From: Bolinopsis microptera
Lineage: Eukaryota > Ctenophora > Tentaculata > Lobata > Bolinopsidae
Assembly (NCBI RefSeq): GCF_026151205.1
Contig: NC_087080.1
Span: 3,637,096-3,701,095 of the forward strand
Direction of reading: 5' to 3'
Length of the DNA: 64,000 nucleotides
Part shown: positions 1 through 64,000 of the stretch, piece after piece
Layout: the number at the start of each line of letters is the position of its first letter
Numbering within the stretch: the first letter of the stretch is position 1
Notes under the pieces: generated by a model
What the model was told of the DNA's origin: nothing
Databases searched by the model: none
The model's input: the letters and a program-made list of their open reading frames with translations, nothing else
Made by a program: the position numbers and the translations under genes

Positions 1-107
1 TCCCGTACACTATCAAGCCAACACAAATAAGCACTGTAATATTAAACAAGCTTCTACCCTCTAGATCTGTCGAATATCTAAAACACTCTTAACTATAGGA
101 CATAATT

Positions 108-3100
108 TTATCTGCCTTGTAATCCTTGAGTGTTCACATAGTCATCAAACATGGAGCACACTTCGGCCATGACACGGTAACAGAACGCATACTGATCCAT
201 TGACTGGATCATTCCATTCCTTTGTAACCGCAGCCGTAGGACTATCTGTAAAGGATAACTATTAGCCCATTTCAACACAGTAATTACTTAATTAGTAAAT
301 TGCTGCATAACTGAGTCATAAGTTGCTGTATTGAATACAAATGATTGATAATACAATAGTCATGATGGTGGATGCTGCCATCAGTTCCTTAGAAACGTAA
401 GTTAAACAGGAGTTAGAAAATACCAAGAAATCACTTACAGTGAACAAATCAATCATCTCATCCTGTCGCAGCTGCTCTATGCAGTTGTGTACAGCAATAA
501 AGACTGCAGTTCGACCAATACCTGCACTGCAGTGGACCACTACCGGCCCGTTCTTTTTCTGGTTCTTCATCTGCAGAGGATGAGTTCATGAAATGATTAG
601 CTAAAAGTTGGTTTAGGGGGTGATCCAGATTTATTTGTACACTCGACAGGGATTTGGATTTATGATTGGTTATTGGTGGAAAGTGGTTGGTAAATCGCGA
701 TCACGTGCAAGATTATTAAAAAAATGGAACACTTTCGGACTGATATTTGTTATTATCTTTGAGTTGATGAAGATGCAGATTAAATACAGTGAGGGTGATG
801 ATTACAATTAATAGATGTTGCCGCCCCTTTTTTGATGGTTGTTTGTATAACAAGTACAATATCTTGTAATAACATTGTTTATCGTGCACTTTTGTTTACC
901 AAAGATAACACTGGTGTTCACAATGTGTATTGCGTGTATTGCGTGTATTGCGTGTATCTAAAGCTATGTAAATCTCCAGTCCATTGATAGACGATACACA
1001 CATACAGCATTGTATAATGTATAGTGCGTGAATTATGAGTAACAACTACAGTGCAGTAGTATCAATAGTTCAGATAAAAATATAATAAACGGTATAGAAA
1101 ATAGTCGTCAGCCTCTGAATATCGAGTATTGTAACAATACCCCAGGTTATAAGATAACGGCAGTATCTCAAACAACGATCCAGGTCGTACGAGGCAAAGT
1201 CAACAAATAGTCAGTAAGATCAGTAAAAAAGAGGTAAGGTCTATCTATACCCCAGATTTATGTTTAGCTGATGTCTTGTTGTTGTTATCAAGGTTAAGTC
1301 ATAATACCTGATCTATCATCCTTATAAGGGGTTTCCCGGATGAGGGACTCTCTGAGTTGGTCCAGGAATAGTAGTGGTACTGCTTTATCTGGCGTGTCGT
1401 CTCATCCTGCAGGGAGGAGGCAATGTTTAGTTGGGGGTGGGGGAGGCAAGGTTTAGTTGGGGGTGGGGAGGAGGCATTGTTTAGTTGGGGGTGGGGGAGG
1501 CAAGGTTTAGTTGGGGGTGGGGAGGAGGCAAGGTTTAGTTGGTTGTGGGGGGAGGCAATGTTGAGTTGGGGGTGGGGAGGAGGCAATGTACAGTTGGGGG
1601 TGGGGAGGAGGCAAGGTTTAGTTGGGGGTTGGGAGGAGGCAATGTTTAGTTGGGGGTGGGGAGGATTCAATGTTTAGTTGGGGGTGGGGAGGAGGCAATG
1701 TTTAGTTGGGGTGGGGGGAGGCAATGTTAAGTTGGGGGTGGGGGAGGCAATGTTTAGTTGGGGGTGGGGGAGGCAATGTTTAGTTGGGGGTGGGAGGAGG
1801 CAAGGTTTAGTTGGGGGTGGGGAGGAGGCAATGTTTAGTTGGAGGTGGGGAGGAGGCAATGTTTAGTTGGGGGTGGGGGGGGGGTGGGCAATGTTTAGTT
1901 GGGGGTGGGAGGAGGCAAGGTTTAGTTGGGGGTCGGGAGGAGGCAATGTTTAGTTGGGGGTGGGGAGGATTCAATGTTTAGTTGGGGGTGGGGAGGAGGC
2001 AATGTTTAGTTGGGGGTGGGGGGAGGCAATGTTAAGTTGGGGGTGGGGGAGGCAATGTTTAGTTGGGGGTGGGGGGAGGCAATGTTAAGTTGGGGGTGGG
2101 GGAGGCAATGTTTAGTTGGGGGTGGGGGGAGGCAATGTTAAGTTGGGGGTGGGTGGAGGCAATGTTTAGTTGGGGGTGGGGGAGGCAATGTTAAGTTGCC
2201 GCCTAGTTTATTTTAAATATTTAGTTTCTTTTACTAGTCACTTTTTAGTTACTTAGGCCTAGAATGAATTCGGTTTCAAATCTGAGTTTGAGAAATTAAA
2301 AAATTAAAAAATTGCATTATAGATAGTAATGAAGTTTCTTATCTTTTTCTTATCAGACCACTTACAATTCAATGATTTTAATAGTTTTATTGACATATTT
2401 TAAGTAACTTAAAACAACTTAACATTAGTATCTTCCTAACTTTTAATTTAGCGGCATGTGATAATATGTGGTTAAGCAGAGATAATATTATCTCAACCTA
2501 AAATGAAGACACTAGAACTTGTACGATATCATACTTCTGGCATGCTCACTTTTAATTTTTAAAGTGGTAATTTAATTTTAGTTTAATATTATTCTCAATG
2601 GACAAACCAGGAAACATCCAGTTATATTTTTAGTTATATTACTATCCGTCCATCGATTGTAAGTTGAAATCACAATAACACAGCAAATTATAATGCCGAG
2701 CAAACTATGTATTCAGTGTACAAACCTCTCTGTTCTTGATAGAAATACTGAAGGTTCTGACAGTGTATTCAGCGGTAGGATTAGCTACGTTCAGCAGGTA
2801 GACTGTGATGTTGTCCACGCAGATTGGATCCTCCTTGTCGCGTGGCCAGTACATCGTGCACCTCTCCTGGGACAGGAAGTGGGGTTAACTTTCACTTTCA
2901 CTTTCATTCGGATCACTTTCACTTTCACATAATCTCAGATCCATTTTACTCCCACTTCACTGTTATGTCGTGAATGCCACATTCATAATTCAAGTATGTA
3001 GATGTTATCATATTTCACTAAAGTTAGAAAAGTTTGTAAATCTCGTGTTCAGGGTGCTGGTTTATAAATACTGTCTACTATGATTTTCTGCAATTTTCCA

Positions 3101-4526
3101 GATTGATGATAACCGTTTTTCCAAATTGCTCCTATTTTTCAACATTGATAAAAAAAAGCTACCGGGTAACAAGTGCATTACATCATCATCTTTGAAAAGT
3201 TACCACACATCGAATATTCTGTAATAAGTCGAAAGCCGGCACTTTTGAGTGGCGATATCACTACCCTCGCCTCCATGTGAGGTGGACAAATTCAATAACT
3301 TTCAAAAGTCGAAATCTCGACCTTAACAACAAAGGGGGAATCTCACTGTTTTTAAGAACTTAACATGTCCTCAGGTTACAACAGGTGACCCCGTGCTGAC
3401 CTACCGTAAAGCTGTAAAGCATGATTCAATTACACGACGCTGAGAATACGAAAATTCTGGGCGATAAGATTTATCTAGAGTTGAATGTTTTGGCACCAAG
3501 CGACAACATGGAGGTTACTTCGAGTTACAGCACGGGCAGCGGGGCAGGACTTAGTTACAAACCAATCACACTTCACTATTTGCGCGAGGAATAAGACTTT
3601 TCAGTGATTTTTGGAAATGGAAGTTTCAGTTCCTATCTCATAAAGTATAATGAACATTTCTCCAGAAAACTTTCAAGTTGTAAGTTCTCATTCGGGAACT
3701 AGCATTTGGTTGCTGAAATGTTCTATGATGTAACAGTAAGAAGTGCAACTCACCCTGCCTCTATCAACTAGAGGAGTTAGCATAACGATGGTGGACACTT
3801 CCTTTTCGAATATCATCCTCCAGAAGTCCCCGATAGTATTCTGTTTGGGACCTTGTGTCGCTATAAACGAATCTCGCTCGTGATAGCTCTGTAGATGTAA
3901 ATAACTTAATTAACTTAATAAATAACTTAATTTGATAAATAATTCTTGTGACAGCTCTGCAGATATCACAAATATTCCCTTACGACAATGAACAGTCTCA
4001 CTGCTTCAGTGCTTGAATAAGCGATCATGATAGTATTGACACGTAGTTACAATTTATTAAACTATAATAAGTTGAAATCAATACTTACGTGAACATAGGA
4101 GGCGTTTATGTAGTCACTTCCTGCTTCTCCGGTTGTGACCCGCAGTTTTACTCGGTTAACATCGACTGAAGTTCAGGGAGTTTAACACTAATTGATTAGA
4201 AGGCAGAAATACCTATTGACCACCTCATGATAAGTTCAATTATGAAAAGTTAAATCAGAAATGACTTACCGGAGTTACTTAACCTAGTCACAGAAACTTA
4301 AAACTACTGACATTAAATATAACAAAAATGTCAACAACTCACAAGGTAGTACGTTACTGAATCTGTTCTTGCTATGATTAACCCCGGCAGTGCCAATATT
4401 AGTCTTGAACTCGTTCTTATCGTGGGTGATGTGTATGGTACAGTACTCTTCCAGTCTTTTGAACTGGTCGTCCAGTAGCGTCATGTACTGGTTACCGGAT
4501 TGTGGTGTTGTTAGACGGGCAAGCTC
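108..4526 (-). CDS. PTP domain D2 (membrane-distal phosphatase domain, probably impaired)
   Basis: Seven exons: 4343-4526, 4089-4165, 3754-3888, 2726-2866, 1308-1406, 439-570 and 108-245. Visible PTP motifs in order are [53 protein letters not shown] at the WPD-loop position, the P-loop HCSAGIGRT (about 505-535), and [15 protein letters not shown] near the C-terminus, then TAA. The nucleophilic Cys and the Arg of the P-loop are kept, but the WPD loop reads WTN, so the general-acid Asp is missing; the Q-loop region has QS where QT is usual. Known of the family: D2 domains of tandem receptor PTPs are often weakly active or regulatory. I infer D2 here is a regulatory or substrate-binding pseudo-phosphatase. 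The domain is otherwise complete, with no frame breaks. Confidence 0.9.
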
Positions 4527-7500
4527 CTGAAAATAGTCAGGTTTAAAGTTTTACGGCATTATTTAAAAAGTGAACAGTACAGTATACTGCAATTGAACAC
4601 GTTTCTTAGTTTTACTTTTGATTGTTTTGATGTTCAAATTTGTATTTGCTCTGTGGAACACAATCCTTTAACCAGCACAATATCTCAGGTTAGCTACAGG
4701 AAAATAACCGCTACTAGTCGAGAGTATGCAACCCTTTAAAAATACCATCTCAGGGTCAGATAACAACTTCCTTTACCCCAGTCTCACCGCCTCCTCCTTC
4801 ACATGGAGACCAAATACTTCCCTAAATCACAGGTTTTCTCACAATATGAATATTCCAGCTAGTAACAACTTCCTACTCAATACTAGTAGTACTATGAGTG
4901 TATATTTGACTCAACACGTCCCACAATCTCCTCTGTTGAAGAAGCACAGAAACAACACCCATCTAGTTCTACTCAACCGCATATTTTGAGCGAAAACTGG
5001 AAAATATCAGTTTTCTGAGCCAGTGTATGTAATGTAAAACCGTCCGGAGAAGGGAACATTACATACTTACATAGGTGGAAATGTGATGTGAGTTTTTATC
5101 AAGTGTACTTCTCCACTACTACTCAATGTCAGAATGAGATAGTCCCAGACATTCCACGGGGAAAGTGAGAGACAAAAGATGGGATTATTTGCATTTTTAC
5201 TTCCCTATTCTTATTTTACTGTCCGATTATTTCTGTAATTATGCGAATAATAAGTCGAAAGCCTTTTGAGAGGCACTTTTGAGTGGAAATATCACTATTC
5301 ACTACCCTTGCTTCAATGTGGGGTGGAAAATTCAGTAACTTTCAAAAGTCAAAATCTCAACAACAAGGAGGAAATCTGCACTGTTAAAATCTCCTTATTT
5401 TGTGATAATCTGAACACCACGATCAAAACGCCAAAATAGTCACATCACTGTACAATCTCAACTGATCTCGAATGTGTGTCCACCATTTACGGTGTTTAAC
5501 CGAGCGATATATAATAATACTGGAGTCAAACCACAATTTGTGGCTATTTAAGTAACATTCTCCAACGTGTTACATTCTCCAACAGGATGGTATCAAACGT
5601 AAACACGTCTAAGTATCGCCCCCATATGCATATTATATTATATAACACCGAGCTATTTTCCCTCTCTGGTGTGCTTGGAGGTTAGTCTGTATAATAATAA
5701 TTTATTATGTGAAACTTTACCGAGTTAAATTCGCGGAGAGCGATGAAGGTATCGTCACATATGATCATTTCTCTGACAGCTTGGTACAGGAACTTGTATT
5801 GCACCTGCATCACAAGGATTGTGTCAGTTGTTGAGTTATTAAATTGAGAAATATAATCCAAACCATCATTTTTACCAGCATAACTGTCTTGATCGAATAC
5901 ATGTAACTTAAATAATACGATCCAATGTGGATTGCTACTATACATAATACAATGTACATAATAAAGTGTGTAGTGTGTAATACCTCATCTCCAAAGTTAT
6001 TTTACAATTGATAACCAAAACAGAGCCCAGATCCCAAAACTTAAAAAATAAATGAACAAGAACTCACAGAAGTTTGGACCATGAGTTTTCTGCACCGTCT
6101 GAGCCTACAGACGATACCAAACAGGTCAACTCTCTGATCATCAGATAACATCCTCATTTGAAGGTGGAGAGCCATCAGGGTTCCAGTTCGACCTACACCA
6201 GCACTGCAGTGTACCTGTAATAACCGGGAACATTAAGTTACTGTTCACACAAATATGAAATATAACTTAACTTTACAGTCAATTAAACAATCAAATCAAA
6301 GTTCTGCAGTCGGTAAATAATGAAAAATACAATGAAGTAATCTTTGAAATAATAGAAATAATTAAATAACGCACCACCACAGGACCGTCCACCATCTCAG
6401 AGAAGCACCTCCTACAGAAGTCAATAAGAGAGGTAGTAGGTGGAGCACCGTGATCAGGCCATATCAGATAATGGAAGTGATAAACACATCTCTTTTCAGC
6501 TCCCTGGGTTAGTTACTAGGTTACTTTAGTTCGCAATGTTTTGGAAATTTAGTTCAGTGTTTCAGAGTAAGGTACCGGTGCTATTGAGAGAGTTTCTTAT
6601 CGCTAGTTTGTAGCATCAAACTTGACTTCACGAATAATAGACTATTGACCAACGAACTTGTAACTTACCTTTTCCACAATAAGTGTCCTGATACAGTAAT
6701 CAGGGAAGGTCAGGATGCCTTCAACAGTAATACGCACGTTCCCGTACTGCATGGAGCCCTCATCGCTCCAGTACTGGGCACACTTCTTACGTCCTGGGTA
6801 AATCAGTCACGTGACTTACCGAGTCTTAAATTAGAGACGAAAAAGCAGAAGTTTACTGCTTTTCAGGTTGACATCATGGTACTGATTGTAAAATGATACG
6901 TTTATATCTTGAAACACTCGAATAATACATAAGCATGTGACACTCGTTCCAGAAGTCAAATGTGCTGGATAAAATAACGCTTATACCTTTTTCAACGAGA
7001 TTGGTCACCATAACGATGGAAAGACTTCTGTTTTCCCAAACCATCTGCCAGAAATCTGCCATAGTCTCCTCCTTGGGTCCTTGAGCAGCTATAAACTCCA
7101 CATCATTCGTCATGTTCTAAAATTGGGCAAGTTTCAAGACATTTTGTAGCTTTTGCTCATTAGTAAAAATCATCATTCGAGGTTTATTGTGTAGAATGAG
7201 ATTTGAAACGTCGTATAAAAAAGAAGTTTTGGATCTCAAAATCAGTAAGCTAATTCAGTACTTCAGTAAGGTAACACGTGTTACCACTTGTTTACCACGT
7301 GTTTACCACTTGTTTACCACGTGTTACCACGTGTTACCACGTGTTACCACGTGTTACCACTTGCTTACCACGTGTTACCACGTGTTACCACTTGTTAACC
7401 ACGTGTTTACCACGTGATACCACTTGTTTACCACGTGTTACCACTTGTTCACCACTTGTTCACCACGTGTTACCACGTGTTACCACGTGTTACCACGTGT

Positions 7501-10500
7501 TACCACGTGTTACCACTTGTTAACCACGTGTAACCACGTGTTACCACGTGTTTACCACGTGTTTACCACGTATTACCACTTGTTAACCACGTGTAACCAC
7601 GTGTAACCACGTGTTTATCACGTGTTTACATACCGTTACAAAACAGGCGTTTATGTAGTCTGATGGGTGATCTGGAGTGGCCACTAGTTTCACTCGGGTC
7701 TCATCATCTGAAATAACAACCGTTTATAAAAAGGACACAGGTTATAATGTATTATAAATTATCACTGACGAATGTTCATGAAATACATCGAGAGGTTTTA
7801 ATTTCTATATTTTATGTATAAAAAAAGTATAAATATTTAAAATCCCAACATTCTTTTGAATCACCCGGTATATAATCTAATCACAAATTATAATGAAATG
7901 GTTGGTGACTCTTCATAAATTGTCATTCATCTGCTTTTCCATAAATTTGATTCCCATATTCAAGTTATAGGGTGAGACATCACTGATTCATTTTTAAACA
8001 AAATCAAACGCAAAATAAATACAAATTTAGCATACGACGGACAGACAAACAGACAGCTAGAGAAACAGAGAAGCTTACAGGGGAGGATATCAACGAATCT
8101 GTTCTTAATCTTGTTGTCAGGTATTTTAGCGTGTCTGTAGGAGAAACTGGTAGGAGGTACTTCAGTCTTTATCTCATCGTACTCTCGATCCAACAAGTAT
8201 TCAGTGTCCTGTGAAATTACACCAAGTTCAGTAATTATCTGTGTATTCATACACACACTATAATATATAACTTCTGATAATAGCTACTTTAATTAATAGC
8301 TACTACTACTGATAATAGCTAACACAATATCACACATTATCATACATTCCACCTCGTGTTTAACTATGATACCTTTTACAAAGCCTTGTTCACAAATTCT
8401 ACATTCTCTCACTTTTATTAACGGAATTAAGTTAACGGTGGTCTACAAACTCGTATTAATCAGTAAGGCCCGAGACCGGAGAGCTGGTCACGTTTTATTT
8501 TGTCGAATATTTATTTTATTTTATCTTAAAGATAACTATAAGTATAAGGAACAGGTTTTTGACTTTTGACTTTTGGGTCTATGATAATTTATGTAGCTAC
8601 GGAATGTGCGTTGCACACATCATTTTACTCACTGCACTAGTAGAGCCATGTAAAGAAAGAATGAAAAATATCAAAGAATAAATCGCAAATTTTATCCCTC
8701 ATTAAAAAAAGAGGATCGCATCACATGAATACTGTAGATTACATAACATGATATATTATATAGAATGACACTGTCAAATTAAAATAGTGAACAGGTTAGT
8801 ATAAAATACTCCATGAGTAGAGTGTGTAGTGTGTAATGATCTGAACAGAGGAGTAATAATCTCATTCATTCTCATGACAGATGGAACGAGAGTGTACATC
8901 ATACACAATAACGCCAGATTGTCAGATTGTCAGATTGTCATTGAAATACTGCCAGTATGTGTTAACAAGCGCTCCATCTCCAAGCTAATGCTATTTATAG
9001 CCCCAAGTTTACGGCGCTACTAACCTGCATGAGTCTCCTGTACTTGCTAAGGAAGTCTGCCACGTGTATCGGGTCGGGGATCCTCCTCTCAATATCCGGC
9101 ATTTCACTGAAAATGTCGTGGTTTGGTAATAATACGGTCGTTGAGTGAATATGATATGTAGATATTGTGATTTTTTACTAATCAATAACTTGATATTATT
9201 ATATATAGCACAATGTTCGAATTCAGGTTTGGAGGGCCACGAAATTTGTACAAAATATTTGTACGAGAAATCAGACAAGTGTTAAACTACACAAGCAAAA
9301 AGTTATTTTCCCATGAACATAACGAAGCACTGAACTTTCGATGAAAGGAATGTCGAAGAAAATGACACATAAAATCGTATCTTAATCATGACGTACAGAA
9401 ACCAATGAACAATCGACTAAAAAAAAACAACTGTATGGGAACAACAAAAAATAAAGATAATCAGTAACGAATTTGTATTGCCACGGTGACAAAAACACTA
9501 ACACGTTCAGTGAATCACGAAACAGCACGACCTTTGGGACCGTTAACATATTACGTCATTAAAAAATTGCCTTTTTAGACCCCGTCCCCCTCCCTTCCGC
9601 CTCTTTCTTCAGCAAGTTTTCAAACTGATTCATGTGTAAAAATGACATATTAGCGTCAACATTTCGGCCAATTTTGCACCGCCCCTCCCCTCCTAGCATG
9701 CTAACGTAATATGTGAACAGTGAACCCTCCATTATGTGTCACGTGGTCTCGTAACGGATACGGTCACGTGACTTACTGAGCGTCGGGTGGTAAACGGACG
9801 GCATTTTCTTCGTTACTTCTCACATGGGGATATCTGAAAGTTGGAGAACGAAACAGGTCAGAAACATGTCACTTATTTGAGAGAGAGACAGGGTAACTGT
9901 TAATTAATCTATGAAACCGATGAAGAAGAAACTGCCACAATTCCGAAATTTCCATTAAATGTGACAAATAGGACCGAGCAATACGGCCACTCTGAATAGT
10001 TCTATAACATCAAGTTTTAGGCTCACAATATCTGTACAGCTGAACGCTAGCGAACCCCACGTTAATTAGTCTCTATCGTTAATTAGTCTCTAACGTTAAT
10101 TAGTCTATCCAACTCAATTCTACCATATTAAGATAAAAACAAATACCAAACCCTCTAGTGCTACATAGACAGACACAGCGGCTCCAGTGGCCAGCACGTG
10201 ACCAAGTGACCAGCATGTGACAAAGATGGCTACATAATTAACGATTCAGCTCACGGTGGAACTTACATTGATGTTCGGTTGGGGGGTCTTACGGGTCCTG
10301 ATCTATGACAACATTGAATTTAACAGCGGAAATAGAATCAGGGATCAAATAGTATGTCAAATGATTACAATAAATTTAACTTTCTCTTTTATAACTATCT
10401 GTACATTTTTCAGATGTAAACTGAATCAAAATTTTTTGTTGAAAATAATGAAAAAATTCAGCAATGATTTTTATTCATGTTCATGTTTGATCACACGATT

Positions 10501-13500
10501 AGTTGAACTATGAAAAACTGGCAAACTTACTTTCCTTCCTCAAGTTGTGCGTTACTTGATGGGTTAACAAATACGGCATGATCTGTATCGGGTTTGCTTC
10601 GTTTCGCAAACAATTCCGGGCGCCTGGAGCAAATCAAATTGGTGGTTTTGCAGCAATTTTATTTGATATATCGCTTTTTAAGTTCTAATTTCAAGGTTAT
10701 TCGGAATTTAATGGATTCAGACATGGGTGCCGCCGTAAAAGTTTGGTGCTCCGATAAGCGACCGAACAGGAAATTGATTTGAAAAAGTGAAATTTGTGAA
10801 TCATTATATTAGGTTAACATTCTTTTGTGATTAGCACCAGGCACAATTTATTTTTTTGAAAATCTACCAAAATTTTAAATATTTATTTAATCAACGAGAC
10901 CGGAGTCCGAGACTTAAAAATTTTTTTCTGCGAGACGCTAATTTCTGAATGGCGGCACCCATGCCTTTAAAAAACACTTATTGTTTACTATACAGTAAAG
11001 AGCACTACTTTGCTGACATACCAGACATAGATCATGCAATTCCATATCAATTTTACAAACAAAGATAATATTTGTAATAAGACAACAAACCTCTTGTACA
11101 ACAGTAGCAGTCCAGCGAGGAGACCAAAAACGAGAAAACCGACCACTACTCCAATTACTATAGCAACCTGAGAGTGATATATTTGGTTATTTTAACTTTA
11201 AGAACTCTGGAATGTGAGTGCAGTTGGAACTTCAAAAGTTCAAAGCGAGCGAACGACTTTTAATCAACAAACAAAGTCTTACGAGCGAAACTAAAACGAA
11301 ACCACATTTTACTTTCTCTCAGTCTAATGTAATTCATTTGATCAAAAAATACGTAATCTCCAAAATATAAACTACACAGCTTCAGACTCACTGTGTTGTC
11401 ATCAGGGGACGTGTACGAACTACCAGTTCCAACATAACATGTACCGGTATCTTTCTGAAACATATTTATTTTACGTTACCTGCTATGAGGTTTCAATGAT
11501 GTTCAACTTTATCATTTTGAGAGTTAATTCAGGTTATAACTTATTGCTAGCTGTGTCAATGTAGCGGTTTCTTTGTTCTTGAATTTATGTTTATATATAT
11601 ATGGTATTCTATAATCTAAAACCATCTTATACCTCACAAACGTAAGCAGCCAGCACAACCGTTTCTCCAGCGGGAAGCGGAAGGGAAGAAGGATCCACAT
11701 CTGATTTTTCAATATCTACATTTTTTTTGGCGTAGAATGCTCCCTTTAGACTTGTTGGTTCTGAGTCAATTTAGAAGGTAATTTCGAGAATTTTGTATCT
11801 CTGTACATAACGTCAGAGTAGAAAGAAATCAGAGTAGCTCAATAGAGTTAATATCGAGTATACGTTTTAAAAAGCCGACCTTTTTCCTGTAGCAATTTGA
11901 AACTTTCGTAAATAATGTTGATGTCATAAGTAGCAGTACTCCGCTTCCGTCTTTTTCCTTGACTGATTACTTTAAGGTTGGCCGTTTGTTCCGTGGGTGT
12001 TTTGAACCATACCGCAACGATTTTGTACGTACTGAAATCAAACAATTTATCAATAATTATTTAAAAACAACTGGCCGGGGTCCGTTTAGAGATCCTTAGA
12101 ATCTAATATCCTATTTCTCTGACTGTTCTATATCGAGGTTTAAAAAAAAATTCAAGTTATTTTTAAATAGAAAAGCACTGAAAGAACAGGATGACACGAG
12201 CATAGGGAAATTATTTTCAATTTCTAATTTCTCGATTACATCAATCCAATTTATCAACTGTCCACTCGCAAGCAAGTAAAGAAATCATAACTCACTCTTC
12301 AGAATTTTCCACCTTTGGAATGTCAAGTTTGATCGTTTTCGAATCCACATCTGGTTCAGGTGCTTCAAGTGTCGTAAAGTCGTATTCCTTTACAGAGTTC
12401 CATTCTGCACCCCCAACAAAGGTAATCTTTACAGAGTACGTGTACGTTGTTCCGCTAAGCAGACCGTTAATTACGCACTGAAAAGTGTTTAATGAGTGGT
12501 ACACAGCGTGTTTAGTTTGTGTGTTAAAAACTATTTACTTCAAACAAAAATAGCATAAATAGCAATTAGCAGTTATAATTAAAACTGCTAATTGCTATTT
12601 ATGGTAATTGCGAATTGCTCTTATGGGTCGGATTTAGGTGAAACAGTTATTTTGTGAGGACATTTTTGAGCGGGAAATTATACCGAGAACTCTATCCTTG
12701 CTCCTATATCGGATAGTAACCGATGTAGACATAATACTATGTTGACAATGTCAATAACCATTTTGTGAAATGATTAAAAGATGAGATAAATTGCAATAAA
12801 ATTAGAAATAGCGATAACTATGTAGTTAATTAGTACCATATACCGTATACCGAGTATTGCAGTATATTTGCTAGTGTCTATGCCATCAGTTCTCAGCACC
12901 AGTAACCTAATGTGCAGCTTGAGAGGGACTGTCAGCTTGGTGGTGAGTGCCAACAGTGGTGTGGTGGTAAAACGCTCACATGATTAGAATACCTAGCTTT
13001 TCTTCTCAACATTCCACTTATTTGAAATGAACGGTGATTTGTGAGTTGAACGTTTCTGTCTGAGGTGAAAATCTAGGTGGTTAAGTTAAGGTGAAAAAAA
13101 TGTATAAAACATTTGCGTGAAAATATACAGGTGGAGGAGGAATAATCAATAATATTTGTAAGCTAATCCGCCACAATTATCAGCTAAAGCATCAATTATC
13201 AATACCTCTGAGTTTGTCCCATCAGTGTCATCCCTTCCTTTCTCAGCATTCCCCTCTGTCACAACACATTCATATTTATCAACTGAAGGTCTGGAACCAC
13301 CTACCGAGACAGGCTGATTCATTTTCAGGATTACCCAGGAGGTGCCTTTCTCGACATCTGGATCCGAAAACGTTGGAGCTGGGATCAGAAACGGTTAGAT
13401 ATTTGTAGTTATGTATAATCTGTTATCTTGATACACATTATACAATCCGAAATCCCAATTTCGTGGTTTGTGTTCACTTAGCTTTAAAGGCAACAATAGT

Positions 13501-16500
13501 TTGTATTGTTTTATGATGTAGTAGGTATAGTCACTATAGGTACATGTATAAGTTGAGTTTCACAATAGGAATTAAGGAATTTCATCTTAAATGTAGCTTA
13601 CCATAACATTCGTTCAGCTGAATCTCAGGATTGTTCACAGTATTGTCCTCTACTTTACACTGACTGGACGTTGCTGTGTTTTTTCCTTCTTTAGTAAGCT
13701 GTGGAAATGTAATTGTGATTGTTAGACACCCCCGACTAAAACTTCTACTGTGTCTTTATTTTGTTATTGAAACGACTTTATTTTGTTATTGAAACGACTT
13801 TATTTTGTTATTGAAACGACTTTATTTTGTTATTGAAACGACTTTATTTTGTTATTGAAACGACTTTAACATGTTATTCCAACTCTGGAAGAATAACTAG
13901 TCGCAGTTAACCTCAGTAGTTGCTACCGATAATTAATATATTTGAGAATTTGATGTGCACTGTACAGTAGTCGTTTCATTTTCACGAGGAGTACCTCACC
14001 TTACGTTAGCGTGGAAATGGGATCAAATGAGAATAAAGTATTTAAACAATGAACTTGAAATTTACTTCATATCAAACTCTAATGTCAAACCGTGTTAGTG
14101 TTGCATGTATAAGGTTGAGAGTCTCCAGGTGCAATTAGATTGTCACTATCGGTGAAGACAGCATTGCCATTATTTGTTAGTTTGCAGCTGAAAATGATAT
14201 TTTAAATTGTGTCAAAGTGATGATCTAGCTATGATACAAATTCAAAATAAAGTTAGGAACATAATTTAATTTACATACGTATATAATATGATTTTGCAAA
14301 TTGCAGCTGTGTACAGACTCTCATGATGAAATACTTTCTTTACATTCTATAATACGAATAGAAATTGTCCAGGAAATTTAAATTCTAAAGAAACTACACA
14401 ATGGTTATTAATCTTACCCTAATTTACAGACACCTCCAAAATCTATTGGACCAGCTTTGCAGGTTTTAGTGTTGGTAGCAGTAGAGGACGTAACCACGTA
14501 TTCTAGACGGTATAGTAAATATTATCTCAAATAAAAATGGGATGAACACTGAACAGTGAGTATTATTATAGACATGCATAATATGCTTTTATAAATTTGT
14601 AGAGTTGAATAAATTAAGATTGACTAAAATTAATTAATTAAATTTTAATTCAAATGTTAATAATACTTTTGTTGGTCGTGTCTTGACAAGTAATTGTCAC
14701 GGTTTCGTCAACGTGTATGGTAGAATATCCTGTCTCATCCAATTTTTCAGCATCAAAGAATTCAAGAATTCCGTGGTAGAGGTCGGCATTATTCGGTGTA
14801 TCAACATAGCACCCGTCTGAAGGAATAATGTATATCAATATATACCCAATAATTACATAACAAAATAAGTTAATAATAATTAACTTAAATCAGATTTTTA
14901 TTTATAATTTAAAAACTGAGATCTGTAACTATTTGTGATAATGAGCCGCTGATCTGAACATGAGTGTAAATTCAAAAGAGTGTAAAAGAGGGGCTGACCT
15001 TCACAACTGACGATGTCAATAGTGTTCGGAACACTACACGACTGTGTGTAATCATTAACTGGTAACAGGGATCTGGTAAAATATTAATTTGATTAAATAA
15101 TTAATTATTATCATAAATTAATTATGACAAATTTCATGATTTGAGCTCTAGAGGTGTGATTCTAATACAAGTATCAAGCCTCTGATCATTTCTGCTCGCT
15201 TCATTGGAAATATCTCATAGATGCCAGAGTCCAAATTTCTAACTGACTAACTGATATTAAAATTCAGAGATAGCCATAATATAGAGTAATATGGTTATAA
15301 CCATTTGCAAACATACCCTTTTTCGCATGTGGTAGTCACAGTTACCCCGTTCCTGATATACGGGTCTTCTGGACTGACAGTCGTTTTGTCGTTCGCATTG
15401 TTAGTAACTTTACATGAGTCTGAAGCGAACGTCAGCTGTCAATTTCTTGAATACATTTTATTTCTTCATTGAAACGGCGAACACTTAATTCTAAATCATC
15501 CCACAAAAAAGATGCCCATCTTTATGGGACAATAAAACCTTAACATAAAAGAAACGAAGATTGTACTTCTTGAATTCATAAATGCAACACTTCATCCCCG
15601 AAAATTCCAATGATTAAGATTCATACTTATTATTTCGAGACCAGCCTTATCAGACATGATCGTTAGAGTTTGGTGATCAGACCTCCACGTGACCTTACAG
15701 CTGAGATGGAAAGAGTTTGATAAGCAAAAAATATGTTGAAGAGTATGATATTCTTGGTATTGCTGTATTGGATTGAAGATAATTTATTTCGGTGGCTACT
15801 TGTGGTGAACACCCCAACATTGGTCATGTTGACACCTCTATATTATATAAAATTAGCAATAATCAAGATTTACGAATAACCTGTATTCATTGCTACGATC
15901 GGTGTCATAGAAGACATCAGGAGTTTCGTAGCTCTTTGTTGAAGTGTCCGTGTTCACGGGAATGTTTGTGACATCATTTTTGAACCATTCGTAGGTTCTG
16001 GAAAAAAACATTGTACAGTAATTATTTAGGAGTCACATCGATCATAAACTATCGGTAATACAAAGTCACCTTTGTTAACCATACAGTTTGCTAGAGTATC
16101 GACGATCAGTTAATTTGAGGTACGAAAAGAATTGTGCGGTGCCTCATCAGTCCTCACCCATAAAAACAAAGTGAGTTTGAGCCAAGTGGTGACTAAATAA
16201 TATTCATCAGAAAACTTGTTTTTTTAATCTACTCTAGCATAGCTTAGTAGTCTACCTATTATATTACTAATAATATCAATATACACACGATAACCTTAAA
16301 AACCAGGAAAAAATATCATCAACATATTTTCCAAATTCTTTGACCAGCCAATTTAAACTTGGCAACACTTACACGCCAAATCCAGCAGCTTGCTGAGGAG
16401 CAACATCTATGTCGAAGTTGGCGGTATAACCAGAGGTTATGTCGAGTGCTTTTGTAGGTTGAGTTGTTATATCTGAGAAAAAACGTTTGATTTATACAGT

Positions 16501-19500
16501 TTTAATCATGATTTTCATTTTCACTGCATATAAATTTTTGTAATCTTTATTTTTTCAATGAACCTGTCAAGAAATTAAGTTGGACTTCATAAACTCACGG
16601 AAGACGTCTTTTATGGTGAAAGTTTTGTCGTTAGTTCCACTTTTTGTACTTGTAAATTGACACGTGTATGTATCATCCTGTGTATTAATTGTACTGTGAG
16701 TATAAATAGCGGACTTTGTGCTAAAGTTCACATTATTTAAAGAAGTAGAATGTTTTCTTCGACCATATCACGTGATATTAATTAATTAGATATAAACAGA
16801 AGAATATGAAAAAAAACCTTCAAATCGATGTTCTCAAACTTAGACTTTAGGATTGTTAGTATTGTTGTTAAGGACCCTTCATCATGGGTTGAAGTAATGT
16901 CGTACGACTCGTCATCTTCTATATCCAAACCATCTGTAATAATAATTTGAAAATTATTTATCAGATATTAGATATAATGCAAAAAGAGAAACGTATGTGA
17001 ATGTTAGATTCAAAATCCATGATCCCATTTCAGCTCCAGAAGATCAACAAAATCTCAAATTGAAAGTCAAAAGCAAAATAATAACAGTTTGTGACATAAT
17101 GAACACTTTTGTTAGCGTTTATGATTCTAAGGCCCACTATAATAAGGGTCAGAAAGCTTCTGTGATCAAATTTATAGAGTGGCAACTGATTATTTAACTG
17201 ATCATTATTATTCCAAAAATGTTATCATAATACTTAAATATAAGGAAGATCTAAAATAATCTAAAATGGAATTGAGAGGCGATAGTTCAGCGGTCATTTA
17301 TGATGTGATATTTTATATTACGATTTGATACTCAAATTCCAAACGTTGCAGTGGAACTCTACAATCGTAATTGTCAGGGGGCGCGCAAAAAAATGATTGG
17401 GACGCCGTCACTTTGCAAATTATAAATTTCAGTGATTGAAAAACAGCTGTTGGACAGCGGGAATTTAGCAAAGCTTTTACCTTGTAACCATTTAACTTCG
17501 AAATCTGTAATTGGTTAGATTAATGGATCGAAATAAAAACAACCCAGTGTTGTTTCATATTAGAATTTATTTATTCACATCTCGTGAGGAGAGACTATTG
17601 AAGGTACATGTTGGTTGGTGGTAGACTAAAGTAGAATACACAGAAGATCCAAATTCTCCGAATTACAACGGATGACAAAAAATTCAAGTAGATTTGACTT
17701 AAACTTGTAAAAAATAGGGATATAATTTTAGACTGACCGCTCTGCCAATTGGAATTCACGTCTGTTGCGTGTTGAGAATTGTAAGTACAGGTTAAAGCTA
17801 GCTCCCCACCGACTACTCCGTAAACTTCACTGGCCGGTGTGACAACAATCTCTGAATTAATAATATTATGTCAATTGTTAAATCATAATAAGTTACCTTT
17901 ATGCTAAGCAATTATCAATCTAACTACTAAATCTATATTTATATATATTTTTCATAGGTCTCTCGAATAAACTAAGGAAGTCTTGGAATTTGTTCACTTC
18001 ACTTCATGATAAGTGTTCTTCTGTGTAAGATGGTATTTTTGAAATCATGATTACAACAAAAATCTCATTGATTCGCCTTACATATATATTAAAGGAATTT
18101 CGCCTTTTTTGTACAAACCTTGTGAATACAACTTTGACGTGGAACTTATTTCGAACGGTACGTTTCCCTTTAAGTAGGTTGCCTTGCAAATGACATCCGT
18201 GTTGTCCTTGTCGTCAGTGTCGGTAATTGTTAAACTTCCAGATGTTTCTGTTTCCTTAACACCTTTTACAAACCTAGATGGGAATCAGGGTTGAAAATGT
18301 AAGTTTTATGTAAGATACTGTGATTTATTTGGGATCATTGAAGGAGGGCTCAGCACATCGTTCCAGCGCTTAGGTTCAGTCTTAACTTCATACATATATC
18401 TTATGGCAATTGATGAGATCTTTGCTTATAGTGTTATATTGGTTAAATATCATTCGCTTACCATGAATAAGCTGGAGCAATATCTTCCGCTTTCGTAGTT
18501 GTCCTGGCAACACAAGTGAAGGTAGCAGCAGCCCCGCCAACAGCAAATTCGTCTTTGAGTGGCGTAGTGAAAGCTGAAAAGTGATAATGGTGACTTTAGT
18601 TATCATCGAAACTGTAAGGGAAAACAATTTAGATTTTTTTCAATTCATCATTTTTACCAACTGTTCGTACAATTAATCGTACCTGGAATGTCAAGTTTCA
18701 GAGTGGAGAAAATGGTCCTGGAGACTGTTGGACTTGGAGCAAGATCATATATAACGTTACATTGCCATGTTCCCTCATCAGTATTGTAGTCAATCTAAAG
18801 AGATGAAATAATTATGGTGAATCCTTGATCATCCTAAATCTTTAATTTGGAGAGATTTTAGCTTTTATCATTAAGAATCTGTTCAATTATTGCAGATTTG
18901 AATACTTTCTACTATAGCAGATGTTTTTTAAATACTCGAAGATTTAATAATTCACAATAAATTCATCATCTTGATATTCATTTGAGTACAACGTTACTTA
19001 CGTTCGTTTTAGTATTTTTTATTGCCTGGCCATCATTCGAAAAGTTTTCTGCAGCACCGCTCCATCCTGTCGATCCAGAAAGAGTCCTGAGATTTATTTA
19101 CAAAATAAGTTTAAATAGTATACTTAAGTTTGAAAACTGATATATCAGATCAGAAGTAAGAACCGATAGTTTTTAGTTATCATCGCTAAATCAATTTTCT
19201 AAAACAAAAAATGCAGGCCGGGCCTAAGCTCATAATATTTGAATTGAAATTCATGTTCTAGATAGTATAACAGAGTCATGTGATAAAATCTGCTACAGTG
19301 ATCCGAGCCGTGAGACTTTTTGTCAGCGGCGGCGGCGCTTGCTGTTTTTATGGATGGTGGCAGCACTTCAGCCCGCCGTGAAAAATCCGGCTTTGAAGCC
19401 AGCGGCGCGGCAACTCGGATCACTGATTTGTTATAATATTTGTATATGACATCACATACCAAGAAGACGAAGTGAGTTCCTTCTTTACATCACTAACAGT

Positions 19501-22500
19501 ACAACTAAGAATAGCTTCTGTGTCGTCCTCTTTGATAACATCTGTTGCCGTCACAACTGAGAGATAACCGATTAGCTAATTATAATAGAGAATAAATAAG
19601 TTATAAAAACTTTGTTGTTATTTTGTTTTGACAGCTAAAACCTCGCCAGAAAAACTTTAGACCAGATATTTCTAGCAATAGTTCGGTCATGGTAATATGA
19701 TGCTTTTTATATCTAAAAGGAGGCGGTTCAGGAAGCACTCTTAAAAACATATTCAAATTGCTTAAAAGTAAAAATTGAGAACAAGCTTAAATTTTTAGCT
19801 TAACATTGAAACCAAAAAGAATGAAAATCTCTTAAGATATTAACGCATCGTTTTTCTCAACTTATACAATTGAAATATTTTCTAGCAAAACTGTGACTTA
19901 GCGCCAGCAACTCAGCCGCAAACCCTCAACATACAATTTATATCACAATTCACAACCACCATTATGGGGGTACTGGGGCAGATACTATCCGAAATACTAC
20001 ACTATGTATGTCATACTGCATTATAATAGGTAAACTCCTGCAGGGGATGCTACTAGTTTGCTGTAAACTCTCAAGACTAACTATAATATTATAACAACCG
20101 TTTTGACAATATGTTTCACTGTGCAGCCATTTCACAATCTGTACAACTATTTCACATTTCACGATCTGTTTCACTGTGCCGGTTATCAACTATTACCTCC
20201 TCACTTAAATACGTTAACACTGCAATACATTATATGATATTTAAACTGCTACAGACGATAACTACGTACTATTGTTTGTTATAAAACTTGACAGGTGTTG
20301 ATGGAATGTGCCCTCCCTAGGGAATTAACACCAACATCCGCAACTTAAATTGGTGTGCTGACTTTTACTTATCACAGAACTCGGTAGTAGTTCATAGATT
20401 GTTATAACTAGCGATAATCTAGGAAAATAATAAATCCGTATAAATCGTGGCATATGCGGAAACGAGATTTAAAGATTTTCCGCGACTATTAATCTTTTCC
20501 ACGACAAATCGCGATTATTTCAGTTTTCGCGACAGATGGCGAATTCTCCTTTACATTTAAAGATTTGCTATCACGCGACGCAAGATTTAATTTGATTAAC
20601 TAGCAAGTGAAGCTAAAAAGCACCCCCGAATCAATCTTACAAAAAAACATAACTTAGTTAGTTCTCAAATCTCACAAAACAACATGATCTTAGTTAGTTC
20701 TCAAATCTTACAAAACAACATAACTTAGTTAGTTCTCAAATCTTACAAAACAACATGATCTTAGTTAACTCGGAGGTTGGCGGATCATACCCGCCCCGGC
20801 ACTATGCCGGCCCATGATTTTCCGAATCGCTTACCAGTGGAAATCTAGTCAATTCAAATATCTGCTTGCTTGGTACTCATGGTCGATACAATCACAGCCC
20901 AACCAACTATACTTGATCAGACCGATTCACCTACATGTGCATACGCCATCTGGGAGCCGTCAGTTGAGCTTGCTCTCTGACTCGTGGGTTGAAAACATCG
21001 TGTACAGTACTTCGTGAGTAGTACAGTACTTCACAACGATAACCCGCCTCCCCAACCAAATCTCTTAAATTATGATCTTAGTTAGTTAGTTTAGTTAGTT
21101 CTCGAATAATAAACATTGACAGTAGATCTGTTTATCAGAGAATAGTATTTTCAAATTATTTTGATTAAGACATTACGTATTTTATGACCATAATAGGATT
21201 ATTTCACTGGACAGAAATATTTAACCACGAAACATATTTTCAAAAAATATGCTAACGCTATGGTTCAAGATAGCAACTATTTGGTTGGCTGTTCAGACTT
21301 CAGAACTACTGGAAGCAATATTTCAACCGAGGTATATCACAAATTGACCCTCTAAAGAATGAGGAGCAGTACTTGAGAGTTGTGACGTAACTGGTACAAG
21401 GATATAAAATGTGCTGTCACATTTCATATACTTTTAACGCGGTATCATTTATCATTAAAGCCACAAAAACAAAAGTTACCCGTACTATAACCTAAAACAA
21501 GACTCAAGAGCACTATAACTTTAAAGCAGAAAAGCAATGGACGGTGGCATGTCCGGCAATAAAGCACGCACTCACCTTCTCAACTAGATCTTATCTGGTA
21601 TTATTGAGTGTGTGATTATTATTCTTTAGTTTATAAGTTATTTACATAATATTATAGTATTAATTATAATAAGCTAAAAGTAGGAATGTCCTAGACTGAT
21701 CAAAAATTATAAAAAGCTGAAAGCATGACACGGTATCATGTACTTACCAACAAAGTCGATGAAGACATCTTCCTTGAAGATTCGCGGATCTTCACCAGCA
21801 TCAACAGTCACACTGACAGTCACTTTGTAAGTCTGGTCTTCAGTCACACCTGTGATCTGGAATTGGAGAAGAAGATAAATCCTTGATTACTTTATAAAGA
21901 TCCAGTGAAATGGTTCAACCCATCCCCAAAGGAAAATGCTTTACTATCATCAAAATTGAGGGATTTCTTCATAGATGACTATAGTGACTCATTGATAATG
22001 ATAGATAAATGAGATACTGATAGTTAACCGACATTGATGGACAAATTATACAGATGAACAAAATATGATACTGTTAATGGGTGTATGTTATATTTTTAGA
22101 TCTTAGCATAGTCCTGACCTTAAGTCCATCCTTTGGTAGATTATACTCTTTCAGCTGTCCTGCAGGTACCACCGTAGAACTCCCAACTAAGACGGAAGAG
22201 TATTGATTATATTTATTTCTTCTTATTTACGAAGTATGCTTGAGACTTGATTCATATCATATTCATTATCTAGATATCTTCGATCACAACATGGCTACTG
22301 TCTAATCAGTGATCACCACAAAAGTAAGAATACCAGGCTGGCTTTAACAGAAACCACGAGAGTCGAGACTAACCTTTACTCCAATATATTGAGAGCTTAT
22401 CATTAGCACTGTGTGCAGTTGACAGGCCCGTCACCAGAATCCTAGCTAAAGTCTCTGTGGCACTCTCACTGATAACGTCGCCAACAGGTTCCAACTCTGA

Positions 22501-25500
22501 AATAGAGGATTTCTTGATACAAGTCGGTATTCATAAATAAACCTTTAATAACTTATAATATCGGCAGAATCTCAAGCAAATCTCAAAACTATTGAAGCTG
22601 AAATATTCGATGAGTAATTCACACAGACATTCAGCGTGAAATTAGTAAATTACGCACATTTTGTACACTGCAGTGTGTGTAATATATAAATATATAGACA
22701 ACAAAGTGCCGTGTGTTTGTGCAAGGTTTGTTTACACTCAACACTCCCAATAACTAACAATAACAATCACTGGAGTAACAAATAAACACCCACACCCACA
22801 CACCCACATCTACACACATCTATACATCTACACAGATTTACACATATCTACACACATCTACACACATCTACACACATCCACAATATTTGATGCGTTAAAG
22901 CGCATGCAGTATTTTTAATTTATTGAAAATTCGGTTTTCGGCCAGTTTAAGAACTCTCATAGAAATTTTCAATGAAATAAATAAAACGCTAATGTATAAT
23001 GAGGAAGTTGAATTAGAGGCGTGAGCTAGCCGGCTAAGCCGGCTTAGCCAGCCGATTGAAATTGCCGGCTTAGCCAGCCGATTGCCATCGGCTAGCCGAT
23101 CGGCTAACACATTTTCAGCAGTTATCACTTATCTCTACTTCAGGCCGGGAATCTAGACGGCATGTAACAAATTATACCATGATCGACTTTAGAGATAAAT
23201 TTCACAAATTTCAGAACCGTCAGACGGATCGTCTTAAAGACGAAATTAAAGTATATGAGGCCTTGCAGTGCCCTAAAAACTTTCTGTCCAAGATGGACAC
23301 CCTTAGATTTTGGAAATGTCGTAGTGATACATTGCCCCTTCTTTCAAAATTAGCATGCGCTATATTTTCGGTTCTGCTGATGTGGAAAGAACATGGTCAG
23401 CAGCAGGGCTGACTGTAAACAATAGGAGATCAAAGATCTCATCAGACAATTTAAAAGCCATTATGCTCATTAATCTCAACAGAGATCTTTTGTTAAGTTT
23501 TATAAGTAAATTAGAGATTAATTCTGGCCAGTGAGAATTTCCTAACTTATTATTGACTAACTTATTATTATTGAAGTTATGAAATTGTATCACTTGTTAC
23601 CTTCCATTTCAAGTTTAGCCCTTAAAATCGACATAAAGTATAAAGAAACATAAAGTATAAGCCAATAAATTTTAATACAAAATAGTAATATTAGCAAAAT
23701 AAAAATTTTTGGTACAATATCTGATACCAGGATCTGGTAATCCCATTCCCAGTTTTAGCCGGCTTAGCCGGCTAGCCAGCCGATTTTTTCTCTTAGCCAG
23801 CCGATTGCCGTCGGCTAGCCGGCTCACGGCTCTAAGTTGAATGCTCAATGTAACTGAATTGTTGCATAACGGCTCACCATTGAGCTGGTCCAGTTCTAGT
23901 TAATCCTGGGTTTTCTGACCAAAGTCAAATATAAACTCACCAAACACGTCCACAGACACCTCCTTTTCTTCCTCTTTTCCGTCAATTTCCACTTTGCATG
24001 TGTAAGTAGCGTCTGCTTGCACGCTTGATAACGTTATTGTTGTGATGCCACTTTTTTTGGTCCGACTATGGTTTCGTTCCAATCATAGGAATCTGTGTCT
24101 GTAATGTCACCGCCTAGAAAAGAGATAATCTGACATAATGTTAGAAATTGTGGAAAATTATATCAGACGTTGAAATGAAGCATAGTTCAAGTTGGAAATC
24201 CAGGGATTTGTTGCTACAGAAGATGTTTTTAAAAGTCCCTTCATTAATCATGAAATATTTTAAATAGTTTTCAATTACCGTCAGTAGCCCATTTAACGTT
24301 TACTTTAATGATATCATCATGGAACCCGTCCACTTTACAGGACAGTTTAATATCTCCTCCCTTTAAGACAACGTCATCGTGACTGTGAAGTCCTGCAAGA
24401 AAGATTGGTTAAAATTAATTAGGTTTAACGAGATTGAATAATTACAATTAATAAATGAATTATACTCAATTGTGAAGTATCCTTCATGTACTTCAGTTAA
24501 AATTAATAACTAATTGTATAGGATAATTAGTCATCCAAAAATCATCCCTTGTGTCATCTCCTTTATTGACTTCTCAAAGGCCTTTGACTGCATCTTCAGA
24601 TCGCATCTTCCCGACATCCTGGCTTCCTACGGCTTTCCTAAAAAAATCATAAAAGCCATTATGTCACTCTACATTAACACTAAGGCTAAAATCATGACCC
24701 CTGAATGTATAACCTTAGAATTCCTTACCAACCTCGGAATTCTCCAGGGCGATGTTCTTGCACCTCTCAATTTTATCATCGTCCTGGATTTCATACTAAG
24801 ACTGGCAATAGGGCCACGTGATGGGTTTAAAGTTGGAAGTAACTACATTGCTGATTTGGACTTCGCCGATGACCTAGCAACAATCACTGACAGCTTCAGC
24901 GAAAATGGCCGCCTTTGCCAAAGCATTTCTGACATAGCAGCCCGTTATGGTCTCCTTATTAACATCGAAAAGACCAAATACATGTCCTACAACATCCCGC
25001 GACCTGTCAACTCAGACGAAAGAGTCTTTATTAACGGCATCCCTTTAGAAGAAGTTCATGACTTTAAGTACCTAGGATCCTTTATAGCCTCAACAAGCAG
25101 AGACATCAATGTCAGGAAAGGCCTCGCATGGAAAGCTTTACAGAGTCTAGATGCTTTTTGGAAATCTAATATGTCTAGGAAGATCAAGACTTAAGATTTT
25201 TCGAACTGTAGTAGAACCTGTTCTGCTGTATGGTGCAGAAACCTGGACTCTTAAAAAGGCTGATATAAGAGCACTAGACGGTGTTTATACTAGAATGCTA
25301 CGAAGGGTCTTTGGTATCTCATGGAAATCACATACACCTAACTCCGTTCTTTACGGAAAGATTCCATCAGTGACAGATACTATAAAGACACGAAGACTTC
25401 GGTTTGCAGGACATGTCTACCGTCTACAGGACCAACCTGCTCAACAACTCATTTTTTGGCAACCATCCTATGGCCAGCGTTATCGAGGACGACCACATAA

Positions 25501-28500
25501 GACCTTCCCGGACGTCCTACTTGAAGACACTGGAATGGAACCTGACCAGCTGCGTTTACTCATGTGTGATAGGGATAAATGGAGAGAAGCGTTGACACGA
25601 AACTCGTTCCAGATTTCATCTGGATCGACCTAGCCCCAGCATAGGATAAAGGTAAAGAGAAAACAACTATCTTAAAAAATACACTTGTCACGAAATATCT
25701 GGATCAAGCCCCAACATCAAGAACATGATCATTGCAGCAGGAGATAGGAAAGAGTGGCGGACATTAGCCAGACTGAGACAACATATACAAGAGAGCGGTC
25801 ACTTGAATGATTGAGGAGACCATTACAACATGTACAAGTAAGTACAAGTAAGTACAAGTAAGTACACAAAGTATGATCCTAATATTATGATACCCTGTTT
25901 TATTAATCAATAAGGAACTAACCGAATGTTTTAAGTTCTCCGTCTTCAGTAAAATCCCCTGCTGCAACGGTTACTTTACACGTAACATCCGTATCTTCGC
26001 TCACTGGACTGGCCTTTAATTCACTTTCAATAGTCCCTGTGCTTGAATCAAGGTCTCCAACAGTAACCTGACATATTATCTATATTATGAAAAGTAAACA
26101 TCTGTGTAAAACATGAGACCTGTAAATAGATTATTATTATGAACGAATACATCGGACGGAAAACATGGCAAAAATTTCATATAATCTTTAGAAAATGTTC
26201 CACCGACTTTGTTCATGAAATTATATAATATGAAGCTGACAGATCTACGCCTTTACTATTGCAACTGAACATTATGAAAGCAACATATTTTGTAAACCAG
26301 AAAGAGTAGTAAAACACGGTGTAGCGTCGTGGTTTTCATTTCTCAAAATGTATTAATACACTTTGGATCAGTCTTTGTATTTGTATTGTGGGCAAGGAAA
26401 AAAGATACACACAAAACAAAAAAGCAAAAGAAATTAACATAAAATTCATCCAATAGCAAGCATCCAAGAGCTATCATATTGTAACTCTACCTTTACTAAA
26501 TCTTGCTACTCAAAATTAAAGTTAAGGAGCTCGTAGAATGAAAAAATTGTGTAAGTAATTAATCAAAAGGTCTGCTTTAAGCTATCTATAGTTTGCTGAA
26601 TGTTGCTGTAAGACAAGATTTGCATTTTCAAGTCAACATTCTGAGCCTCAAGAGATGCTACAAAATTATTTTTTGCTGCAGTGAGTCACGCTAATGATGA
26701 ACTATTTGAAAACATTAATTAAACCTTGTCATAGTAAAATTAATCTACTCGAAATTGTGCTCTACGCGCAGCTCGCAAATGGTTGAGCTATTGCTTCTTT
26801 TTTTTCAGTCTATTTTACAAGGACTAACGAGTTGCTGCTATTAATTAGTTAACTAGTTCATTTTAGTTTTACTATTCTACTGATAATTTGTGACCCCAAG
26901 TTGAATAATTGGTATATCAATGGCGTAATGCAATGAACAGTTTTCACGGTCATTTAAGGGTGTAATTCAATATCCGGACACAAACGAAACAGCTTGAAGA
27001 TCCTGAAGATTACCCTGTCTTCTTAACCAATATAAACTATTTGACTTTTACATAATATAAAGAAGTCACAACTCTGAACTCACCGTATAGGTAGTACCCG
27101 AGGTGTCATTACTATCCTCAGTTTCCTCGTACTCCTTACCATCAACAACCCACACAATCTTTTCGGGTTTCGTAGATATTCCAGTAACAGTACATGTCAT
27201 TATGCCGGTTGAACCCTGGATAACCTCCAGACCAGTTACTTCCATATCTGAGAGAAGCGGTATTATTTTTAGAACTCTAGTAGTGGTTAATGTGCTGCGT
27301 CTCACAAACATGTAAGCGGGTAGTAGCCCTAATCTTAACAGTTAAACAAAATTTAGACCACCATCACCCTCTGCTAAACCCTTAATTAAACTATTTAAAA
27401 AGTTGTTTGACACCATAATTACATTAATAAATATATGATTAGTAAAATTTTTAATTAATTGCTTTCGCCACTTCGGGATGCACCAATAATTATTTCAATA
27501 CTTACTTAAAACTGCTAACAATCTGTTTTAAGTTAGAATAAATGAACTCACTAAAAACATTTGACTTTATACATCCGTATAAAGTTAATATTAGTAAGAT
27601 ACTCACTAAAAACATTTGAGTTAACATCAGTCTTTTGTGGAGACGCTGATGTTTTTCCATGCTCGTCAGATTGAATGACACAGGTGAAAACAGCATCAGC
27701 CGTGTTTTCACCAGCAGGTACGGTCAGAATTGTAGTTTGAATGTTGGTACCAGGAACGTAAGTTCCAACGTCAATAGCATAGCTGTCAGTACCGTCAGTT
27801 ATAACACCACCCGAACTAGGTTTATTCCATGTTACCGCCTCCAGCTGCTTACTCAAACCACTTACTACACAAGATATTGTAGCTTCTGTGTTTGCCAGCA
27901 CTTCGCTACCCTTAGCTTCTACACCTGAAACAATCAGTCATTTAAAATAAGCCCACAACAAAAAATATCAACAGTATTGTACAGGAACTGAATCATTGAA
28001 CTTTCTCAACTAAATTCACTGGATCCTATGATGAGTTTAATTTAGTTTCAACAGTAGGATGTAACAAGTTATCTTAGATATAAAGTTAAAACAGCAGAGC
28101 ATCATTTATGGGCAGTTATAAATACCCAGCAAGTCCTAAGAAACTTACCGAAAGTAAGGAAGTTGACAACAATGTCTTTAAAAGCAGATGTTGCTGAATC
28201 CGGATATTCTATAGATTCCGCAGCACATTTGTATGTCGCGGGATTTGCAGCTCCAGCTACACTTTTAAGAGTGGCAGCATCAATGGTCAGAGTTGATTTC
28301 TGAATTTTGTCACCAGCAGAGTCAGCTGTTCCCTGTGCGATGGTGTACCCTCCACTACCACTTGTTATAGCAGCCCCAGCATGATCCTTCCACGACACAG
28401 TGACATCTGTAGCCACATCTCCGATATTACAAGTCAATGTCTGAGCCACAGCGGTGGTGGCTTTTTTAGGAGTCTCCGGATCGACGGCTGAAATAATTTG

Positions 28501-31500
28501 ATTCTTTCAAACTCACAAAACATTTGGTACGTATGTTAAAGTATCATTAAAGTATCATTAAAGTATCATTACAATATTATGTAGTTGTAACTAAAATAGC
28601 CTAAATTAAAAAAGATTACTGCTGCAAAATTCGAATAAGAACTCGTTATACACATTGTGGTTCTCAAAATGCATCAAAATTACTCACTGAAAACGTTCGA
28701 GTTGACAGCAGTCTCTTCTGATGTTTTTGCATGCTCGTCAGATGTAATGACACAGGTGAAAACAGCATCAGCCGTGTTTTCACCAGCAGGTACGGTCAGA
28801 ATTGTAGTTTGAATGTTGGTACCAGGAACGTAAGTTCCAACGTCAATAGCATAGCTGTCAGTACCGTCAGTTATAACACCACCCGAACTAGGTTTATTCC
28901 ATGTTACCGCCTCCAGCTGCTTAGTCAAACCACTTACTACACAAGATATTGTAGCTTGTGTGTTTGCCAGCACTTCGCTACCCTTAGCTTCTACACCTGA
29001 AACAATCAGTCATTTAAAATAAGCACACAATAAAAAATATCAACAGTATTGTACAGGAACTGAATCATTGAACTTTCTCAACTAAATTCACCGGATCCTA
29101 TGATGAGTTTAATTTAGTTTCAACAGTAGGATGTAACAAGTTATCTTAGATATAAAGTTAAAACAGCAGAGCATCATTTATGGGCAGTTATAAATACCCA
29201 CCAAGTCCTAAGAAACTTACCAAAAGTGAGGAAGCTAACAACGATATCTTTGAAAGTAGATGTTGCTGAATCCGGATATTCTTTAGATTCCGCAGCACAT
29301 TTGTATGTCACGGGTGAACCACCCGCAGCCACAGTTGTAAGAGTGCCAACATCAATGGTCAGAGTTGATGTCTGAATTTTGGTACCAGAGTCAGCTGTTC
29401 CCTGTGCGATGGTGTACCCTCCACTACCACTTGTTATAGCAGCTCCAGCATGATCCTTCCACGACACAGTGACATCTGTAGCCACATCTCCGATATCACA
29501 AGTCAATGTCTGAGCCACAGCAGTGGTGGCTTTTTTAGGAGTCTCCGGATCGACGGCTGAAATAATTTGATTCTTTCAAACTCACAAAATATTTGGTATG
29601 TTAAAGTATCATTACAATAATATGTAGTTGTAACTAAAATAGCCTAAATTAAGAAAGATTATTGATGCAAAATACGAATAAGACCTCGTTATACACATTG
29701 TGGTTCTCAAAATGTATCAAGATTACTCACTAAAAACGTTCGAGTTGACAGCAGTCTCTTCTGATGTTTTTGCATGCTCGTCAGATGTAATGACACAGGT
29801 GAAAACAGCATCAGCCGTGTTTTCACCAGCAGGTACGGTCAGAATTGTAGTTTGAATGTTGGTGCCAGGAACGTAAGTTCCAACGTCAATAGCATAGCTG
29901 TCAGTACCGTCAGTTATAACACCACCCGAACTAGGTTTATTCCATGTTACCGCCTCCAGCTGCTTACTCAAACCACTTACTACACAAGATATTGTAGCTT
30001 GTGTGTTTGCCAGCACTTCGCTACCCTTAGCTTCTACACCTGAAACAATCAGTCAATTAAAGTGAACCAGTGTAACACATTTCTATCAGTTTTATACGGG
30101 TTCTGAATCATTAAACTTTCTGCACTTAACCAATTAGATCCCATGGTGTTTTACTACATACCAACAATAAACTTTTATTGTTTCAATTAGAAATCAAGTG
30201 AAAAAACTCGATCATTATTAATTGTGACAAGTTGAAAAAATCTCCAAAGTCCTAAGAAACTTACCAAAATTATTGAAGATGACAATGACATCTTTGTAAG
30301 TAGATATTGCTGAATCCGGATATTCTTTAGATTCCGCAGCACATTTGTATGTCACGGGTGAACCATTCGCAGCACCAGCTACACTTGTAAGAGTGTCAAC
30401 ATCAATGGTCAGAGTTGATTTCTGAATTTTGTCACCAGCAGAGTCAGCTGTTCCCTGTGCGATGGTGTACCCTCCACTACCACTTGTTATAGCAGCCCCA
30501 GCATGATCCTTCCACGACACAGTGACATCTGTAGCCACATCTCCGATATTACAAGTCAATGTCTGAGCCACAGCGGTGGTGGCTTTTTTAGGAGTATCTG
30601 GACCGACGGCTGAAATAATTTGATTCTTTCAAACTTACAAAACATTTAATATGTTAAAGTATCATTACATGTAGTTGTAACTAAAATAGCCTAAATTAAG
30701 AAAGATTACTGCTGCAAAATTCGAATAAGACCTCGTTATACACATTGTGATTCTCAAAATGTATCAAGATAACTCACTGAAAACGTTCGAGTTGACAGCA
30801 TGAGCAGTCTCTTCTGATGTTTTTGCATGCTCGTCAGATTGAATGACACAGGTGAAAACAGCATCAGCTCCATTTTCACCAGCAGGTACGGTCAGAATGG
30901 TAGTTTGAATGTTGGTGGCAGGATCGTAAGTTCCGAGCTCGATAGCATAGCTGCCAGCACTCGCAGTTATCGCATCACCCGAAGGATTGTTCCATGTTAC
31001 CGCCTCCAGCTGCTTACTCAAACCACTTACTACACAAGATATTGTAGCTTCTGTGTTTGCCAGCACTTCGCTACCCTTAGCTTCTACACCTGAAACAATC
31101 AGTCATTTAAATAAGCCCGCAATAAAAAAATATCAACAGTATTGTACAGGAACTGAATCATTGAACTTTCTCAACTAAATTCACCGGATCCTATGATGAG
31201 TTTAATTTAGTTTCAACAGTAGGATGTAACAAGTTATCTTAGATATAAAGTTAAAACAGCAGAGCATCATTTATGGGCAGTTATAAATACCCACCAAGTC
31301 CTAAGAAACTTACCGAAAGTAAGGAAGTCGACAACAATGTCTTCGAAAGTAGATGTTGCTGAATCCGAATATTCTACAGATTGCGCAGCACATTTGTATG
31401 TCGCGGGATTTCCTGCTCCAGCTACACTTGGAAGAGTGGCAGCATCAATGGTCAGAGTTGATTTCTGAATTCTGTCACCAGCAGAGTCAGCTGTTCCCTG

Positions 31501-34500
31501 TGCGATGGTGTACCCTCCACTACCACTTGTTATAGCAACCCCAGCATGATCCTTCCACGACACAGTGACACTTGTAACCACATCTCCGATATCACAAGTC
31601 AATGTCTGAGCCACAGCGGTGGTGGCTTCTTTAGGAGTCTCCGGAACGACGGCTGAAATAATTTGATTTTTTCAAACTCACAAAACATTTGGTATGTTAA
31701 AGTATCATTACATGTAGTTGTAACTAAAATAGCCTAAATTAAGAAAGATTACTGCTACAAAATTCGAATAAGACCTCGTTATACACATTATGGTTTTCAA
31801 AATGTATCAAGATTACTCACTGAAAACGTTCGAGTTGACAGCAGTCTCTTCTGATGTTTTTGCATGCTCGTCAGATGTAATGACACAGGTGAAAAGAGCA
31901 TCAGCCGTGTTTTGACCAGCAGGTATGGTCAGAATTGTAGTTTGAATGTTAGTGGTAGGTTCGTAAGTTCCAATGTCAATTTGATAACCGTCAGTATTAT
32001 CAGTTATAACACCACCCGAACTAGGTTTCTCCCATTTTACCGCGTCCAGCTGCTTAGTCAAACCACTTACTACACAAGATATTGTAGCGTCTGTGTTTTG
32101 CAGCACTTCGCTACCCTTAGCTTCTACACCTGAAACAATCAGTTATTTAAAATATGCCCGCAATAAAAAATATCAACAGTGTTGTACAGGAACTGAATCA
32201 TTGAACTTTCTCAACTAAATTCACTGGATCCTATGATGAGTTTAATTTTGTTTTAACAATAGGATGTAACAAGTTATCTTAGATATACAGTTAAAACAGC
32301 AGAGCATCATTTATGGGCAGTTATAACTTTATAAATACCCACCAAGTCCTAAGAAACTTACCGAAAGTAAGGAAGTCGACAACAATGTCTTCGAAAGTAG
32401 ATGTTGCTGAATCCGAATATTCTACAGATTGCGCAGCACATTTGTATGTCGCGGGATTTCCTGCTCCAGCTACACTTGGAAGAGTGGCAGCATCAATGGT
32501 CAGAGTTGATTTCTGAATTCTGTCACCAGCAGAGTCAGCTGTTCCCTGTGCGATGGTGTACCCTCCACTACCACTTGTTATAGCAACCCCACCATTATCC
32601 TTCCACGACACAGTGACATCTGTAGCCACATCTCCGATATCACAAGTCAATGTCTGAGCCACAGCGGTTGTGGCTTTTTTAGGAGTATCTGGACTGACGG
32701 CTGAAAAAAATTGATTCTTTCAAACTCATAAAAAATTTGGTATGTTAAAATATCATTACATGTAGTTGTAGCTAAAATAGCCTTAATTAAGAAAGATTGC
32801 TGCTGCAAAATTTGAATAAGACAGCTCGTTATACACATTGTGGTGCTCAAAATGTAGCAAGATTACTCACTGAAAATGTTCGAGTTGACATCAGTCTTTT
32901 GTGGAGACGCTAATGTTTTTCCATGCTCGTCAGATTGAATGACACAGGTGAAAAGAGCATCAGCCGTGTTTTCAGCACCAGGTACGGTCAGAATTGTAGT
33001 TTGACTGTTTGAACCTTTATCGTAACTTCCAATGGCAATCTGATAACCTCCAGTATCGTGAGTTATAGCATCACCCGAAGCTTTCTGCCATGTTACCGCG
33101 TCCAGCTGCTTACTCAAACCACTTACTATACAAGATATTGTAGCTTCTGTGTTTGTCAGCACTTCGCTACCCTTAGCTTGTACACCTGAAACAATCAGTC
33201 ATTTAGAATAAGCCCGCAATAAAAAATATAAACAGTATTGTACAGAAACTGAATCATTGAACTTTCTCAACTAAATTCACTGGATCCTGTGATGAGTTTA
33301 ATTTTGTTTTAACAGTAGGATGTAAGTTCAAGTTATCTTAGATATAAAGTTAAAACAGCAGAGCATCATTTATGGGCAGTTATAAATACCCACCAAGTCC
33401 TAAGAAACTTACCGAAAGTAAGGAAGTCGACAACAATGTCTTCGAAAGTAGATGTTGCTGAATCCGAATATTCTACAGATTGCGCAGCACATTTGTATGT
33501 CGCGGGATTTCCTGCTCCAGCTACACTTGGAAGAGTGGCAGCATCAATGGTCAGAGTTGATTTCTGAATTCTGTCACCAGCAGAGTCAGCTGTTCCCTGT
33601 GCGATGGTGTACCCTCCACTACCACTTGTTATAGCAACCCCACCATTATCCTTCCACGACACAGTGACATCTGTAGCCACATCTCCGATATCACAAGTCA
33701 ATGTCTGAGCCACAACGGTTGTGGCTTTTTTAGGAGTATCTGGACTGACGGCTGAAATAAATTGATTCTTTCAAACTCATAAAAAATTTGGTATGTTAAA
33801 ATATCATTACATGTAGTTGTAGCTAAAATAGCCTAAATTAAGAAAGATTACTGCTGCAAAATTTGAATAAGACAGCTCGTTATACACATTGTGGTGCTCA
33901 AAATGTAGCAAGATTACTCACTGAAAATGTTCGAGTTGACATCAGTCTTTTGTGGAGACGCTAATGTTTTTCCATGCTCGTCAGATTGAATGACACAGGT
34001 AAAAACAGCATCAGCCGTGTTTTCACCAGCAGGTACGGTCAGAATTGTAGTTTGAGTGTTGGTGTCAGTTGCGTAAGTTCCAATGTCAATCTGATAACCT
34101 TCAGTATCGTCAGTTATAACACCACCCGAACTAGGTTTCTCCCATTTTACCGCGTCCAGCTGCTTAGTCAAACCACTTACTATACAAGATATTGTAGCGT
34201 CTGTGTTTTGCAGCACTTCGCTACCCTTAGCTTCTACACCTGAAATAATCATTCAATTATAGTGAACCAGTGTAACACATTTTTATCAGTTTTATACGGG
34301 TTCTGAATCTTTGAACTTTCTGCACAGGGGCCGGAAGGTCTTCATCAAAATTATCTTCGTCAAAATTATATTTTATAGTTGTTTCTGATAGAGGGGAATG
34401 ATATCTATCAGCTGCTTTTGGTACCATGGAAAAATATTGTTCCTAGCCGAAATTATCGCCGGTCAAAGGTCAGCGCTTAGGGGTCGTTCACATATTGCTT

Positions 34501-37500
34501 ATTATCATTAATTACATAAACAAAATTTGGCGGCCAAATTCCAAAATTTGCCAGGCAAAAAAAAATTTCATGCACAAATTTTGAAAGCTGATTGAGTTGT
34601 TACATTTTTAATGAGATCAATTCCGCGAATATTGATAAAAGCTATAACTTACATAGGATTCAAGTAATTTAGGCTTACCTTTCATATAATGTTAGTCTCA
34701 TTCAAAATATATTGATATTTGACCAATTTATGATTATGGGCCGAAATCTATTAAATTAGGTGAGTATGCCCAAATATGGGAATATTGTTTTTGACACATA
34801 ACTCAGTCATTTTTTGTCTAATCTTGATGAAATTTCATATATGAGTTCAGGAGACCACTAGCTACAAGAGCACCTAAAACCTTGGTTTTGGACATGTTCA
34901 GGGCATTTGGTCTAATTTGGCCTAATTTTGACAAAATATGGGCGTGGCTGCCCCACTGGCACCTTTTGGAGGTTGGAGTCCGAAACCCCCTCAAAAGTTC
35001 GGTCACCGGTCATTGTTTGTTGGTCAACTGCTATCTCGAGATCAAGTTTCACAAAAAGTACCCATTGGCAATATAACAATATAATCTTATGATCAACAAT
35101 TATTAATAAATTAATAATTGAAAACTTAAGTTGTTTTCTCGTTGAAAAAAATCCTAGTTATTAATGAGATAATAATCATCAATGTATTGACTGAAATCTA
35201 CCAATTTTAATAGATTTAAACTTAATTTATATACTAATTTAACAAAGTAATTGCAGCATTTTACCAAAATGAAGAGTTCCGTGATCAATTACTGATCATT
35301 GCCAAGAAATTAAATTGTTCTTCATTAGAAACAGACATACATCTAAGAAACAAATGAGCATACAAAATTTTTGTTCTCCAACTCATCAGTAAATTATCTA
35401 AGATCGAAAAAGAAGATTGCATTATAAATTTAAGGTATCAAGATTTACAGTAAAGTTGTTTTGTCAAATTATCCAAAAAGAAGAACTAAATTTGAGCTTT
35501 TGAGGTATTGAGATCAACAGAGAAGACTTTTTGTCAAGAATTGAGAAGTAGACAGATGCTTCACCCTGGGCTCACCAAGTTCATCTTCATTTTCAGACTC
35601 AGTTTCTGAAATCTGCTCATTTGCAGTTACTTCAGTAGGAATTCCAGAAACAGCAGCAGGAGTCACTTCATTCGAAGCAGTGGGTATATAATCTGATTAG
35701 GACATGGTTTAACGGGAGGATGACGGAGAAACTAACTATTTACCAAGATTAATCCTCCCTCACAAAATGAGGATATATTAACTAGTCTCTTGGTAAATTA
35801 CCTTTTACTTCTCCACTTGACTCTCCGAAATGAGAAAAACAATATTATAATCTTATGATCAACAATTAATAATTGAAAACTTAAGTTGTTATCTCGTTGA
35901 TAACATCCAAGTTATCAATGAGATAGTAACTGTGAATGTATTATTGACTGAAATCTGCCAATTAATATATTTAAAACTTAATTTATATATTAATTTAACA
36001 AAGTAATTGCAGCAGTTTTAACAAAAAAAAGAAGATTTTTGTGATCTTCGCCAAGAAATTAAAATGTTGATCATAGAAGCAAATGAGCATGAAATAATTT
36101 CGTTTCATAACTCATCAGTAAATTATAACTAAGATTGAAAAAGAAGATTATATTATAAATTAGAGGTATAGAGATTTACAGTGAAGTTGTTTTGTCAAAT
36201 GATCCAAAAAGAAGAACTAAATTTGAGGTATTGAGATCAACAGAGAAGACTTTTTGTCAAGAATTGAGATGTAGACAGATGTATCACCCTGGGCTCACCA
36301 AGTCCTTCTTCATTTTCAGACTCAGTTTCTGAAGTCAACTCAGACGAATCTTCACTCGAAGGAATGTCACGTTTTTTGATACTCATAATTATATCTTTTG
36401 TATCAGCTGATTTGAACAAAATTTTACCGAAGAATGACGCACATAATTACTGTTTGACCAAAGATTAATCCTCCTTTACAAAAGGAAAATGTTAGCAGAC
36501 CTACAGATCCTATGATGAGTGTAATTTTGTTTTAACATAAAGTTAAAACAGCAAAGTGTCATTTATTGGGAGTTATAAATACCCACAAAGTCCTAAGAAA
36601 CTTACCGAAAGTCAGGAAGTTGACAACAATGTCTTTGAAAGTAGATGTTGCTGAATCCGAATATTCTACAGATTGCGCAGCACATTTGTATGTCACGGGA
36701 TTTACACCCGCAGCTGCAGCTATAGTTGTAAGAGTGGCAACTTCAATGGTCAGAGTTGATGTCTGAATTTTGGTACCAGAGTCAGCTGATCCCTGTGCGA
36801 TGGTGTACCCTCCACTACCACTTGTTATAGCAACCCCAGCATTATCCTTCCACGACACAGTGACATCTGTAACCACATCTCCGATATCACAAGTCAATGT
36901 CTGAGCCACAGCGGTGGTGGCTTTTTTAGGAGTCTCCGGATCGACGGCTGAAATAATTTGATTCTTTCAAACTCACAAAACATTTGGTAAGTTAAAATAT
37001 CATTACATGTAGTTGTAACTGAAATAGCCTAAATTAAGAAAGATTACTGCTGCAAAATTCGAATAAGACCTCGTTATATGCATTGTGGTTCTAAAAATGT
37101 ATCAAGATTACTCACTGAAAACGTTCGAGTTGACAGCAGTCTCTTCTGATGTTTTTGCATGCTCGTCAGATTGAATTACACAGGTGAAAATAGCATCAAC
37201 CGTGTTTTCACCAGCAGGTACGGTCAGAATTGTAGTTTGACTGTTTGAACCTTTATCGTAACTTCCAATAGCAATCTGATAACCTCCAGTATTGTGAGTT
37301 ATAGCATCACCCGAAGCTTTCTGCCATGTTACCGCGTCCAGCTGCTTACTCAAACCACTTACTACACAAGATATTGTAGCTTCTGTGTTTGTCAGCACTT
37401 CGCTACCCTTAGCTTCTACACCTGAAACAATCAGTCATTTAAAATATTCCCGCAATAAAAAATATCAACAGTATTGTTTGACGGCCAGGTAGCGCAGTTT

Positions 37501-40500
37501 GACGGCCAGGTAGCGCAGTTTTGACGGCCAGGTAGCGCAGTTGGTTAGAACGCCAGCTTTGCAATCGTGAGGTTGCGGGTTCAAATTCCACTGTCTGCCT
37601 GGTCGTGGGGTGAGTGCCGTTGACGTTCAGCTATTTATGGGCAGTTATAAATACCCACCAAGTTCTAAGAAACTTACCGAAAGTAAGGAAGTTGACAACA
37701 ATGTCTTTGAAAGTAGATGTTGCTGAATCTGGATATTCTTTAGATTCCGCAGCACATTGGTATGTCACGGGATTCACACCCGCAGCTGCAGCTACACTTG
37801 TAAGAGTGGTAACATCAATGGTCAGAGTTGATGTCTGAATTTTGGTACCAGAGACAGCTGATCCCTGTGCGATGGTGTACCCTCCACTACCACTTGTTAT
37901 AGCAACCCCAGCATTATCCTTCCACGACACAGTGACATCTGTAGCCACATCTCCGATATCACAAGTCAATGTCTGAGCCACAGCGGTGGTGGCTTTTTTA
38001 GGAGTCTCCGGATCGACGGCTGAAATAATTTGATTCTTTCAAACTCACAAAACATTTGGTATGTTAAAATATCATTACATGTAGTTGTAACTGAAATAGC
38101 CTAAATTAAGAAAGATTACTGCTGCAAAATTCGAATAAGACCTCGTTATATGCATTGTGGTTCTAAAAATGTATCAAGATTACTCACTGAAAACGTTCGA
38201 GTTGACAGCAGTCTCTTCTGATGTTTTTGCATGCTCGTCAGATTGGATTACACAGGTGAAAATAGCATCAACCGTGTTTTCACCAGCAGGTACGGTCAGA
38301 ATTGTAGTTTGACTGTTTGAACCTTTATCGTAACTTCCAATAGCAATCTGATAACCTCCAGTATCGTGAGTTATAGCATCACCCGAAGCTTTCTGCCATG
38401 TTACCGCGTCCAGCTGCTTACTCAAACCACTTACTACACAAGATATTGTAGCTTCTGTGTTTGTCAGCACTTCGCTACCCTTAGCTTCTACACCTGAAAC
38501 AATCAGTCATTTAAAATATTCCCGCAATAAAAAATATCAACAGCATTGTTTTGACGGCCAGGTAGCGCAGTTTGACGGCCAGGTAGCGCAGTTTTGACGG
38601 CCAGGTAGCGCAGTTGGTTAGAACGCCAGCTTTGCAATCGTGAGGTTGCGGGTTCAAATTCCACTGTCTGCCTGGTCGTGGGGTGAGTGCCGTTGACGTT
38701 CAGCTAAGGATCATGAGTGGTCTATGCAGCCCCCCGGTATACTCAGCCGAATACTCGAGAAATCGGGTGTGAGGGTTAAATGAGGAGCTGCACATTGCAG
38801 CAAAGTCTCGGGCGAAGAAAGTATGGTACACACTACCTTAACCGTCACTGGCTAAAAACAAATCCTTCGGCTTCCTGTAATTGGCTGGTTGCACTTGTGT
38901 AATAATGTGGCTGTTGGAATACTCCGAAGTAAAATAAGTGTCTTGATAAAAAAGTACAGGAACTGAATCATTGAACTTTCTAAACTAAATTCACTGGATC
39001 CTATGATGAGTTTAATTTTGTTTTAACAGTAGGATGTAACAAGTTATCTTAGATATAAAGTTAAAACAGCAGAGCATCATTTATGGGCAGTTATAAATAC
39101 CCACCAACTCCTAAGAAATTTACCGAAAGTAAGGAAGTTGACAACAATGTCTTTGAAAGTAGATGTTGCTGAATCTGGATATTCTTTAGATTCCGCAGCA
39201 CATTGGTATGTCACGGGATTCACACCCGCAGCTGCAGCTACACTTGTAAGAGTGGTAACATCAATGGTCAGAGTTGATGTCTGAATTTTGGTACCAGAGA
39301 CAGCTGATCCCTGTGCGATGGTGTACCCTCCACTACCACTTGTTATAGCAGCACCAGAATTATCCTTCCACGACACAGTGACATCTGTAACCACATCTCC
39401 GATTTCACAAGTCAATGTCTGAGCCACAGCGGTGGTGGCTTTTTTAGGAGTCTCCGGATCGACGGCTGAAATAATTTGATTCTTTCAAACTCACAAAACA
39501 ATTTGTATGTTAAAATATCATTACATGTAGTTGTACCTGAAATAGCCTAAATTAAGAAAGATTACTGCTGCAAAATTCGAATAAGACCTCGTTATATGCA
39601 TTGTGGTTCTAAAAATGTATCAAGATTACTCACTGAAAACGTTCGAGTTGACAGCAGTCTCTTCTGGAGACGCTGATGTTTTTGCATGCTCGTCAGATTG
39701 AATTACACAAGTGAAAAGAGCATCAGCCGTGTTTTCAGCACCAGGTACGGTCAGAATTGTAGTTTGAATGTTGGTGCCAGGAACGTAAGTTCCAATGTCA
39801 ATAGCATAGCTGTCAGTACCGTCAGTTATAACACCACCCGAACTAGGTTTATTCCATGTTACCGCCTCCAGCTGCTTACTCAAACCACTTACTACACAAG
39901 ATATTGTAGCTTGTGTGTTTGCCAGCACTTCGCTACCCTTAGCTTCTACACCTGAAACAATCAGTCATTTAGAATAAGCCCGCAATAAAAAATATAAACA
40001 GTATTGTACAGAAACTGAATCATTGAACTTTCTCAACTAAATTCACTGGATCCTATGATGAGTTTAATTTTGTTTCAACAGTAGGATGTAAGTTCAAGTT
40101 ATCTTAGATATAAAGTTAAAACAGCAGAGCATCATTTATGGGCAGTTATAAATACCCACCAAGTTCTAAGAAACTTACCGAAAGTAAGGAAGTCGACAAC
40201 AATGTCTTTGAAAGTAGATGTTGCTGAATCTGGATATTCTTTAGATTCCGCAGCACATTGGTATGTCACGGGATTCACACCCGCAGCTGCAGCTACACTT
40301 GTAAGAGTGGTAACATCAATGGTCAGAGTTGATGTCTGAATTTTGGTACCAGAGACAGCTGTTCCCTGTGCGATGGTGTACCCTCCACTACCACTTGTTA
40401 TAGCAGCCCCAGAATTATCCTTCCACGACACAGTGACATCTGTAACCACATCTCCGATTTCACAAGTCAATGTCTGAGCCACAGCGGTGGTGGCTTTTTT

Positions 40501-43493
40501 AGGAGTATCTGGACCGACGGCTGAAATAATTTGATTCTTTCAAACTTACAAAACGTTAAAAAAAGCAAGGAATGCGGATGGTTATGCCAGGATATGTAAA
40601 TTACTTTTACAAAGACGGCAAATTGCCAGCTCACACCAGAGAAGCATTCTGCAAATTTGAGATTTTGACAATACACGGCATCATCGTAAAGAATGCGCTT
40701 ACATTAATGCACCGCATGAAGCACTTTCCTAACACAGTACCTGTATCAATTAGAAATTTGTTTCCAGATAACATACCCACGCATGGTTCAAATCATGAGA
40801 ACAGTAGCGAATGGCTAGATACGTACAATAACCGATGTTTCAAAGCATCCATCTTTTTTAAAGGACCTTTACTAGCTCTAACAGACACCAACAAGAACAT
40901 CACGTCCCTACCTAGCTTATTTTCAATAAATATTTACAAATCGAACGCAAAACGCGTGCTTCTTGAGCAACAGTCAACACTAGCTAACTCAGAGGACAGC
41001 TGGCCAGCATTTCTGCTACACAACGTACCTGGTTTGAGGAAGTCCAATAGATGAGGGATGATTGAGTAATACAGCGACCAATAATCGCTAAATCATGACA
41101 TCATATCATAACATAACATAACATAGGACGACAGCAAACACACAATAAACGAGCAGTAATAAACAACGTTCGCTTAATGGACTGACATATTTCAGCATAT
41201 TTTTCACTGCCAAAGCGCTGATAACAGCAAGCCTTACCCCACTCCGCGCGGCTTTTTAATGCACAAAATCTTAAAGATAATTCTCGCGATAAAATTTTCA
41301 TCGTCACGCTTGAAAATTTCTAGAAATTAGAATAGCCGTATATTATAACAAACTATAGCAAGCAGAATTAAAAGATAAAAGGTTCTGGGACTTAAGTGGT
41401 ACAAATAAAATGAAAGGCATGCTGATGCTAATCATGCTTACGTACTGTAATGTGTCGAGAGTTTTTTTTTATTTAATTTTTACTATTTGACAAAATAATT
41501 GATCTTTTTAGTGTGAGTGTGATTTCAACTTTGAGTTTGAAAATATTTTGAAACGACTTTCGATATTATTGATTATTATATTATATTTAATAAACTGGCT
41601 CAAAGCCCTTAGAGGTGGCTCTATACGGGTCTTTACAACAACAACAAAACATTTGGTATGTTAAAATATTATTACATGTAGTTGTAACTAAAATAGCCTA
41701 AATTAAGAAAGATTACTGCTGCAAAATTAGAATAAGACAGCTAGTTTATTTTTGAAAAATGTTTAAATTTGTATTAGTTTTCTCTGAATAGTACGGAATA
41801 GTAATCACTCACTGAAGGTATTCAAGGTTACGGACGTTGAAACTTCTGTCGCATCATCTCGGGCTGCAGGTGTGATCAGACAGTTGTAAGTTGAATCAGC
41901 GGTGTTCTGTGCACTAGCAACAGTCAGAGTGGTAGTTTGAGAATCTCCAACAAGTGAACCTTCGTTAGAGGTATAACCGGTCTCACCAGTCGTTACGTCC
42001 GTACCATCAGATTTCTGCCATTTTACAGTCTGCAATGCTGCAGTTAAACCGGTCACTTTGCAAGATATCTCTACTGCGTCCTTTCCTCTGAGTACTTCTT
42101 TGTTCCCAGCGGTGACCACTGAAAATAACATGTTGTTATTAAAGGAAGTTGCCTCATCACAGCGTGCCAACAGCTCAGTGTCTAAGAGCGGGAATGCTTT
42201 ACCATTTATCATTGCAATTGTTTTCAGATAATTTTATAGTTTTCTTGATAACAGTAAATTATATTTATCTGATACATGTAGATTGTAGTTGTATCAATGA
42301 ATTAATAAATTGAAATTAAAATAATGACCATAGAAAAAAGAATCACAAAACAAGTTTATATCATCACTTAACAGGACATGCAGGCATTGTTTTTTAGATA
42401 AGAGATCAACAATATGATTAGTGATTATTCATCGACCGAAATAATTGTGTTGTTATTGAATATTGATTTGTACTACTTTTTGGAGCGTGCCTTTTGCAGT
42501 GTTCTCCTAATATTTTAGCAATTGAAATAATGTGACTCACCGATGGGAGTAACTACAACGCTCTTTTCGTATACTGGGGATCCAGGGTAATATCTTGACG
42601 TCACTGAGCATTTGTATGTTGTAGCAGAGCTGAGCGTCGACAAGATAGTTGTCTTTATAGTTAGTATTGGTGTCTGTGCTCCATTTAAAAATGTAGCTGT
42701 CCCATCATCGACAATATAATTAGAAGTGTCATCAGTGGGAACATCATCACCGTTATGATCTATCCACTTAACTTCGGCTCTATTTTCAAGCCCGGCTATG
42801 TCACATGATATCGTCTGTTCTACACCAGTTGTAATACTTCTATCGTGTGGAGTTATAGCTGAAATTGAAATTTTGTTATTTATAAATTTTAAATCATTGT
42901 TTGTTGTTATACATATTATGACAATTTAATACGTGATATTACCAAGGTGGTAAAATATGTGAATCTCTATTGTAGCACTGAAACAGTGGTGTAGAATTGT
43001 CGAATCTAGACTTTTAGAGTTGAAGCAGAACTGTCACAGTAATGTTTTAGTTCCGAATCAGTCCTTTTGTTTTGACTTCTGTCGAGAATTTGGTTTAAAC
43101 GAGAAGGACGACTTTTGATACATCAATTAAAGCTGAGATAGCAAGACTTACTGTAAAATCTAAGTTCAGGATATTCCTCCTTGGTTGTAGCGCCAGTGCT
43201 ATCAGCAGGATCAGTAACTACACAAGTAAACTGCATGTCATCCCTTGTAGTATCAGAACCTGCCACCTTCAAGGTGGTTGTTTGTGTTCCATCTGTTCCA
43301 TCTCCACTAATGTACGAAGCTGCTCCCAAATCTGGTGTGTAGGTGTTGTCATCGGTCAAGATTGTACTATCCAATTTCCACACGACGGTGGTCACCTCTG
43401 CAGTCAAACTACTGATTTCACATTTTACAGTGAATGTAGCAGCTGCGCTTTCTAGAACTTCTCTACTGTGAGCTGATAAATTTATCGCTGAAC
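108..43493 (-). CDS. Giant receptor-type protein tyrosine phosphatase with expanded Ig ectodomain (multi-exon, 5' incomplete)
   Basis: About 70 exons on the minus strand share compatible GT-AG boundaries and phases and read through as one protein of roughly 4,300 residues ending at the TAA at 108-110. Order: Ig-like domains (three divergent, ten A/B pairs, seven multi-exon), three CCP-like modules, FN3, a membrane-proximal module with a basic cleavage site, one TM helix, PTP D1 and PTP D2. Known family role: receptor PTPs dephosphorylate phosphotyrosine at the plasma membrane and read adhesive or ligand cues through the ectodomain. The arrangement resembles LAR-type receptors (Ig, FN3, furin-type site, two PTP domains), but the number of Ig domains and the CCP-like modules are unusual. 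The start codon and signal peptide are not firmly placed. One Ig exon has a 1-base frameshift (see 23941-24113). All intervening DNA is intronic. No transcript evidence was available; the exon chain is my manual inference. Confidence 0.85.
246..438 (-). other. Short intron between the last two D2 exons
   Basis: GTAAGTG donor and TTTACAG acceptor. Nothing else seen. The 107 bases beyond the stop codon (1-107) are 3' untranslated or intergenic; no canonical AATAAA polyadenylation signal on the minus strand is seen in them. Confidence 0.5.
1417..2195. repeat. G-rich minisatellite, unit about 27-31 bp
   Basis: Roughly 25-28 tandem units of the form GGCAATGTTTAGTTGGGGGT plus GGGGAGGA on the plus strand, inside the D2 intron and ending within a few bases of the acceptor of exon 1308-1406. 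On the sense (minus) strand it is C-rich, each unit holds an AACTAAAC branch-site-like stretch, and the array contains no AG dinucleotide. Long open frames in it are artefacts of the repeat. Confidence 0.95.
3225..3362. repeat. Dispersed repeat, copy 1
   Basis: Shares AATAAGTCGAAAGCC, GGCACTTTTGAGTGG, ATATCACTA and CAATAACTTTCAAAAGTC-like blocks in the same order as 5252-5392. Both copies lie in D2-region introns, same orientation. Family not recognised. Confidence 0.7.
5252..5392. repeat. Dispersed repeat, copy 2
   Basis: Second copy of the 3225-3362 repeat, with small indels. No terminal repeats or coding potential seen. The rest of the intron 4527-5720 holds nothing I recognise. Confidence 0.7.
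5721..8208 (-). CDS. PTP domain D1 (membrane-proximal, catalytically complete)
   Basis: Seven exons: 8079-8208, 7634-7707, 6987-7116, 6669-6793, 6375-6503, 6068-6214 and 5721-5804, preceded by the helical segment encoded at 9025-9106. Motifs in order: [54 protein letters not shown], the WPD loop IWPDHGAPP (in 6375-6503), the P-loop [12 protein letters not shown] (start of 6068-6214), and [16 protein letters not shown] with the Q-loop Gln. All catalytic residues (WPD Asp, P-loop Cys and Arg, Q-loop Gln) are present, so D1 should be the active domain. Oddity: the KNRY phosphotyrosine-recognition Tyr is Phe (NRF) in both D1 and D2. Exon 7634-7707 ends against a CACGTG minisatellite. Confidence 0.92.
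7267..7628. repeat. CACGTG minisatellite
   Basis: Tandem 10-12-bp units TTACCACGTG/TTACCACTTG/TTTACCACGTG. About 25 copies of the palindromic E-box hexamer CACGTG in 360 bp. It begins five bases past the donor of D1 exon 7634-7707. On the sense strand each unit offers GTGGTAAC, a weak donor-like motif. Open frames here are repeat artefacts. Confidence 0.95.
8209..9024 (-). other. Intron, nothing recognised
   Basis: AT-rich intron between the D1 lead-in exon and the first D1 core exon. Contains only a short CAGATTGT triplet repeat near 8917-8940. Confidence 0.5.
9025..10596 (-). CDS. Cytoplasmic juxtamembrane segment and D1 lead-in
   Basis: Three short exons link the TM helix to D1: 10531-10596 ([20 protein letters not shown]), 9777-9833 ([18 protein letters not shown]) and 9025-9106 ([20 protein letters not shown]). 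The last has the PIHVADFL pattern typical of the helix that opens receptor PTP D1 domains. Phases close exactly (66 = 1+63+2 nt; 57 = 1+54+2; 82 = 1+81). The acceptor of 10531-10596 is chosen by phase: the stronger-looking ACAG acceptor inside it would create an in-frame stop after the TM exon. That acceptor has a poor pyrimidine tract, so this one boundary is less certain. Confidence 0.75.
9834..10530 (-). other. Intron, nothing recognised
   Basis: Intron between two juxtamembrane exons. Contains a short GTTAATTAGTCTCTA repeat around 10060-10105 and no coding signal. Confidence 0.5.
10597..11090 (-). other. Intron with possible unclassified element
   Basis: Contains a GC-richer block (about 10600-10980) with CATGGGTGCCGCC at 10722 and its near reverse complement GGCGGCACCCATG at 10952, which could be part of a decayed inverted-repeat element. 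Ends are not defined. Confidence 0.3.
11091..11167 (-). CDS. Transmembrane helix exon
   Basis: A single 77-nt exon encodes the hydrophobic run [20 protein letters not shown] followed by LLLYKR, about 24 non-polar residues with a basic stop-transfer end. It follows directly on the ectodomain exon 11392-11454 and precedes the acidic and polar cytoplasmic linker. It fixes the membrane topology: everything encoded at higher coordinates is extracellular and both PTP domains are cytoplasmic. Confidence 0.9.
11392..12477 (-). CDS. Membrane-proximal extracellular module with furin-type cleavage site
   Basis: Exons 12296-12477 (3' half), 11880-12031, 11633-11760 and 11392-11454. The second exon reads [14 protein letters not shown] and then [14 protein letters not shown], which contains the proprotein-convertase motif RRKR followed by Ser. 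Known of LAR-type receptor PTPs: a membrane-proximal module beginning with a YxIVVV-like strand is cleaved at a basic site, and the two subunits stay associated. The position here, about 90 residues before the TM helix, matches that arrangement. A final Cys-containing segment ([17 protein letters not shown]) leads into the TM exon. Phases are all compatible. Confidence 0.8.
12296..13378 (-). CDS. Fibronectin type III domain
   Basis: Two exons, 13206-13378 and 12296-12477, joined in phase 0. The first encodes [20 protein letters not shown] with the early FN3 Trp; the second encodes [20 protein letters not shown], the standard FN3 'L-x-x-G-T-x-Y' signature in strands E-F. The domain lies between the CCP-like modules and the membrane-proximal cleavage module, where LAR-type receptors also carry FN3 repeats. 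Only one clear FN3 is visible, far fewer than in vertebrate LAR. Confidence 0.8.
13602..14187 (-). CDS. CCP/sushi-like module 3
   Basis: Exons 14091-14187 and 13602-13698. Four cysteines are spaced as in a sushi domain: [23 protein letters not shown] and LNECYA. The conserved Trp before the last Cys of classical CCP domains is absent, so the assignment rests on Cys spacing, size (about 65 residues) and repetition of the module three times. Confidence 0.6.
13754..13868. repeat. 22-bp tandem repeat, five copies
   Basis: Five perfect head-to-tail copies of CTTTATTTTGTTATTGAAAC plus GA in the intron between two CCP3 exons. Confidence 0.95.
14418..14816 (-). CDS. CCP/sushi-like module 2
   Basis: Exons 14667-14816 and 14418-14502 encode [37 protein letters not shown] and FGGVCKLG. 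It has the four-Cys plan of its neighbours and again no Trp before Cys4. Splice phases (1 in, 2 out) match the modules on both sides. Confidence 0.6.
14999..15419 (-). CDS. CCP/sushi-like module 1
   Basis: Exons 15317-15419 and 14999-15072 encode [31 protein letters not shown] and IDIVSCE. Its four cysteines are consistent with two CCP-type disulfides; the canonical Trp is missing. It follows directly on the last Ig-like module. Confidence 0.6.
15627..16472 (-). CDS. Ig-like module, three exons, lacking the B-strand cysteine
   Basis: Exons 16373-16472 ([20 protein letters not shown]), 15881-15997 ([15 protein letters not shown]) and 15627-15700 ([20 protein letters not shown]). The Trp of strand C and the F-strand Cys (EYSCKV across the 15881/15700 junction) are visible. 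The B-strand position, where Cys is expected, reads ANFDIDV. It is therefore an Ig-like fold without the canonical disulfide, or an I-set relative that has lost one Cys. Confidence 0.65.
16599..17851 (-). CDS. Ig-like module, three exons
   Basis: Exons 17738-17851 ([12 protein letters not shown] ... [10 protein letters not shown] ... NWQS), 16818-16933 ([13 protein letters not shown] ... [10 protein letters not shown]) and 16599-16677 ([14 protein letters not shown] ... IKDVF). Canonical Cys-Trp-Cys order is present. Phases 1-1-0-1 close without a break. Confidence 0.75.
18119..18573 (-). CDS. Ig-like module, two exons
   Basis: Exons 18462-18573 ([16 protein letters not shown] ... AYSW) and 18119-18273 ([16 protein letters not shown] ... 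[12 protein letters not shown]). Cys, Trp and Cys are in the expected Ig order, with the intron falling inside strand C right at the Trp codon. Confidence 0.75.
18683..19556 (-). CDS. Ig-like module, three exons
   Basis: Exons 19460-19556 ([17 protein letters not shown]), 19002-19086 ([18 protein letters not shown]) and 18683-18794 ([14 protein letters not shown]). Canonical Cys-Trp-Cys order, with the first intron again splitting the Trp codon, as in the neighbouring module. A small hAT-like MITE sits in the first intron. Confidence 0.75.
19296..19425. mobile_element. hAT-like MITE, 130 bp
   Basis: Terminal inverted repeats CAGTGATCCGAG ... CTCGGATCACTG with a GC-rich core. The flanking octamers ATCTGCTA and ATTTGTTA match at six of eight positions, consistent with a decayed 8-bp target duplication. 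No coding capacity. It sits in the intron between exons 19460-19556 and 19002-19086. Confidence 0.7.
19557..21747 (-). other. 2.2-kb intron
   Basis: Largest intron in the split-exon Ig region. It holds the 35-bp tandem repeat at 20636-20772 and an unclassified GC-richer block at about 20770-21055; no coding exon is recognised. Confidence 0.5.
20636..20772. repeat. 35-bp tandem repeat, four copies
   Basis: Four units with CTTAGTTAGTTCTCAAATCT in common that alternate between ACATAACTTAG and ACATGATCTTAG forms, so the true higher-order unit is a dimer of about 70 bp. Confidence 0.9.
21748..22496 (-). CDS. Ig-like module without cysteines, three exons
   Basis: Exons 22374-22496 ([20 protein letters not shown] ... 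YWSK), 22119-22186 ([20 protein letters not shown]) and 21748-21856 ([16 protein letters not shown]). The strand-C Trp and the Y-x-V pattern of strand F are visible but neither conserved Cys is present (LARILVTG and YKVTVSVTV). It could also be read as an FN3-like fold. Phases fit the neighbours on both sides. Confidence 0.6.
22790..22878. repeat. ACACATCTAC simple tandem repeat
   Basis: Imperfect tandem repeat of CACACATCTA-type decamers in an intron. No further structure. Confidence 0.85.
23014..23834 (+). mobile_element. Decayed hAT transposon fragment with target duplication
   Basis: Ends TAGAGGCGTGAGC and GCTCACGGCTCTA are near-perfect inverted repeats, and both sides carry the octamer AGTTGAAT (23006-23013, 23835-23842), an 8-bp duplication as expected for hAT elements. 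Subterminal regions are packed with palindromic GGCTAGCCGGCTTAGCC-like motifs. Inside is only the C-terminal part of a transposase, so it is an internally deleted copy. Confidence 0.8.
23179..23525 (+). pseudogene. hAT transposase C-terminal fragment (frameshifted)
   Basis: One frame gives [15 protein letters not shown], then a one-base shift near 23365 continues as [20 protein letters not shown] and [15 protein letters not shown]. This is the hAT C-terminal dimerisation pattern (E-R-x-[FW]-S-x-x-G ... R). The N-terminal and catalytic parts are missing. Non-functional. Confidence 0.75.
23941..24392 (-). CDS. Ig-like module, two exons, with a 1-base frameshift
   Basis: Exons 24279-24392 ([20 protein letters not shown] ... 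VKWATD) and 23941-24113 ([20 protein letters not shown], then in another frame [20 protein letters not shown]). The frame changes inside a run of seven A on the sense strand (7 T at about 24052-24058). One more A would restore the frame: 114+173 nt is one short of a multiple of three, while every other Ig module in the gene is balanced. Possible causes are an assembly error in the homopolymer, a null allele or a decayed exon. Confidence 0.7.
24514..25633 (+). pseudogene. Non-LTR retrotransposon reverse transcriptase fragment
   Basis: Plus-strand frame 24514-25194 reads [26 protein letters not shown] and FADDLATI (RT motifs A, B and C with the catalytic DD). A second frame from about 25165 to 25633 continues with [12 protein letters not shown] and [11 protein letters not shown], typical of the post-RT region. 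The two are separated by a frameshift near 25165-25195, and the 5' part is missing. It lies antisense in the intron between Ig exons 24279-24392 and 25923-26067. Confidence 0.85.
25826..25866. repeat. Short TACAAGTAAG tandem repeat
   Basis: Four copies of GTACAAGTAA just beyond the RT fragment; possibly its 3' tail microsatellite. Confidence 0.7.
25923..27247 (-). CDS. Ig-like module, two exons
   Basis: Exons 27084-27247 ([20 protein letters not shown] ... KIVWVVDG) and 25923-26067 ([20 protein letters not shown] ... [11 protein letters not shown]). Canonical Cys-Trp-Cys order, joined in phase 0. It is the first split-exon Ig after the single-exon A/B array. Confidence 0.75.
26068..27083 (-). 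other. 1-kb intron, nothing recognised
   Basis: AT-rich intron between the two halves of a split Ig module. No repeat, element or exon identified. Confidence 0.5.
27607..27924 (-). CDS. Ig exon B10
   Basis: Single-exon Ig-like domain, phase 1-1, 318 nt. Reads [50 protein letters not shown]. Canonical Cys-Trp-Cys. Last type B copy of the array; a short decayed duplicate of its 3' end lies just downstream at about 27545-27575. Confidence 0.85.
28149..28487 (-). CDS. Ig exon A10
   Basis: Single-exon type A Ig-like domain, phase 1-1, 339 nt. Opens [15 protein letters not shown], then [32 protein letters not shown] and ends FLTFG at the donor. Confidence 0.85.
28688..28996 (-). CDS. Ig exon B9
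   Basis: Type B Ig exon, phase 1-1, 309 nt. Almost identical in protein to B8: they differ by GLTKQ against GLSKQ. Carries the short C-terminal form [18 protein letters not shown]. Confidence 0.85.
29221..29556 (-). CDS. Ig exon A9
   Basis: Type A Ig exon, phase 1-1, 336 nt, the shortest A copy. Carries the variant [18 protein letters not shown] and [19 protein letters not shown]. Confidence 0.85.
29731..30039 (-). CDS. Ig exon B8
   Basis: Type B Ig exon, phase 1-1, 309 nt, with [19 protein letters not shown] and [16 protein letters not shown]. Near-identical to B9. Confidence 0.85.
30265..30609 (-). CDS. Ig exon A8
   Basis: Type A Ig exon, phase 1-1, 345 nt, the longest A copy. The 3' end diverges ([14 protein letters not shown]) and its downstream intron differs from the other units, resembling instead the intron that follows B4. 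Confidence 0.85.
30778..31089 (-). CDS. Ig exon B7
   Basis: Type B Ig exon, phase 1-1, 312 nt. Unique cassette [20 protein letters not shown] and [10 protein letters not shown], with the C-terminal form [13 protein letters not shown]. Confidence 0.85.
31314..31652 (-). CDS. Ig exon A7
   Basis: Type A Ig exon, phase 1-1, 339 nt. Shares the cassette [20 protein letters not shown] with A5 and A6 but has [14 protein letters not shown] in strand C. Confidence 0.85.
31821..32129 (-). CDS. Ig exon B6
   Basis: Type B Ig exon, phase 1-1, 309 nt. Cassette [20 protein letters not shown] and [10 protein letters not shown]; opens [11 protein letters not shown], a variant shared with B4. Confidence 0.85.
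32362..32700 (-). CDS. Ig exon A6
   Basis: Type A Ig exon, phase 1-1, 339 nt. Over the whole Ig core its protein is identical to A5, pointing to a very recent duplication or conversion. Confidence 0.85.
32871..33185 (-). CDS. Ig exon B5
   Basis: Type B Ig exon, phase 1-1, 315 nt. Cassette [20 protein letters not shown] with [20 protein letters not shown], combined with the long C-terminal form [16 protein letters not shown]. Confidence 0.85.
33413..33751 (-). CDS. Ig exon A5
   Basis: Type A Ig exon, phase 1-1, 339 nt, [18 protein letters not shown] core; protein-identical to A6 over the Ig core. Confidence 0.85.
33922..34239 (-). CDS. Ig exon B4
   Basis: Type B Ig exon, phase 1-1, 318 nt. 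Mosaic of the B6-like N-terminal half ([20 protein letters not shown]) and the B5-like C-terminal tail ([16 protein letters not shown]). Separated from A4 by a 2.4-kb intron holding the candidate linker exons. Confidence 0.85.
34280..35085. other. Intron insert, unclassified
   Basis: About 0.8 kb absent from the equivalent intron of other Ig units. Ends are not clear. No recognised transposon proteins; short open frames on either strand are not convincing. Confidence 0.4.
35576..35692 (-). CDS. Candidate acidic linker exon L1
   Basis: 117 nt, phase 1-1, bounded by an ATCAG acceptor and a G/GTGAGC donor. Encodes [16 protein letters not shown] and [12 protein letters not shown]: Ser, Thr and Glu rich, no cysteines. 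It fits the reading frame between Ig exons A4 and B4. A related exon (L2) lies in a second copy of the same repeat. Could be a constitutive or alternative spacer; no transcript support is available. Confidence 0.5.
36299..36406 (-). CDS. Candidate acidic linker exon L2
   Basis: 108 nt, phase 1-1, same donor context as L1. Encodes [20 protein letters not shown] and [14 protein letters not shown]. The 3' half is shared with L1 (SETESENE) while the 5' half has diverged. Both exons keep length a multiple of three and phase 1-1, which argues for coding function. Confidence 0.5.
36606..36947 (-). CDS. Ig exon A4
   Basis: Type A Ig exon, phase 1-1, 342 nt. Carries [20 protein letters not shown] and [20 protein letters not shown], joining features of A1-A3 and of A5-A7. 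Confidence 0.85.
37116..37421 (-). CDS. Ig exon B3
   Basis: Type B Ig exon, phase 1-1, 306 nt. Identical in protein to B2 over the Ig core except one residue (THNTGG against THDTGG). Confidence 0.85.
37477..37632 (+). mobile_element. tRNA-derived SINE, truncated copy
   Basis: Three tandem copies of the 5' 21-22 bp (GACGGCCAGGTAGCGCAG) precede a tRNA-like head with A box TAGCGCAGTTGG and B-box-like GGTTCAAATTCC. The body stops after GTTGACGTTCAGCT and jumps straight into the Ig unit's intron, so the SINE tail and about 0.2 kb of intron were deleted here. Confidence 0.8.
37678..38019 (-). CDS. Ig exon A3
   Basis: Type A Ig exon, phase 1-1, 342 nt. [10 protein letters not shown] form, near-identical to A2 and A1. 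A truncated SINE lies in the intron just downstream (37477-37632). Confidence 0.85.
38188..38493 (-). CDS. Ig exon B2
   Basis: Type B Ig exon, phase 1-1, 306 nt, [20 protein letters not shown] cassette with [18 protein letters not shown]. Confidence 0.85.
38549..38953 (+). mobile_element. tRNA-derived SINE, full-length copy
   Basis: Same triplicated 5' end and tRNA-like head as 37477-37632, followed by a roughly 250-bp body (ATCATGAGTGGTCTATGCAG ... GGCTGTTGGAATACTCCGAA) and a short A-rich end. It sits at the same intron position as the truncated copy, one Ig unit away. Confidence 0.85.
39124..39465 (-). CDS. Ig exon A2
   Basis: Type A Ig exon, phase 1-1, 342 nt, [20 protein letters not shown] core, shared with A1. 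A full-length SINE copy lies in the downstream intron. Confidence 0.85.
39634..39951 (-). CDS. Ig exon B1
   Basis: Type B Ig exon, phase 1-1, 318 nt. Carries the [20 protein letters not shown] cassette otherwise seen in B8-B10 at the far end of the array, and a C-terminal form ([14 protein letters not shown]) joining both tail types. Confidence 0.85.
40179..40520 (-). CDS. Ig exon A1
   Basis: Type A Ig exon, phase 1-1, 342 nt; first recent copy in transcription order. Opens [15 protein letters not shown]. The intron on its 5' side is broken by a truncated LINE. Confidence 0.85.
40555..41643 (+). mobile_element. 5'-truncated non-LTR retrotransposon (LINE) insertion
   Basis: Interrupts the homogenised intron: the heptamer ACAAAAC flanks both ends (40548-40554, 41644-41650) as a target duplication, and the ancestral intron sequence reads through it in other units. 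The plus-strand 3' end reads GAGGTGGCTCTATACGGGTC then a short ACAACAAC tail. Only the C-terminal end of the polymerase ORF remains. Confidence 0.85.
40572..41054 (+). pseudogene. C-terminal fragment of a LINE polymerase ORF
   Basis: A 160-codon open frame: [20 protein letters not shown] ... [19 protein letters not shown] ... [16 protein letters not shown]. This matches the style of the region after the RT domain in LINE ORF2 proteins; no RT catalytic motif is included. Recognition is by general resemblance, so the clade is not assigned. Confidence 0.6.
41813..42118 (-). CDS. Ig exon 3 (divergent B-type ancestor)
   Basis: Single-exon Ig-like domain, phase 1-1, 306 nt: [54 protein letters not shown] and ending TLNTFS. 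It aligns along its length with type B but has many substitutions, and its flanking introns are not homogenised with the array. Confidence 0.85.
42541..42858 (-). CDS. Ig exon 2 (divergent A-type ancestor)
   Basis: Single-exon Ig-like domain, phase 1-1, 318 nt: [55 protein letters not shown]. It shares type A's YKC-x7-YP-S pattern. Together with exon 3 it forms a plausible ancestral A-B pair. Confidence 0.85.
43152..43493 (-). CDS. Ig exon 1 (first recognised exon of the gene)
   Basis: Single-exon Ig-like domain, phase 1-1, 342 nt: [58 protein letters not shown]. Canonical Cys-Trp-Cys. It starts in phase 1, so at least one further 5' coding exon (signal peptide) must exist. Confidence 0.8.
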
Positions 43494-44609
43494 CTGAAAT
43501 AACGGGAATTTAAGGTTACTAAACCACTGGAATAACATGTTACTTATAATAATTTTATTCACATGTAAAATATTTTAATACAATATCAATAGTAACCAAT
43601 AGATTTAGTGAATTAGGATTAAAGAACTAGATAATATAATATGATATTTCCATCACAGAAGATCTGCTACAGTTGGGGAAGCACAGCATATCGCCTTTGA
43701 CATGTGACAGCTATTTATGGATTTTACAATGTGGTCGCATGTCCAACCCCACCCCTAGAAAAATCTTTCGAATAAAGTTCAACAGATATTATGTAAATTG
43801 GTAACAATATTCAAATTTAGTTTAAAATGTCGTGGTATAGATAGTTGGCACATCAGCTGATTTCAAAACAGGGAACCAAACTGGCAAAGCTTGAACTACA
43901 GGTTTTGAGACATAAACATGTACTTAAGACAGCTTCATTTTGAACAAGATCACAAATTAGCACTTTTAAATAACTTACTAGCTCCAAGACAGTACAAAGA
44001 GGAGTAAAAGTTTTGTTTTCCATTCTTTCATGCCTGATAAGATGTTGAAATTAAAATTTATAATCTGAAACGTATACTGTGTCATTATAACATTTCCACA
44101 AATCACAAAGCCTCCAGTAACGAGCTAGTATTAAACAAGTTAAATTCTTATCAGGACCTTGTATAGGGCCCAGATCTGACTCAAGCTATTTTTAATTATT
44201 ATTAAATTAAGCAGTTTTATAACTGCTGATCATCTATAAAAGATAAAATCATCCTTAAGAACCGCCTGCTACAATTCAACCAATTATGACATATTGTGGC
44301 AGCAATAAGATGAGGAGTACAAACATTATCCACAAAACAATGAAATTAAAGAAAGGGAAATTGGTTTTCAAATCTCAAAATCAATGAATTTTTTATAGAT
44401 TTGTAATATAATTCATTAGATAATAATATAATTCATTAGATAATCATTGTAACTTGTTCAAATTGTACCTTAGAATGATGCCACTAAATATGGGAAGATT
44501 TTACACAAGTTTGTAAAAACACTCATATGGTCAGTAGATTGATCATCTGGCCCCCAGCAGAGGTGACCTGACAGATCTTATGGAGTTATGGTCTGCATTA
44601 AGGCTCTAA
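43494..44609. other. Region 5' of the first Ig exon
   Basis: AT-rich DNA between Ig exon 1 and the 3' end of the upstream LINE. Apart from the candidate signal-peptide exon I see no coding exon, no clear promoter element and no repeat of known type. The gene's start and promoter may lie here or beyond the LINE. Confidence 0.4.
43979..44031 (-). CDS. Candidate signal-peptide exon
   Basis: An ATG at 44031 opens MKEWKTKLLLLFVLSWS, a good signal-peptide profile (basic start, hydrophobic core), and runs into a perfect GTAAGT donor. It ends in phase 2, whereas Ig exon 1 needs phase 1; direct splicing would create a TAG. Either a small exon lies between them or this is not the true first exon. Confidence 0.35.
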
Positions 44610-45141
44610 TAATAATAATAATAATTCTATACTGTTACATAATTTAAAAATTATGGCCCCTTATTGTGGGCAGAGTATGTGTCTTTATTTAAGTGTCCTG
44701 ATTTACAAATCATCTGAGTAACTGCATTGAAATAATTTAAGGAGAGTACCATAAAAACGTTAAAACAAAAGGAGTAACAACTAGAACATACTTATATTAA
44801 TATCAACATTAGAACAAAATACAGTCACCTAATTCTCTTCTCCTACGGTTGAGTATAGAGGAACCATCTAGTCTTTGGCGTGTATTAGGGACTTAGACCA
44901 TTACAAATACCCTACTGTAAGTTTGCAAGGTATGTGGACTAAGTGGGTCGAGAGTACTCGACTTGGAAGTGGGTGTTGAGAATTCTCAACTAAACTAGAA
45001 GATAATGATGTCCAGAAGATGAGGCAGTAGATGGAGTAGTAAAGGAGTAGTAGAGGCTGAAGGGGGAGTGATGTCATAAGGAGATGTAGGACATGAAGGG
45101 GGATGGAGGTGAAGGAGCACTAATAAGTATAAGTATCAATT

Positions 45142-47784
45142 CTATGATAGTTCATCGATGGCGATCTGTGCTAAAGATCGGAAGGCAGTGATGCTGCCAT
45201 CACTACCATCTCTTAAGATAGACCAGCATGGTTGGTCACTAGTGGAGTGCTCTTGAATGGTTTCTCTGTAGGAACAGCGGTACAGTGGACAAGAGAAGAT
45301 TCGATGGTAATTGTTGTCCAACATCTGACAATTCGGACACTGAGGGTCGCAGTTGTTGGCAACCCTTGCCTTGAATGCTGTGAAGGTGATGTCATGGCCA
45401 TGCAAGAGAGACATTACTTTAGTGTCTGTGCTCCTGCTTGAGTAGCGAGGAAACAACTTTTTGCTCCTCTCATCGATGTTATCTAGTATCTCACCCGGAT
45501 TTATTCTAGGGTTCAGTAGGAGATGTTTATTCCAAGTGAAGTCCATAAAGCGGGTTATTTCGTCTTTTGAATAGCTGACAACACCGTTGTGGACACTAGT
45601 CAGAAGGTCTATTCTGCTTCTGTTGAGCTCGTTGGACCCCCTTGTCCACGTTAGGAACTTACGTATCCCATCAATATGGTGCTGATATCGATGGGCCTTT
45701 GCCTCCTCTAGCTGTAAGATGAGTCCTTGCATAAATGGGTCACTTGTAAGTGCTTTTATTATGAATTTTATAGTGATCATCTTGTAGGATATCTCAAGGG
45801 GTGGAATTCCAAGCGCGACAGATGTCAAATCTTTGGGAGGATGGTGAGTGGATCCACTTATTTTCAAGAGGACCCTGGCATAGAAGTCTTTGAAAGTGTC
45901 TAGGTTATCTTTTAGCCATATTGGAGCAGCATATAGAAGTTTTGTGAGTACTACTGTTTTGAAGAGCATTTTGAGTGAGCTTGCATTCAGGCCTCTGTGG
46001 CGGGTGGAGTTTTGAGTGATCCTGTACCAGGCAAACCAGCATTGTTTCAATTTAAATTTTGCGTGACTCTTGAACGTAAGTTTGTCGTCTATCCTCAGTC
46101 CAAGAACAGTTGATTGACATGTATATGTTATGGGTCTACTGCCGATAATGAGTGGTCCAAAGGCTGTGACATCAGGTGCAGATGAGGATGTTGGTGTGAT
46201 CATAATACACTCGGTCTTGTTTTTGTCGCAGTTTGGGATAAGTTTCCACTTACTGCACCAGACATGAAGGTACTTGCACATCAACTGCATAATTCGATGA
46301 GCACATATAGGATCTATGTGAGAGACTGCTATGCTTCCATCATCAGCATATTTGAAGAGGCTTGAGTTAGAGCTGCATTCCAGTGGGAGCTGGTCCTTGC
46401 ATAACATATCCGAGATGTAGAGGATAAATAGCAGGGGTGCAAGGACAGAGCCTTGGGGAAGCCCAAACCATCCACATGAGCGTTGAAATCCGAGACTGTT
46501 GTTAACCCTCAGCCGTACTTTGCGGGATAACAGGAAGTTATTTATTATCCGCAAAATGTTCCCTTGTATTTGGTATTTGCTGAGCTTGAAAATCAGGCCT
46601 TTCACCCATACACTATCAAATGCTTTGCTAAAATCGATGCATAGTAGGAAAGTAGTGAGTTTTTTCCTCTTGCATTCATCTAGAGTAGCTACTAATTTAT
46701 AAAGATACCTTGCAGTATTTCTTTGAGGTCTAAAGCCTTCTTGCTCTTCGTCGAGTAAGCCCTCTAGTTCGCAATGGAGCTTTATTCTTCGTTCCAAGAT
46801 CTTTTCTAGCAGCTTTCCAACATATGATGATATCGATATTGGTCTATAAGCAGAGGGGTTCATGTAGTTATCCTTCCCATCCTTTTTGATGAAAGTGACA
46901 TTGGATACCTCCCAGACCCATACACCAGTCTCAAGAACAAGGTCATATAGTTTTGTTAGAATCTGAAGAGCTGACACAGGCAGATGTTTCAGGATTTTTG
47001 GGTGAAGATTATCAGTGTCAAAACTTTTGGCATTGCTATTTTGAGCCTTCAGTGCTAAAGTAACTTCCTCTAGACCTATTTTCCCATTCAGATGATCATT
47101 AATGATTGGATCTAATTGGTCGGTAGGGAACTGAGTTGATATAATGTTGTCATAGCAGCTATTGATTTCTTGTTCGAAGACATGATCAAAACTGCATCCA
47201 TTCATGTGTTCACCCGAGAAGAATGATTTGTACAAGATGTTTTCTTTCTGAGTTCTGTCAGAGTGGAGGATACCACCATCCATAAGATTTCCCATGTACT
47301 CGTTAGGCTTATTGGTCAATGTCTTCTTATAATTTTTCCAGAATATTTGAGACTGAGCAACATTGAGATTTTCCAGTTGCTGATGAATCCATTTGTTTTT
47401 TTCGGATATCAAGGTATTAGAAAACTCCTCCTTTGCTTGTTTGTGGAGGGAGATGTTATACGGTGTGTAGCTGGTTTTCATGGTTTCCTGCGCAGCTTGA
47501 AGAGTTCGTGAAAGGTCTGTAAGGAGAGAGTTCCAGAAAGGTTTTGAGTGGGTACTGACTTTCTTGAGAGGAATCCATTCATTACCAATCGCAGATAAAA
47601 TGTTTTTAAAGTCTTGCCACAGCTTTAGAGGGTCTATGTAAGAGTTGATCCTGCCAGTTATGCCAAGGAGAAGGGCCCTGTTAAGTGATCCACACCAAGC
47701 ATTCCAGTCTGTTTTATCAATGTCCCAGTAGAGAAGAGGAGATGCAGATTGAGCAGTTTGTGTATGACAGAATTGGTGGATGAT
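45142..47784 (-). CDS. LINE ORF2, C-terminal part: reverse transcriptase
   Basis: 881 codons ending at the stop at 45142. RT motifs visible: [11 protein letters not shown] (A), GLPQGSVLAPLLFILYIS (B) and KYADDGSIAV (C, catalytic DD), preceded by KDGKDNYMNPSAYRPISISS. A Cys/His cluster near the C-terminus (CDPQCPNCQM ... HRIFSCPLYRC) may be a zinc finger. The frame is open up to the nested insertion boundary at 47784-47790 and continues, in frame, from the endonuclease part at 57346. Confidence 0.9.
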   Translation of the reverse strand: MIHQFCHTQTAQSASPLLYWDIDKTDWNAWCGSLNRALLLGITGRINSYIDPLKLWQDFKNILSAIGNEWIPLKKVSTHSKPFWNSLLTDLSRTLQAAQETMKTSYTPYNISLHKQAKEEFSNTLISEKNKWIHQQLENLNVAQSQIFWKNYKKTLTNKPNEYMGNLMDGGILHSDRTQKENILYKSFFSGEHMNGCSFDHVFEQEINSCYDNIISTQFPTDQLDPIINDHLNGKIGLEEVTLALKAQNSNAKSFDTDNLHPKILKHLPVSALQILTKLYDLVLETGVWVWEVSNVTFIKKDGKDNYMNPSAYRPISISSYVGKLLEKILERRIKLHCELEGLLDEEQEGFRPQRNTARYLYKLVATLDECKRKKLTTFLLCIDFSKAFDSVWVKGLIFKLSKYQIQGNILRIINNFLLSRKVRLRVNNSLGFQRSCGWFGLPQGSVLAPLLFILYISDMLCKDQLPLECSSNSSLFKYADDGSIAVSHIDPICAHRIMQLMCKYLHVWCSKWKLIPNCDKNKTECIMITPTSSSAPDVTAFGPLIIGSRPITYTCQSTVLGLRIDDKLTFKSHAKFKLKQCWFAWYRITQNSTRHRGLNASSLKMLFKTVVLTKLLYAAPIWLKDNLDTFKDFYARVLLKISGSTHHPPKDLTSVALGIPPLEISYKMITIKFIIKALTSDPFMQGLILQLEEAKAHRYQHHIDGIRKFLTWTRGSNELNRSRIDLLTSVHNGVVSYSKDEITRFMDFTWNKHLLLNPRINPGEILDNIDERSKKLFPRYSSRSTDTKVMSLLHGHDITFTAFKARVANNCDPQCPNCQMLDNNYHRIFSCPLYRCSYRETIQEHSTSDQPCWSILRDGSDGSITAFRSLAQIAIDELS

Positions 47785-47790
47785 TGGTAA
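47785..47790. repeat. Target-site duplication TGGTAA, left copy
   Basis: The hexamer TGGTAA abuts the left end of the foldback element; the same hexamer follows its right end at 57346-57351. Confidence 0.75.
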
Positions 47791-50700
47791 AGCCCCCTCC
47801 CGGGTTGCAACATTGCCATGTTACGCAAATAATTGCCGCGCTAACGAAATATTTGCCATCTTAGCAAAATATGCGCCGTGTTATGATGTATTTGCCAGGC
47901 TGCGCGTGATGATGCAAATATTTCATAAGGAGGCGAATTTTACGTTAGGAAAATGCGCATTCTTAGCAAAATATTTGCCAAACGGTCAGACGCGCGCTGC
48001 ACGCTCCTTTTTAGTTTGTTTACGCGAGAATGAAATCTTCGCATTCTTAGCAAAATATTCGCCTCTTTATAATTTATTTGCGCGAGAGTTAAATCTACGC
48101 TTTCTTAGCAAAATATTCGCCACCTTATAATTTATTTGCGGGAGAGTTAAATCTACGCTTTCTTAGCATAATATTTGCCGCCTTATAATTTATTTGCGGG
48201 AGAGTTAAATCTAGCTACGCTTTCTTAGAAAAATCTTTGCCACCTTATATTTTACATAACTTCATTTGTGATAGGAATTAGGATCATATGCTGCTTACGA
48301 CTCTGCAGTGGATCACATACTGTATACGTGGATTGAACTGACCCGAAGGAATTATGATCAGTGGATCGAAATACATAACGTGACCGACGAATCGCGTCCA
48401 CAAGATCACTTCGAAATAAGTAACGTGAACCGGCCTGACGAATCACTTGATGAGTTTATGATCCAAAAGAAGGATAGGATCTGACCTGAACTTGGAAATA
48501 AGATAGGATATTGTGTCGCACTGAATATAATAGAGTACGCTACCTGGATTGTAGTGCGACACATACTGTAGTCAGTGTAGTGCGAAAGATTACTTTTATA
48601 GTGTTAGCAGTTAAAAATCTAAACTTCATCCCGTTTCAAATATCAAACCACAGTACGAATTATTGCACTAATGCCGGTTATAATGAGGTCTAAAACACAC
48701 GCTCAAAGTTAAAGTGTGTTTATATTTACCAATTAAACTTTAGTTGATGTTAACTTGTTAATTATAACTGTGTACGAGAACGACTACCTACCTAACAGTA
48801 ACCGCTTCGATTTGTTTAACAAAACATCATTTTCCGAACTAGAGTGCGGTACCTATGACTTAGACTTTACTCCGCTAGAAACAACAAAATTTAAACAATT
48901 GGACAGTAGCGAATCTACCTAGCGAACTTTAGTGTTAGAACTTAGCGGTGACCGACAACTAGGAACCTCTCATTCCGGCCTCCCACAGCTAGGTATCACA
49001 TGACATGGCCCAATCAGTGACGTATCATTTGTGATGTGATCCATATTATTCACATGACAGTTTAGTAAGTAGTTGTGTTTGAGAAGTGTTTGAGCTCTCG
49101 GCATGTGTTCACATAACGGACGTGAACCAGGTCCAAAAGGGGCTGGTTCTCGTATCCAAGGATGTGAGCCGAGCATGCACTGAAGCGGAAAGCTGCTGAA
49201 CAGCCCAAGGCAGTAGAGCCAAGGCGTCCGGATCTGCACAGCACTCTGAAGCGAAGACCTCAGAAGAATTCCTCCTTCCTTCTACATGCACCTCCACGAG
49301 ACGGGACGAGCCCTTTGTTATCTTCGGCGGGAAGACAGATCGGAATGTACGAGTCGTTGCCTTCTCTACAGCCCGGAACCTTGCTACGCTGGCATGGTAG
49401 CAGCTGGATTGCAGACGGCACGTTTTACGTCGCCCCGAATATATTCACCCAGAGCTATACTATTCATGCTGTTATTGACCAGAAATTTTTGCTGTGAAAT
49501 CAGTGGATACCTGAAGATTGAGAGATGGACGCCTCGAGATTGTTCTACAACAAACTTTTTGTGAATTACCTAAGTTATGTTTGTAAACAGTAAAATAACT
49601 AATTCGTCAATCATGGATATGCAGATGATCCAGTTTCTCTCTAAACTTAAAACTCCGTAATATTTTAAATCGATTTACTCGCGCATTCTTGGAAAAAATA
49701 ATTGCCAAACAGTTTGACGCGCGTTGCACGCCCCTTTTTGGTTTGTTTACGCGAGAATGCAATCTTCGCATTATTAGCAAAATATTCGCGTCCTTATAAT
49801 TATTTGCGCGACGCAAATAAATCTTCGCTTCCTTAGGGAAATATCGCCACCTTATAATTTATTTGCGAGAGGATTCAATTTGTGTTTTTTATGTTCGTGC
49901 AGTTCTTAGCAAAATATTTATCTGAACGAAAGCTCAAAATTTACCGAGAAATTGACCGTCTAATTAATCTATTTTGATGACTGTTTCTGACCTAAAATTG
50001 CACAAAAAATCGATTTAAGTAGGTTTCAGAACCTATAAACAAATCCTTATTCCTCAAAATTTATGTTTTATAGTTAATACGAGCAACAAGCAACGCCAAC
50101 ATGTAGGTATATTGTATTGATCCTTCGGTTCTACAGCTCTTGACCTAGGGCTGAAACCGTAAGATCGAGGCAATCCTCACCTCAACTGATCGAACTTGAT
50201 CGGAGAGCAGAGTACGACAAAACACAGCAGGTAAGCAATTCATTTTTCTGACTGTTCCTCACCTGTACAACGTTGCACGAGAAATCGATTTAAATTGGTT
50301 TTACAGCCCTAATCATGACCTACGGAGTTGAACTTAAGCTGAGACCGAAAGATCGAGGCAATCCTCACCTTCAATGATCGAACAGGTACTACTAACATCG
50401 ATCACGTGATATGACCGTAAGTTGACCCGAACTAAAGTCAACTACCTTCTGAACACGCACTGAAGTCCACCAGGGAAATATATTGAAAAATATATTTTGT
50501 CAAACTCGAAGAAAACTTCTTGTGAATTACCTAAGTTATGTTTGTAAACAGTAAAATAACTAATTCGTCAATCATGGATATGCAGATGATCCAGTTTCTC
50601 TCTAAACTTAAAACTTCGTGATATTTCAATCGATTTTACTCGAATTCTTTAAAAAATATTTGCCTAATAACGGTCTGACGCGCGTTGCACGCTCCTTTTT

Positions 50701-51352
50701 AGTTTGTTTACACGAGAATGAAATCTTCGCATTGTTAGCAAAATATTCGCCTCCTTATAATTTATTTGCGCGAAAGTTAAATCTACGCTTTCTTAGCAAA
50801 ATATTCGCCTCCTTATGATTTATTCGCGCGAGGATTGAATATGCGCGTTTTTAAGTTCTTACTTCTTAGCAAAATATTTATTTGAACGAAAACTCAAAAT
50901 TTACCGAGAAATCGACCTTTTTATTAACTCATTTTGATGACTGTTTCTGATCAGAAATTGCACGAAAAATCGATTTAACTAGGTTTCAGAACCTATAAAC
51001 AATTCTTTATCCGTCAAAATTGATTTTTTATAGTTAATACGAGCAACAAGCAACATATATTTTGATCCTATTATATGGTTCTACTCATGGTATGACCTAG
51101 GGAGTTAAGCTGAAACCGAAAGATCGAGGCAATCGAACAAGTAGGTACTAACACAATTTTCAGATAGAAATGTTCGTTGCAATATTATTTTTATTGCAGC
51201 TTTGCAACTTGAGCGAAGTAAAGAGCAAAGTACGAAAAAACACAGCAGGCAAGCAACTCATTTTGGTGACTATTCCTCATTTAACTGCTAACGTTGCACG
51301 AGAAATCGATTTTAGTTGGTTTTAAAGCCCAATAACGCTTTTACGCTTCATT
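47791..51352. repeat. Foldback left arm
   Basis: About 3.56 kb, reverse complement of the right arm. Compared with the right arm it lacks about 0.23 kb at 49542-49548. It contains an internal duplication: the block starting GTGAATTACCTAAGTTATGT at about 49560 recurs at about 50521. Confidence 0.85.
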
Positions 51353-51360
51353 AGAGACCA

Positions 51361-53510
<2,150 letters not shown>

Positions 53511-53546
53511 GTTGTTTGTTTGAGTAACATAATAATTTTCAGGAAT

Positions 53547-56500
53547 AAGAAAGCGTAAAAGCGTATTGGGCTGTAAAACCAACTATAATCGATATCTCGT
53601 GCAACGTTAGCAGTTAAATGAGGAACAGTCACCAAAATGAGTTGCTTGCCTGCTGTGTTTTTTCGTACTTTGCTCTTTACGCTCAAGTTGCATAGCTGCA
53701 ATAAACATAATATTGCAACGAACATTTCTATCTGAAAATTGTGTTAGTACCTACTTGTTCGATTGCCTCGATCTTTCGGTTTCAGCTTAACTCCCTAGGT
53801 CATATCATGAGTAGAACCATAGGATCAAAATATATGTTTCTTGTTGCTCGTATTAACTATAAAATATCAATTTTGAGGGATAAGGAATTGTTTATATGTT
53901 CTGAAACCTAGTTAAATCGATTTTTCGTGCAATTTCTGATCAGAAACAGTCATCAAAATGAGTTAATAAAAAGGTCGATTTCTCGGTAAATTTTGAGTTT
54001 TCGTTCAAATAAATATTTTGCTAAGAAGTAAGAACTTAAAAAACGCGCATATTCAATCCTCGCGCGAATAAATCATAAGGAGGCGAATATATTGCTAAGA
54101 AAGCGTAGATTTAACTCTCGCGCAAATAAATTATAAGGAGGCGAATATTTTGCTAACAATGCGAAGATTTCATTCTCGTGTAAACAAACTAAAAAGGAGC
54201 GTGCAACGCGCGTCAGACCGTTATTAGGCAAATATTTTTTAAAGAATTCGAGTAAAATCGATTGAAATATCACGAAGTTTTTAAGTTTAGAGAGAAACTG
54301 GATCATCTGCATATCCATGATTGACGAATTAGTTATTTTACTGTTTACAAACATAACTTAGGTAATTCACAAGAAGTTTTCTTCGAGTTTGACAAAATAT
54401 ATTTTTCAATATATTTCCCTGGTGGACTTCAGTGCGTGTTCAGAAGGTAGTTGACTTTAGTTCGGGTCAACTTACGGTCATATCACGTGATCGATGTTAG
54501 TAGTACCTGTTCGATCATTGAAGGTGAGGATTGCCTCGATCTTTCGGTCTCAGCTTAAGTTCAACTCCGTAGGTCATGATTAGGGCTGTAAAACCAATTT
54601 AAATCGATTTCTCGTGCAACGTTGTACAGGTGAGGAACAGTCAGAAAAATGAATTGCTTACCTGCTGTGTTTTGTCGTACTCTGCTCTCCGATCAAGTTC
54701 GATCAGTTGAGGTGAGGATTGCCTCGATCTTACGGTTTCAGCCCTAGGTCAAGAGCTGTAGAACCGAAGGATCAATACAATATACCTACATGTTGGCGTT
54801 GCTTGTTGCTCGTATTAACTATAAAACATAAATTTTGAGGAATAAGGATTTGTTTATAGGTTCTGAAACCTACTTAAATCGATTTTTTGTGCAATTTTAG
54901 GTCAGAAACAGTCATCAAAATAGATTAATTAGACGGTCAATTTCTCGGTAAATTTTGAGCTTTCGTTCAGATAAATATTTTGCTAAGAACTGCACGAACA
55001 TAAAAAACACAAATTGAATCCTCTCGCAAATAAATTATAAGGTGGCGAATATTTCCCTAAGGAAGCGAAGATTTATTTGCGTCGCGCAAATAATTATAAG
55101 GACGCGAATATTTTGCTAATAATGCGAAGATTGCATTCTCGCGTAAACAAACCAAAAGGGGCGTGCAACGCGCGTCAAACTGTTTGGCAATTATTTTTCC
55201 AAGAATGCGCGAGTAAATCGATTTAAAATATTACGGAGTTTTAAGTTGAGAGAGAAACTGGATCATCTGCATATCCATGATTGACGAATTAGTTATTTTA
55301 CTGTTTACAAACATAACTTAGGTAATTCACAAAAAGTTTTCTTCGAATTTGACAAAATAGATTTTTCAATATATTTCCCTGGTGGACTTCAGTGCGTGTT
55401 CTGAAGGTAGTTGACTTTAGTTCGGGTCAACTTACGGTCATATCACGTGATCGATGTCATGAGGGGTTATTCGGAATCAGCGTTCGAAAATACACCGATT
55501 GAAGTTGGTTTAAACAGTCGGGGGCCCTTGTAGAACAATCTCGAGGCGTCCATCTCTCAATCTTCAGGTATCCACTGATTTCACAGCAAAAATTTCTGGT
55601 CAATAACAGCATGAATAGTATAGCTCTGGGTGAATATATTCGGGGCGACGTAAAACGTGCCGTCTGCAATCCAGTTGCTACCATGCCAGCGTAGCAAGGT
55701 TCCGGGCTGTAGAAAAGGGAACGACTCGTACATTCCAATCTGTCTTCCCGCCGAAGATAACAAAGGGCTCGTCCCGTCTCGTGGAGGTGCATGTAGAAGG
55801 AAGGAGGAATTCTTCTGAGGTCTTCGCTTCAGAGTGCTGTGCAGATCCGGACGCCTTGGCTCTACTGCCTTGGGCTGTTCAGCAGCTTTCCGCTTCAGTG
55901 CATGCTCGGCTCACATCCTTGGATACGAGAACCAGCCCCTTTTGGACCTGGCTCACGTCCGTTATGTGAACACATGCCGAGAGCTCAAACACTTCTCAAA
56001 CACAACTACTTACTAAACTGTCATGTGAATAATATGGATCACATCACAAATGATACGTCACTGATTGGGCCATGTCATGTGATACCTAGCTGTGGGAGGC
56101 CGGAATGAGAGGTTCCTAGTTGTCGGTCACCGCTAAGTTCTAACACTAAAGTTCGCTAGGTAGATTCGCTACTGTCCAATTGTTTAAATTTTGTTGTTTC
56201 TAGCGGAGTAAAGTCTAAGTCATAGGTACCGCACTCTAGTTCGGAAAATGATGTTTTGTTAAACAAATCGAAGCGGTTACTGTTAGGTAGGTAGTCGTAC
56301 TCGAACACAGTTATAATTAACAAGTTAACATCAACTAAAGTTTAATTGGTAAATATAAACACACTTTAACTTTGAGCGTGTGTTTTAGACCTCATTATAA
56401 CCGGCATTAGTGCAATAATTCGTACTGTGGTTTGATATTTGAAACGGGATGAAGTTTAGATTTTTAACTGCTAACACTATAAAAGTAATCTTTCGCACTA

Positions 56501-57345
56501 CACTGACTACAGTATGTGTCGCACTACAATCCAGGTAGCGTACTCTATTATATTCAGTGCGACACAATATCCTATCTTATTTCCAAGTTCAGGTCAGATC
56601 CTATCCTTCTTTTGGATCATAAACTCATCAAGTGATTCGTCAGGCCGGTTCACGTTACTTATTTCGAAGTGATCTTGTGGACGCGATTCGTCGGTCACGT
56701 TATGTATTTCGATCCACTGATCATAATTCCTTCGGGTCAGTTCAATCCACGTATACAGTATGTGATCCACTGCAGAGTCGTAAGCAGCATATGATCCTAA
56801 TTCCTATCACAAATGAAGTTATGTAAAATATAAGGTGGCAAAGATTTTTCTAAGAAAGCGTAGCTAGATTTAACTCTCCCGCAAATAAATTATAAGGCGG
56901 CAAATATTATGCTAAGAAAGCGTAGATTTAACTCTCCCGCAAATAAATTATAAGGTGGCGAATATTTTGCTAAGAAAGCGTAGATTTAACTCTCGCGCAA
57001 ACAAATTATAAGGTGGCGAATATTTTGCTAAGAAAGCGTAGATTTAACTCTCGCGCAAATAAATTATAAAGAGGCGAATATTTTGCTAAGAATGCGAAGA
57101 TTTCATTCTCGCGTAAACAAACTAAAAAGGAGCGTGCAGCGCGCGTCTGACCGTTTGGCAAATATTTTGCTAAGAATGCGCATTTTCCTAACGTAAAATT
57201 CGCCTCCTTATGAAATATTTGCATCATCACGCGCAGCCTGGCAAATACATCATAACACGGCGCATATTTTGCTAAGATGGCAAATATTTCGTTAGCGCGG
57301 CAATTATTTGCGTAACATGGCAATGTTGCAACCCGGGAGGGGGCT
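53547..57345. repeat. Foldback right arm
   Basis: About 3.8 kb, near-perfect reverse complement of the left arm, starting inward at TAAGAAAGCGTAAAAGCG and ending GGAGGGGGCT at 57345. Includes about 0.23 kb (about 55340-55530) missing from the left arm. Confidence 0.85.
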
Positions 57346-57351
57346 TGGTAA
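57346..57351. repeat. Target-site duplication TGGTAA, right copy
   Basis: Matches 47785-47790 and lies directly outside the foldback's right terminus. Confidence 0.75.
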
Positions 57352-58041
57352 GTGACCTCTATTTGGAGCACCTGTGAAGAGTTCACTTTCACTGTCAATG
57401 CTGGACGATTGGTATAGCCTACATACTTTACCCTTCAACAAAGCAAGGTCAATGATACTCCCACCATTATGGGAGACGAATGTATTGGTGTTCGGAGTGA
57501 TGCATGTCAGATTATGCTGAGCGATGAATGAATCCAGCTGTCTTCCACGGTCGGTTGTGATGATATCTCCCCAGGAGATGTGCCTACTGTTGAAGTCACC
57601 AATTATTATTACATCTTTGATTTTGAACTTGGAGCAGTATTGGAGAGCTTTTGTGATGTTGGTAAGTGCTGAGCTCAGGTTGTTTGTAGAAGTTAGGGAG
57701 TGGTTTACATATACATTACCAATCATTACTACCGTTGAATTGTACCTAACAGTGACCCAGAGTGCATCAGTGGTTGTATCTTGAAGTTCACTGATTTGTT
57801 GTGGGACAAGCCTGGGGGAAACACTGGTGGACACTCCTCTGCTATTGTTTACCGAAAATGTATCCAGATTATGAAAGGTATTTAAGTGGGGTCTGGAGTT
57901 ATCCAGTAGAGTTTCTTGTAGAGCCACAATGTCATTTTTGAACTTAAAGTTGAATCTATCAATTGCTGTAATAGACCTGTTTGATAGCCCACTGACATTT
58001 ATTTGACAGATATGAAGACTTCCGTTGTTTTTAGTAATCAT
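57346..58041 (-). CDS. LINE ORF2, N-terminal part: APE-type endonuclease
   Basis: 232 codons from the ATG at 58041. Endonuclease motifs: HICQINVSGL at the N-terminus, IVALQETLLDN, VIIIGDFNSRHISWG and TFVSHNGGSIIDLAL. At 57346 the foldback element begins; the reading frame then continues at 47784 after one copy of TGGTAA, giving a complete ORF2 of 1,112 residues. The ATG overlaps the ORF1 stop (ATGATTACTAA). Confidence 0.9.
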
Positions 58042-59746
58042 GGTGGTTACTTTGTTTAATCAGATTCATTTTTTCTATGAAATGTGGGCATTGGTTTGAG
58101 AAGGCTGTATGATTTCCTCTGCAGTTGCGGCAGCAGTAATTTGATGGATGGGTTCTCTCCGGGCATTCTTTATCAGTGTGGTTTTCTGAGGAACAGAATC
58201 CACATGCTGCTTTGCTGCGGCACCATTTCACAGGGTGTCCAAATCTTTTGCAGCCATGACATTGCATTGGTTTTTTGGTGAACTTGAATTGAGCAACTTC
58301 TAGCCATAAGTGTTCAAGACCGAATCCCTTGCTTATTGCTTGTGTAAGATCCTCATGTGACTTAAAGATGACTTTAACAGAGTTTGATGATTTGCCCAAG
58401 CGAGTTACGTGAGTGCTATTCAAATTGGCATTATTAAGTCCATCAGAGACAGAGCCCATATCAATGTTTATGGGGACATGCCTTATGATGCCTACATGCT
58501 TTGTCAGATGCTGGTCAGTCATTCTGAATATCGCTGTGCCCATTTTTGCGCTGGTGTCTTTAAAATAGTGGGATTGCCATCCATTTAGTACTTGTTTGAT
58601 ATCATCCTCAGAGTTTAGTTGAAGAATGATGTTGCCATATCTTGTCTTTTTAATGTACTTTATCTTCATTTGCTTAAACAGTTTGTTAAACTCTGATTTA
58701 AGTGAGGTATCATTTGACACCACCTTTTTGTTTGTGACTTGCTTTATGATAACAGACATCTTGGGATCAACTAAATAGTCGGTTCCCACTGCACTAGCTG
58801 ATTTTTTTGTTAACTCTTTGACTGGGGGTTCTATGAAAGTGTTGGTGCTCAAATGAGAGTGAGGTGGTCTTGCCTTTTCAGAATATGATGCAGGTGGTTT
58901 GTATACATTTTCTGCAGACATTGTAAAGGGCTTGCTCTGAGCTGGATTATGGGATAGAGTTATGGCGGAGATTAACGTTTTTACATCTTCTTTTAGTGCA
59001 GCTCTTAGTTCCATTGTGATGGAGTCTTTGAGTTGCTGAATATTGGTAATCTCATGTTCAGATTGCTGTGACTTCGTATCTTGGTAGTCAGGGAGTGAAA
59101 ATTGGGAGATATCAAAATCTCCTTCAAGGGAACTTGAGGTAGTATCATTCACCAGTTTATCTTTTTTCTCAACAGCATCTATGAATTTCTCCTGAGTATG
59201 TAGAGATATCTTTTCCAGGATATCATCAAAGGAAATAGAGTTGCAGCCATTGCAAAACCATTTGTTGTTCTGGGAGATTCCAAGTGCTGTGAAATTTGTG
59301 TGGCTCAGGGTACGCATCTTTTGTTTGTGAGCTGTTACTTGTTTCACCTTGTAACAGGTGTAATGAACTGAAAGTTTGCATAGATAGCATGTAAGAAGCT
59401 GATCAGCGCTAACATCTTGGTTACAGATTGTACATGAGCCACCAGTATCATTGATACCCTCCTCAGCTCTAGATTCAATTCTGTAGTCAAAATTGTTGTT
59501 AAATGTTATGTTGGGAGGTGTGAATGCATCCCCATCTTCTTGATCCGTCTCGTTGATGTCAGGTGTACTGCCTTCAAGTACAAGTGAGCTAGATGATGTT
59601 GATGATAGAGTGCTCCTTTCACTTGATTCCATCCTGTATCTTTGTGGAGGTTCTTTCGATTCTGGTTCAACAGAGTTATTTTTGCCAGACTCTAGCATAT
59701 CATGCTTAGGTGTTAAGCTTTGAGGTTTGAGTCTTAGCAGATTCAA
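58031..59746 (-). CDS. LINE ORF1 (nucleic-acid-binding protein)
   Basis: 571 residues. N-terminal PHD-like C4HC3 cluster (CTICNQDVSADQLLTCYLCK ... HYTCYK ... WFCNGC, about residues 105-170) and C-terminal zinc knuckles (CHGCKRFGHPVKWC, CGFCSSENHTDKEC, CCRNCRGNHTAFSNQC). Known role of such ORF1 proteins: RNA binding and chaperoning during retrotransposition. It ends inside the first codons of ORF2, consistent with termination-reinitiation. Confidence 0.85.
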   Translation of the reverse strand: MNLLRLKPQSLTPKHDMLESGKNNSVEPESKEPPQRYRMESSERSTLSSTSSSSLVLEGSTPDINETDQEDGDAFTPPNITFNNNFDYRIESRAEEGINDTGGSCTICNQDVSADQLLTCYLCKLSVHYTCYKVKQVTAHKQKMRTLSHTNFTALGISQNNKWFCNGCNSISFDDILEKISLHTQEKFIDAVEKKDKLVNDTTSSSLEGDFDISQFSLPDYQDTKSQQSEHEITNIQQLKDSITMELRAALKEDVKTLISAITLSHNPAQSKPFTMSAENVYKPPASYSEKARPPHSHLSTNTFIEPPVKELTKKSASAVGTDYLVDPKMSVIIKQVTNKKVVSNDTSLKSEFNKLFKQMKIKYIKKTRYGNIILQLNSEDDIKQVLNGWQSHYFKDTSAKMGTAIFRMTDQHLTKHVGIIRHVPINIDMGSVSDGLNNANLNSTHVTRLGKSSNSVKVIFKSHEDLTQAISKGFGLEHLWLEVAQFKFTKKPMQCHGCKRFGHPVKWCRSKAACGFCSSENHTDKECPERTHPSNYCCRNCRGNHTAFSNQCPHFIEKMNLIKQSNHHDY

Positions 59747-60374
59747 CTTTTTCAGTGACGAAGCTAGTTGTAAGTTTAGTTTTGTAGGTGTAGTCCTCCT
59801 TTGGGAAGGAGCTAGTGGACAAACAGATCAAAGGTTCTCTAAAGGTAAAACCAAATAGTGCCACCTTATCCTCAGCACCGTGACTGCTACGAAAGGATTG
59901 CTTTCCATATAATCTGCGTCTTAGATCCTGATCAGTATCTTGATTAGTAGGACTGATACCATGGTCAGAAAGGACACTTAACATCTGTGGTCTGATCAGT
60001 TCTATCCACTCCAGTTCAGCAATTTCGTTGCTTTGAGGGTCTTTGAAGTAAGTTAGCTGAGAAAGTAGTTTGACCCTTTCAGCAGGAGAGAGATATGTTG
60101 CATCAGACTTCAGTTCTGCTGGTAGTAACAATTTATAGGTATTCTCATCGAAAGATAAAAGGGTACATAACATTTGCCCACTGGCATTAAAGCAGCAGAT
60201 AGTGTCAGAGGTTATTTCAGAATCCGAAGAACCAGAGCCACTAAGATTTTTAGCAGCTCCTAAAATACCTGTGACACTTTCAGTACAAGATGCACCACTT
60301 CCAGTACTATCTGCCTCCATTGCAAAGTAACTTTGGACAGCTTTCAGCAGGTTGGTGTCTAGTTGTCGTAGCAT
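59706..60374 (-). CDS. LINE 5' open frame upstream of ORF1
   Basis: 222 residues from the ATG at 60374, ending 41 nt inside ORF1 in a different frame. No recognised domain; Ser/Thr-rich N-terminus and a charged middle (ERVKLLSQLTYFKDPQSNE). A further short frame (MVETIPKQNVNNANTSSTPQ) lies just upstream at 60469-60387. These could be the original N-terminus of ORF1 broken by two frameshifts, or a separate small ORF. Confidence 0.5.
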   Translation of the reverse strand: MLRQLDTNLLKAVQSYFAMEADSTGSGASCTESVTGILGAAKNLSGSGSSDSEITSDTICCFNASGQMLCTLLSFDENTYKLLLPAELKSDATYLSPAERVKLLSQLTYFKDPQSNEIAELEWIELIRPQMLSVLSDHGISPTNQDTDQDLRRRLYGKQSFRSSHGAEDKVALFGFTFREPLICLSTSSFPKEDYTYKTKLTTSFVTEKVESAKTQTSKLNT

Positions 60375-61034
60375 TCCAGCAGCAACTATTGTTGGGGTCT
60401 TAGCTTTTTCTGGGGGGTAGAGGAAGTGTTAGCATTATTGACGTTTTGTTTTGGAATTGTTTCAACCATGATGAAGTTATTTAGGTATGTAGTACCAAAA
60501 ACGAAGGCTGGAACACGTCTGGAACAGGTTTGTTTCTATCAAAAAATCAAACTTAATCACCAACCGGAAAGGTTCAGAACTTGTGGGTCTGACTCCCTTA
60601 ATAGATTTGTGAAGAGGGGAAGGAGAAGCAGGACTTCTCGGGTCTGGAGAGGAGAAGCAGGACTTCTCGGGTCTGTGCTATGTCACTATGTCACTTGTCA
60701 CGTTATCGTTCAACATTACACATACCTCAAATTATTTGTTATATAGTAGTGTTGAAAGTATTAAAACTCTGCTCTAAGTACTAAAACAGGCTCTAGTAGT
60801 CTGTCTGACATTAATAGAAGAAAGAGGAACATTGTGGGTACAAGGGTTGATATACACAATTGGTGAGATTCTGTACTATGCTCTTCCTTGCTGGGTCATG
60901 GCTAAGGCAGTGGTGCCATCTTAGGGAAGCACCAAATCATTGTTTGAATGTGGGATGATTTTGACACACTTTTTAAGAGATTTCACCGGCATATCCTCTA
61001 AAATCACCTGATTTGTCCAATTTTTTGTTTCTAC

Positions 61035-61175
61035 TTTAAGAGGGGAGGGGGCCCAACAGGCTAGGGGGCGCTTTTTAGCGGGCAGGGGGCACATTATACC
61101 ACAGGGGGAGGGGTGCCAACGGGGGTGCTTTTTTAGCGGGGGTTGCCAACATGCAACGTCAGGCAGGAAAGGGGG
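61035..61175. repeat. G-rich repeat block, two units
   Basis: Two adjacent units of a GGGGGYGCTTTTTTAGCGGG-like motif followed by GTTGCCAACATGCAACGT. A third, similar unit with GGCGCCAACAGGCAACGT lies at 63430-63500. Family unknown. Confidence 0.6.
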
Positions 61176-62339
61176 GACCCCAACCCATGTATCTGAGACA
61201 CTACACAGCAAGTAGACCAAAGTCTTGTAGGAGATGCATCAACTACCCACCGAATCGGTGGGTTGGGAGTCCAGGGGGAATTATTTTGTAAAAAAATCTA
61301 GGAAACCTCAAAGCTTGTCTTCTGAGGAATGAGGTTGAAGGATACGTTTTGTAGTTCAAGATTCTGGGCTGTTGGTCTTCCTCAGTGTTATGACTAGACT
61401 CCTCCCAGTGCAATAGGTGTGCATTGTAGTGACCTGATCCGGCGCTCTTTTCAAGCTTCCTGAACAGAAGTGATAAATGAATTCAATGAAACTAATAAAT
61501 CAACTACGCCTCACGTAGTACACGAAGGCCCATGGTTAAGTGAAAGCAATAAACTAGCACGCTAGGTAAGCTTCGTAGCTGGCAGCTGGTAGTACAGTAG
61601 ATCAAACCTGAATCGTGTTCTGAAATGATTTTTGGCCCGACTTTTAGATTTTTTCAGCTATCAGCTCAAAGATACGATATACAAACACAGAGTTACTGGG
61701 CGGCACTCAGCCTGTCATTCTGCCGAATCTCTATTCAGCGTTTATGAACATTATAGCCTGGGGTCCCCAGGTAAATACAGCGCAGATTTACCATTTCACA
61801 TTACATTTACCAAGTGTGTCTGTTCCTATACAATGCGCAGCGATTTTTTCGAGATTTGATTCTGCATATACACGTGAGAGAAGCAAGCAATATACTAACA
61901 ATATAAATAGATTATCAATTTTTTTTTAAATCAAATGTTTCAAACAGTATACACATAATGTCACAATGCAAATGACCCTATATAAAAATAACCCTTCAAA
62001 AACTCAATATTTTAAAAATCACCCTTGGCCTTGCGGCTCCAAGTTCAAATCTAAACTGTCTATATTGAGAAAGTTCTTTCTCGCCCCTCTGTAGAAATAG
62101 ATTATCAATAGACTTGCAATCACTAGCAAGCTAGATAAAGCGTAGATTATCGGTCATATACCTCCAGACCAGTTATTTATTAAAATTACCTTCATAAATT
62201 ATTTGTGATGATCGAGATTTTATTTGTTATTACTATATTATGTATCATTATGTTTTGATTTTATTTAACAAAGGACATGCAAATGAAAATAAAGACGTGT
62301 GATTAATTAAATGTAAAAGCTATCCATTGACAAAACTTT

Positions 62340-63010
62340 GCATAGCCATGAGTCGCGCGCTACTTAACTGCAAGCGAAAGGGCTATGGTCATGGTTAGAG
62401 CAGGATGATGATTTATCACTCTACACTCAACTGTCACGTGACTTTTTGAACCCGTTCTCTAGCGCAGCTGGTCCTGAACGACTATTCGAAACCCTAACCC
62501 TCTAATCTGATCCCAACCCTTCACCTAACCATGTGCTTTCGCGCTGCACTGCGGGCGCGCTTGTTTCACCGTGAGGCGGACGCGCGCTACTTGCTACTGC
62601 ACGCGCAGGGGCTCTGGATAGAGCAATCCCAACCCTTACACAATCCTTAACAAAAGCATGATATTCTGAAACCCTAACCCTTCACATAGCCATTTGTAGC
62701 GCGATGCACTACTGGGTCGCGCCGCGCATCAAATAATTCTTCTCGCAACCACTTCGGTAGATCGGTGAGATGCACCACTGTGCCTCACCGAGCTGCGAAG
62801 GATTGACATCGTGAATCAACATAGCCATGTGTATACGCGTACTGCGTGACGCGGTCGCGCGCTACTGCAAGCGAGAGGGCTTTGTATCACGTTGCGACCC
62901 CCACGGTCGTTTCACTTTATCGTGCGCGGCGGGTCATACAACGTATGACAAAGAGGGCTCTGGTTAAAGCAACGTCCAAGTCAACAAGTCCAAATCGGCG
63001 CGCTCGCTAG
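62340..63010. repeat. CpG-rich block with degenerate internal repeats
   Basis: Repeated GTCGCGCGCTACT, GCAAGCGAGAGGGCT and AACCCTAACCCTTCAC motifs, rich in CG dinucleotides unlike the rest of the window. Probably a decayed tandem repeat or element; could also be a CpG-rich regulatory region. Confidence 0.4.
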
Positions 63011-64000
63011 GCTCGTTTTGGTAGGTTATAAATTTACATAAATCGTTTGATCCCGGTGCCGCGCAGTTTCAATCGGTTTATTAACAAAAAAGCCCAATAT
63101 CTTCATGTCAGATCATGTACAAAGTAATTTTAAACACTTGAGTGTTAAGGCATTACCTAAGCTTTTTAATTTTATTCCGCGCTTCATATGACAGATAATA
63201 CTTTTCTAAATTCAAATGGCGCGCACTGCTTTATTGTTTATTCTGCAAAATGCCATGTTGATGTGAAGTGCATGTAGTAGTGTGCACACGCTGCAACCCC
63301 TTTTCTGTCTGTCTGTTTAACGGGTGATACTCGCAAAATATCTGTTCCGTATATTATATATATATAATATGGACCGTCGACGAGTCCAACTCGGCGCGCG
63401 TCTTGGTAGGTTGTAAACCTACAACGCTAAAAGGGGATTGGGCGCAAACAGGGGGGCGTTTTTTTGGCGGGGGCGCCAACAGGCAACGTTGCGTGAGGGG
63501 CATTCAAAATTAAATTGCGGTCTCTTTGAACTGAGCGAATTCATGCATCGTTTTAACTACGAAAATGTTATTCGTGTTTTCGAATATAATCTAGGCGGGT
63601 TTATTGTTTATACAATTATATTTTTGCATTTCTGATTTCAACTGCGATAGTGAAGTCTGGCCGTAGTCTTTATATAATCCTTGAAGGTGACTAGGGCCGG
63701 GTGTTGATCGTACAGTGTGGTTATACTTATATATGCAAATATTTAACTTTGATCAATTATGGTTATACCATATAAGTATATAACCAATATGTTGGTTTCA
63801 AACGTATATTAATATAAGGTGTAGGTTTAATCAAAACAGTTCACTGGCATCATGTGCTATCATTGCCGATTATTTTACACTTACAAGGCCTACCTAGATT
63901 GATCTTATGCTCACAAACCCAACCAAAATATATATATCAGGGAATATTTTCGACGATAATATCTGCAATCTGATATCGTATTTCTGAAATTCTTCAGTCC

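Follow-up and report, generated by a model that had tools for sequence, protein, structure and literature searches.

A ctenophore gene for a receptor-type tyrosine phosphatase with a predicted ectodomain of thirty immunoglobulin-like domains

Does a long chain of immunoglobulin (Ig)-like exons belong to the same gene as the tyrosine phosphatase domains which lie downstream of it, and, if so, how might so large a receptor work? The question is raised by a 64,000-nucleotide stretch of the genome of the ctenophore Bolinopsis microptera (contig NC_087080.1, positions 3,637,096 to 3,701,095), referred to here as the window. Vertebrate LAR-type receptors have three Ig domains; an initial annotation of the window proposed about thirty, on a single receptor-type protein tyrosine phosphatase (RPTP). 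We consider it likely that the window holds one ctenophore gene for a giant RPTP, with an adjustable Ig array in an ectodomain that would be cut and a first phosphatase domain (D1) that would be controlled by contact.

Structure of the gene

The exons of the gene are revealed by stop-to-stop reading frames. They were joined by a chaining script using general splice-site weights, together with a codon-usage model trained on exons of the gene that were chosen by hand. Free of anchors, the script linked 56 exons between 43493 and a stop at 110-108, and the resulting translation contains a single internal stop (that run left intron-split codons unchecked). The addition of anchors, and then of homology to Mnemiopsis, filled the path further over three chaining runs in all. 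The final checked list comprises 69 minus-strand exons, which stay in phase between 43493 and the stop at 110-108 and encode 4242 residues. AG precedes all of these exons, GT follows all except the last, and the sole stop is the terminal one, bearing out the proposal that the chain closes in phase between 43493 and 108. Intron phases are 1 throughout the first 23 domains and mixed downstream. A tblastn comparison with P0121, a hypothetical protein from Mnemiopsis leidyi, gave 41 collinear pieces across the gene outside the Ig array, in a chain which leaves out 41000-27550 of the window and pieces of less than 22 bits. The features are as follows.

43980-44031, minus strand: candidate exon 1, with a probable signal peptide (MKEWKTKLLLLFVLSWS) resembling the Mnemiopsis start (MRDWSLKCLLLIYFFSASEA)
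41813-43493, minus strand: Ig1-3, phase 1-1, one exon each (43493-43152, 42858-42541, 42118-41813), matched by tree
27607-40520, minus strand: Ig4-23, ten alternating A-B pairs with one exon per domain and introns all of phase 1, from copy comparison
34240-36605, minus strand: long intron of 2366 bp between A4 and B4, holding two acidic ORF pieces and lying outside the final model
15627-27247, minus strand: Ig24-30, each across two or three exons, 55% identical to Mnemiopsis over 636 columns
24052-24058, minus strand: A7 run in Ig25 (second exon), the site of a one-base frame slip relative to the orthologue
13602-15419, minus strand: three four-cysteine (CCP-like) modules with 12 Cys, 51.5% identical to Mnemiopsis over 198 columns
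12296-13378, minus strand: FN3-like module, which in a local profile comparison matches the FN3 of an RPTP-S over a short stretch
11392-12031, minus strand: membrane-proximal region; near 11955-11938 it carries KRRKRS, a basic motif of furin type that is identical in Mnemiopsis
11091-11167, minus strand: transmembrane (TM) helix exon, aligned in Mnemiopsis
5721-10623, minus strand: juxtamembrane segment and phosphatase domain D1 (Y_phosphatase), D1 being 86.8% identical to Mnemiopsis over 273 columns
108-4526, minus strand: phosphatase domain D2 and stop codon, 92.3% identical to Mnemiopsis over 300 columns

Two places in this model are awkward. The natural extent of the second exon of Ig25, 24113-23941, begins at 24113 and matches Mnemiopsis, and the chain closes across Ig25 only by way of a weak internal acceptor at 24015; either a homopolymer error or a lesion may account for the slip at the A7 run. 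At the other end, the candidate exon 1 has a consensus donor (GTAAGT) of phase 2, and the Ig1 exon at 43493 needs phase 1. No canonical in-phase join to exon 1 that spares the whole of Ig1 was found among acceptors from about 200 bases before Ig1 to about 50 bases into it. The usable in-phase join costs Ig1 about nine residues, and the alternative is a poor GC donor. The slip and the phase mismatch could each be a one-base assembly error.

Some micro-exons offered by the chaining runs were rejected. Acidic ones at 36406-36299 and 35692-35576, present in two runs, were dropped because they lie in pieces of a repeated element and are without a counterpart in P0121. Those at 25010-24892 and 24795-24729, from the anchored chain, were dropped as well; they overlie a reverse-transcriptase fragment on the opposite strand.

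The window also contains a number of elements and frames besides the exons. An acidic ORF piece (SETESENE...) occurs in two copies in the long array intron, at 36240-36446 and 35517-35696, the first of which has no Pfam match. The reverse-transcriptase fragment (24514-25191, plus strand) lies within an intron of the phosphatase gene, and a second open frame beside it, reaching 25630 on the plus strand, has no Pfam match. Minisatellite-like repeated proline-rich frames occupy 1302-2190 (minus strand) in an intron of the D2 region. A LINE-type element on the minus strand spans 45145-58059, with an endonuclease at 57307-58059 and a reverse transcriptase at 45145-47820. It appears to be interrupted at 47790-57346 by a foldback-like insertion of about 9.6 kb, in which two arms flank a GAGA-rich core and show 97-100% complementarity to each other in several long stretches. 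Finally, a 240-codon open frame at 59709-60428 (minus strand) has no Pfam match at E up to 0.01.

When the domains are read by eye, the Ig-like count is 3 + 20 + 7 = 30, in agreement with the initial annotation. Both Ig cysteines are present in 28 of the 30; Ig26 has neither and Ig30 has one. The Pfam Ig_3 model alone scores fewer, with 12 stretches in the first 23 domains (E up to 5) and three in the last seven (E up to 1). Membership of the Ig superfamily is nonetheless clear for both parts, with Ig_3 scores of 155.8 bits for the first 23 domains and 54.5 bits for the last seven. AlphaFold models of a single A and a single B domain were poor, with pLDDT values of 53 and 42 respectively.

The four-cysteine modules are harder to name. 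Pfam Sushi reaches 12.9 bits on their Mnemiopsis copy against a cut-off of 20.7, and no Sushi match was obtained at E up to 1 from a version of the window model in which one exon of module 2 was still missing. Aligned by hhalign with eight Sushi modules of the sponge RPTP P0007, they gave a probability of 9% (E 0.0035) over 17 columns around C-G-Y. Thus the modules earlier described as CCP-like are three conserved four-cysteine units of which Pfam and profile comparison leave the fold unconfirmed, and their assignment to CCP is weak. A similar picture is seen for FN3. Pfam fn3 has zero matches in the window or in the Mnemiopsis protein, and there is a weak window match to the FN3-like family PF16656 (E 0.0027, under the cut-off). 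Against LAR-type profiles, the membrane-proximal region yielded only a 19-column FN3 stretch, in a comparison which is weak because the automatic TM finder misplaced the helix in at least 3 of 13 rows. The LAR arrangement, in which several fn3 domains come after the Ig domains, is therefore not seen, a single FN3-like stretch being recognised by eye. The HMM search suggested alongside the initial annotation accordingly gave a divided result, with strong matches in the predicted protein for Ig and Y_phosphatase, fn3 absent, and Sushi below its cut-off on the Mnemiopsis copy.

The phosphatase part is far better defined. Pfam finds two Y_phosphatase stretches (E 2.3e-140), placed in tandem downstream of a TM helix as expected of a receptor-type phosphatase. 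Read by eye in the translation, D1 carries KNRF, the WPD loop as WPDHG, and the CX5R signature, and from these motifs it should be catalytically active. D2 retains the signature motif, with WTN in place of WPD and the aspartate lost, and is probably inactive, as the D2 domains of RPTPs commonly are. The best PDB sequence matches of this part are PTPRS and LAR, followed by PTPRA. A C-terminal query of 1215 residues retrieved 2007 proteins at E 0.001 among 7985 scored candidates. In a phosphatase tree of 18 selected rows, which exclude the PTPRM, PTPRC and PTPRG types, the ctenophore pair sits on a long branch without placement.

An orthologue in Mnemiopsis leidyi

P0121 (ACHWQZ_G016668) is 3005 aa long and has the same parts in the same order as the window gene, phosphatase included. 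It was one of only two proteins found by an ectodomain-only search of 7991 scored candidates (lengths of about 1240-3940 aa), the other being P0122, under the same M. leidyi gene tag; the query was region 1-1630 of a shortened 2251-residue join, so that the phosphatase contributed no words. All three protein searches cover lengths up to about 3940 aa. Both Mnemiopsis proteins share with the window gene the order Ig, four-cysteine, FN3-like, KRRKRS, TM, D1 and D2, together with the loss of WPD from D2.

From Ig24 to its penultimate residue (1746 aa), the window protein aligns with P0121 at 61% over 1848 columns. The phosphatase domains are the most conserved (87-92%), compared with 38-64% for Ig1-3 and 44-55% for the membrane-proximal, four-cysteine and Ig24-30 regions. 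Identity is 75% over the TM helix and juxtamembrane segment, and 44% over the FN3-like and membrane-proximal region. In the domain tree, Ig1, Ig2 and Ig3 each pair one to one with their Mnemiopsis counterparts (supports 99/92, 98/85 and 98/91). Differences lie mainly in the ectodomain, which is strongly diverged. P0121 has 18 Ig-like domains by the same reading, eight of them in the array (14 Ig_3 stretches by Pfam), as against 30 in the window gene; its array has four B and four A-type domains rather than ten pairs, and it retains a divergent A0 domain which the window gene lacks.

These comparisons lend strong support to the assignment of the Ig array, TM helix and tandem phosphatase domains to one gene, since two separate genes are argued against by the annotation of the whole layout as one protein in Mnemiopsis. 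The single gene of the initial annotation, with its thirty or so Ig domains, TM helix and tandem phosphatases, is thus upheld by the related-species comparison which had been suggested as its check. The Mnemiopsis models are themselves annotation, and repeats may confuse transcript assembly.

P0122 differs from P0121 by 211 residues (one A-B pair), by one residue and by a 27-aa juxtamembrane piece. From B1 onwards, P0122 has five array domains, four of which are identical to one in P0121. The remaining one, of A type, may derive from another exon or another allele, because it is one residue away from the closest P0121 copy. The P0121 and P0122 clusters stand for 16 and three sequences, respectively. 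Serial inclusion of several A-B pairs is therefore shown at the level of annotation, and skipping of pairs is suggested only.

Related Ig domains occur more widely in ctenophores. A query with the N-terminal 759 residues of P0121 found six more proteins among 7994 scored candidates, all from Mnemiopsis or B. microptera. Ig domains of the A, B and N types recur in these proteins, P0123-P0128, none of which has a phosphatase domain listed; P0125 additionally lists PF08742 and PF00093, which we take to be C8 and VWC. The A, B and N types look like a ctenophore family of Ig domains spread across several genes.

The A-B array

The array is strictly ordered as A-B ten times over, with two cysteines and one tryptophan in 20 of 20 copies. 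Nucleotide identity among the exons is 0.881-0.997 for A copies and 0.840-0.993 for B copies. The introns are also alike: mean identity is 0.89 among nine A-to-B introns, not counting that of 2366 bp, and 0.94 among the nine B-to-A introns. Indels in the array exons are all multiples of three, and intron lengths are free to vary. Not one stop is present in the 20 exons where 6.5 would be expected without constraint, given 214 inferred substitutions (P 0.0016); the array exons are thus under constraint to stay open. As chaining can pick open exons only, the window was also searched for omitted copies, and apart from short matches to the Ig3 exon no additional or decayed A or B copy was found elsewhere in it. 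Beyond staying open, the amino-acid sequence of the array changes as fast as synonymous sites do, since the pN/pS intervals include 1. Positive selection on the array is not established by these ratios, which are 1.17 for A (bootstrap 0.69-2.22) and 1.10 for B (0.74-1.72).

Turnover of the array within lineages is clearly indicated for A and probable for B, because copies form groups of their own. Mnemiopsis A1-A3 form one cluster (99/98), apart from the window A copies, and another cluster unites the B copies of the window and of Bolinopsis P0125 (100/98); the tree does not bring the Mnemiopsis B copies together as a single group. Array exons of P0125 closely resemble the window's own and are placed in their midst by the tree. 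The divergent A0 domain that is absent from the window is present in P0125 as well as in Mnemiopsis. Sites which vary among B copies in the window overlap with those varying in Mnemiopsis at 12 of 18 (Fisher P 0.011). For A copies no window-Mnemiopsis overlap beyond chance was detected (4 of 8, P 0.28).

Alternative readings, known systems and a proposed working

A number of known receptors share parts of this layout. The LAR-type (type IIa) receptors PTPRF, PTPRS and PTPRD and the hydrozoan proteins P0030 and P0079 likewise have N-terminal Ig domains, a TM helix, D1 and D2, and some of these relatives share a basic cleavage motif upstream of the helix; in the Clytia RPTPs P0079 and P0081, RRRR lies at most 210 residues upstream of it. 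LAR-type receptors, however, have several clear fn3 domains, whereas the window gene has 30 Ig domains and no Pfam fn3. Among five other RPTPs scanned, the maximum was seven Ig_3 stretches (Hydractinia P0030), so the Ig number stands out as had been claimed, and 18-30 Ig domains on an RPTP exceeds anything met in this analysis. The accompanying suggestion that RPTPs with CCP modules were unknown does not hold. P0007, an RPTP F-like protein of the sponge Corticium candelabrum, combines Sushi, Ig and fn3 domains with two phosphatase domains, and such a receptor is therefore not new. P0007 differs in having seven clear Pfam Sushi stretches, one Ig and five fn3 stretches, without an Ig array. Titles and abstract openings of the papers found on ctenophore or Mnemiopsis tyrosine phosphatases contained no report of a gene of this kind, and passages of PMC11999971 mention neither ctenophores nor tyrosine phosphatases.

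Tandem arrays of Ig exons are also found in Dscam and in chelicerate sDscam, which to our knowledge carry no phosphatase. The cassettes of Dscam and sDscam serve as alternatives, whereas Mnemiopsis has several pairs in series. In sDscam, the cassettes for Ig7 or Ig7-8 comprise two or four exons (PMC4835542).

It is very unlikely that the array and the TM-phosphatase part are separate genes fused by exon-chaining. Splice sites are weak in places of this intron-rich stretch, there is one frame slip, and P0123-P0128 show that the same Ig types can occur without a listed phosphatase domain; against this, Mnemiopsis has the array and the phosphatase in one protein with its parts in equal order. We also doubt strongly that the ten-pair length is in part an artefact of assembly, with a repeat that was inflated or mis-joined and fewer real pairs. 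Copies up to 99.7% identical over exons and the homopolymer slip in one exon are what such an artefact might leave, but no two copies of the same type are identical (0.997 and 0.993 at the highest) and the A-to-B introns are of unequal length, from 224 to 2366 bp.

A possible, if rather doubtful, reading is that the A-B exons are alternative cassettes in the style of Dscam or sDscam, so that transcripts take subsets, cells differ and no protein has 30 Ig domains. Because all array introns are of phase 1, any number of array exons could be skipped in frame, and P0121 and P0122, under a shared gene tag and represented by 16 and three sequences, are one A-B pair apart; the A domain of P0122 that is one residue off may come from a further exon. 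That single residue could be allelic, however, and as P0121 carries four B and four A-type domains one after another, inclusion is serial and not mutually exclusive. A bolder form of the idea, which we consider unlikely, would make the gene a Dscam-like generator of diversity on a phosphatase: A-B pairs would differ in number and combination between cells or individuals, through skipping of phase-1 cassettes and rapid turnover of the array, bind like to like, and alter phosphatase output on matched contact. A shared recognition surface would fit the overlap with Mnemiopsis of the variable sites in B copies, an overlap which A copies do not have. The gene may have a role in recognition, perhaps of self versus non-self, as the initial annotation proposed. 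Individuals of Mnemiopsis are reported to fuse without rejection, which would speak against a role in allorecognition.

The preferred reading remains that of one giant receptor with a serially included array. LAR-type receptors are cleaved into two chains, and ligands of their ectodomains control D1. By analogy, the ectodomain of the ctenophore protein would reach or bind a neighbouring cell or matrix through its Ig array, and cleavage at KRRKRS would leave two chains joined non-covalently. Contact might then lead to clustering or release, altering the access of D1 to phosphotyrosine substrates. The A-B array would act as an adjustable stalk or recognition surface built from repeats, in which unequal exchange would change the number of pairs between lineages, and perhaps skipping of phase-1 cassettes would do so too.

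Ctenophores diverged close to the root of the animal tree. An RPTP with a labile array of 18-30 Ig domains, its layout kept in two ctenophores, is a candidate receptor for contact or recognition in these animals. It also offers a way to test whether tandem Ig exons came to generate isoform diversity elsewhere than in the Dscam of arthropods.
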